In this document: positions 1 through 64,000 of the stretch, one piece after another | Layout: each line of letters begins with the position of its first letter | Position numbering within the stretch: the first letter of the stretch is position 1 | DNA from: Cordylochernes scorpioides | Taxonomy: Eukaryota > Arthropoda > Arachnida > Pseudoscorpiones > Chernetidae | Assembly: GCA_030710605.1 (NCBI GenBank) | Contig: CP092863.1 | Span: forward strand, 121,322,203 to 121,386,202 | Direction of reading: 5' to 3' | Length of the DNA: 64,000 bases | The notes under the pieces: model-generated | The model's input: the letters and a program-made list of their open reading frames with translations, nothing else | Databases searched by the model: none | Told to the model about the DNA's origin: nothing | Position numbers and translations under genes: made by a program

Positions 1-78
1 TTTGATCCATGACTCAGGCCTAATTGCCGACTTCGAGCCGTTGAACTTTTGCAACCGGTTGTTTGGATTTTCCGCCAT
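1..78 (-). CDS. Partial gag of a Ty3/gypsy-like element, N-terminus only
   Basis: Reading leftward from an ATG at 76-78, 26 codons stay open to the window edge and begin MAENPNNRLQKF. The start lies 15 bases beyond a tRNA-Ser-type primer-binding site, which is where gag of a gypsy element normally begins. Gag would form the virus-like particle. Only the N-terminus is visible, so no zinc knuckle or protease can be checked. The call rests on position relative to the primer site more than on the residues. The rest of the element lies outside the window to the left. Confidence 0.5.
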   Translation of the reverse strand, partial: MAENPNNRLQKFNGSKSAIRPESWIK

Positions 79-93
79 TTTTTTTTCCGTATC

Positions 94-108
94 CTGTCGA
101 CTGCGCCA
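94..108 (-). other. Primer-binding site, tRNA-Ser type
   Basis: On the minus strand this reads TGGCGCAGTCGACAG. It matches the first 13 bases of the primer site of the second gypsy element (59,965-59,979) and the form known for Drosophila 17.6/297-type elements primed by tRNA-Ser. It separates the gag start from the presumed LTR. Confidence 0.6.
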
Positions 109-110
109 AA

Positions 111-420
111 TGCCACGTTTTTATTTTTAAAACGCTAATTTTAGTTTAGTAAAACTTTATTTTTAAAGTTTATTATTTTAAAAGTGAAATGTTTGTTAAT
201 GAAATAGACATTTTGCCTAAACTCATTTATTGCTGCTTTCTTTTACAAGCCATTTGTTTATGTGTATTTTTACATATCGTTTTTATTGAGTTTTTACTAA
301 TTTAGTATGTACATCATTGACTTTTGATGAATAAAAAATTAAAATGAAAATAAACATATGAAAAATTAAAGTAACATTTTAAAGGAATTTATGTACAATT
401 GAAAATTGTTTCTGTAACGT
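111..420 (-). repeat. Presumed 5' LTR of the left-edge gypsy element, outer end undetermined
   Basis: The sequence just outside the primer site starts TGCCACG, a plausible LTR edge. It is AT-rich and lacks open frames. The second LTR is outside the window, so the far boundary near 420 is a guess. Confidence 0.3.
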
Positions 421-954
421 CTCAATATATATATATATTAAAATTAATAATATATACCAAAAAGAGAAACTTTCTTTGAATATGAAAAATACTACAAATA
501 AAGCAAATAAATACTACATAATAGCGTATATCTATTAGATAAATCAATCTCTAAATAATAAAATATATATATATATTTAAGATAGCCAAATATAAATAAA
601 GGTTTTATAATGTTTAAAGAAAAGTTATAGAAAAATTTGATGTCGTATTTAAGGTTTAATGTTAGTATAGCAAGCAATTACTGAACAATAATATATATAA
701 AGTAATTTTGGCAAGCTTTTTTCTATTTTAGGATTTTCAAAATGGCGTTTATAAAAATGGCGTCTGCTTCTCTCCATTGTTTACTCGCCGTATCTATAAT
801 AGTGATTGATCAGAGATCAATAAAATCAATAATATTTTTTTTTTTCGCTGAAGTTATTTGTTTCTGTTTTCTATATGTTGTAAAGAATTTGATAATAATA
901 TCGTATTTATGTATATGTTTGTTCTATGAATAAATATACTTTTTTTTTTAAAGG

Positions 955-1880
955 AAAAATAAAAATTTTTCAATTATTTTGTATAAAAAGATTATTAAGA
1001 GATTGTACATAGAGTATCAGCCCCCGTTGAAGAGCAGTATATTTTCTTGATAACTTGCAAATTCAAAATGAAAATAAACTTTTTACCTGATTTTTATTTT
1101 TACTTTTTCAATTAATTTCTGGGTAACTATTGGTCATATATATATACTTTTTTAGTAAATTAAATTTAATTGCCATCTATCGTTAAAATTTGACACAAAT
1201 AAATTTACTGGCAATGCGTTTCTTTTAAATATCATCAAATATTATCTCTACAGACCTTACTGCAATGATATGTGTTAGGTTTTTTTATTATTATTGTATT
1301 TTATTAATTAATTATATTTCATATTCATAGAATTTTATTGTTACTTATCATCATTCTTTTTGTTGTTTTTTTTTTTCTTCTTCTTCTTCTGTTTTCTTTT
1401 GTGTTATAAATACAACTAAATCGCATTAAATCGTAATGTAATTCTCTTTTGTTGTGTGAAATAAATCAATTGAATCGAATTGAGTCAGCTTGTTCTTTCT
1501 AGAAGAAACTTTAAAGAAAACGTGCTAACAATATGAGTTATTGAATGAGAGGGCTTGGCTCATCAGTGGTGAACCCTCCCAGCGGTTTCGCCACATTAAT
1601 CTCCAGACCGCTCTACTATTGTATTGGATTCTGTTCAAAATCACTTTATTAGGTACCGCTAAGTAAAAGTGATTTTGAACAGGATCCAATACAATAGTAG
1701 AGCGGTCTAGAGATTAATTTGGCGAAACCGCTGAGTGGGTTCACTACTGATGAGCCAAGCCCTCTCATTCAATAAATCATATCATTGCAGTAAGGTCTGT
1801 AGAGATAATATTTGATGATATTTAAAAGAAACGCATTACCAGTAAAAAATAATATTTGTGTAAAATTTTAATATACTTTT
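955..1880 (+). mobile_element. Copy-1-specific insertion: Penelope-type tail fragment plus foldback element (family R1)
   Basis: Copy 2 lacks this block; its sequence runs directly from the equivalent of 950 to that of 1,870. A T-rich direct repeat (atatacttttt) sits on both sides, as a target duplication would. Positions 1,010-1,110 resemble, in the opposite strand, the tail next to the Penelope-like relic at 52.3-52.4 kb. Positions 1,165-1,880 form a foldback: the arm at 1,203-1,270 is complementary to 1,785-1,850, and 1,549-1,605 to 1,715-1,770. About 265 bp, ending near 1,530, interrupt the left arm. Confidence 0.6.
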
Positions 1881-2274
1881 TTAATAACGTTTTTAAATTC
1901 AAATAGTTAAAAATAAATATGATTTTATTACGATATACTCGTATATTCTATTTAAAAAAATAATACATAGATATTCTATCAAAATATTTATTATATTTTA
2001 TGTACAGATTATTAATTTATGATATTTATATTATATTTTGCTACTCTGGAAACTTCCCTCATTGCTTATCGTGTATCTTATAAATGTTGTGGTTTTACCT
2101 TAAATAAATTGGCGGTATCATTCTGAAGTTTGTCTTTCCTGTGTGTGATTTTCTACATTACAATATGTTAAATATACTTTTTGATTTTTATTAACGGAAT
2201 TATTTATGAATTCTAAAATATTTTAAATATTTTATACAATGTGAAAAAAATAGTACAAATGTGATATTGTACTG

Positions 2275-2500
2275 GGATAAGGTGCATAAATTAAGAAAAA
2301 GGCATCTCCTTATCGTGTAACTGAAAGTTGCTGATGGCTTGCGCCATCTATCGGAATAAATATCAACTATTCTCGTTGATTTTTAATTATTCCAGAATTG
2401 GCCAATTACCCATTCTTGATTAATCAAGAAAAGCTAACCACGTACGCGTTTCGGGCTGTTGGCCCTCATCAGCGTGGTGTAAGCATGCATAATTTGATAT
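2275..2500 (-). mobile_element. Ribozyme-bearing short repeat, family R2 (copy 1)
   Basis: On the minus strand the unit runs from a hammerhead ribozyme through a CTTGATTAATCAAG hairpin, a GATGGCGC motif and a stem of about 15 bp, to AAGGAGATGCC and a T run. Homologous units lie at 20,450-20,790, 29,815-30,035 and 42,700-43,030. There is no coding capacity, so it is non-autonomous. The layout resembles published animal retrozymes or the terminal repeats of Penelope-like elements. Confidence 0.65.
2432..2484 (-). ncRNA. Hammerhead ribozyme, type I, intact core (R2)
   Basis: On the minus strand: stem I ACCACG/CGTGGT (6 bp), extended by GCT/AGC across an internal loop; CTGATGA; stem II GGGC/GCCC with a CAACA loop; GAAA; stem III ACGCGT; then GTA, a legal NUH site, with cleavage expected between plus positions 2,443 and 2,442. 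Every invariant core base of the hammerhead is present. Stem III is a six-base palindrome, too tight to close alone, so dimeric cleavage is likely. The ribozyme would release the 5' end of the R2 transcript. Activity is inferred, not measured. Confidence 0.85.
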
Positions 2501-2777
2501 AATATGTTGAACTATTTAATAACTACATTTATAGTGAGTTGAAGATAGAAGTTGCCGGGCTTGTATTCATTGTTCTTAAAAATAGACATTTCAGCCAGAA
2601 ATGTTTTTTTTTCTTAATTCCAATGTAACAATGTGAAATTGTACTGGAAACAAGTTTATAAATGATGTGAAAAAGCGTTCGATTATGCAAATGAAAGTTA
2701 CTGATGGTTTGCACCATTTATCTGTATTTGACCAATATATTGAAAATTATAATACAATATAATGTGGCTTATGATTG

Positions 2778-2901
2778 TAGAACGAGGTTTGACAATTTTG
2801 CCTCAAATGTTTCTTTTAAATGAAAAATCGTAATTATTTTTTCGATTACAATTTTTTCATTCAAAAGAAAACATTTGAGACAAAATTGTTAAACCTCGTT
2901 C
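2778..2901. repeat. Foldback (inverted repeat), about 55-bp arms
   Basis: The arm starting GAACGAGGTTTGACAATTTT is mirrored at 2,840-2,901 with few mismatches around an AT-rich tip. The same palindrome recurs in copy 2 at 30,317-30,432. Confidence 0.7.
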
Positions 2902-3264
2902 TATATTGAAAATTAGTTTTAAAAAATCAACGATTAGGTCATATTTATTCCAACAGGTGGCGTAATATTTTAAAGCGTTACAATTCAGTATGCGTAAATT
3001 GTCTGTGTGTGTGTGGGAAGCATATTTCACAGAGTACAAAATAAGTCAATAATAATCATTTTACCCCAATGTTTATATAATTGAGGCAGACTATTGTTCC
3101 ATATAATGTAATTATTGAAAGCGCGGGCGTCTGCCCGCATTCAAATCTTAATTAAATTAACTAAAATTAGCAAGTCATCCGCTCTCTCGGCTAAATCAAC
3201 TCTCAAGTGTCGAATTAACATAAGTTGGATTTCAATAAATGAAATAGATACCCTTATTATGATG
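2902..3264. other. No gene seen
   Basis: Mostly AT-rich sequence shared with copy 2 (30,433-30,790). It includes a GACAGGTGGCG-like motif typical of the local repeats and a short GC-rich palindrome (GCGGGCGTCTGCCCGC) near 3,123. No supported open frame. Confidence 0.5.
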
Positions 3265-3318
3265 CATTAGCGCGCCATCTGTTATCAAAATACGAAACTA
3301 TTATAGACGTGTATTATT

Positions 3319-3396
<78 letters not shown>

Positions 3397-3700
3397 AATT
3401 TCTACTGTCCTTACTGCAATGAAAAAATTAATGGGAGGGCCTGACTCATCAGTGGTGAACCCTTACAGCGGTTTCGCCAGTTTAATCATCCAAAAGTCTA
3501 GCTTCAGTATCAGTATAAAAGGAAAACCGAAAAATTCAATATAACAGCGGTATGGTAGATTAAACTGGCGAAACCGCTGGGAGGGTTCACCACTGATGAG
3601 CCAGGTCCTCATATTCATTTGTCCATTGCAGTAAGGACAGTAGAAATTGTTTATTTAAAAAAGAATCATACGGGTCTATAATAGTTTCGTATTTATAGAT
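3265..3700. mobile_element. Foldback element, family R1
   Basis: Long inverted arms are centred near 3,520. The left arm contains CTTACTGCAATG, GGGAGGGCCTG and GCGGTTTCGCCAG; the right arm repeats these in reverse complement. The outer flank carries the GCGCCATCTGTTATC motif. A pure TA microsatellite (3,325-3,394) has expanded inside the left arm; copy 2 has only a few repeats there. Family members with a mariner-type core at 44.2-45.2 kb suggest mariner-derived miniature elements. Confidence 0.75.
3325..3394. repeat. (TA)n microsatellite
   Basis: About 35 uninterrupted TA repeats. The equivalent site in copy 2 (about 30,861) has only a short run, so the expansion followed duplication or differs between haplotypes. 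Confidence 0.95.
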
Positions 3701-3961
3701 ACCCTTATACTATATAATAGGTTAGAGATTCCACATTGGTAACAAATGTAAAGATAACAAATAATTGGAAGATATGAGCATTTAAAGTCCGAAACGGTAT
3801 ATATCATCGTTTATCATTACTCTTCACAATTCATCCTTTCATACTTCACCCCTAAGGTTAGATATAATCGTTATTTCTCCTTGAAATACATTTTTCGTTC
3901 AAAAGAAACATATACGGGATAATTTTCAAATGTCGTTCTACAATCATAAGCCGCATTATAT

Positions 3962-4148
3962 TGTAACAACGCATTTATTAATTTTATTATATTTATTAAC
4001 AGAGTGGTAATTTTTATGTTTATATTTTGCTACTCTGTAAATTTTCCTCGTGGCTTATCTTTTGTTTACCATTCTTAGTTTGTTCTTGCCTGAAATAAAA
4101 TGTTGGCCCATCCTGAAGTTTTTGTCTTCCCTAATTTTCCACGTCGCA
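3962..4148 (+). repeat. Left LTR of the miniature element
   Basis: 187 bp, TGTAACAA...CGCA; pairs with 4,480-4,666. Confidence 0.8.
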
Positions 4149-4479
4149 TTTTCGTGGAGATGCTGGGTAAGTTAGGGAAGACAAACTGAAGATCGCCGAG
4201 AAGACCTTGAAGCCATGGGTGCTGTAATCCACATTTTTAGAGACTGGCTCCAGGATTCCACCGCCGTGTCAAAGCCAAGACTTCCTTCCAAGATGACGAT
4301 GTCCCTATAGACGATACGACGACAAAGCCGCTCTTCACGCCGTAAGAAAAAGGACGCAAAGGTACTAGGGACAAAGTTCCAAGACTTCGATGGAATCCTT
4401 GGCAGAAGCACGTCAGATCCAAGTCAGTATCAACAATAATTGCTAGCTGTGGGTTACAGCTCCCATAGGGAAGGAGCTA

Positions 4480-4666
4480 TGTAACAAAGTATTTATTAAT
4501 TTTATTATTTTTATTAACAGAGTGGTCATTTTTATGTTTATATTTTGCTACTCTGTGAATTTACCTCGTGGCTTATCTTTTGTTTACCATTCATAGATTG
4601 TCCTTGCCTGAAGTAAATTGTTGTCTCCTCCTGAAGTTTTTGTCTTCCCTAATTTTCCACGTGGCA
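4480..4666 (+). repeat. Right LTR of the miniature element
   Basis: 187 bp, TGTAACAA...GGCA; a purine tract lies immediately upstream. Confidence 0.8.
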
Positions 4667-4670
4667 ATAT

Positions 4671-5045
4671 TGTATTATAGACATATATACATATAGTCAT
4701 AAATACATATAGACATATAATACATATAGTCAAAAAAATGTACAACAAAACCCATAAAACATATATCTACATTTATATATATAATAATTACCAAATGGCA
4801 GATATAAAAGGCAATGTAATAAAATACCATTCTCTGTATGACAAAAATAGCTTATTGAATTTACATTAATTCTTTTTTTTTCTTTCCTTGAGCTCTCCAA
4901 TCAATAGGGGCTTTCTTTTACATTTTCCATTGTAGCCAGATTATATTTCTTTAGAGAGGACCGAGAGAGAAAAAAATATTAAAAAGTGATTAATAAAATT
5001 TATAAAAAAAATTGAACAATTTTTAAGTCGTATGAATCTTTTAAA
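4671..5045. other. No gene seen
   Basis: AT-rich spacer with short ACATATAGTC-type tandem motifs at 4,680-4,735. Shared with copy 2 (32,148-32,525). Confidence 0.5.
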
Positions 5046-5290
5046 ATAAAATCAATTTTCTACTGTTTTTTACTGCAATGATAAAATAATGGAAGGGCTT
5101 TGCTCATCAGTGGTGAACCCTCCCAGCGGTTTCGCCAGTTTAATCTACCATACCACTGTTATATTGCATTATTCGGTTTTCCTTTTATAGTGATACTGTT
5201 GCTAGACTCTTGGAATGGGTATTTTAGATGAACTTATGGACATAAGCTTTGAGGACAGTAGAAATACAAAATATTATGTATATATCAATA
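5046..5290. mobile_element. R1-family element, degraded
   Basis: Carries one R1 arm (ACTGCAATG, CTCATCAGTGGTGAACCCTCC, GCGGTTTCGCCAG) followed by the TCTTGGAATGGGTATTTTAG segment that also flanks the R1 element at 49.9 kb. The second arm is mostly lost. Copy 2 equivalent: 32,530-32,765. Confidence 0.6.
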
Positions 5291-5541
5291 TTTCGTCAAA
5301 AATTGAGGTCAGTAGAAAATGTATTTATTTTAAAAAGAAACATAGTTTCATAAATAGTTCATTTTTTTTATAACAGATGGCGCTCTATTGCATCATATTA
5401 ATTTAATTTATATTGACCAAAATAAAAATCAATAAGCATATCACTGTCGTCAATGTTTGTTGGATTACTTTTACCAAATTCACTTCATAAAAAACGTGGT
5501 CCAATATGTAAATATATGCAAAATGTAAAACCAAAGAAGTT

Positions 5542-5590
5542 TCTGTACTGATGAAACCAAAGCCCGAAACTATTCATCTTAGATTGACTT
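5542..5590 (+). ncRNA. Degenerate hammerhead ribozyme (R5)
   Basis: CTGATGA and GAAAC are present 11 bases apart, but stem II no longer pairs (AACC against GCCC) and no clean NUH plus stem I match follows. It sits just upstream of an AACTGGTGTT segment, as in families R4 and R6. Copy 2: 33,015-33,060. Confidence 0.5.
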
Positions 5591-5609
5591 TTTGTCTAGG
5601 TTTTCTAAA

Positions 5610-6285
5610 ACTGGTGTTATATTGACAAACATTTTCAGTTTTTTTTTTTCAGTTTTTAGCGGGAAGAATGTTGTCTTCGTTTGTTAGTGAACCAATCTCT
5701 AACGTCATTGGACGAATGTGGCCATGTCTGTATATAAGAGGGGACTAAGGGAATGCCCAGGGGGCCCTGAGTGTGGAGAATTGGTGTGGAGACACTTAAA
5801 GTGTTTTTCAACGTGTTTTTTCCGTGTCTGGGGATCTCTTCGCATCCCGGTGTAACCCGAGTCCGATCCCTACCAACGCTACAATAAAGATAAGTACTGT
5901 TTTGTTTTATTTTACCAATCGTGAGTTTCATTTACTTCCATCTTGTTGTTGGTGTTGTACTCTTGAGTGTACGCTTTTCTGTGTATTAAGTTATATTTAC
6001 TTTAGGCCTTAGTATATTCCATTTTTGTGTGTTAACCCGTAATAGTTACTTTTGTCTTTTTTTTTTTGTATCTTTATAACATGGCTCCCATGAGCTTTTT
6101 CCTCCCGACAGCGGGAGGTTTACCTTACAAGACAAAAATAATGTTTGGGAGATTTTTTTTTTTTCGTTGTCAGGATACCTTTTGTCAAATTATATTGACA
6201 AACATTTTCAGTTTTTTTTTTATCAGTTTTTAGCGAGAAAAATATTGTCTTCGTTTGTTAGTGAACCAATCTCTCACGCCTATTC
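5610..6285 (+). repeat. Promoter-bearing repeat with terminal direct repeats, LTR-like
   Basis: An approximately 85-bp segment beginning TATTGACAAACATTTTCAG at 5,617 recurs at 6,193. Between them are a TATA box (TATATAAG, 5,731-5,738) and a polyadenylation signal (AATAAA, 5,883-5,888), the spacing expected of an LTR promoter and R region. No protein. It could be a solo LTR with a partial tandem copy, or a Penelope-type terminal repeat, since a hammerhead relic precedes it. Copy 2: 33,095-33,765. Confidence 0.5.
5731..5738 (+). promoter_or_regulatory. TATA box of the LTR-like repeat
   Basis: TATATAAG in a local GC-richer context; conserved in copy 2 at 33,206-33,213. Confidence 0.5.
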
Positions 6286-6533
6286 TATATCACCCCTAGA
6301 TGGTCTGTACTAGGTGATGGTTAAAAATGCATTGTTTTTATGCATTTTTCACGTGAAAAATGCATTTTTTTGGTACAATATACAAAAGGTTTGCTATTTT
6401 ATTTTGAAATATACTCCCCATCTCTACAGGTATGAACTTTTTTCTACAAATATAGATATGCAGTGCATTAAGTACCCACCATGATTATCATAGCCTGAAT
6501 TATAAATATTTGGGAGAGAGCTAAGTAGAAGCA

Positions 6534-7114
6534 TACATTCATGGACAGAACTTAGGGCGGTAGGAAGTCTTTGATATCGCCGGTCGTCTCTCTATATATA
6601 TATATATATTTTTTTTTGAAGCAAACAGAGGTGCTATTCACACTTAGTTATCTCGCGTGTCTTCAATAAAGGTCACTGTAATATCTTTCAGAGTTATTGT
6701 CTCAATCCCGATATACATGCTAAAAGGTACAACTTCCTTAAGTTTTGTCCATGAGTATATATTTGTTATCTCGTGTGTCTTCAATAAAGGTCACTGTAAT
6801 ATCTTTCAGAGTTATTGTCTCAATCCCGATATACATGCTAAAAGGTACAACTTCCTTAAGTTTTGTCCATGAGTGTATATTGGTTATCTCGCGTGTCTTC
6901 AATAAAGGTCACTGTAATATCTTTCAGAGTTATTGTCTCAATCCCGATATACATGCTGAAAGGTACAACTTCCTTAAGTTTTGTCCATGAGTGTATATTG
7001 GTTATCTCGTATGTCTTCAATAAAAGTCACTGTAATATCTTTCAGAGTTATTGTCTCAATCCCGGTATACATGATAAAAGGTACAACTTCCTTAAGTTTT
7101 GTCCATGAGTGTTT
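6534..7114. mobile_element. Tc1/mariner-like miniature element with internal 118-bp array (array 1, about 4 units, reverse orientation)
   Basis: The left terminus TACATTCATGGACAGAACTTAGG and the right terminus AAGTTTTGTCCATGAGTGT are inverted matches. Between them come a GATATCGCCGGTCGTC segment, a TA run, AGAGGTGCTATTCACACTTAGT and then tandem 118-bp units. The unit itself ends in the terminal motif, so expansion has repeatedly copied one end of the element. Confidence 0.75.
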
Positions 7115-7678
7115 ATAAAAAAAAACCCTCAAAATAACTTTTAAAAAGTTTTAAATTAATATGTGAATATACCTTTTTTGCATATATTATAAATATCTAA
7201 GAGAAATAATTATAAAAATGACTAATAGATGACACTAGTTTTAAATTACCTAATATAAAAAAAGGTAAACTACTGTTTTAAATGTGTAGAAAGTTTATAT
7301 AACTAAAAAAGAAAAAAAAAAACGATAACTCTGATAATTATACCTTTGTCATAAAAAGTTATGTTTTACAATAATCTTTTATAGGGGCTTTAAAGTTGAC
7401 TTTTCAAAATGCCAATTTCAAGGAAAAGTTATAAAAACGGTTCCATTAAAATTGTAATTTCAAAGTGGAGTATATTACTGTCTATCAAATATCAATATAT
7501 TTACTCGAAAATATAATTCTCTGAATAGAATTTTAATATCATAATATATTTACTCTCTCATCAAAATATAATACAATATAATATTTTATTAGTCTTTTCA
7601 ATATAAAAAATGATATTTTAGAAGGTTTTAAAATTATAAATAGTGTTTGTTGTAAAGAAAGATTAAAATTTGGGTATA
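7115..7678. other. Inter-array spacer, no gene seen
   Basis: AT-rich, collinear with 34,480-35,020 of copy 2. Only short incidental open frames. Confidence 0.5.
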
Positions 7679-7993
7679 TACACTCATGGACAAAACTTAA
7701 GGAAGTTGTACCTTTCAGCATGTATATCGGGATTGAGACAATAACTCTGAAAGATATTACAGTGACCTTTATTGAAGACACACGAGATAACCAATATACA
7801 CTCATGGACAAAACTTAAGGAAGTTGTACCTTTTAGCATCTATATCGGGATTGAGACAATAACTCTGAAATATATTACAGTGACCTTTATTGAAGACACA
7901 CGAGATAACCAATATACACTCATGGACGAAACTTAAGGAAGTTGTACATTTTAGCATGTATATCGGGATTGAGACAATAACTTTGAAAGATAT
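7679..7993 (+). repeat. 118-bp satellite array 2, left part (about 2.7 units)
   Basis: Starts with the terminal motif TACACTCATGGAC. It is cut by the gypsy insertion at 7,994 and resumes at 13,214 in phase after removal of a 4-bp target duplication. Confidence 0.9.
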
Positions 7994-8341
7994 TGTTGCA
8001 TCATGATTAATGCGCCTATTTTTAAAATTATTTATAATATTATTTTTAATATATTTAAAATTTAAATTATAAATTTATTTATTTTTATAAAACAGATTAT
8101 TAATATAAAATATTATGTACTATAAAACATTTGTATTTTGATACACTAAATACCCTACATGCTTTAAACTTTGATGTGGTAAATAAAGAGAGATTCTAGG
8201 TGCTACCTAAATTTATAGTTGTCATATTATTGACTGGTTTAACCTTGTGAGATGGTTGAGACACGTTCTGGAAAGATGCAAGACACGTCTGAGGAGAGAC
8301 TTAAGACTGAAGAATCTGCCAAACCGCAGCCCAGTGCAACA
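7994..8341 (+). repeat. 5' LTR of gypsy element 1
   Basis: 348 bp, TGTTGCA...TGCAACA with 7-bp inverted ends. Contains AATAAA at 8,182-8,187. Its last 90 bases encode the first 30 residues of Gag. Confidence 0.95.
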
Positions 8342-9415
8342 ATTGGTAGAGATGCAAGTGCCGACCCAGTTGTTTTGAACCCCAACATAGACATCCCCAA
8401 ATATGATGGAACAGAAGACCCTCGCCCATGGATTGAGTCCCTTGAAGAAATTGGCTTCCTGTACCACTGGGCAGAATATATTATTTCTCGCTATGCAGCC
8501 ATGAACATGATTGGTAGCGCCAAAACCTGGCTGGACCTACACAAGATAAGTTTTACCAGCTGGGAACATTTCAAGAGCCGCCTAATTCAGGATTTTGGCT
8601 CAGACGCCAACAAAGAAGAATTGAAGATGAGGCTGAACAGAATGCAGCAGTGGAATGAACCTGCAATCAGGTTTGCAGAGGATATCCTGGTTCTGTGCAA
8701 CAAGGTCGACCCCCAAATGGAAGAAGAGAATAAAATAAATTGGGTTATTGGAGGGTTAAAGAAAGAATACTCTTTTGCCCTCTACTTAAACCCTCCTAAG
8801 AATACCAACGAACTCCTAAGATTGTGTAAAAAGATGGATTTGTTTGAAAATAATTATCAAGAACGTATAGAAAAATCAAAGGTTCTATATAATGGACCAC
8901 GCTCTCCTCGTTCCCACCATCAAGAACAATGGAAGAACGCTCCGTCGTTCAGAAGACCAGACCAGAACACCTCCAAGCCCCAGGCCCCCGCTCCGAGGTA
9001 CTACCAGAACACCCCCAAGCCCCAGGCCCCCGCTCCGAGGTACTACCAGAACAAGCCGCTGCCCCAGGTATCTGCCCCTAGACGATTTTACACTCCCATT
9101 CCTGAGCTAAAACCGGTCTACCCAAGGAAAACCTACAATAAGAGTCCAGATTCAAACAGGAATAGGACAGAAGACGGGAGACCAATATGTTTCAAGTGTA
9201 ACAAGCCAGGACACGTAGCGCGGTATTGCAGAGTCAAGTTTGTGAGGATCGTAGAAGAGGACCCCTCAGTTTCCCAAGACAAGAGCCAAGAAAATCTTCA
9301 AATGGACGAAAGGAAAGATTATACACGGCCTCGCCTCTATGCGGATGTTTGTAATGACACACAAATGAATATTCCTACACGGAATAGATATTCCGTGTTG
9401 GAAGATTTAAACTAA
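8252..9415 (+). CDS. gag: Gag polyprotein of gypsy element 1
   Basis: 387 codons, uninterrupted. The capsid-like central part (about residues 50-200) is followed by a Pro/Gln-rich linker with two near-identical PQAPAPRYYQN repeats (about 243-267). One CCHC zinc knuckle of form CX2CX4HX4C follows at 313-326, the nucleocapsid RNA-binding motif. Gag packages the element's RNA into particles. The ATG at 8,252 is the first in frame and lies within the LTR, so residues 1-30 are LTR-encoded. Any primer site directly after the LTR would therefore be inside gag, as in yeast Ty1. Protease follows in another frame. Confidence 0.92.
   Translation: MVETRSGKMQDTSEERLKTEESAKPQPSATIGRDASADPVVLNPNIDIPKYDGTEDPRPWIESLEEIGFLYHWAEYIISRYAAMNMIGSAKTWLDLHKISFTSWEHFKSRLIQDFGSDANKEELKMRLNRMQQWNEPAIRFAEDILVLCNKVDPQMEEENKINWVIGGLKKEYSFALYLNPPKNTNELLRLCKKMDLFENNYQERIEKSKVLYNGPRSPRSHHQEQWKNAPSFRRPDQNTSKPQAPAPRYYQNTPKPQAPAPRYYQNKPLPQVSAPRRFYTPIPELKPVYPRKTYNKSPDSNRNRTEDGRPICFKCNKPGHVARYCRVKFVRIVEEDPSVSQDKSQENLQMDERKDYTRPRLYADVCNDTQMNIPTRNRYSVLEDLN
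8344..8358 (+). other. Possible primer-binding site of gypsy element 1
   Basis: TGGTAGAGATGCAAG starts two bases after the LTR. TGGTAG would pair with the CTACCA end of initiator tRNA-Met, but the match beyond six bases is poor, so the primer is uncertain. It lies inside the gag frame. Confidence 0.35.
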
Positions 9416-10325
9416 GTGTCGCGCCTGATTCCTTCAATCAAAGCAAGTCGACCATAAATGGAATTAGAAAGTTGGACCCTAGGTACAAAATTAATATTAA
9501 TGTGGACAAGATAGGGTTATGCGAAGCTTTGATTGATACAGGCGCCGATCTTTCAGTGGTCGACCTAAGAACAGCACTTTTGCTAGCCGTGAAATAAATA
9601 GTCTCACTAAAACGTGTTCAGGACCCGATGGAAAAAAATTAGATATGGTAGGTAGCATTATTTTAGATTTAAAAATTGATGACACTGAATTATCCCACGA
9701 ATTTATAGTAATGGACGCGCATCTACGAACTCTTATTCTTGGACGAGATTTCCTTAAAAAAATGAATGCTAAAATTGATTGTAAACGAGAAACAATAAAA
9801 TATAATTTGATGAGTAATCATGACGTAAGCAATTATGATCTAAAAAAAATGAAGAGCACTACAGATACCGTTATACCTAAACTATCTATTAAATTGATTA
9901 GGGCCTCAATAGAAGCAGAGGATGGCGAATATGTCATCGAAGAGAACAACAGAATGACTCAAACAAATGGTCTTCGATTGGCAAGAAGTTTGCTTACTGT
10001 CACGGATAAGAAAACCCATATCTGGATAAAGAACCCTTATCCTCGACCTTTAAAAATCATGAAAGACCAAACATTGGCTTATGGAAGTCTTCCTGCAGGG
10101 GTAAATTTTATAGAGAATAAAGAGAAGCAGAATGAAAATGACGAAATACAATTTCAAATAAACAAAAATTTAACATTTAAAGAACAAGAGAGGTTAAAAC
10201 AAATTTTGGCCAAGTATACTGATTTGTTCTCATCGAGGTTAGGTAGGACCAGTTTGGCAAAACATCAGATTCATACAGAAGACGCAAAACCAATAAAGCA
10301 CAAGCCTTACCCGGGTAAGCGCTAA
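9416..10325 (+). pseudogene. pol: Protease and N-terminal pol of gypsy element 1, frame-broken
   Basis: Aspartic protease: the catalytic DTGA is at about 9,535-9,546 in one frame. The second protease landmark, ILGRDFL, lies at about 9,730-9,750 in a different frame. The frame therefore changes between about 9,550 and 9,590, and the first frame stops at 9,594. The second frame (open from 9,645 or earlier) runs to a stop at 10,323-10,325 just before reverse transcriptase. A second frame change sits near 10,311 in a C run. The protease would cut Gag-Pol. Gag and this region are also in different frames, which may be natural frameshifting; the later changes look like damage or sequencing error. 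Confidence 0.8.
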
Positions 10326-11451
10326 GGAACGAACCATCATAAAGGATCAAATAGACGAGATGCTCGAAGAAGGAATAATTAGACAATCTTCAAGTCCCTG
10401 GTCCTTTCCCGTTATATTGGTCAAAAAACGAGATGGCAAATACAGATTTTGTGTGGACTACAGGAAATTAAATGAAGTAACAGTGAAGGATGTTTATCCA
10501 ATCCCAAGAATTGATGATGTAATGGATACTCTCCAAGGATCCAAGTACTTCTCAGCAATAGATCTCAAATCGGGATATTGGCAAGTCGAAATTGAAGAGA
10601 GGGACAAAGAGAAGACGGCTTTCACTACTGCACATGGGTTATATGAATTCAACGTAATGCCCTTCGGTCTATGCAACGCCCCTGCTACTTTTGAGAGGAA
10701 CATGGACAATGTCCTCGGAAATCTGAGATGGCAGATTTGCCTTTGCTACCTGGACGATGTAATTATATACAGCTCGGACTTTCCAACCCACATTAAAAGA
10801 CTTGAAGCTGTCCTCAGATGCTTCAGCGAATCTAATTTAAAACTGAACGCCAAGAAATGCAGATTTGCTTTCGAGGAACTTGAGATCCTTGGACATATAA
10901 CCAACCAAGAGGGTATAAAACCTGCCGAATATAATATCAAAGCCGTTAGATATTTTCCTCAGCCCAAGAAGGCCAAAGAAGTGCAATCATTCCTAGGAAT
11001 GTGCTCATATTATAGAAAATTTATTAAAGATTTCTCATTAATCGCTGACCCATTGACCAGTCTCATCAGAAAAAATGTGCAATTTATCTGGACAGGAAAA
11101 CAGGAAGAAGCGTTCCAAAACCTTAAAAAAGCTCTTATGAATCCGCCAATTTTAGGTCACTTTGATCCAAATGCAGCCACCTGCATTCACACAGATGCCT
11201 CTAACATCGGCTTAGGCGCAACACTAATTCAAAATATCGGTGGCGAAGAGAAGGTAATATCATATTTGAGCCGAACCCTAAGTAAACCTGAGCAAAATTA
11301 TTCAACCACCGAAAAGGAATGTTTAGCTGTAGTGTGGTCGATATCAAAATTACGGCCCTATTTATATGGAAGGCACTTTAAAATCGTAACTGATCATCAC
11401 GCACTATGCTGGCTTAAGAATTTAAAAGATCCGACCGGTCGATTAGCATGA
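10326..11451 (+). pseudogene. pol: Reverse transcriptase and RNase H of gypsy element 1
   Basis: Open from 10,360 (first ATG) with same-frame sequence upstream. Numbering from that ATG: RT motifs include FSAIDLKSGYWQ (64-75), MPFGLCNAPATF (100-111) and the catalytic YLDD (130-133). The RNase H domain has HTDAS (D279), TEKE (E319) and VTDHHAL (D345), all active-site positions intact. The frame ends at a TGA (11,449-11,451) in mid-domain, where family members continue without interruption and where homologous sequence resumes in the same frame. A TGA arising from CGA by CpG decay would explain it. Confidence 0.9.
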
Positions 11452-12882
11452 TGGGCACTGAAGATTCAGGAATATAATTTCGAAATTATACACAAATCGG
11501 GAAAAAAACATCTGGACGCTGATGGTCTATCTAGAGGACCCTTACCAGAAAACGAATGGGACGAGGATTATGAAAGACTATTTTTGAATCAAATAATAGA
11601 CGAAAAGGATGATTTTATTGAGAATATTAAGGAGAACCTTAGTGGAAACAAGCGTTCAATTACACAGAACTTTAAAGAAGAAAATGGGTGTCTCTACAAG
11701 AAAAATCCAAATCCTGAAGGAAGAGAATGGTTGCTGGTAGTGCCAAAGAAGAGAAGGAAAGAAATCATGAGTGAATACCACAACCATATGCTGAATGGCC
11801 ATCTGGGCGTCGCCAGAACCACATACCGATTGAAGAATAAATACTATTGGCCTTCCATGCTGAAAGATGTTTCCGAATTTGTAAAGACGTGCCATCTTTG
11901 CCAAAGTCGGAAAGGTTCAAATCAGTTGCCATCTGGACTTCTACAACCTATTCCCCCAGCTAACTACCCTTTTGAAAGAATCGGAATTAACTTTGTTGGC
12001 CCCTTGCCATCAACGAAAAGAAGAAGGAAATGGATCATTGTGTTGACGGATTATTATACCAAGTATGCTGAAACAAAGGCAGTACCAGAAGCGACAGTGA
12101 AAGAAGTCTCTACATTTTTAATCGAACATATATTTTTACGTCACGGGGCTCCAAGATTTCTTATCAGCGACAGAGGTTCACAATTCACTAGCAATTTGAT
12201 GAAGGAGGTTATGAAAATGTGCAAAGTTAAACATTGCTTCACAACGAGCTACCACCCCCAGACTAACGGACTAACGGAACGGCTAAATAGAACTTTAATC
12301 AATATGATCAGCATGTATGTGAATACGGATCAGAAGAACTGGGACGAAATCCTTCCTTTTATCACCCACGCATATAATACCACAATTCAAGAAACCACAG
12401 GCTACTCTCCATTTTTCCTGTTGTTTGGGAGGGAACCCATGTCCCTCTTAGACGACGAGAATATCCCAACGGACAGTAACATGGACGATTACGACGAATA
12501 TATAGAAAACTACTTAGATAAAATAGCAAGGACGAGACAGGTAGTCATTAACAACACAGAGAAGACTCAGGAAAGAATGAAAAGAAACTATGACAAAAAA
12601 CACAACGAGAGAATCTATGAACCAGGACATTTAGTGGCAGTTTGGACACCAGTCAGGAAAATCGGAAAATGTGAAAAACTATTGAGAAAATATTTTGGGC
12701 CATATCGAATATTAAAGAAGCTGTCCAACGTAAATTACTTAATTGAGCCGAAAGATAATCCTGGCCAAGACCCATTGATTGTCCATGTCTCAAGACTCAA
12801 ACCCTATTTTGAAAGAATTGATGAGGTCACTCACGAGGACGTGACGACCTCTGGAGAGGGGGAAGTGTTGCATCATGATTAA
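11452..12882 (+). pseudogene. pol: End of RNase H and integrase of gypsy element 1
   Basis: Same frame as the RT segment and open to a TAA at 12,880-12,882, which lies inside the 3' LTR. Numbering from the ATG at 11,584: the HHCC zinc finger has H66, H73, C103 and C106. The catalytic triad is D156 (LTDYY), D196 (SDRG) and E232 (TERL), with 35 residues between the second D and E. The C-terminus has a basic RLKPYF segment but no recognisable chromodomain. Integrase would join element cDNA to the host genome. The domain itself is intact but is separated from the rest of pol by the stop at 11,449. Confidence 0.9.
12853..12865 (+). other. Polypurine tract of gypsy element 1
   Basis: GGAGAGGGGGAAG ends exactly at the 3' LTR; it is the expected plus-strand primer. 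It also encodes part of the integrase tail. Confidence 0.85.
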
Positions 12883-13213
12883 TGCGCCTATTTTAAAAAT
12901 TATTTATAATATTATTTTTAATATATTTAAAATTTAAATTATAAATTTATTTATTTTTATAAAACAGATTATTAATATAAAATATTATGTACTATAAAAC
13001 ATTTGTATTTTGATACACTAAATACCCTACATGCTTTAAACTTTGATGTGGTAAATAAAGAGAGATTCTAGGTGCTACCTAAATTTATAGTTGTCTTATT
13101 ATTGACTGGTTTAACCTTGTGAGATGGTTGAGACACGTTCTGGAAAGATGCAAGACACGTCTGAGGAGAGACTCAAGACTGAAGAATCTGCCAAACCGCA
13201 GCCCAGTGCAACA
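12866..13213 (+). repeat. 3' LTR of gypsy element 1
   Basis: 348 bp, with about three mismatches to the 5' LTR. Contains the integrase stop near its start and a duplicate of the gag start near its end. Confidence 0.95.
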
Positions 13214-14578
13214 ATATTACAGTGACCTTTATTGAAGACATACGAGATAACCAATATACACTCATGGACAAAACTTAAGGAAGTTGTACCTTTCAGCATG
13301 TATATCGGGATTGAGACAATAACTCTGAAAGATATTACAGTGACCTTTATTGAAGACACACGAGATAACCAATATACACTCATGGACAAAACTTAAGGAA
13401 GTTGTACCTTTTAGCATCTATATCGGGATTAAGACAATAACTCTGAAAGATATTACAGTGACCTTTATTGAAGACACACGAGATAACCAATATACACTCA
13501 TGGACAAAACTTAAGCAAGTTGTACCTTTCAGCATGTATATCGGGATTGAGACAATAACTCTGAAAGATATTACAGTCACCTTTATTGAAGATACACGAG
13601 ATAACCAATATACACTCATGGACAAAACTTAAGCAAGTTGTACCTTTCAGCATGTATATCGGGATTGAGACAATAACTCTGAAAGATATTACAGTCACCT
13701 TTATTGAAGATACACGAGATCATCAATATACACTCATGGACAAAACTTAAGGAAGTTGTACCTTTTAGCATGTATATCGGGATTGAGACAATAACTCTGA
13801 AAGATATTACAGTGACCTTTATTGAAGACACACGAGATAACCAATATACACTCACGGACAAAACTTAAGGAAGTTGTACCTTTCAGCATGTATATAGGGA
13901 TTGAGACAATAACTCTGAAAGATATTACAGTAACCTTCATTGAAGACATACGAGATAACCAATATACACTCATGGACAAAACTTAAGTAAGTTGTAACTT
14001 TCAGCATGTATATCGGGATTGAGACAATAACTCTGAAAGATATTACAGTGACCTTTATTGAAGAAACACGAGATAACCAATATACACTCATGGACAATAC
14101 TTAAGGAAGTTGTACCTTTTAGCATGTATATCGGGATTGATACAATAACTCTGAAAGATATTACAGTGACCTTTATTGAAGACACACGAGATAACCAATA
14201 TACACTCATGGACAATACTTAAGGAAGTTGTACCTTTTAGCATGTATATCGGGATTCAGACAATAACTCTGAAAGATATTACAGTGACCTTTATTGAAGA
14301 CACACGAGATAACCAATATACACTCATGGACAATACTTAAGGAAGTTGTACCTTTTAGCATGTATATCGGGATTCAGACAATAACTCTGAAAGATATTAC
14401 AGTGACCTTTATTGAAGACACACGAGATAACCAATATACACTCATGGACAAAACTTAAGGAAGTTGTACCTTTCAGCATGTATATCGGGATTCAGACAAT
14501 AACTCTGAAAGATATTACAGTGACCTTTATTGAAGACACACGAGATAACCAAGTGTGAACAAACAACCTCTGTCTCCT
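13214..14578 (+). repeat. 118-bp satellite array 2, right part (about 11 units)
   Basis: Continues the array broken at 7,993. Ends with CCAAGTGTGAACA and CTCTGTCTCC, the same closing segment found after other arrays, but no inverted terminus follows, so the element's far end is lost. Copy 2 has the same closing sequence at 36,314. Confidence 0.9.
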
Positions 14579-14920
14579 TCAGAAAACAAATGAAGAGAAA
14601 TGATATAAGGCGTGGAACAAATTATATTACACAGTTATAATATAAATATAGGTAAGTATTATAGCTGTAATAGAGTCTGATCCATGTTTGTGTTGATAAC
14701 ATCTATCTTCATTTGTTTTTGGATTTTACCTTTGAAGAACATCTTTTGCTCGAAAGCTTGCAATATATATAAATAAATAAACACTTTTTGCCCTAATTTC
14801 TCTTTTTTTAAAATATTTATAGGCAACTCTATAGCGTAATAGAAAATAAAATGGTTAAGAAATCAAAATAGTTTATAATATACATTTCACTTATATATAT
14901 AAAAATATTAATAAAAGAAA
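14579..14920. other. Spacer with hammerhead-like relic
   Basis: AT-rich. At about 14,731-14,760 a TTGAAGA, a poorly paired hairpin and CGAAAGCTTGC recall the AGCT-type hammerheads at 26.1 and 47.2 kb, but the core is altered. Conserved in copy 2 near 36,490. Confidence 0.4.
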
Positions 14921-14924
14921 AAAA

Positions 14925-15050
14925 GGCATCTCTTTATCGTGCGTTGAAAGTTGCTGATGGCTTGTGCCATCTATCGGAATAAATATCAACAATGGCGCAA
15001 GCCATCAACAACTTTCAGTTGCACGATAAGGAGATGACTTTTTTCTTTTC
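14925..15050. mobile_element. R2 foldback without ribozyme
   Basis: Two R2 3' arms face each other (GGCATCTC...GCCATCTATCGG against its reverse complement) with only an ATATCAACA-type spacer. Copy 2: 36,680-36,805. Confidence 0.75.
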
Positions 15051-15112
15051 TTCTCTTAATTTATAAATCTCTTATCTCAATAAAATGTCATATTTGTACT
15101 ATTTTTTTTATA

Positions 15113-15185
15113 TACAGTTAAACCTGTCTATAGCGTCCCCTCTTGGGACTCACCAAAATTGGGTACTATAAAGAGGGGGTGCATT
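15113..15185. mobile_element. Left half of a TA-targeting miniature element, truncated
   Basis: Begins TACAGTTAAACCTGTCTATA, a terminus typical of pogo/Tigger-like elements. It breaks at about 15,184 and is joined directly to sequence that lies about 1.25 kb further on in copy 2, where the element is complete (36,871-37,052). This is a deletion breakpoint. Confidence 0.75.
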
Positions 15186-15234
15186 ATGTCCATAGTTCAC
15201 TAAACACCCTTAAGCTGCCCTCCATAGAAAATAC

Positions 15235-15445
15235 AGGGTACACTCCAAACCAATCCAATACAATAGTAGAGCGGTCTAGAGATTAATTTGGCGAAACCGC
15301 TGAGAGGGTTCACTACTGATGAGCCAAGCCCTCTCATCCAATAACTCATATCATTGCAGTAAGGTCTGTAGAGATAATATTTGATGATATTTAAAAGATA
15401 CGCATTACCAGTAAATTTATTTGTGTAAAGTTTTAACGTTAGATA
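15235..15445. mobile_element. R1 single arm
   Basis: Right R1 arm only (GGCGAAACCGCTGAGAGGGT, CATTGCAGTAAGGTCTGTAG). Copy 2: 38,230-38,430. Confidence 0.6.
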
Positions 15446-16265
15446 GCAATTAAATTCAATTTACTAATATAATATACTAATTTAAAAAATAAATTACAGT
15501 TTTACTAATTAGTGAGAGAGCTAAAATAGGAAAAAAACAGAAAATTTTCACTTTTCAATAAGTTAGCTTTTCTAATGGTGGAATCTTAAATTCATCAACA
15601 TTAGCTGAGAGGTGATTTAAACTGGAAGCTTCTAATTGGACGACTGAAGCGATGACGTGGCAGGCAATCATTGGTCGTTAGTCAAATTACAATAAATATT
15701 CCTAATTATTTGTAATTTGTAGCCCTTTTCTTAATTGATACCATTATTCATTGACGATTTTTTAAAAAGAATTACTCTTAATTTTTAAAGAGAACTACAT
15801 ATATATATATAATAAAGAAAAGTTTTCTCTATTATTATTTAAAAAAAATAAACGTCTTTTTTTCTTTTATTTTTTTAAAAGCCACTACTTAATAAAAAAG
15901 AAAGGGGTGAAAATTTTAACGTTCTTCTTTTAAAATGGTAAAATTAAGATGAAAAAAAAAGGAATCGAAAAGTGCAATCGAAATTTAATAGTTAATTTCA
16001 AGATTTAATTAATAGCTACGACAAATTTGATGATTAATTAGTTTCCTTAATTGAAAAATCTAGTAGAGTACTTTTCTAAATTACCTTTTGAATATATGAA
16101 AAATTATCAAATTTTCCTTCTTTCTTAAATTAGGGACTAATATGGAAAATGGAAGGTAGAAGATTATGCAAATTAAATTATTTCAATTTTGTAATCAATT
16201 TAGGTGATGGTTATTAATTATTTTTTGTGGATTTAAGGAAATGTATTTATTGATATTAATTTACA
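15446..16265. other. No gene seen
   Basis: AT-rich, poly-T/A runs, no convincing open frame. Collinear with 38,435-39,255. Confidence 0.5.
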
Positions 16266-16269
16266 TACG

Positions 16270-16556
16270 TCGGTGAAGGAGTGACATATATAAACCTTTG
16301 ATTTCCGACAGCTACGACCCGGGATCGAATCTCGCCTTGGATATCTTTTTCTGAAAAAAGAAATTGCTTCAATGGCCCCCGATTCTTGCAAAAGTCCAAC
16401 CCCACCAGTGAGTGCAAGAAACTAAACGGGTTTCTGACTCATTTGTAATTACAAAATTCAAACTGCTTTCTACATATATAGAGATGTGGTGCACTTAGAG
16501 TAAAAGCAGTCGCTAACTACCCACCATGATTATCATGGCCTGTACCACTTGTAATA
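16270..16556 (+). mobile_element. tRNA-derived SINE (copy 1)
   Basis: The tRNA-like head has an A-box-like GGTGAAGGAGTG and a B-box-like GGGATCGAATC, internal RNA polymerase III promoter elements. The body contains CCAACCCCACCAGTGAGTGC and CACCATGATTATCATGGCCT. The family recurs at 20.8, 25.4 (minus), 39.3, 43.1, 45.5 (minus) and 51.5 kb. Which tRNA it came from is not clear. Confidence 0.75.
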
Positions 16557-17204
16557 GATGATTATGTTGTTTATATGTTTATTTTGTTTCATTTCATTTT
16601 TGAATCAGATGTTTATTACTTTTGTTTGTATATTTGTTTCACATTTGTTTCAATTTTTATGGTGTTTTTGTTTGTTTAATTGGTTCGGGGTCTCTTGATT
16701 ATCAGTATTTGTTCATATATATTACATTGTTTTTCTTTTGATTAGGTTTACTTTGTTTGAAGTGTATGTATTGGATGGTTTGTCGCCCAACTGGCTTGTA
16801 AGACGTCCGTGGCTCACCTGAAGCACGCGACCTACTGTATACTTCATAATAAAAACCCTCGTAAAAGATGGAGAATTGGTCCATCGAAATATTGGATTAA
16901 TAAATAATCTTATTACACTTGTAATAGAAACAATAAAAAAAGTTAATATGTACACACATATTTTACTTTGAAAGTTACAAATCAATGATATAATTATTAA
17001 CACATATACATATTAAGCAGTGAGTGAAAGTGTGTAATTAGGGGTATAAATTGAGCTTTCACTTCCATTTGCTTACTCACGATGGCAAAGCATTTACTCT
17101 GGTGTCCAAAACCAATTGAATGAACGACAGAGAGAAAGAGGGATACGTTAAGTTTTAAACATAAACACCACTCCCGCAGAATCACACATTAAAAAAAATA
17201 TATA
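16557..17204. other. No gene seen
   Basis: AT-rich, collinear with 39,546-40,190. Small open frames on the minus strand are not conserved as proteins between copies. Confidence 0.5.
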
Positions 17205-17716
17205 TATATATATTATATGCCTTTTATTATCTAATATATATATTATATTAAAAAAAAAAAAAATATTATTTCTGTTTGAATTTTGATCATGTTGAGGATT
17301 ATTGTAATGGTGGTGCAGTCGTGGTTAAAATCTTGTAAGTAAAATAATAAAAATAGTCTTGATCAGATATTGTTTTAATTGTGAACCCATGGAATATATA
17401 TAAAACAATTTGATAAAAGTAATGCCTGTCTTAAGGCGTATAAATAAATAAAACAAAAGATTATTTACATAATTACAAAAACTTTGGGTCGGCCAGCGGG
17501 GAAGAACAACAATCAGTTTATATAGTAGATGCGTGACCTCTGGCGGTCGATTAAAACATTGTATTTATATCTATGAAATTATAACTTTAAATAAAATAAC
17601 ATTTTAACATATAACATTTTTAAATAAAATATTTCAATATTACATTTTAAATAATATCTTGATATAACATTTCCCAAATAAAATCTTTATGTAACATATA
17701 TATATATATATATATA
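17205..17716 (+). mobile_element. Small TA-targeting element M1, present only in copy 1 at this site
   Basis: Copy 2 runs straight from the equivalent of 17,190 into (TA)n and then 17,722. The inserted segment contains ATCATGTTGAGGATTATTG, AATGCCTGTCTTAAGGCG and GACCTCTGGCGGTCGATT. It is homologous in reverse orientation to 27,563-27,940, which is itself absent from copy 1. Both insertions lie in TA repeats and end in imperfect ATGTTAT/ATAACACGCAT inverted termini. Non-coding, so non-autonomous. Confidence 0.7.
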
Positions 17717-17721
17717 AAGAG

Positions 17722-17890
17722 ACATGGGTCGCCTCTCCCGTCAAAATAGACGTCTAAAACCAGACGCCATTTATTACCGTCGCCGCAGCTAGCGGCCTCG
17801 GGTCGGTGACAAAGCCACAACACAAGCTGACGGGAGAGGCGACCCTTGTCTCTTTAGATCAATTTCCTCCCGGCAAAATTTCCATCTATA
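17722..17890. mobile_element. R4-family deletion derivative, no ribozyme
   Basis: Inverted arms GGGTCGCCTCTCCCGTC and GACGGGAGAGGCGACCC enclose GTCGGTGACAAAGCCACAAC. The hammerhead of full R4 elements is missing. Copy 2: 40,203-40,372. Confidence 0.65.
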
Positions 17891-17929
17891 TATATATATA
17901 TATAAAACGATTTTAAGTAATAGTTTTTC

Positions 17930-18120
17930 ATATATGATAAATATGTATATCCTGAGCACTCAAACGAGCTTTTTAGATGGTAGAGCGCCATCTAGAGGAA
18001 TAAATAGGAATTAATCACTGATATAGGTTTATTTCATAATATTACCCAACCCATTCTCTTGAAAAATCAAGAAAAGCTAATCTGGTACGCATTTCGGGCA
18101 TTGTTGTATCTTGATAAAGG
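17930..18120 (-). mobile_element. Ribozyme-repeat relative R8 with decayed hammerhead
   Basis: Minus strand: a decayed CGAAATGCGTACC core, then TTAGCTTTTCTTGATTTTTC, TAGATGGCGCTC and CAGGATAT. Same order of parts as R2 and the unit at 27.16-27.35 kb, but the CTGATGA strand is lost. Copy 2: 40,430-40,610. Confidence 0.55.
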
Positions 18121-18862
18121 TTGAGGTTTAGCCAACTATTGGTTGAAAAAACTTCTTGAATGACTAAAATATCGATTAATTAATATCATTTCAAATCTCC
18201 ATGTTTAAGATTCTCATAAAATAGTTAAATATACTCGAAATTTTATTGATAAAATGGTTTAAATCTTTGCGAACATTACCATAAGAATATATAATGAAGA
18301 CAACAAAAGTGTAATGGTCTTGCGCATGCGCCGTGTTCAGAGGATGCAGCTAAAGACACTAGATACACTAGAATAACGAAAGAACCAATCAGCCAACATC
18401 CACACCATATATGGAAATATTTAATCCGAGCTGTGTATATTGGTCAATATGCATATAGAGGAAGGGGTGCAATGGAATTGTATCCTATTGTAGGCGATAT
18501 CTATTCCCTCTATCCCAAGTTATGCAAATACATATATGTCAGCCTATTTACATATATGTTCAGTTTGACAAACGCCTTTCACAAGCTTTAGACGAAAGGG
18601 ATTATGGGAGGGGAAGGAATTAATTAATTTACAGAACGTTTATTTAATTGGATTTCAATTTATCTCCAAGTTTGATGTCTTCCTACATGCAAATTAAATT
18701 TCCTTTTATCCACATATATGCAAATATAGTCTATAAACACCCACGCATTTTCTATTTATATATAGAGTATATATGCAAATTCCATAAATATGCAAGCATT
18801 ATATATATATTTATAGAATTATTTATTGATTATTTATATATTTTGAAAACGCGTAAGAATAT
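18121..18862. other. No gene seen
   Basis: AT-rich sequence with several tandem ATATGCAAAT-like motifs. A 74-codon open frame at 18,648 is identical in copy 2 (41,143) but is composed of low-complexity AT codons and has no recognisable domain. Confidence 0.45.
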
Positions 18863-19653
18863 ATATTCATAGATAAAACTTAAGGAAAAGTTGTACCTTT
18901 CAGCATGTTTATCGGGATTGAGACAATAACTCTGAAAGATATTACAGTGAACTTTATTGAAGACACACGATATAACCAATATACACTCATGGACAAAACT
19001 TAAGGAAGTTGTACCTTTCAGCATGTTTATCGGGATTGAGACAATAACTCTGAAAGATATTACAGTGAACTTTATTGAAGACACACGATATAACCAATAT
19101 ACACTCATGGACAAAACTTAAGGAAGTTGTAACTTTCAGCATGTATATCGGGATTGAGACAATAACTCTGAAAGATATTACAGTGACCTTTATTGAAGAC
19201 ACATGAGATAACCAATATACACTCATGGACAAAACTTAAGAAAGTTTTACCTTTCAGCATGTATATCGGGATTGAGACAATAACTCTGAAAGATATTACA
19301 GTGACCTTTATTGAAGACACATGAGATAACCAATATACACTCATGGACAAAACTTAAGAAAGTTTTACCTTTCAGCATGTATATCGGGATTCAGACAATA
19401 ACTCTAAAAGATATTACAGGGATCTTTATTGAAGACACACGAGATAACCAATATACACTCATGGACAAAACTTAAGAAAGTTGTACCTTTCAGCATGTAT
19501 ATCGGGATTGAGACAATAACTCTAAAAGATATTACAGGGATTTTTATTGAAGACACACGAGATAACCAAGTGTAAACAGCCTCTGTCTCCCTAAAACAAC
19601 AGACTACTAACTATGAAACTATGAAACTTCCTCAAGTTTTGTCCATGAGTGTA
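18863..19653 (+). mobile_element. Miniature element with 118-bp array 3 (about 6 units)
   Basis: Begins with a decayed TATTCATAGATAAAAC terminus. Units run to CCAAGTGTAAACAGCCTCTG, then the element closes with CCTCAAGTTTTGTCCATGAG, the inverted terminus. Copy 2 (41,360-41,905) has about four units. Confidence 0.8.
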
Positions 19654-20360
19654 TATAGAAGATATGCAAAATAGGTTTTCTTGAAGATGGCAATAGCAGG
19701 TCACCGAAACCTCGGAATTCAATATTTAAAAAAAAAAAGGTTGAAATAAATTATTTTCAACTTTATCATATAGAAATGATGTAGGAAATTAAAAAAAAAG
19801 TATTTTTCAAATGAAATATTGGAAATCTAAATTGAATACTAGCGTGTACTGTTTATAACATTCTACATTAATACATCCAAAACCATTTTACAATAAAACT
19901 TACCTTTAATAAAAAAAAAATATTAAAAAAAAATAAAGTTACAAGAATTTTATACAAGTATTCAATGTGTTTTATACCAGGAATTTAAATTGTATTTTAT
20001 TATAACTTCCGGGAGAGTAACCAATCAGATTCCATGCTAATATATAAAGGAGATTTCTCAGCCAATCACGCACTTCCATTTCCGATCATATCTAGACGCC
20101 TTTTTTTTTTCTCCAAAAAATTCTCTTCCATTTTTATTTTGTTTCACGCTTCTTTAAACTGAGCCAATTCTTTAAATAGAGGAATGGAATAAAACTTTCC
20201 ATTTCTTTGGAGCTGCACTTTTTTTATGTTCTTTATTTGAAAAATCGGCAGGCAGTGTGTGTGTTCTTTCTTTTGTAGGTTGAGAAAGATCCACTGTGAT
20301 TGGTCAACTTATCTCGACACTTCTTTTTAAATGTAATTCTTCTCTTGATTTGTATCACAT
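19654..20360. other. No gene seen
   Basis: AT-rich, collinear with 41,906-42,600. Confidence 0.5.
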
Positions 20361-20361
20361 A

Positions 20362-20445
20362 CAGGTGGAGCAGTGGTTTAAACCTTTGATTCCTGACAGT
20401 CAAGACCCAGGATCGAATTCCGTTATGGACACTTTTTTTTATTAA
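20362..20445 (+). mobile_element. SINE head, tRNA-like part only
   Basis: GGTGGAGCAGTGG (A box) and GGATCGAATTCC (B box) 45 bases apart, followed by a T run. It ends where the R2 unit begins. Confidence 0.65.
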
Positions 20446-20449
20446 TTAA

Positions 20450-20790
20450 AAAATAAATTATCTCAGTACAATATCACATTTGTACTATTTTTTCACATTG
20501 TGTCGCGGTCTCACGCAATTCTGGCCTTAACTAACCGTTTCATGATTTTTAAAGATGCCTGAAGGACCTGTTTTTTGGTGGTTGAGGTACAGATTGCACC
20601 ACGCTGATGAGGGCCAACAGCCCGAAACGCGTACGTGGTTAGCTTTTCTTGATTAATCAATAATGGGTAATTGACCAATTCTGGAATAAATAGCTGTCAA
20701 CGAGAATAGTTCATATTTATTCCGATAGATGGCGAAAGTCATCAGCAACTTTCAGTTGCACGATAAGGAGATGCCTTTTTCATAAATTAC
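20450..20790 (+). mobile_element. Ribozyme-bearing short repeat R2 (copy 1, plus strand)
   Basis: Contains a hammerhead at 20,598-20,639 followed by the CTTGATTAATCAA hairpin, TATTCCGATAGATGGCG and the AAGGAGATGCC end. Opposite in orientation to the unit at 2.3 kb. Confidence 0.65.
20598..20639 (+). ncRNA. Hammerhead ribozyme, type I, intact core (R2)
   Basis: Stem I ACCACG/CGTGGT; CTGATGA at 20,604-20,610; stem II GGGC/GCCC, loop CAACA; GAAA; palindromic stem III ACGCGT; cleavage site GTA at 20,631-20,633. Identical core to the one at 2.4 kb. Confidence 0.87.
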
Positions 20791-21060
20791 TAAAAATTGA
20801 CGCCCGCTACGACCCGAGATTGAATCTCACACGCATTGGACACTTTTTTTCTAATTAAAAAAAAAATTCTCCAAAGGACCCCTATTCTTGAAAATTTCCA
20901 ACCCACCAGTGAGTGCAAGTAACTAAACAGCGCTCTGACACATTTATAAGTGCAAAAGTCGAACTGAGCTTTCTACATATGTAGACATATGGTGTACTTA
21001 CAGTAAAAGTCGTCGCCAACTTTTACCCACCATGATTATCAAGGACACATGTACAAGGGA
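20791..21060 (+). mobile_element. tRNA-derived SINE, 5'-shortened
   Basis: Starts near the B box (CTACGACCCGAGATTGAATC) and continues through the SINE body to CACCATGATTATCAAGG. Confidence 0.6.
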
Positions 21061-21104
21061 TAATAAGAAAAAAATACTTATTTGAAAACCTCAGGCTTCC
21101 AGGT

Positions 21105-21310
21105 AGATAAATTAAGAAAAAATATCTCCTGATAGTGCAACTAAATGTTGGCTTGCGCCATCTATCGGAATATAATCACCTTCTCGTTGAATTTTAATTA
21201 TTCCGGAAGTTGGCTGAATATCTTTATTAATCAAGAAAAGCGAACCACGTAAAATTTCGGGCTGTTTGCCTTCATTAGCGTGGTGCAAGCTGCATCAAAA
21301 TAATATTGTG
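21105..21310 (-). mobile_element. R2 unit with mutated hammerhead
   Basis: Minus strand has ACCACG/CGTGGT stem I but CTAATGA instead of CTGATGA and an altered stem III (GAAATTTTA). Probably inactive. Copy 2: 43,365-43,560, with the same core change. Confidence 0.55.
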
Positions 21311-21525
21311 TGTGCTTTTATGAAATAAGTGTTAAGAGAGGCAATTATAGAATATTTGATACTCTGTTGTATTTTGTACATTGTTGTAGTATTGTTTATA
21401 CTAACTTGCATACCTGCCTATATATCACAGCTCTGTTAGATTGTTGTGTTGTTGGCTAGCGGTTATTGGATAGGTCAGATCACTGGTAGACGTGAGCGGC
21501 TGGTATATATATATAATTTTATAAA

Positions 21526-21824
21526 ATGAAAGGATTTAAAAGCACGAATGTTTCTTTTATACATAATACAAACTTCTACTGCCCTAACTGCAATGAAAAA
21601 AATATATTGGGAGGGCTTGGCTCATCAGTGGTGAACCCTCCCAGCGGTTTCGCCAATTTAATCCACCAGACCGCTTCTCAGAGCTCTAATACTGTATTGG
21701 ACGATTCTACTTATATATGCAGCACTGAAGGATGGAATCTCAGAAATGGTTTTCAAGAAAACTATGGATATAAGCTTATAGGAAAGTAGAATTACTTTCA
21801 AATATATTGCATCGAGCAATGCTC
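21526..21824. mobile_element. R1 left arm, cut by assembly gap
   Basis: CTGCCCTAACTGCAATG, GGGAGGGCTTGG and GCGGTTTCGCC in the R1 order. Copy 2 continues at 43,782. Confidence 0.6.
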
Positions 21825-21924
21825 NNNNNNNNNNNNNNNNNNNNNNNNNNNNNNNNNNNNNNNNNNNNNNNNNNNNNNNNNNNNNNNNNNNNNNNNNNNN
21901 NNNNNNNNNNNNNNNNNNNNNNNN
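21825..21924. other. Assembly gap, 100 N
   Basis: Exactly 100 undetermined bases, the usual placeholder for unknown size. It coincides with the right end of duplication copy 1. Confidence 1.
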
Positions 21925-22540
21925 ACAATTCACCCTTTTATACCTCATCCCAAAGGTAGGAAATATTCGTTATTTCTCCTTGAAATAAATTTTAATTTTT
22001 CGTTGAAAAGAAACACCTGCCGGATGGTTTTTCAAATGTCGTTTTAAAATCCATACATTTTAAATAATTCCATTGCTCAAATATAAATGGCGCGTTAACG
22101 CCTTATCTTTAATACAAATGTATATATATATATATATACAAGTATAATATTTAACGGTGTGATATATATGTAGTCTTGTAGCAGAAAGGGCTACGAAAGC
22201 TAGAGTTGACAATAAAAAGAAATAGGAAATTCATCTCCGGAGACTTATTTAATTATCTTTAATATGCGTGTTAAAAACCTATTTGCATATAATCGACAGG
22301 TCAATATGTAAAATGGAAAAAGTTGCTTACCTTTCAGCTAATTTGGTGAAAAGTTGAATTACTAACCACTTGACAAATTCGACTCATTCAATTAACCTTT
22401 TTTTATGGCCAATATAATTTCAGACCAAACTATACATCTAGAATACAATCAAACGATATATATTAAGATATAATATATACTTTAATAGATAATATGATAA
22501 AACAGAATAAAAGTTGTGCTGGGAATAGGTTAATAGATCT
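21925..22540. other. No gene seen
   Basis: AT-rich. The first 120 bases resemble 31,310-31,420, another member of a local repeat. Confidence 0.5.
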
Positions 22541-22544
22541 AGAA

Positions 22545-22750
22545 AAAAAAGCATATAATGATTGGGTAACTATAAGTTGCTGATGGCTTGCGCCATCTAT
22601 CGGAAAAAAATAACAACTAGTCGTTAATTTTTTAATTATTACATTTGATCAATATTCTGGAATAATTGAAAGTCATCGATTAGTTTATATTTATTCCGAT
22701 AGATGGTGCAAGCCATCAGTACTTTTAGATGAACAATCAGGAGATACTTT
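22545..22750. mobile_element. R2 foldback, diverged, no ribozyme
   Basis: Facing arms GTTGCTGATGGCTTGCGCCA and its reverse complement with an AT-rich centre. Confidence 0.6.
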
Positions 22751-22799
22751 TTTTTCCCTTAATTTTCTTTAAATAGTTTTATATTTCTATATTATATGT

Positions 22800-23090
22800 A
22801 AATAAGTACCTCTTGGCAGATTGTGAAGATTCCATTAGATCCCGTGTGGATCTCATGGAATAAAGTCCGCTCTAGACTGACGAGGGCCATTAGCCTGAAA
22901 CCATGGTCTCTAGGTGGACGCTTTTCAGTTTGCCAAAGCTGGTGTTGTGGCTTTGTCACCGACCCGAGGCCGCTAGTTTACGGCGACGGTCAATAGATGG
23001 CGTCTAGTTTTGACGTCTATTTTGACGGGAGAGGCGACTTTTGTCTCTTTTGATCAATATCCTCCCGGCAAAATTTTCCATCTATGTAAA
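22800..23090 (+). mobile_element. Ribozyme-bearing repeat R4
   Basis: A leader (ATTCCATTAGATCCCGTGTG), a hammerhead at 22,865-22,928, then TTTGCCAAAGCTGGTGTTGT, GTCACCGACCCGAGGC, an ATGGCGTC motif and a GACGGGAGAGGCGAC arm. The full form with both arms is at 29,070-29,475. Confidence 0.65.
22865..22928 (+). ncRNA. Hammerhead ribozyme, type I (R4)
   Basis: Stem I TCTAGA/TCTAGG with one G-U closing pair; CTGACGA at 22,877-22,883; stem II GGGC/GCCT with a G-U pair and a CATTA loop; GAAA; palindromic stem III ACCATGGT; site GTC, cleavage after 22,918. Core bases are all permitted ones. Confidence 0.78.
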
Positions 23091-23825
23091 TAAGTGTATT
23101 ACAAGAAATTGTAGAAATATATTTACATATAACCAAAGGGTAAATATGCAAAATTCTAAAGTTGGGTATTTTTTTCTGTAACTTCTCTAAGAAAAGAGAG
23201 AATTGCTATTCCTGGCCACTTCAACAAATTAGAATAATTGCATCGTCTGTTTTTTTTTTTTAAACGGCCAATAATTTCTTTTCAGGCCAAACGATACAGA
23301 TTAATTATATGGAAATAAAAATAGCAGACGATCTTTTTGTGTGTGTGTTACAAAAAGAAGAGAAAGTCGAATTAAATTCATTTGAATTCTTTGGCTTCAC
23401 TTTTAAACTTGGATTTTTTAATAAATTATTATTTTAAAAGATTAATTTATAACTAGAATAAATGGATTAGGCTTAATAATAATAATAATTAGGATTTATA
23501 TTTTCTCTCTCTTTCATTAGTTTTACTTAATAATATAGGAATTTATTTCATGATAATTTATTAAATAAATAACACACAAAAAATGGAGATTATGTATATA
23601 AGGCGATTTATTTTAAGAATTTTTTTTTTATTTGAAAATTTTTGGAATATTTTGTTTAACTTTTGAAATAATATAATCAAAATAGAAATGTCTCTTTTAG
23701 AATATCTATGTTAAAAATATATAAATAATAAGTATATAACACAGAAACATAAAAATATAAACTTTTTTTTATTCATTTTGTTTCTTGTACTATTTATACT
23801 TGTCGTATTCTATATATGTTGTATA
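23091..23825. other. No gene seen
   Basis: Very AT-rich spacer with GTGTGTGT and T-runs. Confidence 0.5.
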
Positions 23826-25078
23826 TATAGAATGACGAAACTTAATTTAAAGGAAAGTCTTTGATATTATCAGTCGTCTGTTTTTTTTTTTTTTTTTTTT
23901 TGAAGGAGATATAGGTAATTTTGTTTACACTTTGTTATCTCGTATGTCTTCAATAAAGGTCACTGTGATATCTTTTATCAATCCCGATATAAATACTGAA
24001 AGGTACAAATTCTTTAACTTTGTCCATGAGTGTATATTGGTTATCTCGTGTGTCTTCAATAAAGATCACTGTGATTTCTTTCAGAGTTATTGTCTCAATC
24101 CCGATATAAATACTAAAAGGTACAAATTCTTTAAGTTTGTCCAAGAGTGTATATTGGTTATCTCGTGTGTCGACTGTGATTTCTTTCAGAGTTATTGTCT
24201 CAATCCCGATATACATGGTAAAAGGTACAACTTCCTTAAGTTTTGTCCATGAGTGTATATTGGTTATCTCGTGTGTCTTCAATAAAGGTCACTGTAATAT
24301 CTTTCAGAGTTATTGTCTCAATACCGATATACATGCTAAAAGGTACAACTTCCTTAAGTTTTGTCCATGAGTGTATATTGGTTATCTCGTGTGTCTTCAA
24401 TAAAGGTCACTGTAATATCTTTCAGAGTTATTGTCTCAATCCCGATATAAATACTAAAAGGTACAAATTCTTTAAGTTTGTCCAAGAGTGTATATTGGTT
24501 ATCTCGTGTGTCTTCAATAAAGGTCACTGTAATATCTTTCAGAGTTATTGTCTCAATCCCGATATAAATACTAAAAGGTACAAATTCTTTAAGTTTGTCC
24601 AAGAGTGTATATTGGTTATCTCGTGTGTCTTCAATAAAGGTCACTGTAATATCTTTCAGAGTTATTGTCTCAATCCCGATATAAATACTAAAAGGTACAA
24701 ATTCTTTAAGTTTGTCCAAGAGTGTATATTGGTTATCTCGTGTTTCTTCAATAAAGGTCACTGTAATATCTTTCAGAGTTATTGTCTCAATCCCGATATA
24801 AATACTAAAAGGTACAAATTCTTTAAGTTTGTCCAAGAGTGTATATTGGTTATCTCGTATGTCTTCAATAAAGGTCACTGTAATATCTTTCAGAGTTATT
24901 GTCTCAATCCCGATATAAATACTAAAAGGTACAAATTCTTTAAGTTTGTCCAAGAGTGTATATTGGTTATCTCGTATGTCTTCAATAAAGGTCACTGTAA
25001 TATCTTTCAGAGTTATTGTCTCAATCCCGATATAAATACTAAAAGGTACAAATTCTTTAAGTTTGTCCATGAGTGTAT
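23826..25078 (-). mobile_element. Miniature element with 117/118-bp array 4 (about 9-10 units)
   Basis: Opens with a decayed terminus near 23,830, the CAGTCGTCTG segment and a T run, and closes with TTTGTCCATGAGTGTATA. Six central units are nearly identical and 117 bp long. Because 117 is a multiple of three, long open frames appear on both strands (24,243-25,088 and 24,354-25,109); these are periodicity artefacts. The units carry a private variant (AAATACTAAAAGG). Confidence 0.8.
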
Positions 25079-25129
25079 ATATACATAGGAATGTTTTACA
25101 TAGAAACACAAAGTCTGATTATTTCTAAA

Positions 25130-25440
25130 TGTTGTTTAAAAAAGTACCACTGAAAAAGAAGGGCGCGGTACCCAAGAAAGGTTGGATAACAGGTCGTTGA
25201 CATTGCCCAAGCAACTCAGGAAGGATGCAAATATATTGGCCATGTCAGTCATTGATTGGACAACAGAGTTTGACCCCCATGACGTCACCATCAGCATATA
25301 AGCTGGGTTCTTTCTGAGCCCAAGCTAAGGGGAAGACAATACAGTAGTATTATTTCGTGATTCTGACCGATTGACCAGCGTCTCAGGACTTCCCCCAAAT
25401 GCAATTGTTCTTATCACCTTGTTAATATAATATTTCTAGT
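25130..25440 (+). promoter_or_regulatory. Promoter-like segment, possibly from an LTR
   Basis: Less AT-rich than its surroundings. A perfect CRE-like TGACGTCA (25,280-25,287) lies just upstream of a TATA-like CATATAAG (25,295-25,302). No open frame follows. It may be a retroelement terminal repeat; the family is unknown. Confidence 0.35.
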
Positions 25441-25448
25441 TTTTTTTT

Positions 25449-25640
25449 GCTTATCCTTAGTACACGTGGTACAGGCCATGATAATTCTGGTGGGTAGAAG
25501 TAGGCGAACGCTTTTACTATAAGTGCACCACATGTCTACACATGTGAAAAGCAGTTCGACTTTGTACTTACAAATGTGCCAGAGCCCCGTTTGGTTACTT
25601 GCACTTGCTGGTGGGGACTTTACTAGTGATGATAAAGAAT
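25449..25640 (-). mobile_element. tRNA-derived SINE body, minus strand, truncated
   Basis: Reverse complement of the SINE body (TACACGTGGTACAGGCCATG, CCAGAGCCCCGTTTGG), with the poly-A end as a T run at its left. The tRNA head is missing. Confidence 0.65.
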
Positions 25641-25790
25641 GAAGCTTCAACACCAGTTTTGGAAAATTCAGTCAACAGCCAACAACCTGTATACCATGGT
25701 TTCGTTCTATGGCCCTCATCAGTACAGGGACGGCTTCGATTCCATAACATCCTAGGAGAGAAGTTTAAGAAAAATCGGTTGTGATAGCTC
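25640..25790 (-). mobile_element. Ribozyme-bearing repeat R6, minus strand
   Basis: Hammerhead at 25,686-25,738 followed by GGTTGTTGGCTGTTGAC and AAAACTGGTGTTG, the tail shared with R4. Confidence 0.6.
25686..25738 (-). ncRNA. Hammerhead ribozyme, stem II damaged (R6)
   Basis: Stem I CCTGTA/TACAGG perfect; CTGATGA; stem II reads GGGC/GAAC and no longer pairs well; GAAA; stem III ACCATGGT; site GTA. The sister at 26.3 kb has the opposite strand of stem II damaged, so the ancestor probably had an intact one. Confidence 0.65.
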
Positions 25791-26090
25791 CTTATATTTC
25801 TTGAGGACTGTATTTTTGTTCCCTTAATAAGGCTTCACTCTGCTGCTGCCTACCTCGTGTATTCCCATCACTCTCTCTAACACTGACACACACTTTATTT
25901 AAAAACAACAAAACTATTTATACATCTTGGCTCGTGGTCAAAAGAATTAAAAACAGAATAACTTAATTTACAAACAAACTATATGCAAAACAGGCAGTAT
26001 TAACAATCTATCAAGCCACAGAACAAAAAGATTAATAAGAAATAAATATTCACAGATATATATATTTAACTCTTAACAGTTGAAATTGTG
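25791..26090. other. No gene seen
   Basis: AT-rich spacer. Confidence 0.5.
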
Positions 26091-26096
26091 AAAAAC

Positions 26097-26212
26097 TTTT
26101 AAAATTACAAAATATTTCCTCGCAATGAGTTTCGTTGAAGAGCGATTTATCGCTTGAAAGCTAACAATTTAAAATAGAAACTCAATTGTGAGGAAATATT
26201 TTGTAATTTTAA
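26097..26212. mobile_element. Foldback with a hammerhead-like core at its tip
   Basis: The arm AAAATTACAAAATATTTCCT pairs with its reverse complement at 26,190-26,212. The tip holds TTGAAGA, a perfect 5-bp stem II (GCGAT/ATCGC), GAAA and the palindrome AGCT followed by A. The first core base is T where hammerheads have C, which should abolish or weaken activity. Confidence 0.5.
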
Positions 26213-26284
26213 AAATAGATTGAGTTTAACAAACAGGTGTTTAAACTGGTGAAGTGGTAAAAGGACCGAATCAAAAAAAAGTCG

Positions 26285-26390
26285 AAGCCATCCCTGTACT
26301 GATGAGGAACATAGCCCGAAACCATGGTATATAGGTTGTTGGCTGTTGTCTGGATTTGTCAAAAATGGTGTTGTGGCTTATTTTTCTTCT
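26285..26390 (+). mobile_element. Ribozyme-bearing repeat R6, plus strand
   Basis: Hammerhead core followed by GGTTGTTGGCTGTTGTCTGG and AAAATGGTGTTGTGGC. Confidence 0.6.
26293..26335 (+). ncRNA. Hammerhead ribozyme, stem II damaged (R6)
   Basis: Stem I CCTGTA/TATAGG (one G-U); CTGATGA 26,299-26,305; stem II GGAA/GCCC mispaired; GAAA; palindromic stem III ACCATGGT; site GTA with cleavage after 26,329. Confidence 0.65.
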
Positions 26391-26394
26391 TCTT

Positions 26395-26880
26395 CTTTCT
26401 TATCTCCACTCAATCATATTAGAGTCTGAGTGAATTAGAATGCATCTGCCTTTGTCATTAAACTGGGAGCACTACTCAGTGGCAGGCTGACTTAGCTCCA
26501 AAAGAAATGGCCGCCTCTGACATGAGGAACAGATATCATGTGCAGCAGCTCCTTACATGGAGTACAAACGCTGCTCATCCTCTATCCCTGGATTAGGAGC
26601 CCTTACAGGGTACTATCAGCCGGGCCAGCTGAACCCAGGTTTCTTAGCAAGCTTGTTACTGCTCCCCCTCCTCCTTTTTCATCCGGGCTTGGGACTGGCA
26701 AAGGCGGAGTTTGGATCATTCTTTTATATCACTAGTAAAGTATTTTAGTAGATTTATGAACAAGTACATCATTCTAATGCACTTTTAAAGGGAGAGGTGC
26801 CTCATTTGATACATGAATATATTTCTCCCGCAACTTTGTTATACGCAAATATATGTGAAAAGTAAAGAGAAAATAAATAA
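26395..26880. other. Unclassified, partly GC-richer segment
   Basis: 26,465-26,720 is markedly richer in G and C and has two overlapping open frames from ATGs at 26,538 and 26,557 without a recognised domain. It may be a captured host gene fragment or an unknown repeat. Confidence 0.3.
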
Positions 26881-26884
26881 AAAG

Positions 26885-27090
26885 GTCAGGTGTTGATATT
26901 AAAAACAAAGAAGATAGCACTTTAGATGAAGCTCTACCATCTAAAAAGTACATAAATAAATAACATTTTTAACACCTTGACAAAAATCTTTATTTTTAAT
27001 TATTTCTCCTGACGAAGACAAAAGATTTTTGTTGAAACGTTGAGAAATAAAAAACTCTAACTGGCCGAAGTGTCTATTTTTCATATATAT
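26885..27090 (+). mobile_element. Ribozyme-bearing repeat R3/R7
   Basis: Starts AGGTGTTGATATTAAAAAC, includes a CATCTAAAAAGTAC motif and a hammerhead at 27,001-27,049, then CTAACTGGCCGAAGTGTC. Related pieces are at 27,120-27,160 and 37,257-37,375. Confidence 0.55.
27001..27049 (+). ncRNA. Hammerhead ribozyme, type I (R7)
   Basis: Stem I TATTTCTC/GAGAAATA, 8 bp; CTGACGA 27,009-27,015; a long AT-rich stem II (ACAAAA against TTTTTGT) with one bulge; GAAA; stem III ACGT with no loop at all; site GTT, cleavage after 27,041. Two molecules would have to pair through ACGT to close stem III. Confidence 0.75.
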
Positions 27091-27159
27091 ATATATGAAA
27101 AAACAATAGAAAAAATAAAAGATAAGTGGGTCAGGTGTTGATATTAAAAATAAAGAAGG

Positions 27160-27340
27160 CTGACGAGCGCCAACAGCGCGAAACGCGTTCGTGGATGGCT
27201 TTTCTTGATTTATCAAGAAATTGGGTTGGCCAAATATCACGGAGCAAGTTAAATAAACGTTTAGTTTATTTTTGCTCCACTAGATGGCGCTCTGTCATCT
27301 AAAAAGCACATGTGCTGGTGGTCAGGATATGCCTTCTTTA

Positions 27341-27345
<5 letters not shown>
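27160..27345 (+). mobile_element. Ribozyme-bearing repeat, 5'-truncated at the hammerhead core
   Basis: CTGACGA (27,160-27,166), stem II GCGC/GCGC with a CAACA loop, GAAA, ACGCGT, site GTT, then CGTGGATGGCTTTTCTTGAT, TAGATGGCGCTCTG and GTCAGGATATGCC. The 5' strand of stem I is missing: the unit begins exactly at the core, fused to the AAATAAAGAAGG tail of another repeat. Without stem I it should not self-cleave. Confidence 0.7.

Positions 27346-27346
<1 letters not shown>

Positions 27347-27394
<48 letters not shown>
27347..27394. repeat. (TA)n microsatellite at the left edge of duplication copy 2
   Basis: About 24 TA repeats; a shorter run (424-437) marks the left edge of copy 1. Confidence 0.9.
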
Positions 27395-27399
<5 letters not shown>

Positions 27400-27562
27400 T
27401 TAATAATATATACCAAAAAGAGAAACTTTGTATGGATATGAAAAAAAAATACTACAAATAAATTCCATATTTATTCACATAATATATAGTGTAGATCTAT
27501 TAGATAAATCAATCTCTCAATATTAAAAAATATATATTTTTAAGATAGCCATATATATATAT

Positions 27563-27940
27563 ATATGTTATATAAAAATATTATTCTATTTAAAATATAT
27601 ATCATAGATTCAAATGTTAAATTGACCGCCAGAGGTCGCGCTTTGCATATAAAAACTCGTTGTTGTTTATCCCAATGGCCGGCTCAAACTTTTGTACATT
27701 ATGTAAATAATCTTTTGTGTTCCTTATTCTACTCGCCTTAAGCCAGGCATTACTTTTATCAAATTATGTCTTTTTTTATATATTCCTTTAGCTCAATTAA
27801 ATTACTGATCAAAACTATTTTTCATTATCATACTTTAAGGATTTCAACCACGACTGCATTTCCATACCATAATCCTCAACATGATCTAAATTCAAGCAGA
27901 AAATCTCATTCATCTTTATTTATAACACGCATATATATAT
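27563..27940 (-). mobile_element. Small TA-targeting element M1, present only in copy 2 at this site
   Basis: Reverse-oriented homologue of 17,205-17,716. It contains GACCGCCAGAGGTCGCG and ATAATCCTCAACATGATC and is flanked by TA repeats. Copy 1 (about 585-600) runs straight through. Confidence 0.7.
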
Positions 27941-28299
27941 ATAAAGGTTATATAAAGTTTAAAGAAAGTTATAGAAAAATTTGATGTCGTATTTAAGATT
28001 TAATGTTAGTATAGAAATTTATTACTGAACAATAATATATATAACATATATATAGTAATTTTGGCGGCTTTTTTCTATTTTAGGATTTTCAAAATGGCGT
28101 TTATAAAAATGGCGTCTGCTTCTCTCCATTGTTTACTCGCCGTATCTATAATAGTGATTGATCAGAGATCAATAAAATCAATAATCTCCTTTTTTTACGC
28201 TGAAGTTATTTGTTTCTGTTTTCTTTATGTTGTAGAGAATTTAATAATTATATCGTTATCTATGCATATTTGTTTGTTTTATGAATATATATATACGTT

Positions 28300-28744
28300 T
28301 TTTTAATATCTTTTTTAAAATTCAAATAGTTAATAATAAATATGATTTTTTTACGATATTTATATTATATAATATTTCTATTATTTCTAATATTTCTATA
28401 TTTAAAAAATATATATTTTTTATTTTATTCGTTGATAATTTTACTTTTGTTATCATCGTTTTTAGAAAGACTTTCAGTTTTGTGTAAATATGCGTAGTTA
28501 ACATATCTATCCTTTTAAATCAATAATATAGGATTAACTTTATAAATTCTATATAATGTGAAAATAACTAATGTGTAATATTTCCTCAAGTAATTGAAAA
28601 TAAAAGCTACTTGACGGTAAATAATTATCTTTTTCTTATCACGACTGCACCTCAACCCTTTATCTTATCGATCCTTTGTCTTATCAACCCTTTATCTAAC
28701 AACAACAAAATATTCATAACATATATATATATATATATATCTTT
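28300..28744. other. No gene seen
   Basis: Extremely AT-rich; short frames with Ile/Phe/Tyr/Lys-only composition. Confidence 0.5.
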
Positions 28745-29012
28745 AATTAAAAAGGCATATATTGATTCAAAATATCATTTATTTTACCTTTAATGATTTG
28801 AAAGCCTGTCTTTTTTCTTAATTTAAATTAGTCTTATTCTGTATTTCCAATTTTTTTTTATTATTGGTGTAAGCTCTGATCTTATTTTGGCCTTATTTAC
28901 CATATCAAATACCGGCCAAAATAAGACTAATTTAAATCAGGAAGAAAGACAGGCTATCAAATCATTAAAGGTAAAATAAAAAATATTTTGATCCAATATA
29001 TGCCTTTTTAAT
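28745..29012. repeat. Foldback, about 110-bp arms
   Basis: AAAGGCATATATTGATTCAA ... AGTCTTATT is mirrored after a short centre (GGCCTTATTTACCATATCAA). Confidence 0.75.
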
Positions 29013-29069
29013 TAAATATATACGAGTATTTATGGATTTCTCTATTTTCAATATATATATATATCTGGA

Positions 29070-29475
29070 AAATTTTCCGGGAGGAAATTAATCCATAGAA
29101 GCAATGGGCGCTTCTCCCGTCAAAATAAACGTCAGAATCTGACGCCATCTATTGACCGTCGGCGCAACTAGCGGCATCGGGTCGGTGACAAAGTCACAAC
29201 ACCAACTTTGACTTGCCAGCAAAACACCTCTTTGGTAGATTGTGAGGATTCCATTAGATCCCGTGTGGATCTCATGGAATAAAGTCCTCCCTAGACTGAC
29301 GAGGGCCATTAGCCCGAAACCATGGTCTCTAGGTGGACGCTTATCAGTTTGCCAAAGTTGGTGTTGTGGCTTTGTCACCGACCCGATGCCGCTAGTTGCG
29401 GCGACGGTCAATAAATGGCGTCAGATTCTGACGTTTATTTTGGCGGGAGAAGCGCCCATTGCTTCTATATATATA
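29070..29475 (+). mobile_element. Ribozyme-bearing repeat R4, complete form
   Basis: Inverted arms (29,095-29,210 and 29,345-29,470; GGGCGCTTCTCCCGTC and GCGGGAGAAGCGCCC ends) enclose a leader and a hammerhead. Only in copy 2. Arms contain GTGACAAAGTCACAAC and the GACGCCATCTATTG motif. No protein. Confidence 0.7.
29285..29337 (+). ncRNA. Hammerhead ribozyme, type I, intact core (R4)
   Basis: Stem I CCTAGA/TCTAGG, extended by TCC/GGA across an internal loop; CTGACGA 29,296-29,302; stem II GGGC/GCCC, loop CATTA; GAAA; palindromic stem III ACCATGGT; site GTC, cleavage after 29,327. This is the best-preserved R4 ribozyme in the window. Confidence 0.87.
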
Positions 29476-29511
29476 TATATATATATTTTTATAAAAATAA
29501 TACATAGGTAT

Positions 29512-29693
29512 TGTAACAAATTATTTATTATATTTTATGTACAGTTTATTAATATTTATATTATTTATATTTTGTTTCTCTGTAAACTTCACTCATTGCT
29601 TATCTTATATCTTATAAATGTTGATGTTATGGTTGTACCTTAAATAAATTGCCGTGTCATTCTGAAGTTTGTCTTTCCTGATTTTCTACGTTA
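29512..29693 (+). repeat. Solo LTR-like repeat related to the miniature LTR element
   Basis: Starts TGTAACAAATTATTTATTAT and ends near TTTTCTACGTTA, with CTGAAGTTTGTCTTTCC inside, matching the 187-bp LTRs at 3,962 and 31,439 in order. A diverged version is in copy 1 at about 1,985-2,165. Confidence 0.55.
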
Positions 29694-29814
29694 TAATATA
29701 TTAAATATACCTTTTTGTGATTTTTATTAACGGAATTATTTATGAATTCTAAAAGATTTTAAATATTTATTACAATGTGAAAAAAATAGTCCAAATGTGA
29801 TATTGTACTGGGAT

Positions 29815-30035
29815 AAGGTGCATAAATTATTAAAAAGGCATCTCCTTATCGTGCAACTGAAAGTTGCTGATGGCTTGCGCCATCTATCGGAATAAATATC
29901 AAATATTCTCGTTGATTTCTAATTATTCCAGAATTGGTAAATTACCCATTCTTGATTAATCAAGAAAAGCTAACCACGTACGCGTTTCGGGCTGTTAGGC
30001 CTCATCAGCGTGGTGCAAGCATGCATAATTTAATA
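29815..30035 (-). mobile_element. Ribozyme-bearing short repeat R2 (copy 2)
   Basis: Same arrangement as 2,275-2,500. Confidence 0.65.
29973..30014 (-). ncRNA. Hammerhead ribozyme, one stem II mismatch (R2)
   Basis: Duplicate of the ribozyme at 2.4 kb. Stem II reads GGCC/GCCC with a TAACA loop, so one pair is lost; all other core elements are kept. Confidence 0.75.
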
Positions 30036-30316
30036 CAATATTTTGGAATATTTAATAACTACATTTATAGTGTGTTGAAGATAGAAGTTGCCTGGCTTGC
30101 ATTCAGTTCTTAAAAATAGACATTTCAGCCAGAAATCTTTTTATTTTTTCTTAATTCCAATGTAACAATGTGAAATCGTACTGGAAACAAGTTTATAAAT
30201 GATGTGAAAAAGCGTTCGATTATGCAAATGAAAGTTACTGATGGTTTGCACCATTTATCTGTATTTGACCAATATATTGAAAATTATAATACAATATAAT
30301 GTGGCTTATGATTGTA

Positions 30317-30432
30317 GAACGAGGTTTGACAATTTTGCCTCAAATGTTTCTTTTTAATGAAAAATCGTAATTATTTTTCGATTACGATTTTTTATTCAAA
30401 AGAAACATTTGAGGCAAAATTGTCAAAATTCG
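30317..30432. repeat. Foldback, copy 2 of 2,778-2,901
   Basis: Same inverted arms with slightly better pairing. Confidence 0.7.
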
Positions 30433-30794
30433 TTTTATATTGAAAATTATTTTTTTTAACTCAAAGATTAGTTGATATTTATTCCGACAGATGGCGCAAT
30501 ATTTTAAAGCGTTACAATTCAGTAGGCGTAAATTGTCTGTGTGTATGTGGGAAGCATATTTCACAGAGTACAAAATAAGTCAATAATAATCATTTTACCC
30601 CAATGTTTATATAATTGAGGCAGACTATTGTTCCATATAATGTAATTATTGAAAGCGCGGGCGTCTGCCCGCATTCAAATCTTAATTAAATTAACTAAAA
30701 TTAGCAAGTCATCCGCTCTCTCGGCTAAATCAACTCTCAAGTGTCGAATTAACATAAGTTGGATTTCAATTTATGAAATAGATACCCTTATTAT

Positions 30795-31175
30795 GATGCA
30801 TTAGCGCGCCATCTGTTATCAAAATACGAAACTATTATAAACACGTATGATTCTTTTATACATATATATAAACAATTTCTACTGCCCTTACTGCAATGGA
30901 AAAATTAATGGGAAGGCCTGGCTCATCAGTGGTGAACCCTTACAGCGGTTTCGCCAGTTTAATCATCCAAGAGTCTAGCTTCAGTATCAGTATAAAAGGA
31001 AAACCGAAAAATTCAATATAACAGCGGTATGGTAGATTAAACTGGCGAAACCGCTGGGAGGGTTCACCACTGATGAGCCAGGTCCTCATATTCATTTGTC
31101 CATTGCAGTAAGGACAGTAGAAATTGTTTATTTAAAAAAGAATCATACGGGTCTATAATAGTTTCGTATTTATAG
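30795..31175. mobile_element. Foldback element R1 (copy 2)
   Basis: Equivalent of 3,265-3,700 without the expanded TA run. Confidence 0.75.
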
Positions 31176-31438
31176 ATACCCTTATACTATATAATAGGTT
31201 AGAGATTTCACATTGGTAACAAATGTAAAGATAACAAATAATTGGAAGATATGAGCATTTAAAGTCCGAAACGGTATATATCATCGTTCATCATTACTCT
31301 TCACAATTCATCCTTTCATACTTCACCTCTAAGGTTAGATATAATCGTTATTTCTCCTTGAAATACATTTTTCGTTCAAAAGAAACATATACGGGATAAT
31401 TTTCAAATGTCGTTCTACAATCATAAGCCGCATTATAT

Positions 31439-32143
31439 TGTAACAACGCATTGATTAATTTTATTATATTTATTAACAGAGTGGTCATTTTTATGTTTAT
31501 ATTTTGCTACTCTGTAAATTTTCCTCGTGGCTTATCTTTTGTTTACCATTCTTAGTTTGTTCTTGCCTGAAATAAAATGTTGGCCCATCCTGAAGTTTTT
31601 GTCTTCCCTAATTTCCCACGTCGCATTTTGGTGGAGATGCTGGGTAAATTAGGGAAGACAAACTGAAGATCGCCGAGAAGACCTTGAAGCCATGGGTGCT
31701 GTAATCCACATTTTTAGAGACTGGCTCCAGGATTCCACCGCCGTGTCAAAGCCAAGATTTCCCTCCAAGATGACGATGTCCCTATAGACGATACGACGAC
31801 AAAGCCGCTCTTCACGTCGTAAGAAAAAGGACGCAAAGGTACTAGGGACAAAGTTCCAAGACTTCTATGGAATCCTTGGCAGAAGCACGTCAGATCCAAG
31901 TCAGTATCAACAATAATTGCTAGCTGTGGGTTACAGCTCCCATAGGGAAGGAGCTATGTAACAAAGTATTTATTAATTTTATTATTTTTATTAACAGAGT
32001 GGTCATTTTTATGTTTATATTTTGCTACTCTGTGAATTTACCTCTTGGCTTATCTTTTGTTTACCATTCATAGCTTGTCCTTGCCTGAAGTAAATTGTTG
32101 TCTCCTCCTGAAGTTTTTGTCTTCCCTAATTTTCCACGTGGCA
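31439..32143 (+). mobile_element. Miniature LTR retrotransposon, copy 2
   Basis: Same 705-bp length, LTRs and ATAT flanks as 3,962-4,666. Confidence 0.8.
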
Positions 32144-32529
32144 ATATTGTATTATAGACATATATACATATAGTCATAAATACATATAGACATATAATAC
32201 ATATAGTCAAAAAATGTACAACAAAACCCATAAAACATATATCTACCATTTATATATATAATAATTACCAAATGGCAGATATAAAAGGCAATGTAATAAA
32301 ATACCATTCTCTGTATGACAAAAATAGCTTATTGAATTTACATTAATTCTTTTTTTTCTTTCCTTGAGCTCTCCAATCAATAGGGGCTTTCTTTTACATT
32401 TTCCATTGTAGCCAGATTATATTTCTTTAGAGAGGACCGAGAGAGAAAAAAATATTAAAAAGTGATTAATAAAATTTATAAAAAAAATTGAACAATTTTT
32501 AAGTCGTATGAATCTTTTAAAATAAAATC

Positions 32530-32765
32530 AATTTTCTACTGTTTTTTACTGCAATGATAAAATAATGGGAAGGCCTGGCTCATCAGAGGTAAACCCTTCC
32601 AGCGGTTTCGCCAGTTTAATCTACCATACCGCTGTTATATTGCATTATTCGGTTTTCCTTTTATAGTGATACTGTTGCTAGACTCTTGGAATGGGTATTT
32701 TAGATGAACTATATACATGAGCTTTGAGGACAGTAGAAATACAAAATATTATGTATATATCAATA
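32530..32765. mobile_element. R1-family element, degraded (copy 2)
   Basis: Equivalent of 5,046-5,290. Confidence 0.6.
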
Positions 32766-33014
32766 TTTCATCAAAAATTAAGGTCAGTAGAAAATGTATT
32801 TATTTTAAAAAGAAACATAGTTTCATAAATAGTTCAATTTTTTTATAACAGATGGCGCTCTATTGCATCATATTAATTTAATTTATATTGACCAAAATAA
32901 AAATCAACAAGCATATCACTGTCGTCAATGTTTGTTGGATTACTTTTACCAAATTTTCTTCATAAAAACGTGGTCCAATATGTAAATATATGCAAAATGT
33001 AAAACCAAAGAAGT

Positions 33015-33765
33015 TTCTGTACTGATGAAGACCAAAGCCCGAAACTATTCATCTTAGATTCACTTTTTGTCTAGGTTTTCTAAAACTGGTGTTATATTGA
33101 CAAACATTTTCAGTTTTTTTTTATCAGTTTTCAGCGGGAAGAATGTTGTCTTCGTTTGTTAGTGAACCAATCTCTCACGTCATTGGACGAATGTGGTCAT
33201 GTCGGTATATAAGATCGGAATAGGGGAATGCCCAGGGGGGCCCAGAGTGTGGAAAATTGGTGTGGAGACACTTAAAGTGTTTTTTCTACGTGGTTTTTCC
33301 GTGTCTGGCTGTTCTCTTCGCATCCCGGTGTAACCCGAGTCCGATCCCTACCAACGCTACAATAAAGATAAGTACTGTTTCATTTTTATTTTACTAATCC
33401 TGCGTTTTACTTACTTCCTTCTGGTTTTTGGTGTTGTACTCTTGAGTGTACGCTTTTCTGTGTATTAAGTTACATTTACTTTAGGCCTTAGTATACTCCA
33501 TTTTTGTGTGTTAACCCGTAATAGTTACTTTTGTCTTTTTTTTTTTGTATCTTTATAACATGGCTCCCGTGAGCTTTTTTCCTCCCGACAGCGGGAGGTT
33601 TACCTTACAAGACAAAAATAATGTTTGGGAGATTTTTTTTTCGTTGTCAGGATACCTTTTGTCAAATTATATTGACAAACATTTTCAGTTTTTTTTTTTT
33701 ATCAGTTTTTAGCGAGAAAAATATTGTCTTCGTTTGTTAGTGAACCAATCTCTCACGCCTATTCT
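33015..33765 (+). repeat. Degenerate hammerhead plus promoter-bearing LTR-like repeat (copy 2)
   Basis: CTGATGA at 33,022 and GAAAC at 33,041 with a decayed stem II. Then terminal direct repeats at about 33,095 and 33,670, and TATATAAG at 33,206-33,213. Confidence 0.5.
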
Positions 33766-34012
33766 ATATCACCCCTAGATGGTCTGTACTAGGTGATGGT
33801 CAAAAATGCATTGTTTTATGCATTTTTCACGTGAGAAAATTCATTTTTTTGGTACAATATACAAAAGGTTTGCTATTTTATTTTGAAATATACTCCCCAT
33901 CTCTACAAGTATGAACTTTTTTCTACAAATATAGATATGCAGTGCATTAAGTACCCACCATGATTATCATAGCCTGAATTATAAGTATTTGGGAGAGAGC
34001 TAAGTAGAAACA

Positions 34013-34472
34013 TACACTCATGGACAGAACTTAGGGCAGTGGGACATCTTTGATATCGCCGGTCGTCTATATATATATATTGAAGCATACAGAGGTGCTA
34101 TTCACACTTGGTTATCTCGTGTGTCTTCAATAAAGGTCACTGTAATATCTTTCAGAGTTATTGTCTGAATCCCGATATACATGATAAAAGGTACAACTTC
34201 CTTAAGTTTTGTCTATGAGTGTATATTGGTTATCTCGTGTGTCTTCAATAAAGGTCACTGTAATATCTTTCAGAGTTATTGTCTGAATTCCGATATACAT
34301 GCTGAAAGGTACAACTTCTTAAGTTTTGTCCATGAGTGTATATTGGTTATCTCGTGTGTCTTCAATAAAGGTCACTGTAATATCTTTCAGAGTTATTGTC
34401 TCAATCCCGATATACATGCTGAAAGGTACAACTTCTTTAAGTTTTGTCCATGAGTGTATATTGGTTATCTCA
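34013..34472 (-). mobile_element. Miniature element with 118-bp array (array 5, about 3 units)
   Basis: Begins TACACTCATGGACAGAACTT, then GATATCGCCGGTCGTC and three reverse-orientation units. The right side overruns the terminus into a partial unit and ends at CTCATTTTAATT. Confidence 0.75.
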
Positions 34473-35026
34473 TTTTAATTAAGACTAAGTTTTAAATTAA
34501 TATGTAAATATACCCCTTTTTGCATATACTGTAAATATCTAAGTGGAGTAATTATAAAAATGACCAATAGAAGGCACTAGATTTATATTTCCTTATAGAA
34601 AAAAAGGTAAACTACTGTTTTAAGTTTGTATAAAGTTTATATAACTAAAAAAAAAAGAAGAAGAAAAAAAAACGATAACTCTGATAATTATACCTTTGTC
34701 ATAAAAAGTTATGTTTTACAATAATCTTTTATAGGGGCTTTAAAGTTGACTTTTCAAAATGCCAATTTCAGGAAAAAGTTATAAAAACGGTTCCATTAAA
34801 ATTGTAATTTCAAAGTGGAGTATATTACTGTCTATCAAATATCAATATATTTCACTCGAAAATATAATTCTATGAATAGAATTTTAGTATAGTATCATAA
34901 TATATACTCATCAAAATTTAATACTAAATAATATTTTATGAGTCTTTTCAATTGGAAAATAATCTTTCAAGAGGTTTAAAATGATAAATAGTGTTTGTGG
35001 TAAAGAAAGATTAAAATTTGGGTGTA

Positions 35027-36340
35027 TACACTCATAGACTTAGGGAAGTTGTACCTTTCAGCATGTATATCGGGATTGAGATAACAACTCTGAAAGATAT
35101 TACAGTGACCTTTATTGAAGACACACGAGATAACCAATATACACTCATGGACAAAACCTAAGGAAGTTGTACCTTTTAGCATGTATATCGGGTTTGAGAC
35201 AATAACTCTGAAAGATATTACAGTGACTTTTATTGAAGACATACGAGATAACCAATATACACTAATGGACAAAACTTAAGGAAGTTGTACCTTTCAACAT
35301 GTATATCGGGATTGAGACAATAACTCTGAAAGATATTACAGTAACCTTTATTGAAGAAACACGAGATAACCAATATACACTAATGGACAAAACTTAAGGA
35401 AGTTGTACCTTTCAACATGTATATCGGGATTGAGACAATAACTCTGAAAGATATTACAGTAACCTTTATTGAAGACACACGAGATAACCAATATACACTA
35501 ATGGACAAAACTTAAGGAAGTTGTACCTTTCAACATGTATATCGGGATTGAGACAATAACTCTGAAAGATATTACAGTAACCTTTATTGAAGACACACGA
35601 GATAACCAATATACACTAATGGACAAAACTTAAGGAAGTTATACCTTTCAGCATGTATATCGGGATTGAGACAATAACTCTGAAAGATATTACAGTGACC
35701 TTTAATGAAGACACACGAGATAACCAATATACACTAATGGACAAAACTTAAGGAAGTTGTACCTTTTAGCATGTATATCGGGATTGAGACAATAACTCTG
35801 AAAGATATTACAGTGACCTTTATTGAAGACACACGAGATAACCAATATACACTAATGGACAAAACTTAAGGAAGTTATACCTTTCAGCATGTATATCGGG
35901 ATTGAGACAATAACTCTGAAAGATATTACAGTGACCTTTAATGAAGACACACGAGATAACCAATATACACTAATGGACAAAACTTAAGGAAGTTGTACCT
36001 TTTAGCATGTATATCGGGATTGAGACAATAACTCTGAAAGATATTACAGTGACCTTTATTGAAGACACACGAGATAACCAATATACACTAATGGACAAAA
36101 CTTAAGGAAGTTATACCTTTCAGCATGTATATCGGGATTGAGACAATAACTCTGAAAGATATTACAGTGACCTTTAATGAAGACACACGAGATAACCAAT
36201 ATACACTAATGGACAAAACTTAAGGAAGTTGTACCTTTTAGCATGTATATCGGGATTGAGACAATAACTCTGAAAGATATTACAGTGACCTTTAATGAAG
36301 ACACACGAGATAACCAAGTGTGAACAGCCTTTGTCTCCTT
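35027..36340 (+). repeat. 118-bp satellite array 6 (about 11 units), empty-site equivalent of array 2
   Basis: Same flanks as 7,679 and 14,578 but no gypsy insertion. The last six units alternate between two types (GTTATACCTTTCAGC with TTAATGAAG; GTTGTACCTTTTAGC with TTATTGAAG), a 236-bp dimeric repeat absent from copy 1. Confidence 0.9.
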
Positions 36341-36679
36341 CAGTTAAAAACAAATAAAGAGAAATGATATAAGGGATGGAACAGATTATATTACATAGCT
36401 ATAATATAAATCTAGCTAAGTATTATAGCTGTAATAGAGTCTGATCCACGCTTGATAACATCTATCTTCATTTGTTTTTGGATTTTACCTTTGAAGAACA
36501 TCTTTTTATCGAAAGCTTGCAATATATATAAATAAACAAACACTTTTTGCCCTAATTTCTCTTTTTTTTTTAATATTTATGGGCAACTCTATAGCGTAAT
36601 AGAAAATAAAATGATTAAAAAATCAAAATAATTTATAATATACATATCACTTATATATATAATTATTAAGAAAAGAAAA

Positions 36680-36805
36680 AAAAGGCATCTCTTTATCGTG
36701 CAACTGAAAGTTGCTGATGGATTGCGCCATCTATCGGAATAAATATCAACAATGGCGCAAGCCATCAGCAACTTTCATTTGCACGATAAGGAGATTACTT
36801 TTTTC
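36680..36805. mobile_element. R2 foldback without ribozyme (copy 2)
   Basis: Equivalent of 14,925-15,050. Confidence 0.75.
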
Positions 36806-36870
36806 TTTTCTTCTCTTAATAAATAAATCTTATCTCATTACAATGTCATATTTGTACTTTTTTTTTAATA

Positions 36871-37052
36871 TACAGTTAAACCTGTCTATAGCGCCCCCTC
36901 TTGGGACTCACCAAAATAGGGTACTATAAAGAGGGGGTGCTATAGACAGGTCACTTTTAATGTAAAATGTTTATATTTTAATGTTTAAAATCGGGCGCTA
37001 TAGAGAGGAAGGTGTTATTCAGAAGGAGGCGCTATATACAGGTTTAACTGTA
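36871..37052. mobile_element. TA-targeting miniature element, pogo/Tigger-like termini
   Basis: Inverted termini TACAGTTAAACCTGTCTATA and TATACAGGTTTAACTGTA bound 182 bp of non-coding sequence with repeated GCGCTATAGA motifs. A flanking TA is consistent with TA target choice. Confidence 0.75.
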
Positions 37053-37389
37053 TATAAATACATAATATACCAATTTAAAAAAAAGAAATTACAGTTTTAC
37101 TAATTGGTTAGAAAGCTAAAATAGGAAAAAAACTGAAAATTTTTCACTTTTCCATAATTTCGCTCTGCTAATGGAATCTCAAATTCCACTTATCAACTTA
37201 TCAAATATATCCCAGTACAATGTCAAATTTGTATTTTTTTATATATTTATAAATATGAAAAAACAATAGAAAAAATAAAAGATAAGTGGGTCAGGTGTTG
37301 ATATTAAAAATAAAGAAGGCATCTCCTGACGCACTGCCATCTAAAAAGCACATGTGCTCGTGGTCAGGAGATATATATATATATATATA

Positions 37390-38150
37390 TGATAATTTAA
37401 ACCAATAACCCTATATTATGTAATACGTATAACAAGCTTGTCATGTTGTATATAGAACTAATTGCAAATCTATAAATAATTATACGCATAATTGACATGT
37501 CTCCTTGCATAACCATATGTAATGTACTGAGGATGAATAAAACTATATAATAGATTAAAAACCGAGTTAAGAGCCAGAGAGAGAATCGCAAGTAACTTCT
37601 AAAGTTAGATGGAAGCCAACAGACTGGTGCCAGTGTCGATTTACGGACACGTGCAGAAAGGCAATACTTCCTGGTCCCCTTCCTGGTCCAAAAAGTGGTA
37701 TAAATAAGACCGGCCTTAGCAACAGAGTTAGTCAGTTCCAGTCAGTTCCGGTCAGCGTCACCCCTTATCGCCGGTTGTCACCAACTCATCGACCATGTAA
37801 AACAGTAAGAAACCTTCTCGATCTCCATCTTGCTTTTGGCTCAACTTTTTATCTATTCAAGGAACTTTCCTTCTTTCAACTGTGTCGCTTCGTTTTGTGT
37901 GTGTGGACATTCCCAAGCTTTTTCCACTCTGCCTCGACCACGACTGCCTGTACTTTGTGAGAACTGTTAAAGGTCCTACAAGGTGCAGAGAGGCACTGGA
38001 AAACTCTCCACCCCTGACTGTCCCTCGCGGTTACTACAGGTTTGACCCTCGGTTGCCACAACTTAGCGAGAGTCGACGAGGTTCTACAACAGGCTTACCA
38101 AACCCCAACACAATATTACAGCTAGTCGACAGGATCTCAACACATTATTA
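37390..38150 (+). repeat. Promoter-bearing LTR-like segment, copy 2 only
   Basis: GC-richer than its surroundings. TATAAATA at 37,699-37,706 is followed by a CAGTTCC-repeat start region and later GACTGTCCCTCGCGG. Looks like a solo LTR or leader of an unidentified LTR element; no retroelement protein follows. It lies in the block deleted from copy 1. Confidence 0.4.
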
Positions 38151-38179
38151 CATATATATCTTACCTACCTACCTACCTA

Positions 38180-38430
38180 TAAGCTTATGCCCATAGTTCA
38201 CTAAACACCCCTAAGCTGCCTTCCATAGAAAATACAGGGCATACTCCAAACCAATCCAATACAATAGTAGAGCAGTCTAGAGATTAATTTGGCGAAACCG
38301 CTGAGAGGGTTCACTACTGATGAGCCAAGCCCTCTCATTCAATAACTCATATCATTGCAGTAAGGTCTGTAGAGATGATATTTGATGATATTTAAAAGAA
38401 GCGCATTGCCAGTAAATTTATTTGTGTAAA
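38180..38430. mobile_element. R1 single arm (copy 2)
   Basis: Equivalent of 15,235-15,445. Confidence 0.6.
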
Positions 38431-39257
38431 GTTTTAACGTTAGATAGCAATTAAATTCAATTTACTAATATAATATACTAATATAAAAAAGAAATTACAG
38501 TTTTACTAATTAGTGAGAGAGCTAAAATAGGAAAAAAACAGAAAATTTTCACTTTTCAATAAGTTAGCTTTTCTAATGGTGGAATCTTAAATTCATCAAC
38601 ATTAGCTGAGAGGTGATTTAAACTGGAAGCTTCTAATTGGACGACTGAAGCGATGACGTGGCAGGCAATCATTGGTCGTTAGTCAAATTACAATAAATAT
38701 TCCTAATTATTTGTAATTTGTAGCCCTTCTTAATTCATACCATTATTCATTGACGATTTTTAAAAAAGAATTACTCTTAATTTTTTATATATATATATAT
38801 ATAATAAAGAAAAGTTCTCTCTATTATTATTTTAAAAAAATAAACGTCTTTTTTCTTTTATTTTTTTAAAAGCCACTACTTAATAAAAAAGAAAGGGGTG
38901 AAAATTTTAACGTTCTTCTTTTGAATTGGTTAAATTAAGATGAAAAAAAGGAATCGAAAAGTGCAATCGAAATTTAATAGTTAATTTCAAGATTTAATTA
39001 ATAGCTACGACAAATTTGATGATTAATTAGTTTCCTTAATTGAAAAATCTAGTAGAGTACTTTTCTAAATTACCTTTTGAATATATGAAAAATTATCAAA
39101 TTTTTCCCTTCTTTCTTAAATTAGGGACTAATATGGAAAATGGGAGGTAGAAGATTATGCAAATTAAATTATTTCAATTTTGTAATCAATTTAGGTGATG
39201 GTTATTAATTCTTTTTTGTGGATTTAAGGAAATGTATTTATTGATATTAATTTACAT
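38431..39257. other. No gene seen
   Basis: Equivalent of 15,446-16,265. Confidence 0.5.
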
Positions 39258-39545
39258 ACGTCGGTGAAGGAGTGATATATATATATATACCTTTGATTTC
39301 CGATAGCTACGACCCGGGATCGAATCCCGCCTTGGATACCTTTTTCTGAAAAGGGAAATTGCTTCAATGGCCCCCGATTCTTGCAAAAGTCCAACCCCAC
39401 CAGTGAGTGCAAGTAACCAAACGGGTTTCTGACACATTTGTAAGTACAAAATTCAAACGGCTTTCTACATATATAGAGATGTGGTGAACTTACAGTAAAT
39501 TCAGTCGCTAACTACCCACCATGATTATCATGGCCTGTACCACTT
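39258..39545 (+). mobile_element. tRNA-derived SINE (copy 2)
   Basis: A-box-like GGTGAAGGAGTG, B-box-like GGGATCGAATCCC, then the body to CACCATGATTATCATGGCCT. Confidence 0.75.
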
Positions 39546-40202
39546 GTAATAGATGATTATGTTGTTTATATGTTTATTTTGTTTCATTTCATTTTTGAAT
39601 CAGATGTTTATCACTGTTGTTTGTATATTTGTTTCACATTTGTTTCAATATTTATGGTGTTTTTGTTTGTTTAATTGGTTCGGGGTCTCTTGATTATCAG
39701 TATTTGTTTATATATATTACACTGTTTTTCTTTTGATTATGTTTACTTTGTTTAAAATGTATATATTAGATGGTTTGTCGCCCAATAAGCTTGTAAGACG
39801 TCCGTGGCTCACCTGAAGCACGCGACCTGCTGTGTGATTCATAATAAAAACCTCGTAAAAGACGGACGATGGGTCCATTTAAATATTGGATTAATAAATA
39901 ATCTTATTACACTTGTAATAGAAACAATAAAAAAAGTTAATATGTGCACACATATTTTACTTTGAAAGTTACAAATCAATGATAAAATTATTAACATATA
40001 TACATATTAAGCAGTGAGTGAAAGTGTGTAATTAGGGGTATAAATTGAGCTTTCACTTCCATTTGCTTACTCACGATGGCAAAGCAATTACTCTGGTGTC
40101 CAAAACCAATTGAATAAACGACAGAGAGAAAGAGGGATACGTTAAGTTTTAAACATAAACACCACTCCCGCAGAATCACACATTAAAATATATATATATA
40201 TA
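39546..40202. other. No gene seen
   Basis: Equivalent of 16,557-17,204. Confidence 0.5.
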
Positions 40203-40610
40203 TAAAGAGACATGGGTCGCCTCTCCCGTCAAAATAGACGTCTAAAACCAGACGCCATTTATTACCGTCGCCGCAGCTAGCGGCCTCGGGTCGGTGACAA
40301 AGCCACAACACAAGCTGACGGGAGAGGCGACCCTTGTCTCTTTAGATCAATTTCCTCCCGGCAAAATTTCCATCTATATATATATATAGATATAAAACGA
40401 TTTTAAGTAATAGTTTTTCATATATGATAAATATGTATATCCTGAGCACTCAAACGAGCTTTTTAGATGGTAGAGCGCCATCTAGAGGAATAAATAGGAA
40501 TTAATCACTGATATAGGTTTATTTCATAATATTACCCAACCCATTCTCTTGAAAAATCAAGAAAAGCTAATCTGGTACGCGTTTCGGTCATTGTTGTATC
40601 TTGATAAAGG
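40203..40610. mobile_element. R4 derivative (40,203-40,372) and R8 relic (40,430-40,610, minus)
   Basis: Equivalents of 17,722-18,120 without the M1 insertion. Confidence 0.6.
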
Positions 40611-41359
40611 TTGAGGTTTAGTCAACTATTGGTTGAAAAAAACTCTTGAATGATTAAAATATCGCGATTTATTAATATCATTTCAAATCTCCATTTTTAA
40701 GATTTTCATAAAAATAGTTAAATATACTCGAAATTTTATTGATAAAATGGTTTAAATCTTTGCGAACATTACCATAAGAATATATATAATGAAGACAACA
40801 AAAGTGTAATGGTCTTGCGCATGCGCCGTGTTGAGAGGATGCAGCCGATGACAGCAGATACCTTAGAATAACGAAAGAACCAATCAGCGAACATCCACAC
40901 CATATATGGAAATATTAAATCCGAGCTGTCTATTTCGATCAATTTGCATATAGAGGAAGGGGTGCAATGGAATTGTATCCTATTGTAGGCGATATCTATT
41001 CCCTCTATCCCAAGTTATGCAAATACATATATGTCAGCCTATTTACATATATGTTCAGTTTGACAAACGCCTTTCACAAGCTTTAGACGAAAGGGATTAT
41101 GGGAGGGGAAGGAATTAATTAATTTACAGAACGTTTATTTAATTGGATTTCAATTTATCTCCAAGTTTGATGTCTTCCTACATGCAAATTAAATTTCCTT
41201 TTATCCACATATATGCAAATATAGTCTATAAACACCCACGCATTTTCTATTTATATATAGAGTATATATGCAAATTCCATAAATATGCAAGCATTATATA
41301 TATATTTATAGAATTATTTATTGATTATTTATATATTTTGAAAACGCGTAAGAATATAT
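40611..41359. other. No gene seen
   Basis: Equivalent of 18,121-18,862. Confidence 0.45.
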
Positions 41360-41905
41360 ATTCATAGATAAAACTTAAGGAAGTTGTACCTTTCAGCATG
41401 TTTATCGGGATTGAGACAATAACTCTGAAAGATATTACAGTGAACTTTATTGAAGACACACGATATAACCAATATACACTCATGGACAAAACTTAAGGAA
41501 GTTGTAACTTTCAGCATGTATATCGGGATTGAGACAATAACTCTGAAAGATATTACAGTGACCTTTATTGAAGACACACGAGATAACCAATATACACTCA
41601 TGGACAAAACTTAAGAAAGCTGTACCTTTCAGCATGTATATCGGGATTGAGACAATAACTCTAAAAGATATTACAGGGATCTTTATTGAAGACACACGAG
41701 ATAACCAATATACACTCATGGACAAAACTTAAGAAAGTTGTACCTTTCAGCATGTATATCGGGATTGAGACAATAACTCTAAAATATATTACAGGGATCT
41801 TTATTGAAGACACACGAGATAACCAAGTGTGAACAGCCTCTGTCTCCCTAAAACAACAGACTACTAACTATGAAACTTCCTCAAGTTTTGTCCAATGAGT
41901 GTATA
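41360..41905 (+). mobile_element. Miniature element with 118-bp array 7 (about 4 units)
   Basis: Equivalent of array 3, two units shorter. Closes with CTCAAGTTTTGTCCAATGAG. Confidence 0.8.
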
Positions 41906-42600
41906 TAGAAGATATGCAAAATAGGTTTTCTTGAAGATGGCAATAGCAAGTCACCGAAACCTCGGAATTCAATTTAAAAAAAAAAGGTTGAAATAAATTA
42001 TTTTCAACTTTATCATATTGAAATGATGTAGGAAATTAAAAAAAAAATAATTTTTCAAATGAAATATTGAAAATCTAAATTGAATACTAGCGTGTACTGT
42101 TTATAACATTCTACTTTAATACATCCAAAACCATTTTACAATAAAACTTACCTTTACTAAAAAAAAAATATTATTATTAAAAAAGAAAGTTACAAGAATT
42201 TTATACAAGTATTCAATGTGTTTTATACCAGGAATTTAAATTGTATTTTATTATAACTTCCGGGAGAGTAACCAATCAGATTCCATGCTAATATATAAAG
42301 GAGATTTCTCAGCCAATCACGCACTTCCATTTCCGATCATATCTAGACGCCTTTTTTTCTCCAAAAAATTCTCTTCCATTTTTATTTTGTTTCACGCTTC
42401 TTTAAACTGAGCCAATTCTTTAAATAGAGGAATGGAATAAAACTTTCCATTTCTTTAGAGCTGCACTTTTTTTGTGTTCTTTATTTGAAAAATCGGCAGG
42501 CAGTGTGTGTGTTCTTTCTTTTGTAGGTTGAGAAAGATCCACTGTGATTGGTCAACTTATCTCGACACTTCTTTTTAAATGTAATTCTTCTCTTGATTTG
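41906..42600. other. No gene seen
   Basis: Equivalent of 19,654-20,360. Confidence 0.5.
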
Positions 42601-42604
42601 TATC

Positions 42605-43030
42605 ACATACAGGTGGAGCAGTGGTTTAAACCCTTGATTCCTGGCACCCAAGATCCTGGGATCAAATCCCGTATTGGACACTTTTTTTTTATTAATTAAA
42701 AAATAAATTATCCCAGTACAATATCACATTTGTACTATTTTTTTTCACATTGTGTCGCGGTCTCACTTAATTCTGGCCTTAACTACCCGTTTCATGATTT
42801 TTCAATATACCTGAGCAAGATACGAGTTTTTTTGTTCGTTGAGTTACAGCTTGTACCACGCTGAAGAGGGCCAACAGCCCGAAACGCGTACGTGGTTAGC
42901 TTTTCTTGATTAATCAAGAATGGGTATTTGGCCAATTCTGGAATAATTAGAAGTTAACGAGAATAGTTCATATTTATTCCGATAGATGGCGAAAGCCATC
43001 AGCAACTTTCAGTTGCACGATAAGGAGATG
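42605..43030 (+). mobile_element. SINE head followed by ribozyme-bearing repeat R2 (copy 2)
   Basis: GGTGGAGCAGTGG at 42,612, then an R2 unit with its hammerhead at 42,848-42,900. Confidence 0.65.
42848..42900 (+). ncRNA. Hammerhead ribozyme, type I (R2), CUGAAGA variant
   Basis: As at 20.6 kb, but position 7 of the core is A (CTGAAGA, 42,861-42,867), a position where any base is tolerated. Stems I, II and the ACGCGT stem III are intact; site GTA. Outer AGC/GCT pairs extend stem I. Confidence 0.83.
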
Positions 43031-43054
43031 CCTTTTTCATAAATTACTAAAAGT

Positions 43055-43315
43055 TGACACCCGCTACGACCCGAGATTGGATCCCGCACGCATTGGACAC
43101 TTTTTTTTTCTAAAAATAAAATTCTCCAAAGGACCCCTATTCTTGAAAAAGTCCAACCCCACCAGTGAGTGCAAGTAACTAAACATCGTTCTGACACATT
43201 TATAAGTGCAAAAGTCGAACTGAGCTTTCTACATATGTAGACATATGGTGTACTTACAGTAAAAGTCGTCGCCAACTTTTACCCACCATGATTATCAAGG
43301 ACACATGTACAAGGG
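43055..43315 (+). mobile_element. tRNA-derived SINE, 5'-shortened (copy 2)
   Basis: Equivalent of 20,791-21,060. Confidence 0.6.
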
Positions 43316-43364
43316 ATAATAAGAAAAAATACTTATTTGAAAACCTCAGGCTTTCAGGTGGATA

Positions 43365-43560
43365 AATTAAGAAAAATATATCTCCTGATAGTGCAACTAA
43401 ATGTTGGTTTGCGCCATCTATCGGAATATAATCAACTTCTCGTTGGATTTTAATTATTCCGGAAGTTGGCTGAAAATCTTTATTAATAAAGAAAAGCGAA
43501 CCACGTAAAATTTCGGGCTTTTTGCCTTCATTAGCGTGGTGCAAGCTGCTCCAAAATAAT
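43365..43560 (-). mobile_element. R2 unit with mutated hammerhead (copy 2)
   Basis: Same CTAATGA change as 21,105-21,310, so the mutation predates duplication. Confidence 0.55.
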
Positions 43561-43781
43561 ATTGTGTGTGCTTTTATGAAATAAGTGTTAAGAGAGGCAA
43601 TTATAGAATATTTAATACTCTGTTGTATTTTGTACATTGTTGTAGTATTGTTTATACTAATTTGCATACCTGCCTATATATCACAGCTCTGTTAGAATGT
43701 TGTGTTGTTGGCTAGCGGTTATAGGATAAGTCAGGTCACTGGTAGATATGAGCTGCTGGTGTATATATATAATTTTATAAA

Positions 43782-44105
43782 ATGAAAGGAATTAAAAGAA
43801 CGAATGTTTCTTTTATACATAATACAAACTTCTACTGCCCTAACTGCAATGAAAAAAATATATTGGGAGGGCTTGGCTCATCAGTGGTGAACCCTCCCAG
43901 CGGTTTCGCCAATTTAATCCACCAGACCGCTTCTCAGAGCTCTAATACTGTATTGGACGTAACAATTATTCCGCCTTCTACATGCTATCAGGTAAGCATA
44001 CTGTATTGGACGATTCTGCTTATATACGCAGCACTGAAGGATGGAATCTCAGAAATGGTTTTCAAGAAAACTATGGACATAAGCTTATAGGACAGTAGAA
44101 TTACA
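43782..44105. mobile_element. R1 element, copy 2 of 21,526-21,824
   Basis: Left R1 arm to the AAGCTTATAGGACAGTAG end, with about 50 bases more in the middle than copy 1. Confidence 0.6.
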
Positions 44106-44206
44106 TTCAAATATATTGCACCGAGCAATGCTCTTCAGCAAACAATAACGACAAGGCCAGTTAGACATAAATTAACACAAAGCAATAACACGCCATCTAT
44201 ACATAT

Positions 44207-45235
44207 AAAATGAAAGGAATTAAAAGCACGAATGTTTATTTTATACATAATACAAACTTCTAATATAATTTTGTCTCTTGGCCTTCCTTATTGTTTATAA
44301 ATATCTTTAAATAATAGATGATCTTTATAATTATCAGCCTTCTTTATCTTCTACGAATATTTCATTTTTTCCCAACAATAAGGAAACAATCTTTCAATTT
44401 ATAAAAGAAAACAAAGAAAATTATGATTTCTATGAAATTAAGCGAAAATCAGAGAGAATCCACTTTCTCAAAGGAACATTTCCACAATAACCAACGTACC
44501 ACGTTCTACCGTTAACTGTATTATTTGAATAAAAAAATTGGCTTAAAATACGTAAAAAGGCGAAAGTCCATGTCCTCAAAACGAACCATATTAAGGAACG
44601 AAAGACCTGCAGCATGGCCCTTTGTGAAAAGTACCTGTCAGGTGAAAAATGAAATAATGTTTTTACACTGACGAGGCATGGGTTTACCTCGATGATAGCA
44701 ACCAACCCCGTGCCATTTACTACGCTAACTCTCAAATAAACACCTTTCAGAACTGGGTCAAGTAATGCAAGAAAAGTTTCGCAAAGAGCTTCATGATCGT
44801 TGCAGGTTTCTACTACAATGGGAAGCTTCCAATAAAGAAGGTGGACTCAAATGTCAAGATAAATTCACAAATCTACCAAAGACTTGTCTTAGACCCATTA
44901 TTCGACAATGAGGTCCCGTGTTTGTATCCAAGTGACTCAAGATCCGCGTGGTTACACCAGGATAAAGCCACGAGTCATACATCACGTTCAACACGTCAAT
45001 ACCTGGACAAAAAGATGGATGAAACCTCGTAGATCTTTTTAAGCACATCCTGAAAAATCTCCAGACTTGGCTCCTATGAAATTTTGCATTTTTGGCTTGC
45101 TAAAAACTGCTCTTAGAACTGAATAAGCAAATTTAATTCGTTGGGAGTGCAAACCAATGATGAGCCAGGCCTCTCCACTATTTTTATCGCAGTAAGGACA
45201 AAGAAAGTTTTTTTATTTGTAAAAGAAAACATCAG
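44207..45235 (+). mobile_element. Mariner-type transposon relic with R1-type ends
   Basis: The right end (about 45,140-45,225) reads, in reverse, CTTACTGCG ... GAGAGGCCTGGCTCATCA, clearly an R1 arm. The left end (44,207-44,260) carries the R1 outer segment AATACAAACTTCTA but is truncated. Between them is a broken transposase. It is therefore the best candidate for the autonomous ancestor of the R1 foldbacks. Confidence 0.7.
44520..45100 (+). pseudogene. Mariner-like transposase, inactivated
   Basis: All three catalytic aspartates of a mariner DDD triad are recognisable: TDEAW (D at 44,670-44,672), HQDKATSH (D at 44,961-44,963) and SPDLAPM (D at 45,064-45,066). About 34 codons separate the last two, as in mariner DD34D. 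A TAA at 44,763, a TAG at 45,030 and at least two frame changes break the gene. The best-conserved run begins at an ATG at 44,793. The enzyme would cut at the terminal repeats and insert at TA. N-terminal DNA-binding helices are not recognisable. Confidence 0.8.
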
Positions 45236-45276
45236 TGGTTAATGGTTTATATCTGATAAATATACGGCTCAGTGGT

Positions 45277-45695
45277 GCATGTGATACAGGCCATGATAAT
45301 CATGGTGGGTAAAAGTAGGCGACTGCTTTTACTGTATCTTCTCAATCATTACCTCGGGATCCGAGAACCAACAAAATAGAACCGAGGTCCTATTCCATTA
45401 TTCCATACACCAATAACCAGGCACCAGCCTGCTTTAAGCAACCTAATTTTTTCATTGATTATCATGGCCTGTACCACGTGTACTAGGGATAAGCAAAAAA
45501 TAACACGAGGTACAGGCGATGAAATTCATGGTGGGTAGAAGTTGGCGACTGCTTTTACTGTAAGTACACTACATGTCTACGCATGTGAAAAGCAGTTCGA
45601 CTTTTCCACTTACAAATGTGCCAGAGCCCCGTTTGGTTACTTACACTCGCTGGTGGGGTTGGACTTTCGAAAGAATCAGGGGACCCTGGCTCAGT
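45277..45695 (-). mobile_element. Two SINE fragments, minus strand
   Basis: 45,277-45,345 and 45,455-45,690 carry the SINE body in reverse complement (GGTGGGTAAAAGTAGGCGAC; CCAGAGCCCCGTTTGG). A non-SINE insert (45,346-45,454) separates them and contains a short forward SINE end (ATTATCATGGCCTGTACCAC). Confidence 0.6.
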
Positions 45696-45784
45696 TTTGA
45701 CTCATAAATAATATTAAAATTTAAAACTATATATTTAAATTTAGTGAGTGTTTGTACCCAATGTAAAGTGAAAAATATTGTGAA

Positions 45785-45995
45785 AAAATAGTACAAATGT
45801 GATATTGTACTGGGATAAGGTGCATAAATTAAGAAAAATGCATCTCCTTATCGTGCAACTGAAAGTTGCTGATGGCTTGCGCCATCTATCGGAATAAATA
45901 TCAACTATTCTCGTTGATTTCAAATTCTAGTTGATATTTATTCCGATAGATGGCGCAAGCCATCAGCAACTTTCAGTTGCACGATAATGAGATGA
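45785..45995. mobile_element. R2 foldback without ribozyme
   Basis: Nearly perfect facing arms (GCATCTCCTTATCGTGCAAC ... and its reverse complement) around TATTCTCGTTGATTTC. Confidence 0.8.
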
Positions 45996-46199
45996 CTTTT
46001 TTTTTTAATATATAATATTGTAATGGACTAATTAATTATTTTTTATTTTGGTTGATTATTCTCTAGTAACATATATTAACCCTTTCGCTGTCATGATCTT
46101 GTATTTTGTCTGTCAGTAACGCTACCATGGGAGTACACTTGTCCCAAGTTCTACAATTCTTGTCTTAACCTTCAATTTACACGTTAAATATAAAATATA

Positions 46200-46560
46200 A
46201 TAATATTATGATACATTAGCGCGCCATCTGTTATGAAAATTCGAAACTATTATAAACCCGTATTATTCTTTTAAAAATTAAACAATTTCTACTGCCCTTA
46301 CTGCAATGGAAAAATTAATGGGAGGGCCTGGCTCATCAGTGATTAACTCTCCCAGAGGATTCGCCAGTTTAATCTACCTTGATGGATAATATGGTTAATA
46401 GTAGATTAACTGGCGAAACCGCTGGGAGGGTTCACCACTGATTTTTCCATTGCAGTAAGGGCAGTAGAAATTGTTTAATTTATAAAAGAATAATACGCGT
46501 TTATGATATTTTCAAATTTTCATTAAAGATGACGCGCTAATGCATCATAATATAAATAAA
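46200..46560. mobile_element. R1 foldback
   Basis: Arms from ATACATTAGCGCGCCATCTG to its mirrored end; the centre is short (TTGATGGATAATATGG). Confidence 0.75.
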
Positions 46561-47152
46561 TATGTCAAAACAACGCAACACACACATTAAAGAAGTGAAA
46601 AGGAAATTGGTAGACCCCTATCGCCATCTATGAACAATTTTTGTAACTATTTTGGCCATTACGTTATAGAAATTTTACAATGTTTTTATTTTTATAGAAA
46701 AATATAACAAATGAACATTTTAAAGTGCTATATAGAATATATATAGTTATTAATTTTTAGATCTTTAAATTTAATTTATCTTTAAATTGATTTTTTAAAT
46801 TTTAAATATAATATAAATTTCTTCAAGTTATTAAATTGATAGAATAGTTTGTGGAGATATATTCATTCGCCTTCTTAAGTTGTTTATAAGGTACTAGCGG
46901 ATGTACCCGGCTTCGCCCAGGTTTTTCTCGAGGGAATGTTTGTAGTCTAGTAATAAGAAAATATACTACACCTAAAAACTATCAGAGAAAAGAGAAACCA
47001 CGGAAGGTGAACAGAAAAATGCTTACAATGAATGTTATGTTTACGATATCAAGTTAAATAAAAACAAAGATAAAATTTGCATATGTTGGTCACTATAAAT
47101 TTGTATTCAAGGAATGAAAGGAAGAAAAAATTGCAAAGAGTTTCTTTATTAT

Positions 47153-47198
47153 AAATGTTGGCGAGCTTTCAGGCGTTAGCCTATCTTCAGGCCGATTT
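47153..47198 (-). ncRNA. Hammerhead ribozyme, AGCU type, minus-strand arm
   Basis: Mirror image of 47,266-47,311, with the same CTGAAGA, AGGC/GCCT stem II, GAAA and AGCT. Confidence 0.6.
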
Positions 47199-47265
47199 CG
47201 CAAAAAAAAAAATATATATATATAATATTTTATATAATTTATATAAAAAATATTTTTTTTTTGCG

Positions 47266-47311
47266 AAATCGGCCTGAAGATAGGCTAACGCCTGAAAGCT
47301 CGCCAACATTT
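47266..47311 (+). ncRNA. Hammerhead ribozyme, AGCU type, plus-strand arm
   Basis: CTGAAGA 47,274-47,280; stem II AGGC/GCCT, loop TAAC; GAAA; stem III AGCT with no loop; site CTC, cleavage after 47,301. Stem I is GGC/GCC, then AAAT/ATTT across an internal loop. The two arms are exact inverted copies, so a full transcript would fold into one long hairpin instead of two ribozymes. Confidence 0.65.
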
Positions 47312-47900
47312 AGAATAAAGAAACTCTTTGCAATTTTTTCTTCCTTTCATTCCTTGAATATCTAATTGCAATTATTTAGGATTTTATTGTGTATAAATTT
47401 GTATATTTGTTAGCGAAATTAGAAACATGATAAAACAATTGGGTATTTAAAAACAAATGTAGAAATAAAAGTTGAAGTATAATAAACAATGTTAAAGATT
47501 AGTTTTAATTATTAATCAAGATTGTGTGTGAATATGTGAGAAAGATGTAATATCGTTGTTGTTTTCTTGGCCGACTGTTTTACATATGGTGTTATCTTAA
47601 AATTGCTTGTTTTGAATATTTTTTAGATTGAGATTATTAGCTAGTATGTAAAAAATTAACTCTGTTGAAATTTAATTTTGTATTTATATATAAATAAAAT
47701 TAACTCTGTTGATTTTTTGTATTTAATCGATAACAGCGAAGTTACGCATGTTAATGTTAGGAAATATATTTTGATGTTAAGCAAAACCTGCTCCAACTCG
47801 TTTTACATAAATGTTGAAAATTTGGTTGAAATTGATGCATTGTAACGAAAGTTTTTAGTGATGTCCACTTATGAAATTTCCATTTTATTAATATAGATTT

Positions 47901-48697
47901 CACTCTCATGGACAAAACTTAAGGAAGTTGTACCTTTCAGCATGTATATCGGGATTGAGACAATAACTCTGAAAGATATTACAGTGACCTTTATTGAAGA
48001 CACACGAGATAACCAATATACACTCATGGACAAAACTTAAGGAAGTTGTACCTTTCAGCATGTATATCGGGATTGAGACAATAACTCTGAAAGATATTAC
48101 AGTGACCTTTATTGAAGACACACGAGATAACCAATATACACTCATGGACAAAACTTAAGGAAGTTGTACCTTTCAACATGTATATCGGGATTGAGACAAT
48201 AACTCTGAAAGATATTACAGTGACTTTATTGAAGACACACGAGATAACCAATATACACTCATGGACAAAAACTTAAGGAAGTTGTACCTTTCAGCATGTA
48301 TATCGGGATTGAGACAATAACTCTGAAAGATATTACAGTGACCTTTATTGAAGACACACGAGATAACCAATATACACTCATGGACAAAACTTAAGGAAGT
48401 TGTACCTTTCAGCATGTATATCGGGATTGAGACAATAACTCTGAAAGATATTACAGTGACTTTATTGAAGACACACGAGATAACCAATATACACTCATGG
48501 ACAAAACTTAAGGAAGTTGTACCTTTCAACATGTATATCGGGATTGAGACAATAACTCTGAAAGATATTACAATGACCTTTATTGAAGACACACGAGATA
48601 ACCAAGTGTGAACAGCCTCTGTCTCCATAAAAAAAAAAAAAAAAACAGACGACCGGCGATATCAAATACTTTCCACTTCCTATTGTCCATGAGTGTA
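47901..48697 (+). mobile_element. Miniature element with 118-bp array 8 (about 6 units)
   Basis: CACTCTCATGGACAAAACTT start, six units, then CCAAGTGTGAACAGCCTCTG, an A run, CAGACGACCGGCGATATC and the inverted terminus ATTGTCCATGAGTGTA. This gives the most complete view of both element ends. Two 3-unit blocks are nearly identical (355-bp period). Confidence 0.85.
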
Positions 48698-48699
48698 GC

Positions 48700-49425
48700 C
48701 AATAATAGAGACCCACCACTGAGATTTCTTGATCATCACCTCACTAAATAGTTGCATAATTTACCTTCTTACATATGTAATGTATGTTTTGTAATTCCAA
48801 TTTCTTTATTTTCAGACAATAGATTGAAACAACTATTTAAGTGAAGAAGAAATGATTTCGTTTGATGGCTTAACCCATAACACTACCGATCACACGCCAG
48901 CGTGTGATTATAAACCTTCCCTCAGTAGTGTATAACACGCTAACCGTTATCAATGTTGGTCAATATGCAATGTATTTTAACAATGATGGTAGCAGGGTCA
49001 ATAAACCTAGTTATCTATTTGCATAGGACTGTGGTTTTGGCTTCTTCTCTCGAATATATACATTTATCCTTAATTAAAAAGACATCAAAAACAGTAAAGA
49101 ACCCTTGGGCGACTTATCCTTGTCTCAATCCGATAGTCAACAAATATATAACTGGATGAATGCAATGATGTTTGATCAAGGTATTTGGTTTATATAAATT
49201 CTACAAGGCCGCAGTCACCTGTGATCTTAATAAAGCTGTATGCTTACGTGTGTGGATAAAAAAATTACATATTTTCCCTAATATTTCAGTTGACTGAATG
49301 CCAACCTTTTTCATGGTACAACAACGTATTCAAAAGACATAAATTCACATATTTACAAGAAAAAGGTTTGGCGTTTAGTTAACTGAAATATTGGTAGATA
49401 AATTATTGTTTTAATCAAATATAGA
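48700..49425. other. No gene seen
   Basis: 48,880-49,200 is less AT-rich with a 68-codon open frame at 48,953 of no recognised kind. 49,275-49,395 is a foldback (ATATTTCAGTTGACTGAATG and its mirror). Confidence 0.4.
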
Positions 49426-49748
49426 TTACGATGTACTAGAGCGCCATCTGTTATCAAATTATAAAACTATTTTAGAGGCGTAATATTCTTTTTGAAATAA
49501 AACAATTTCTACTGTCCTTACTGCGATGTAAAAATTAAAGGGAGGGCCTGGCTCATCAGTGGTGAACCCTCCCAGCGGTTTCGCCATACCGCTGTTATAT
49601 TGGGAGGGTTCACCACTGATGAGCCAGGCCCTCCCTTTAATTTTACATCGCAGTATGGACAGTAGAAATTGTTTTATTTCAAAAAGAATATTACGCCTCT
49701 AAAATAGTTTTATAATTTGATAACAGATGGCGCTCTAGTACATCGTAA
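49426..49748. mobile_element. R1 foldback, nearly perfect 323-bp palindrome
   Basis: Arms of about 150 bp from TTACGATGTACTAGA to its mirrored end with a minimal centre (TTTCGCCATACCGCTG). It carries the GCGCCATCTGTTATC flank on both sides. Its near-perfect pairing implies recent origin or gene conversion. Confidence 0.85.
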
Positions 49749-49844
49749 CATTATTGTTCTAATAAAAGACACAATTTGATATTTGCGGAAGAGCGATTGC
49801 TCGAAGCATATTATATATTTATAATTATATTTAATTCTGCTGTC

Positions 49845-50395
49845 CTAAAAGCTCATGTCCATAGTTCTTCTAAAATACCCATTCCAAGAGTCTTACAACA
49901 GTCACCTATAAAAGGAAGTTCCAACACTTCCTTCGGGAGGTCGAAAGGTAAAAGCCAGACCTTTGATCTCTGATGATCCCCTATTTTTGAAGCCTTCAGT
50001 GCCGGAGTTGTGCTCGGCGCTGCCTTGGTTCCCTCAAAATGGCGTGCACTAGCCCTCCTCTCCCCCGGGGCGCCCACGGCCTTGCCGTCGCCTCTCCAGC
50101 CCTCTCCTTGGCCCTCCTCTGCGGCGGGTTGCTCGGAGACACCTAACTATGAGTTATGCCTTAAAAAGCTTACCGAAGCTTGTAGAAGGCACAATAATAG
50201 TATATATTCCAAAAATGCAATATAACAGCGGTATGGTAGATTAAACTGGCGAAACCGCTGGGAGGGTTCACCACTGATGAGCCAGGCCCTCCCTTTAATT
50301 TTTGCATCGCAGTAAGGACAGTAGAAATTATTTTATTTCAAAAAGAATATTACGCCTCTAAAATAGTTTTATAATTAAATACAGATTAGTAAATT
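49845..50395. mobile_element. R1 element carrying a foreign GC-rich fragment
   Basis: The left part (49,845-49,918) and right arm (50,222-50,390) are R1 sequence. Between them, about 49,920-50,170 is strongly GC-rich (GCCCTCCTCTCCCCCGGGGC), unlike anything near it. A GAAAGGTAAAAG donor-like junction lies at 49,941-49,952. This looks like a host gene piece captured by a transposon; the gene is not recognisable. Confidence 0.55.
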
Positions 50396-50750
50396 GTTTT
50401 TAATAAAACACTAAAATCGTTATTTTAAAAATGGAACACCTTCTGTATATATATATTTTTAATTGAATACCTATTTATGGGTTGCTCTATTTTCAAATAA
50501 ATATATCCGTTTATCTATTTATTTGATAGAAAGAATAATTCCCAGAACTTCTGGGGCAAGTCAATTCTTCTGGTAGTGACACTGGCTATAAATAAACGTT
50601 ACGGGGTTGGCGGAGAAAGGATAAATACATCAATGGTGTTGAGAATATAGAAAAGATAGAAAAAAAAAAGAATTAATTTAGAAAACTCTGAATAACCAAA
50701 TGACCAATTTTGATAGATAGTTTTGTGTCTAAACTATTGCAGCGATAGGC
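50396..50750. other. No gene seen
   Basis: AT-rich spacer. Confidence 0.5.
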
Positions 50751-51320
50751 AGGTGGTATTTTCGAAGGAAATGAACGACAGGAAAGATTAGGTGATCTCA
50801 GATATAATGGGCTTTATTTTCTATGATGAATTATACACAAAATTAGACCTATATCAGTTGGAGCAAGTATCCGGCTATTCTGCCAATCACCTTTTTTTCT
50901 AACTTAAGCCTCTTTTCTTTCCTCAGTTTCTTCAGTGGGCTTTTTCTCTACTTGAGCTCTTTCACTTTTCTTTTTCCTTTTCCACAGTTTCAACAGGGTT
51001 TTTCTCAACGTTGAGCTCTTTTCTCTTTCTTCAACTTCTATCAGAGGCTTCCCATAGATTTCTTTATCACTTTATTCTTCTGAGCACGAGTAATGCACCT
51101 CCTAGGCTCTAATATCCTGAGCACGAGTAATGCACCTCCTAGGCTCTGATATCCTGAGCACGAGTAATGCACCTCCTAGGCTCTTCTCTTCCACAATCAG
51201 ATTCTTAACAATCTCCAACTCTGCCAACATCCACTCTCTCTCCTAATCTCCACTCTGCACCGGCCATCCCGCCGTGCCTTTTATACCATACCAAGTCTCA
51301 CCCGATTGGTTCTCCGTCAC
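50751..51320 (-). promoter_or_regulatory. Candidate leftward promoter and leader region
   Basis: Minus strand: a CCAAT box (ACCAATCGGG, about 51,301-51,310), then TATAAAAGGC about 20 bases downstream, then a purine-rich leader with three 37-bp tandem repeats. A Lys/Glu-rich frame runs to a stop near 50,909 but has no convincing start. It may be an LTR or a host promoter with first exon. Confidence 0.35.
51079..51185. repeat. 37-bp minisatellite, three units
   Basis: CTGAGCACGAGTAATGCACC begins each unit; the units differ at one base. Confidence 0.9.
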
Positions 51321-51451
51321 GTGATCTTCAGATGATTTTATGCAAATGATCCTATGAAAATTACATTATGTAAATGATCTATTTTTAACAAATGGTGTAT
51401 TATATGTAAATACATGTATGATATCATTACTGTACATCACAATTCGTATTT

Positions 51452-51745
51452 AGGGTGGAAGAGTGGTTTAAATCATTGGTTTTTGACCATTACGACCCGG
51501 GATTGAACCCCTCATTGGGTACTTTTTTACTAACTAAAAAAAAAAAATGCTCAAATGGCCCCACGATTCTTGCAAAAGTCCAACCCCACCAGTGAGTGCA
51601 AGTAATCAAACGGAGCTCTGGCATATTTGTAAGTGAAAAATTTGAATTGCTTTTCACATTTGTAGATATGTGGTGCATTTTAAAATAAAAGCGGTTGCTA
51701 ACTACCCATCATGAATATCATGGCCTGTACCACGTGTACTGGGGA
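51452..51745 (+). mobile_element. tRNA-derived SINE, most complete copy
   Basis: A box GGTGGAAGAGTGG, B-box-like GGGATTGAACCCC, body and A-rich tail. About 290 bp. Confidence 0.75.
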
Positions 51746-52330
51746 TAATAATTAAAAAAAAAAAAAATTCGTATTGTCAGATTTAAATCTAGGTCTATTT
51801 TTTAAAATTCAATTAACGATATTTTAGATTTTATTAATTTATTTTTAGAATGAGATGTGCAATATATACAGAGAGTATGAAATTCTGATAAAGTACATTT
51901 ACAAATATTTATGATAAAAAAAAAAAGAAGAAATTGTATGGTTCACATTGAAATTATTTTTTAAAAGCCCCTATAATTAAAAAAAAGAGGTGAAAAAATA
52001 TTTATTATTATTATTATTATATTTTATAATAAGTTTGTTACACACTAGCATCTTTGTGTTTGTTTTCAAACAAATAAACAATTTTGTGCGAGACACTATC
52101 GTAAATTAGTTACAATCACTGTTGATAGATGGCAGCACGAATAAGCACTCTTTTTCTCGTAGCCATTTATCTCGTAGTCTTGATTTTTAAGCACATAAAT
52201 TATAAATAAAATATAGTAATAAATATTATATTTTCATTGATAAGAAATATTGAATTTATAATTTTGAATTTAAAATATTGAATTTATAATACATGTGTGT
52301 ATGTGTAATATAAATAAAATTAGTTTTACT
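51746..52330. other. No gene seen
   Basis: Very AT-rich with ATT repeats near 52,000. Confidence 0.5.
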
Positions 52331-52906
52331 TTATTCCAGATATATCCATTCATTTGGAAAAGTAAAAATTAAAACAGGTAATTATACTGCTCTTCAACGG
52401 GCGGATATTCTTTGTACAAACTCTAAATAATATATATACAGTAAAATTGAAAACTTTTTGTTATTAGCATGTGCTCTCGCGGGCGTGCATCAGACTGTTT
52501 CCAGCTAAAGTAATAGATATTATACTGGGATTAAATATATTTACATTCTAATAATTATTATTCATATTATTTGTCAGGGATATTGTTATATTGGGTTGGG
52601 CGGTCAATTTTTCTATTAATGCTATTTATTTTTGATGATACCAGTGCTTCTAGGAATAATCTTTGTTGCTTTCTTTCTATGTCTTGATAATGGGCTATTG
52701 CTTGTTTGAGATTAAATGTGTGTCCAGTGGTGGGTTGATATATGTATTAAGGATCTATTGTCTTTGTATCTTATGTTTCTTTCGTGTTCTTTTAGTCTGG
52801 TCTCTATTGTCCTACTGGTTTCTCCTACATATGTGGCATTACATTGGTTACATTTGACAGAGTATATTGCATTAGATTTAGATAGGGGATCGGAACTAAT
52901 ATCCAT
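52331..52906 (-). mobile_element. Penelope-like retroelement, 3' relic
   Basis: Contains the C-terminal GIY-YIG endonuclease and a non-coding tail. The tail segment CCGTTGAAGAGCAGTAT (about 52,383-52,400, minus) recurs on the plus strand at 1,025-1,045. The upstream reverse transcriptase is absent: the relic starts where satellite array 9 ends. Confidence 0.7.
52567..52906 (-). pseudogene. GIY-YIG endonuclease domain of a Penelope-like element
   Basis: From 52,906 leftward a frame contains the GIY-like AIYSVKC, a CX2C pair (CNQC), the YIG-like TYVGET and RLKEH, in the order seen in Penelope endonucleases. This nuclease nicks target DNA to prime reverse transcription. The frame ends at 52,712 just after RSLIHIS. 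Homologous sequence continues in a neighbouring frame (SGHTF-like then ERKQQRLFLEAL) to a stop at 52,567-52,569, so a single-base loss near 52,730 is likely. Truncated and broken, hence non-functional. Confidence 0.82.
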
Positions 52907-55900
52907 TCATAGAGACAAAACTTAAGGAAGTTGTACCTTTCAGCATGTATATCGGGATTGAGACAATAACTCTGGAAGATATTACAGTGACCTTTATTGA
53001 AGACACACGATATAACCAATATACACTCATGGACAAAACTTAAGGAAGTTGTACCTTTCAGCATGTATATCGGGATTGAGACAATAACTCTGAAAGATAT
53101 TACAGTGAACTTTATTGAAGACACACGAGATAACCAATATACACTCATGGACAAAACTTAAGGAAGTTGTACCTTTCAGCATGTATATTGGGATTGAGAC
53201 AATAACTCTGAAAGATATTACAGTGACCTTTATTGAAGACACACGAGATAACCAATATACACTCATGGACAAAACTTAAGGAAGTTGTACCTTTCAGCAT
53301 GTATATCGGGATTGAGACAATAACTCTGAAAGATATTACAGTGACCTTTATTGAAGACACACGAGATAACCAATATACACTCATGGACAAAACTTAAGGA
53401 AAGTTGTACCTTTCAACATGTATATCGGGATATTGTGAAAATATCTCTGAAATATATTACAGTGACCTTTATTGAAGACACACGAGATAACCAATATACA
53501 CTCATGGACAAAACTTAAGGAAAGTTGTACCTTTCAACATGTATATCGGGATATTGTGAAAATATCTCTGAAATATATTACAGTGACCTTTATTGAAGAC
53601 ACACGAGATAACCAATATACACTCATGGACAAAACTTAAGGAAGTTGTACCTTTCAGCATGCATATCGGTATTGAGACAATAACTCTGAAAGATATTACA
53701 GTGACCTTTATTGAAGACACACGAGATAACCAATATACACTCATGGACAAAACTTAAGGAAGTTGTACCTTTCAGCATGTATATCGGGATTGAGACAATA
53801 ACTCTGAAAGATATTACAGTGACCTTTATTGAAGACACACGAGATAACCAATATACACTCATGGACAAAACTTAAGGAAAGTTGTACCTTTCAACATGTA
53901 TATCGGGATATTGTGAAAATATCTCTGAAATATATTACAGTGACCTTTATTGAAGACACACGAGATAACCAATATACACTCATGGACAAAACTTAAGGAA
54001 GTTGTACCTTTCAGCATGTATATCGGGATTGAGACAATAACTCTGAAAGATATTACAGTGAACTTTATTGAAGACACACGAGATAACCAATATACACTCA
54101 TGGACAAAACTTAAGGAAGTTGTACCTTTCAGCATGTATATTGGGATTGAGACAATAACTCTGAAAGATATTACAGTGACCTTTATTGAAGACACACGAG
54201 ATAACCAATATACACTCATGGACAAAACTTAAGGAAGTTGTACCTTTCAGCATGTATATCGGGATTGAGACAATAACTCTGAAAGATATTACAGTGACCT
54301 TTATTGAAGACACACGAGATAACCAATATACACTCATGGACAAAACTTAAGGAAAGTTGTACCTTTCAACATGTATATCGGGATATTGTGAAAATATCTC
54401 TGAAATATATTACAGTGACCTTTATTGAAGACACACGAGATAACCAATATACACTCATGGACAAAACTTAAGGAAAGTTGTACCTTTCAACATGTATATC
54501 GGGATATTGTGAAAATATCTCTGAAATATATTACAGTGACCTTTATTGAAGACACACGAGATAACCAATATACACTCATGGACAAAACTTAAGGAAGTTG
54601 TACCTTTCAGCATGCATATCGGTATTGAGACAATAACTCTGAAAGATATTACAGTGACCTTTATTGAAGACACACGAAATAACCAATATACACTCATGGA
54701 CAAAACTTAAGGAAGTTGTACCTTTCAGCATGTATATCGGGATTGAGACAATAACTCTGAAAGATATTACAGTGACCTTTATTGAAGACACACGAGATAA
54801 CCAATATACACTCATGGACAAAACTTAAGGAAAGTTGTACCTTTCAACATGTATATCGGGATATTGTGAAAATATCTCTGAAATATATTACAGTGACCTT
54901 TATTGAAGACACACGAGATAACCAATATACACTCATGGACAAAACTTAAGGAAAGTTGTACCTTTCAACATGTATATCGGGATATTGTGAAAATATCTCT
55001 GAAATATATTACAGTGACCTTTATTGAAGACACACGAGATAACCAATATACACTCATGGACAAAACTTAAGGAAGTTGTACCTTTCAGCATGCATATCGG
55101 TATTGAGACAATAACTCTGAAAGATATTACAGTGACCTTTATTGAAGACACACGAGATAACCAATATACACTCATGGACAAAACTTAAGGAAGTTGTACC
55201 TTTCAGCATGTATATTGGGATTGAGACAATAACTCTGAAAGATATTACAGTGACCTTTATTGAAGACACACGAGATAACCAATATACACTCATGGACAAA
55301 ACTTAAGGAAGTTGTACCTTTCAGCATGTATATCGGGATTGAGACAATAACTCTGAAAGATATTACAGTGACCTTTATTGAAGACACACGAGATAACCAA
55401 TATACACTCATGGACAAAACTTAAGGAAGTTGTACCTTTCAGCATGTATATCGGGATTGAGACAATAACTCTGAAAGATATTACAGTGACCTTTATTGAA
55501 GACACACGAGATAACCAATATACACTCATGGACAAAACTTAAGGAAGTTGTACCTTTCAGCATGTATATCGGGATTGAGACAATAACTCTGAAAGATATT
55601 ACAGTGACCTTTATTGAAGACACACGAGATAACCAATATACACTCATGGACAAAACTTAAGGAAGTTGTACCTTTCAGCATGTATATTGGGATTGAGACA
55701 ATAACTCTGAAAGATATTACAGTGACCTTTATTGAAGACACACGAGATAACCAATATACACTCATGGACAAAACTTAAGGAAGTTGTACCTTTCAGCATG
55801 TATATCGGGATTGAGACAATAACTCTGAAAGATATTACAGTGACCTTTATTGAAGACACACGAGATAACCAATATACACTCATGGACAAAACTTAAGGAA

Positions 55901-56392
55901 GTTGTACCTTTCAGCATGTATATCGGGATTGAGACAATAACTCTGAAAGATATTACAGTGACCTTTATTGAAGACACACGAGATAGCCAATATACACTCA
56001 TGGACAAAACTTAAGGAAGTTGTACCTTTCAGCATGTATATTGGGATTGAGACAATAACTCTGAAAGATATTACAGTGACCTTTATTGAAGACACACGAG
56101 ATAACCAATATACACTCATGGACAAAACTTAAGGAAGTTGTACCTTTCAGCATGTATATCGGGATTGAGACAATAACTCTGAAAGATATTACAGTGACCT
56201 TTATTGAAGACACACGAGATAACCAATATACACTCATGGACAAAACTTAAGGAAGTTGTACCTTTCAGCATGTATATCGGGATTGAGACAATAACTCTGA
56301 AAGATATTACAGTGACCTTTATTGAAGACACACGAGATAACCAATATACACTCATGGACAAAACTTAAGGAAAGTTGTACCTTTCAACATGT
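52907..56392 (+). repeat. 118-bp satellite array 9, left part (about 29 units, higher-order)
   Basis: Tandem 118/119-bp units of four main types: standard; TATATTGGG; GCATATCGGTATT; and a 119-bp type with GGATATTGTGAAAATATC. The order standard-variant, TATATTGGG, standard, 119, 119, GCATATC, standard, 119 occurs twice in succession with a 953-bp period. After about 55.2 kb the pattern changes to simple runs. The array starts with a decayed terminus at about 52,900. Confidence 0.92.
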
Positions 56393-56609
56393 TGTTGTAA
56401 TGTGTATGAGTTGTCTGAACAAACTCGCTACGACTTACAAGTTGAACTGAACTGTTTATTCAATCTAGCAATCTTCTTATATACAAGATAGAGATAAAAA
56501 GGAAATAATTTACATAAGTTTAAAACAATTGACAAATGGAATAATTTTGCATAGCCAACAATAGGTAACAATTATAACACTTAACAAAGGTTATTTACAT
56601 ATCACAACA
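56393..56609 (-). repeat. 3' LTR of gypsy element 2
   Basis: 217 bp, TGTTGTAATG...ATCACAACA on the plus strand. Confidence 0.95.
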
Positions 56610-56610
56610 T

Positions 56611-56621
56611 GTTTCCCCTCT
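56611..56621 (-). other. Polypurine tract of gypsy element 2
   Basis: AGAGGGGAAAC on the minus strand, one base from the 3' LTR. Confidence 0.75.
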
Positions 56622-56738
56622 GGTACAACAATTAAAGAATGTCACGAATCTAGACAACCATCAACAATCAGATCAGGCAAATCAAAAGGCGGTTGACATG
56701 CCTCCCCTCTGTTTAAAAACCAAATCTTTGTGGTTTTC

Positions 56739-58436
56739 TTAACTCTCTTCCAAACCTTGAAAACCGGGGCCTTCCGGATGGTTCTGGTGCAATCCCAGCG
56801 GATGTAGTCGCGCCTTCCCTCTGGTCAATATTGGTCTCTTCACTTGACCGCTGTATCGGGGCTGTGGATGACTCGCCCATCGTTGGACTGTAGCACTGCG
56901 GATGTTGAGCTTCTGGGGAGGCGGTAGGTCATTTTTTGGTGTATTTCTATATGCCAGAATAGCCAGATATGGGTCGGACCCTTCATCTCTACATTTGATT
57001 AGTTGATTTTTTATTGTTTGAATGTTTCTCTCGGCCAGACCATTAGATCTATGAAGGTGTGGACTTGAAAATAGTGGAAAATGGTGCAACAAATTAAGCA
57101 TAGCATTCCTTTGTGTCTTCGGAATCACTATGGCCGATCCTATACATAATAGATCATTCCATAAGTACAAACGGTGTCTGAAATCGAAAAATATTTTGGC
57201 ATCTTCATCGACGTCTTTTTTGCATATAGGCCATCCCTCAATCACATAATCGATTACTTTAACCAAAGCAGGATCCTCTCGGGTATCTTTCTGCATCGCT
57301 ACCAGTTTTTCGTCCGAGATATTAACACGTACCATCTTGACCATTCTTTTGTCTTCAAGAAAAGGCGTTGGTAGTTCGTCCATGGGGTGAGTATCCCTGG
57401 ATAGGGTATCAGCCACAATCAAGTATTTTCCTGGTTTGTACTGCAATTTGAAGTCAAATGCTATAAGCTTCATTACTAATCTTTGTAGACGCGGTGATAT
57501 ATCACTCAGCGGTTTTTTGACTAGAGGCAATAAGGGCTGGTGATCCGTCTGGACAACGAAAGTGTGTCCTGACAATAGATATTCGAACTTTTTGCATCCA
57601 TAATAAACACTCAATAACTCCTTCTCAATCTGAGAGTACTGTTTCTGCGAGTCGCTAAATGACGCGGATGCGAATGCTAGAGGTCGATCTTCCTGTAGCA
57701 GAGCAGCTCCCATTGCATCTTTGCTGGCATCACACTGCAAAATCAGCATCTTGCTTTTGTCAAAATGTGCCAACGAAGGAGCATTCCTCACGCATTCCTT
57801 AATATGATCGAATTCCCCATCCTGTTTAGGCCCCCAATGCCAGACAACATTCTTTCTTAAGATTCCTCTTATATTGGATGTGGACGCAGCTAAGTTTGGA
57901 ATGAATTTTCCTAAGTAATTATAAAGACCCATGATTCTTTGCAGCGACTTTTTATCCTCTGGCCTTTTAAAGGTAATTAATTTATCAATCTTATTTGGCT
58001 CTGGATCAATTCCATTTTGTGATATCACATGGCCCAAGAAACGAACTTTCGTTAGACATATTTGAGCCTTTGTTAAATCAAATTTGATATTTTTTTCTTT
58101 TGCTTTTTCTAGAATTCCCTTTAATTTTTTATTGTGCTCTTGAATGGTATCCGCATATATCAGCAAATCGTCTACATATGTAATATTTTGAAAGCTATCC
58201 CTAAAGATATTCGTCATTATCTCAACAAAAATTTGTGCCGATATTTTCAAACCAAATGGCAATCGGTTATATCTGAATTTGCCAAATGGCGTGGTCATCA
58301 CCAACAGATCTCTGCATTCCTTTGCAACCGGAATATGCCAATAGGCTGATTTCACGTCTAACACGGTATAATACTTAGCTTTGGGTATCTCGTGCAATAG
58401 TTCAGCTGGAGCCGGAGTCTGGAAATGTCTTCCCAC
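56739..58436 (-). pseudogene. pol: Reverse transcriptase, RNase H and deleted integrase of gypsy element 2
   Basis: 565 codons from an internal ATG; the true domain start is upstream, beyond an 11-base poly-T run (58,488-58,498). RT has LPFGLKISAQIF (59-70) and YVDD (87-90). RNase H has CDAS (D236), IEKE (E271) and QTDHQ (D298). After PKTQRNAMLNLLHH (about 451) the frame jumps straight to the end of the integrase core (SNGLAERN, E469). The zinc-finger cysteines and both catalytic aspartates are missing, a loss of very roughly 180 residues. The tail (ILTRGKARLHP) is off-family and may be out of frame. It could not integrate by itself. Confidence 0.9.
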
Positions 58437-58722
58437 AAGAGCCTCATTTAATTTCCGAGGATCCAGGCATATTCTAATTTGACCAGATTTTTTTTTTTAC
58501 AACGACCATAGGATGAGACCACTCTGTTTCATGATATATTTTTGTTACGATTCCTTGCTTCACCATCTTTTCCAATTCAGACTGAACTTCGGCTCCGAGG
58601 CTTGTTGGGATGCGCCTGGGAGGGACTTGCACAGGAGAATATTCAGGCTTTGTGTAAATCTTACATTCCGAGTTGATTAATCCTACTCCTTGAAATACTT
58701 CGTGGTATTGTTCGAGGATTTT
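58437..58722 (-). pseudogene. pol: Start of pol of gypsy element 2, in a shifted frame
   Basis: Between a T run at 58,719-58,723 and the T run at 58,488-58,498 the pol sequence reads in a different frame from both its neighbours. The two shifts compensate. Either could be sequencing error in a homopolymer; the first could be a natural gag-pol frameshift. Confidence 0.7.
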
Positions 58723-59933
58723 TGAGTTTCAGAACACAATTTCATTTCATCCGTGTTTATATGATTGATTCGCCTCAAGATTTCAAGCTTCTCGCAAGTA
58801 TCGCCCGTGATAAGTGTCTGCGCTTCTACATCGGCTACGATAAATTCAAACATTCCTTTCTTTTCACCATATTGGCATAGCACATTGCATTTGCCGACGA
58901 TAGGCAATTCTGTATTTCCATATGCGAACGCCTTTAATGACGTGGGTCTGATTTCTGGTCTTGATGGCCATTGGTTTATTACTTTATGAGGAAGCACATT
59001 TATCTGTGCGCCAGTGTCCAAATGTACCGTGGTCTTCTTGCCATTAATTATTATTACCGCGGACCACTTGTCCGACCGAACAGTCTTTACAGCAACCTCA
59101 TTAAGATTTATCTCGTCACAGGATTCTTCAGCTTCACTTTCCGCTAAGAGATTTCTTATACGTTTTGTTCGGCAAACTACTGAGAAATGATTGGTTTTTC
59201 CGCATGCATTACATTTCTTCCCATATGCTGGACACTTTCCATACTTGTGTCGTTGTCCACACCACTTACATGGTTCTATTATTCTTTCTCTTCTCGGGTT
59301 TATACCGCTTGGTCCTGCTTCTGCATTTTCCATTCGAATTGTATCTTTCACCCAATTACGTTTTTCAATTTTTTCAATCATTTTTTGCTCATTCAACGAT
59401 GCTACTTGTGAACATGTTGACTCGGAGATCACAGCTATCGAAATTGCCCTTGGTAGTGTCAACTGTGGATCTTCTAACAATTTTCTTTTCACTTCTCGGT
59501 CAAGTATTCCAATTATAAGGCGATCCCTTATGAGAGATTCTGTTAAATTCTCGAATTCACATTCTTGTGCCAGATGCTTTAATTCTGTGACGAATTCCAT
59601 GATTCCCTGCTTTTCCTTTTGTACACAGGTAAAAAATGCATTTCTCCTTTGAATCGTATTTTTGAAGGGCTTAAAATGGTTCGTAAGCATATCAAGCATT
59701 TCCTTTACATTTGGGTAGGTATCATTTTCACTTATGTGAAATGTTTTGTATATCATCACTGTTTTCTCACCAGCTATATGCTTCAAGATTGCTCGCTGAC
59801 GCACCAGCGGCATGCTTTCTAAATTTACCGCTATTGCAAAAATTTCAAACGACTCTCTCCAGGTTTCCCATTTTTTCTCGTTGCTGTACGGGACAAATTC
59901 CGCCGGCGGCTTGATTCCTTCCATTCTACTCAA
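58683..59933 (-). CDS. gag: Gag-protease of gypsy element 2
   Basis: 416 codons, intact. A capsid-like region (about 20-170) precedes two zinc knuckles: a variant CX2CX3HX4C at 222-234 and a canonical CX2CX4HX4C at 241-254. The aspartic protease follows in the same frame with the active site LDTGAQ (D306). Gag packages RNA and the protease would process Gag-Pol. The ATG at 59,931-59,933 lies 47 bases from the 5' LTR, right after the primer site. Gag and protease fused in one frame with pol in the next resembles Gag-Pol layouts in mag-like elements; the lineage assignment is tentative. Confidence 0.9.
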   Translation of the reverse strand: MSRMEGIKPPAEFVPYSNEKKWETWRESFEIFAIAVNLESMPLVRQRAILKHIAGEKTVMIYKTFHISENDTYPNVKEMLDMLTNHFKPFKNTIQRRNAFFTCVQKEKQGIMEFVTELKHLAQECEFENLTESLIRDRLIIGILDREVKRKLLEDPQLTLPRAISIAVISESTCSQVASLNEQKMIEKIEKRNWVKDTIRMENAEAGPSGINPRRERIIEPCKWCGQRHKYGKCPAYGKKCNACGKTNHFSVVCRTKRIRNLLAESEAEESCDEINLNEVAVKTVRSDKWSAVIIINGKKTTVHLDTGAQINVLPHKVINQWPSRPEIRPTSLKAFAYGNTELPIVGKCNVLCQYGEKKGMFEFIVADVEAQTLITGDTCEKLEILRRINHINTDEMKLCSETQKSSNNTTKYFKE

Positions 59934-59964
59934 TGTTGATTAATCCTGTTTTAATTCGATACTT

Positions 59965-59979
59965 TTGTCGACTGCGCCA
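59965..59979 (-). other. Primer-binding site of gypsy element 2, tRNA-Ser type
   Basis: TGGCGCAGTCGACAA directly abuts the 5' LTR on the minus strand. Confidence 0.8.
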
Positions 59980-60196
59980 TGTTGTAATGTGTATGAGTTG
60001 TCTGAACAAACTCGCTACGACTTACAAGCTGAACTGAACTGTTTATTCAATCTAGCAATCTTCTTATATACAAGATAGAGATAAAAAGGAAATAATTTAC
60101 GTAAGTTTAAAACAATTGACAAATGGAATAATTTTGCATAGCCAACAATAGGTAACAATTATAACACTTAACAAAGGTTATTTACATATCACAACA
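59980..60196 (-). repeat. 5' LTR of gypsy element 2
   Basis: 217 bp, two differences from the 3' LTR. Confidence 0.95.
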
Positions 60197-62863
60197 CATG
60201 TATATCGGGATATTGTGAAAATATCTCTGAAATATATTGCAGTGACCTTTATTGAAGACACACGAGATAACCAATATACACTCATGGACAAAACTTAAGG
60301 AAGTTGTACCTTTCAGCATGCATATCGGTATTGAGACAATAACTCTGAAAGATATTACAGTGACCTTTATTGAAGACACACGAGATAACCAATATACACT
60401 CATGGACAAAACTTAAGGAAGTTGTACCTTTCAGCATGTATATCGGGATTGAGACAATAACTCTGAAAGATATTACAGTGACCTTTATTGAAGACACACG
60501 AGATAACCAATATACACTCATGGACAAAACTTAAGGAAGTTGTACCTTTCAGCATGTATATCGGGATTGAGACAATAACTCTGAAAGATATTACAGTGAC
60601 CTTTATTGAAGACACACGAGATAACCAATATACACTCATGGACAAAATTTAAGGAAAGTTGTACCTTTCAACATGTATATCGGGATATTGTGAAAATATC
60701 TCTGAAATATATTACAGTGACCTTTATTGAAGACACACGAGATAACCAATATACACTCATGGACAAAACTTAAGGAAGTTGTACCTTTCAGCATGTATAT
60801 CGGTATTGAGACAATAACTCTGAAAGATATTACAGTGACCTTTATTGAAGACACACGAGATAACCAATATACACTCATGGACAAAACTTAAGGAAGTTGT
60901 ACCTTTCAGCATGTATATCGGGATTGAGACAATAACTCTGAAAGATATTACAGTGACCTTTATTGAAGACACACGAGATAACCAATATACACTCATGGAC
61001 AAAACTTAAGGAAGTTGTACCTTTCAGCATGTATATTGGGATTGAGACAATAACTCTGAAAGATATTACAGTGACCTTTATTGAAGACACACGAGATAAC
61101 CAATATACACTCATGGACAAAACTTAAGGAAGTTGTACCTTTCAGCATGTATATCGGTATTGAGACAATAACTCTGAAAGATATTACAGTGACCTTTATT
61201 GAAGACACACGAGATAACCAATATACACTCATGGACAAAACTTAAGGAAGTTGTACCTTTCAGCATGTATATTGGGATTGAGACAATAACTCTGAAAGAT
61301 ATTACAGTGACCTTTATTGAAGACACACGAGATAACCAATATACACTCATGGACAAAACTTAAGGAAGTTGTTCCTTTCAGCATGTATATCGGGATTGAG
61401 ACAATAACTCTGAAAGATATTACAGTGACCTTTATTGAAGACACACGAGATAACCAATATACACTCATGGACAAAACTTAAGGAAGTTGTACCTTTCAGC
61501 ATGTATATTGGGATTGAGACAATAACTCTGAAAGATATTACAGTGACCTTTATTGAAGACACACGAGATAACCAATATACACTCATGGACAAAACTTAAG
61601 GAAGTTGTACCTTTCAGCATGTATATCGGTATTGAGACAATAACTCTGAAAGATATTACAGTGACCTTTATTGAAGACACACGAGATAACCAATATACAC
61701 TCATGGACAAAACTTAAGGAAGTTGTACCTTTCAGCATGTATATCGGTATTGAGACAATAACTCTGAAAGATATTACAGTGACCTTTATTGAAGTCACAC
61801 GAGATAACCAATATACACTCATGGACAAAACTTAAGGAAGTTGTACCTTTCAGCATGTATATTGGAATTGAGACAATAACTCTGAAAGATATTACAGTGA
61901 CCTTTATTGAAGACACACGAGATAACCAATATACACTCATGGACAAAACTTAAGGAAGTTGTACCTTTCAGCATGTATATTGGTATTGAGACAATAACTC
62001 TGAAAGATATTACAGTGACCTTTATTGAAGACACACGAGATAACCAATATACACTCATGGACAAAACTTAAGGAAGTTGTACCTTTCAGCATGTATATCG
62101 GTATTGAGACAATAACTCTGAAAGATATTACAGTGACCTTTATTGAAGACACACGAGATAACCAATATACACTCATGGACAAAACTTAAGGAAGTTGTAC
62201 CTTTCAGCATGTATATCGGGATTGAGACAATAACTCTGAAAGATATTACAGTGACCTTTATTGAAGACACACGAGATAACCAATATACACTCATGGACAA
62301 AACTTAAGGAAGTTGTACCTTTCAGCATGTATATCGGTATTGAGACAATAACTCTGAAAGATATTACAGTGACCTTTATTGAAGACACACGAGATAACCA
62401 ATATACACTCATGGACAAAACTTAAGGAAGTTGTACCTTTCAGCATGTATATCGGGATTGAGACAATAACTCTGAAAGATATTACAGTGACCTTTATTGA
62501 AGACACACGAGATAACCAATATACACTCATGGACAAAACTTAAGGAAAGTTGTACCTTTCAACATGTATATCGGGATATTGTGAAAATATCTCTGAAATA
62601 TATTACAGTGACCTTTATTGAAGACACACGAGATAACCAATATACACTCATGGACAAAACTTAAGGAAGTTGTACCTTTCAGCATGTATATCGGGACAAT
62701 AACTCTGAAAGATATTACTGTGACCTTTATTGAAGACAACACGACATAACCAAGTGTGAACAATTTCTGTCTCGTTCAAAAAAAAAAAAAAAAAAAAAAA
62801 AAAAACAGACGACCGTCTACATCGAAGACTGTCTACTTTCTTAAATTGTATCCATGAGTGTAT
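60197..62863 (+). repeat. 118-bp satellite array 9, right part (about 21 units) with element end
   Basis: Resumes within the interrupted 119-bp-type unit. Dominated by alternating CGGTATT, TATTGGG and standard units. Closes at about 62,752 with CCAAGTGTGAACAATTTC, an A run, CAGACGACCGTC and the inverted terminus TATCCATGAGTGTATA. The whole of array 9 (about 51 units, 6.1 kb without the gypsy) therefore sits within one miniature-element frame. Confidence 0.92.
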
Positions 62864-62953
62864 ATCTATCTTCCAAAGTACTGGAGTATTGTGTGATAAA
62901 TTCCTTACTATGAAGTCTTATCTCTTAGAAAAGGAAAACCCCAACTTGATGTC

Positions 62954-63390
62954 TAGAGCTTGGTCCACCTTCCGACATGTTTGTTGTTTCTTATCCCCTT
63001 GTGTAAAATGAGTTCATTCCATGAGTTCATGACAATTGACAATTAAAACAACTTTTATTGACATCTTGTCAATATTTACACTCAAAGAGAGTTATAATAG
63101 TAAAATAATATAATAATAAATAGGAAAATTAAAATATATACAAAAAGTTATATAATAGAGAATGAGGGGAGGCATCCTCGGCGCGCGAGTGCTCTCCTCC
63201 AGGCGATGAGCGGGTCCTCCACTCCACCGAGCCCAACCTGAACAAAGTGGCGGTAGATCCGTAACTTTGCCGACGCGAGGATGGTCAGGGCCTCGTCCTC
63301 ATAAAAACAGCTCGAGGAACATGAACTCATTTACACAAGGGGATAAAAAAACAACAAAAACAAACATGGCGGAAGGTTGACCGCGCTCTA
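62954..63390. mobile_element. Inverted-repeat element carrying a GC-rich fragment
   Basis: Termini TAGAGCTTGGTCCACCTTCC and its mirror (GGAAGGTTGACCGCGCTCTA), extending about 60 bp through TTATCCCCTTGTGTAAA. The interior (63,165-63,315) is strongly GC-rich and has a minus-strand open frame of about 60 codons (63,148-63,330) without a recognised domain. Possibly a captured host exon. Confidence 0.6.
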
Positions 63391-63539
63391 AATCGGCTAA
63401 GCCAAGAGAGAGATAGGCAGAGACCGGGATAAATCTCCAAAACTCCATCCTGATATGGAGAATAACACTTACTTGTCCTCAAAATTGTATACGTCTTCTA
63501 TAGGCGGATAAATTTACTAATAAGTCAACGGTAAATAGA

Positions 63540-63910
63540 TATGTAAGACAAGGGTGGAGCACAGGGTACCTCTCCCATCAAAATAGAGGTCAAAACTAGA
63601 CGCCATTTATGGAACATCTCCACAAACTAGCAAACTCAGGTCGGTGACAAAGCCACAACACCAGCTTTGGCAAACTGAGAAACGTCCACCTAGAGACCAT
63701 GGTTTCGGGATAATGGCCCTCGTCAGTCTAGGGCGGACTTTATTCCATGAGATCCACAAGGGATCAAATGGAATCTTCACAATCTGCCAAAGAGATGTTT
63801 AGCTGGTAAAGTGGCTGGATCAAATCTATGGTCAAATTGACGTTTAATTTGACGGGAGAGGAGGGCTTTTTTAGATCAATTTCCTCCCGGCAAAATTTCC
63901 ATCTATAACT
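63540..63910 (-). mobile_element. Ribozyme-bearing repeat R4, minus strand
   Basis: Same order as 29,070-29,475 in reverse, including GGTCGGTGACAAAGCCACAA and the TTTCCTCCCGGCAAAATTTC end, with a more diverged second arm. Confidence 0.65.
63685..63736 (-). ncRNA. Hammerhead ribozyme, one stem II mismatch (R4)
   Basis: Stem I CCTAGA/TCTAGG; CTGACGA; stem II GGGC/TCCC with loop CATTA; GAAA; ACCATGGT; site GTC. Confidence 0.75.
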
Positions 63911-64000
63911 GGACCAAGGCAACGTTTTACCACCAGACTATGGATATATACAAGTATATACACCTATCCCCCGATTTACACGGTAGATACGTTCCTGAGA
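63911..64000. other. No feature recognised
   Basis: Short unclassified end of the window. Confidence 0.4.

Follow-up and report, generated by a model that had tools for sequence, protein, structure and literature searches.

A 64-kb stretch of the Cordylochernes scorpioides genome, here called the window, carries dispersed motifs that resemble the hammerhead ribozyme. This raises the questions of which of them are hammerheads, what kind of repeat carries them, and which enzyme has copied these repeats into the genome.

Predicted hammerheads in the window

Both strands of the window were scanned with a type I descriptor, drawn up after inspection of the earlier list of loci. The scan gave 7 matches, at 2472(−), 20604(+), 22877(+), 29296(+), 30008(−), 42861(+) and 63726(−), compared with a mean of 0.185 and a maximum of 3 in 200 Markov resamplings. 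At each of these sites CUGANGA, stem II, GAAA and NUH follow in order, with an open stem I. The first six positions of stem I were paired at all seven sites (6/6) despite sequences that vary by family, which supports the covariation between families claimed in an earlier note on this DNA. The same order was not found at 27160 (stem I), at 25722 and 26299 (stem II), or in R6. These repeats, together with R5, are as follows.

25642..25752, minus strand: R3 hammerhead repeat, 71% identity to R4; core 25722(−), stem II decayed
26285..26379, plus strand: R3 hammerhead repeat, 73% identity to R4; core 26299(+), stem II decayed
26971..27081, plus strand: R5 predicted minimal hammerhead; core 27009(+), stem I of 8 bp, palindromic ACGU stem III
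27130..27338, plus strand: R2b putative retrozyme; inverted left arm of about 30 bases joined to the plus arm
33017..33093, plus strand: R6, degenerate R3 relative (70%); hammerhead-like core 33022(+), stems lost

The R2b hammerhead at 27160 has no stem I because the plus arm begins at the core. Stem I was paired at 6/6 positions in both R3 copies and at 8/8 in R5, a relative of which lies at L080:1374-1482 (78% identity); R6 has a duplicate near 5548(+). Folding compared with shuffled sequences supported R5 (z −4.09) and R4 (z −2.45), and showed no clear advantage for R2 (z −0.99), R2b (z −0.91), R3 (z −0.33 and 0.04) or R7 (z −0.26).

An Rfam cmscan search of the window revealed no hammerhead above the gathering score, and the covariance-model check proposed in the earlier note therefore failed; the top hammerhead match was HH9 at 2421-2490(−), with 22.7 bits against a cut-off of 52 (E 0.41). 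RF00008 gave zero matches across the whole genome, a result that is uninformative since 14 control genomes were equally silent. The miRNA-named Rfam matches in the window were all below gathering, and those checked for position fall on inverted repeats. CTGATGAG words number 22 in the window against 1.4 expected, 16 of the 22 lying in another repeat. A permuted hammerhead was also considered for the CTGATGAGCC repeat (16 copies) and rejected, because inspection revealed no stem I between GAAAC and CTGATGA.

Most of the listed motifs are predicted type I hammerheads and belong to four or more repeat families. The cores lie in the window sequence where the earlier note had put them, and the descriptor matches and stem table bear out its picture of hammerheads dispersed among no fewer than four short families. 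Its figure of at least twelve loci overstates the number: the cores are present but independent loci are fewer, because copies in segmental duplications were counted twice, and some lack stem I or an intact stem II. One duplication pairs 1942-7008 with 29482-34471 (93-97% identity) and another 19096-21824 with 41353-44133 (93%), so that 2432/29973 and 20598/42848, given as separate loci, are each a pair of duplicated copies. Likewise, 47153(−) and 47266(+) are the arms of a single head-to-head insertion, and 27160(+), taken for a full hammerhead, has lost stem I.

R4 and R2 as candidate retrozymes

R2 and R4 occur in the window as the following putative retrozyme copies, where sites 1 and 2 denote the two fixed end positions treated in the next section.

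2233..2484, minus strand: R2 single arm; outer end site 2 (u254), core 2472(−)
20421..20789, plus strand: R2, slightly more than one monomer; outer end site 1 (u200), core 20604(+)
21062..21292, minus strand: R2 arm, core decayed; outer end near site 2 (u249), duplicate 43356-43548
29772..30020, minus strand: R2 arm, segmental-duplication copy of 2233-2484; core 30008(−)
42686..43046, plus strand: R2, segmental-duplication copy of 20421-20789; core 42861(+)
22808..23085, plus strand: R4 single arm; end site 2 (u290), core 22877(+)
63558..63858, minus strand: R4 single arm; end near site 1 (u251), core 63726(−)

Searches of the whole 2.6-Gb genome returned 3536 first-look candidates for R2, 2408 for R4 (416 with a shorter query) and 1143 for R7, 40 being scored in each case. 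These are counts and not a comparison of densities, and they lend no support to the idea that the density in the window is special. The R4 monomer is 319 bp long and forms exact head-to-tail multimers in the genome; the R2 monomer is 339 bp long, in head-to-tail multimers with a period of 336-340. Both combine a monomer of 170-400 nt, one hammerhead and tandem copies, which are among the features by which a retrozyme is recognized, and by sequence R4 and R2 are probable non-LTR retrozymes. Compared with 60 resampled sequences, the predicted circular folds, of one monomer each, had greater stability (z −4.01 and −3.44).

With the metazoan non-LTR retrozymes, as presented in parts of Cervera and de la Pena 2020 (PMC7229834), the retrozymes of this genome share the type I hammerhead, the 170-400 nt monomer, head-to-tail multimers, the noncoding nature and target duplications of more than 4 bp. 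The same parts give a GC content below 50% in the text and below 45% in a legend; that of R4 is 0.492 and that of R2 0.407. Stem III here resembles that of the amphibian retrozymes of those passages in being short and palindromic; there, the hammerhead repeats of newts and salamanders are likewise short and of type I, with a weak stem III and higher activity in dimers. In contrast, the structure described below, head-to-head two-armed insertions with two fixed 3′ ends, is undescribed in these parts of PMC7229834.

Two fixed ends in palindromic insertions

Many insertions of these families are palindromic, with two arms meeting at a head-to-head junction; because the arms are so joined, both outer edges are 3′ ends of the element. 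Those of the window, none assigned to a single strand, are listed here.

14911..15113: R2 two-armed insertion; ends site 1 and site 2, hammerhead gone, duplicate 36671-36871
22486..22765: R2 two-armed insertion; outer ends site 2 and site 1
45783..46013: R2 two-armed insertion; outer ends site 2 and site 1
17724..17891: R4 two-armed remnant without hammerhead; ends u247 and u292, duplicate 40212-40379
29059..29468: R4 two-armed insertion in (TA)n; ends u292 (site 2) and u256 (site 1), core 29296(+)
47104..47391: R7 two-armed insertion; cores 47190(−) and 47274(+), outer edges approximate

In the R7 insertion the left arm (−) is tailless and the right arm (+) has a 36-nt tail; each arm, 47153(−) and 47266(+), has a predicted minimal hammerhead with a 3 bp stem I and a palindromic AGCU stem III.

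The 3′ ends of the elements fall at few fixed points, whereas 5′ truncation is variable and, in the R4 and R2 loci, lies at the inner side of the arms. The outer ends fall into two fixed positions with a spacing of roughly 36 to 45 nt, as judged with site windows chosen after viewing the ends. One end at each site was found in 12/12 two-armed R7 insertions (tail 36 nt); the first-look genome listing contains 13 neighbouring R7 pairs. For R4 (tail 36 nt) it was found in all 10 distinct pairs from the end-unbiased search and the window, with a wide site 1 window (240-266), 4 of the 10 pairs having ends 8 to 15 nt away from 256. An end-biased search gave 14 of 20 uncut R4 pairs; one of the 20 uses a single site twice (L041) and five have one arm ending elsewhere. 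The R4 count leaves out L059, whose aligned arms (ends u292 and u256) overlap by over 40 bases, as well as L055 and L057, which are cut by the locus edge. R2 followed the rule in 15 of 16 uncut pairs, or 14 of 15 counting a duplicated pair once (tail about 45 nt), in a sample that is end-biased except for the window pairs. Opposite arms were more alike within an R4 insertion than between loci (identity 0.986 vs 0.969), and in R2 hardly more so (0.949 vs 0.942).

The insertions are flanked by duplicated target sequence of about 8 to 15 bp. These duplications were measured in R7 and R2, the R4 edges lying mostly in (TA)n. Among R7 insertions, 10/12 share 12-15 bases across their edges (mean 11.75 vs 5.22 shuffled, 0/500), and among R2 insertions 10/28 share 11-14 bases (mean 8.46 vs 5.28, 0/300). 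R7 and R2 display the short target duplications and AT-rich targets of Penelope-like elements (PLEs).

Palindromes could also arise by self-priming, in which one primed cDNA folds back and copies itself, without two independent starts. Parts of PMC3846280 interpret the head-to-head palindromes of rotifer Penelope elements in this way, with an antisense template, and several R7 junctions are themselves palindromic. Fold-back of a single cDNA, however, should yield identical outer ends, and in nearly all pairs these differ by a near-constant distance; the purified lizard PLE, moreover, extends both strands (PMC11167929). We therefore regard self-priming as unlikely. It is most improbable that the families are fossil satellite or MITE-like repeats with inert hammerheads, their inverted arms being the inverted terminal repeats of DNA transposons. 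The frequent decay of the window copies and the lack of Rfam matches above gathering would agree with such an origin, but the arms stop at two different points and have no matching inverted termini, truncation at the inner side is variable, and covariation preserves stem I. Furthermore, monomers within the R4 insertions L054, L055 and L057-L060 are about 98.5-100% identical, and these insertions are therefore recent.

Penelope-like elements and the proposed copying cycle

The genome holds 3110 first-look PLE candidates. Pfam searches detected a GIY-YIG domain in the L027 ORF (E 1.2e-6) and an RVT_1 domain in the L003 ORF (E 3.3e-7), both above cut-off; a second GIY-YIG match (E 0.0012) was under it, and the L040 ORF had no Pfam match. 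By eye, a single 402-aa open frame at L079 spans both the RT and GIY-YIG regions, and the family was classed as a putative autonomous PLE by its ORF for RT and GIY-YIG endonuclease. It has a predicted minimal hammerhead close to the 3′ end, and its 3′ ends lie chiefly within AT repeats. In the two head-to-head PLE insertions examined, of three listed, a tail of about 30 nt is present on a single arm (2/2). One of 10 PLE copies, L080, ends 43 nt short of the usual end; it was rejected as a second site and treated as an outlier because the PLE tail lies on the other side. An R2 arm is fused with PLE RT sequence in one chimera (L027/L062); L061 and L063, with PLE-like beside R2-like sequence, were not clear-cut as chimeras.

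A pair of inverted arms of which one carries a tail, close to the 30-40 bp described for PLEs, is common to R7, R4, R2 and the autonomous PLE, and the two-site arm structure is, at the sequence level, the PLE 'tail' signature. PLEs as described in PMC11167929 and parts of PMC3846280 share with our families the head-to-head inverted arms, minimal hammerhead, short target duplications, optional one-arm tail of 30-40 bp and AT-rich targets; in those parts, rotifer PLEs carry the tail on one inverted pLTR, and some copies have 8-10 bp duplications. With the purified lizard enzyme both strands are cut and extended, and synthesis begins at two neighbouring internal sites matching the tail (PMC11167929). 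The start site of that enzyme did not differ between the strands, whereas the pairing of one site per arm is nearly strict here. Unlike PLEs, R2 and R4 have monomers too short to encode the enzyme and form multimers of 319-339 bp units. The earlier guess of a retrozyme or Penelope-like element fits these results, and can be sharpened by the multimers, the two-site ends and the PLE tail.

LINE insertions, too, can be 5′-truncated, contain head-to-head inversions and have target duplications. Twin priming, however, leaves an internal position, and no second fixed 3′ site, at the outer limit of the inverted segment. Mobilization of the retrozymes by a LINE-type element, with a coincidental likeness to PLEs, is an alternative for which LINEs are named in part of a review (PMC11722881). 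We consider it very unlikely, since PMC11167929 describes the two-site tail in PLEs and the PLE of this genome, with which the comparison was made, has it as well.

The insertion structure is the new result, and it suggests that these elements are inserted by the Penelope machinery, previously only a suspected partner. Most likely, a Penelope enzyme cuts both strands and then copies the retrozyme RNA from either end; this RNA is probably a circle. A multimeric transcript would cut itself at its hammerheads, and the monomer would close into a circle, as the exact head-to-tail multimers and published work indicate. The PLE enzyme would then cleave both strands of an AT-rich target. From the genomic structure, two fixed internal RNA sites with a spacing of roughly 36-45 nt may serve as starts for reverse transcription, each target 3′ end priming at one of them, one site per strand; copying would circle the RNA once or several times and stop variably, and the two cDNAs would join head-to-head. 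The expected outcome is a palindrome whose edges are both 3′ ends, one of them with the tail, and which is flanked by a target duplication. The enzyme that copies R2 and R4 would accordingly be that of a PLE, and we hold with good confidence that the GIY-YIG reverse transcriptase encoded by PLEs writes the retrozymes into the genome through this two-site cycle.

The insertion scars point more directly to PLEs in the spread of retrozymes. There is an even chance that a paired enzyme complex makes every PLE-type integration, autonomous or retrozyme, using each RNA start site once, one per strand, and that circular RNA turns this into rolling-circle copying from both ends of the break, with palindromic multimers as the product. 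If so, retrozymes would live as obligate parasites on Penelope elements, and possession of both start sites would be what defines them. Penelope retrotransposition is a eukaryotic class whose mechanism is still poorly known, and the rule of one site per arm places a sharp and testable constraint on Penelope integration.

Hammerhead motifs and other elements of the window

The hammerhead cores claimed in the earlier note were present at their places, and a type I descriptor matched the window 7 times, against 0.185 matches expected from Markov resamplings (maximum 3 in 200 runs). The claim of covariation in stem I held as well: both strands differ between the short repeat families while pairing is kept.

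R2, stem I: ACCACG/CGTGGT
R4, stem I: CCTAGA/TCTAGG
R3, stem I: CCTGTA with TACAGG or TATAGG
R5, stem I: TATTTCTC/GAGAAATA

Stem III was palindromic and short (ACGCGU in R2, ACCAUGGU in R4 and R3, ACGU in R5, AGCU in R7); amphibian hammerheads with weak stem III are described as cleaving better as dimers (PMC7229834). The Rfam covariance-model search that had been proposed as a check gave no hammerhead above the cut-off in the window, and among the hammerhead sequences folded, a clear gain over shuffled sequences was found only for R4 and R5. The loci, counted previously as twelve or thirteen independent ones, are fewer, because there is a long internal duplication within the window, the two R7 entries belong to one insertion, and 27160 is without stem I. 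These hammerheads are further members of an already known kind.

Other elements share the window. A Twister-P1 match at 26662-26716 (-) scored 45.2 bits (E 8.9e-7), below the Rfam gathering score of 67.2; according to a review, RTE retrotransposons have catalytically competent twister ribozymes as a conserved feature of their 5' ends (PMC7761336). The CTGATGAG repeat family occupies 16 places, such as 1559(-), 3593(+), 30922(-), 46332(-), 49616(+) and 50274(+), and includes 16 of the window's 22 CTGATGAG words. Between its copies there is apparent covariation in two stems that stand in pseudoknot order, CTGGC/GCCAG and GGGAGGG/CCCTCCC; GAAAC and CTGATGA occur in permuted order, and several copies form head-to-head pairs. 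The repeat may be a structured RNA, or else a further short element of Penelope type. LTR retrotransposons (Ty3-like) are represented by two coding regions, at 8243-12882 and 56739-59939, each made up of several ORFs. A search with the pol ORF of the first region had Cordylochernes scorpioides sequences as all of its top twelve matches by score (67-93% identity), and additional matches reached 98%. A 117/118-bp satellite (matches of 94-98%) recurs in about eleven separate arrays that seem to lie on both strands, among them the following.

6647-7116, satellite array
13214-14552, satellite array
24173-25080, satellite array
52894-56392, satellite array
60197-62753, satellite array

Retrozyme copies and their insertion scars

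Searches of the host genome (2.62 Gb, 24 contigs) gave 3536 first-look candidates for R2, 2408 candidates for R4 and 1143 for R7, with 40 scored in each. The R2 monomer, measured from tandem copies, is 339 bp; most R2 copies have common 3' ends and variable 5' truncation. R4 monomers of 319 bp are arranged head-to-tail at a spacing of exactly 319 bp in L040, L054, L055, L057, L059 and L060, and within one insertion they are about 98.5-100% identical (L054, L055, L057, L058, L059, L060); L060 also contains a second, older insertion, 92-93% identical to its other monomers. Circular folds of both monomers were better than those of resampled sequence (z of -4.01 and -3.44; 60 resamplings).

The outer edges of R4 insertions fell at monomer position 256 on one side (site 1) and 292 on the other (site 2), on opposite strands and mostly in (TA)n. 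The sample of the first R4 search is end-biased, towards arms that stop at 256. A query restricted to positions 58-198 gave 41 matches free of this bias, of which 15 were cut out as loci, representing 10 distinct places. Nine two-armed pairs were found in 8 of these places and none in L075 and L076. Together with one further distinct pair from the window, one arm ended at each site in 10/10, by site windows defined after the ends had been inspected. Site-2 ends lay at 292-294 in all ten, and site-1 ends at 253-259 in six and at 241-247 or 264-265 in four. Among 20 uncut pairs of the end-biased sample, counted without two cut pairs and L059, the sites were mixed in 14, the same site was used twice in 1, and one arm ended elsewhere in 5. 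For R2, whose loci are end-biased as well, the site windows, likewise chosen with the ends in view, were 190-204 and 238-256, and one arm per site was observed in 15/16 uncut pairs (14/15 with a duplicated pair counted once), the sole exception being a chimera with a Penelope-like element (PLE); within the window the count was 3/3. Tail-to-tail neighbours within 60 bases were not seen in this analysis of R4 and R2 loci.

Among the 53 R7 matches listed, neighbours on opposite strands formed 13 pairs, and every pair ran minus-then-plus and so was head-to-head. In 12 of these pairs, fetched because they were two-armed, a 36-nt extra stretch was present on exactly one arm in 12/12, with a chance of 1 in 4096 if the arms chose independently at equal odds. 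Target duplications of R7 averaged 11.75 versus 5.22 in shuffled sequence (0 of 500); some of them are rich in A and T, and one or two element bases may have been counted in. Those of R2 averaged 8.46 versus 5.28 (0 of 300) over 28 loci; three of these loci, L013-L015, seem to be duplicates of a single insertion.

The word AGATGGCG is common to otherwise unlike families (R2 at 20727, R4 at 22995, R2b at 27282, and the CTGATGAG repeat at 49442(-) and 49725), with a raw count in the window of 9 places on the plus and 16 on the minus strand. In R2 and R4 it stands some 40-55 bases before site 1, and it might be a candidate recognition element for the enzyme.

Penelope-like elements in the same genome

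PLE-like ORF fragments were present in three of the first 60 loci. Pfam searches identified GIY-YIG in L027 (E 1.2e-6) and RVT_1 in L003 (E 3.3e-7) with a sub-threshold GIY-YIG; the L040 fragment matched nothing in Pfam, and its likeness to PLEs was judged by eye alone. The PLE copy of L027, used as a genome query, gave 3110 candidates, 40 of them scored, and three head-to-head pairs among the matches listed. Nine of ten PLE 3' ends fetched reached the same point, shortly downstream of a minimal hammerhead, and the tenth (L080) ended 43 nt earlier. Eight of the nine then ran into other, mostly AT-rich sequence, while L084 had extra bases. Two of the three head-to-head copies were examined; in each, one arm had about 30 nt that the other lacked, and these extra bases were the same in both copies and in L084. 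These copies show the same one-tailed-arm rule as the retrozymes.

At L027/L062, an R2 arm runs past both sites as far as position 303, where PLE reverse transcriptase sequence follows without a gap; on the far side of the PLE part, the fetched stretch showed no R2. The simplest reading of this single case is a template switch during one integration.

A proposed Penelope-like route of insertion

Frangieh et al. 2024 showed that both target strands are cleaved and extended by a purified lizard PLE and that reverse transcription starts at two adjacent internal sites; the stretch between these sites constitutes the genomic tail, and the authors predict a dimer (PMC11167929). The scars described here match two starts, one per strand and one at each site. 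The lizard strands, however, were reported there as alike in start site, with no difference seen, whereas here one site per arm was found nearly always. Rotifer PLEs are described as carrying head-to-head inverted pLTRs, one of which may bear a tail, together with 8-10 bp duplications, and self-priming was the favoured explanation (PMC3846280); the R7, R2 and R4 scars are alike in arms and tail, and those of R7 and R2 also in having short duplications.

Hammerhead motifs, multimers, the two-site head-to-head structure, target duplications and a like-structured PLE in the same genome were all read from sequence. We propose that retrozyme RNA would cleave itself at its hammerheads and form circles, which the PLE enzyme, presumably as a dimer with one start site per subunit, may copy. 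Insertion of the retrozymes by the GIY-YIG reverse transcriptase of PLEs is the best explanation and a likely one, although the breadth of the R4 site-1 window lowers our confidence a little.

Metazoan retrozymes are already known (PMC7229834), and three papers describe their partner as undetermined, with PLEs as a candidate (PMC7761336; PMC7229834; PMC11722881). Among the titles and abstract openings listed by searches of an open-access library, we found no report of a PLE tail or a head-to-head two-site structure for retrozymes. The insertion structure is what sets these retrozymes apart as a variant.
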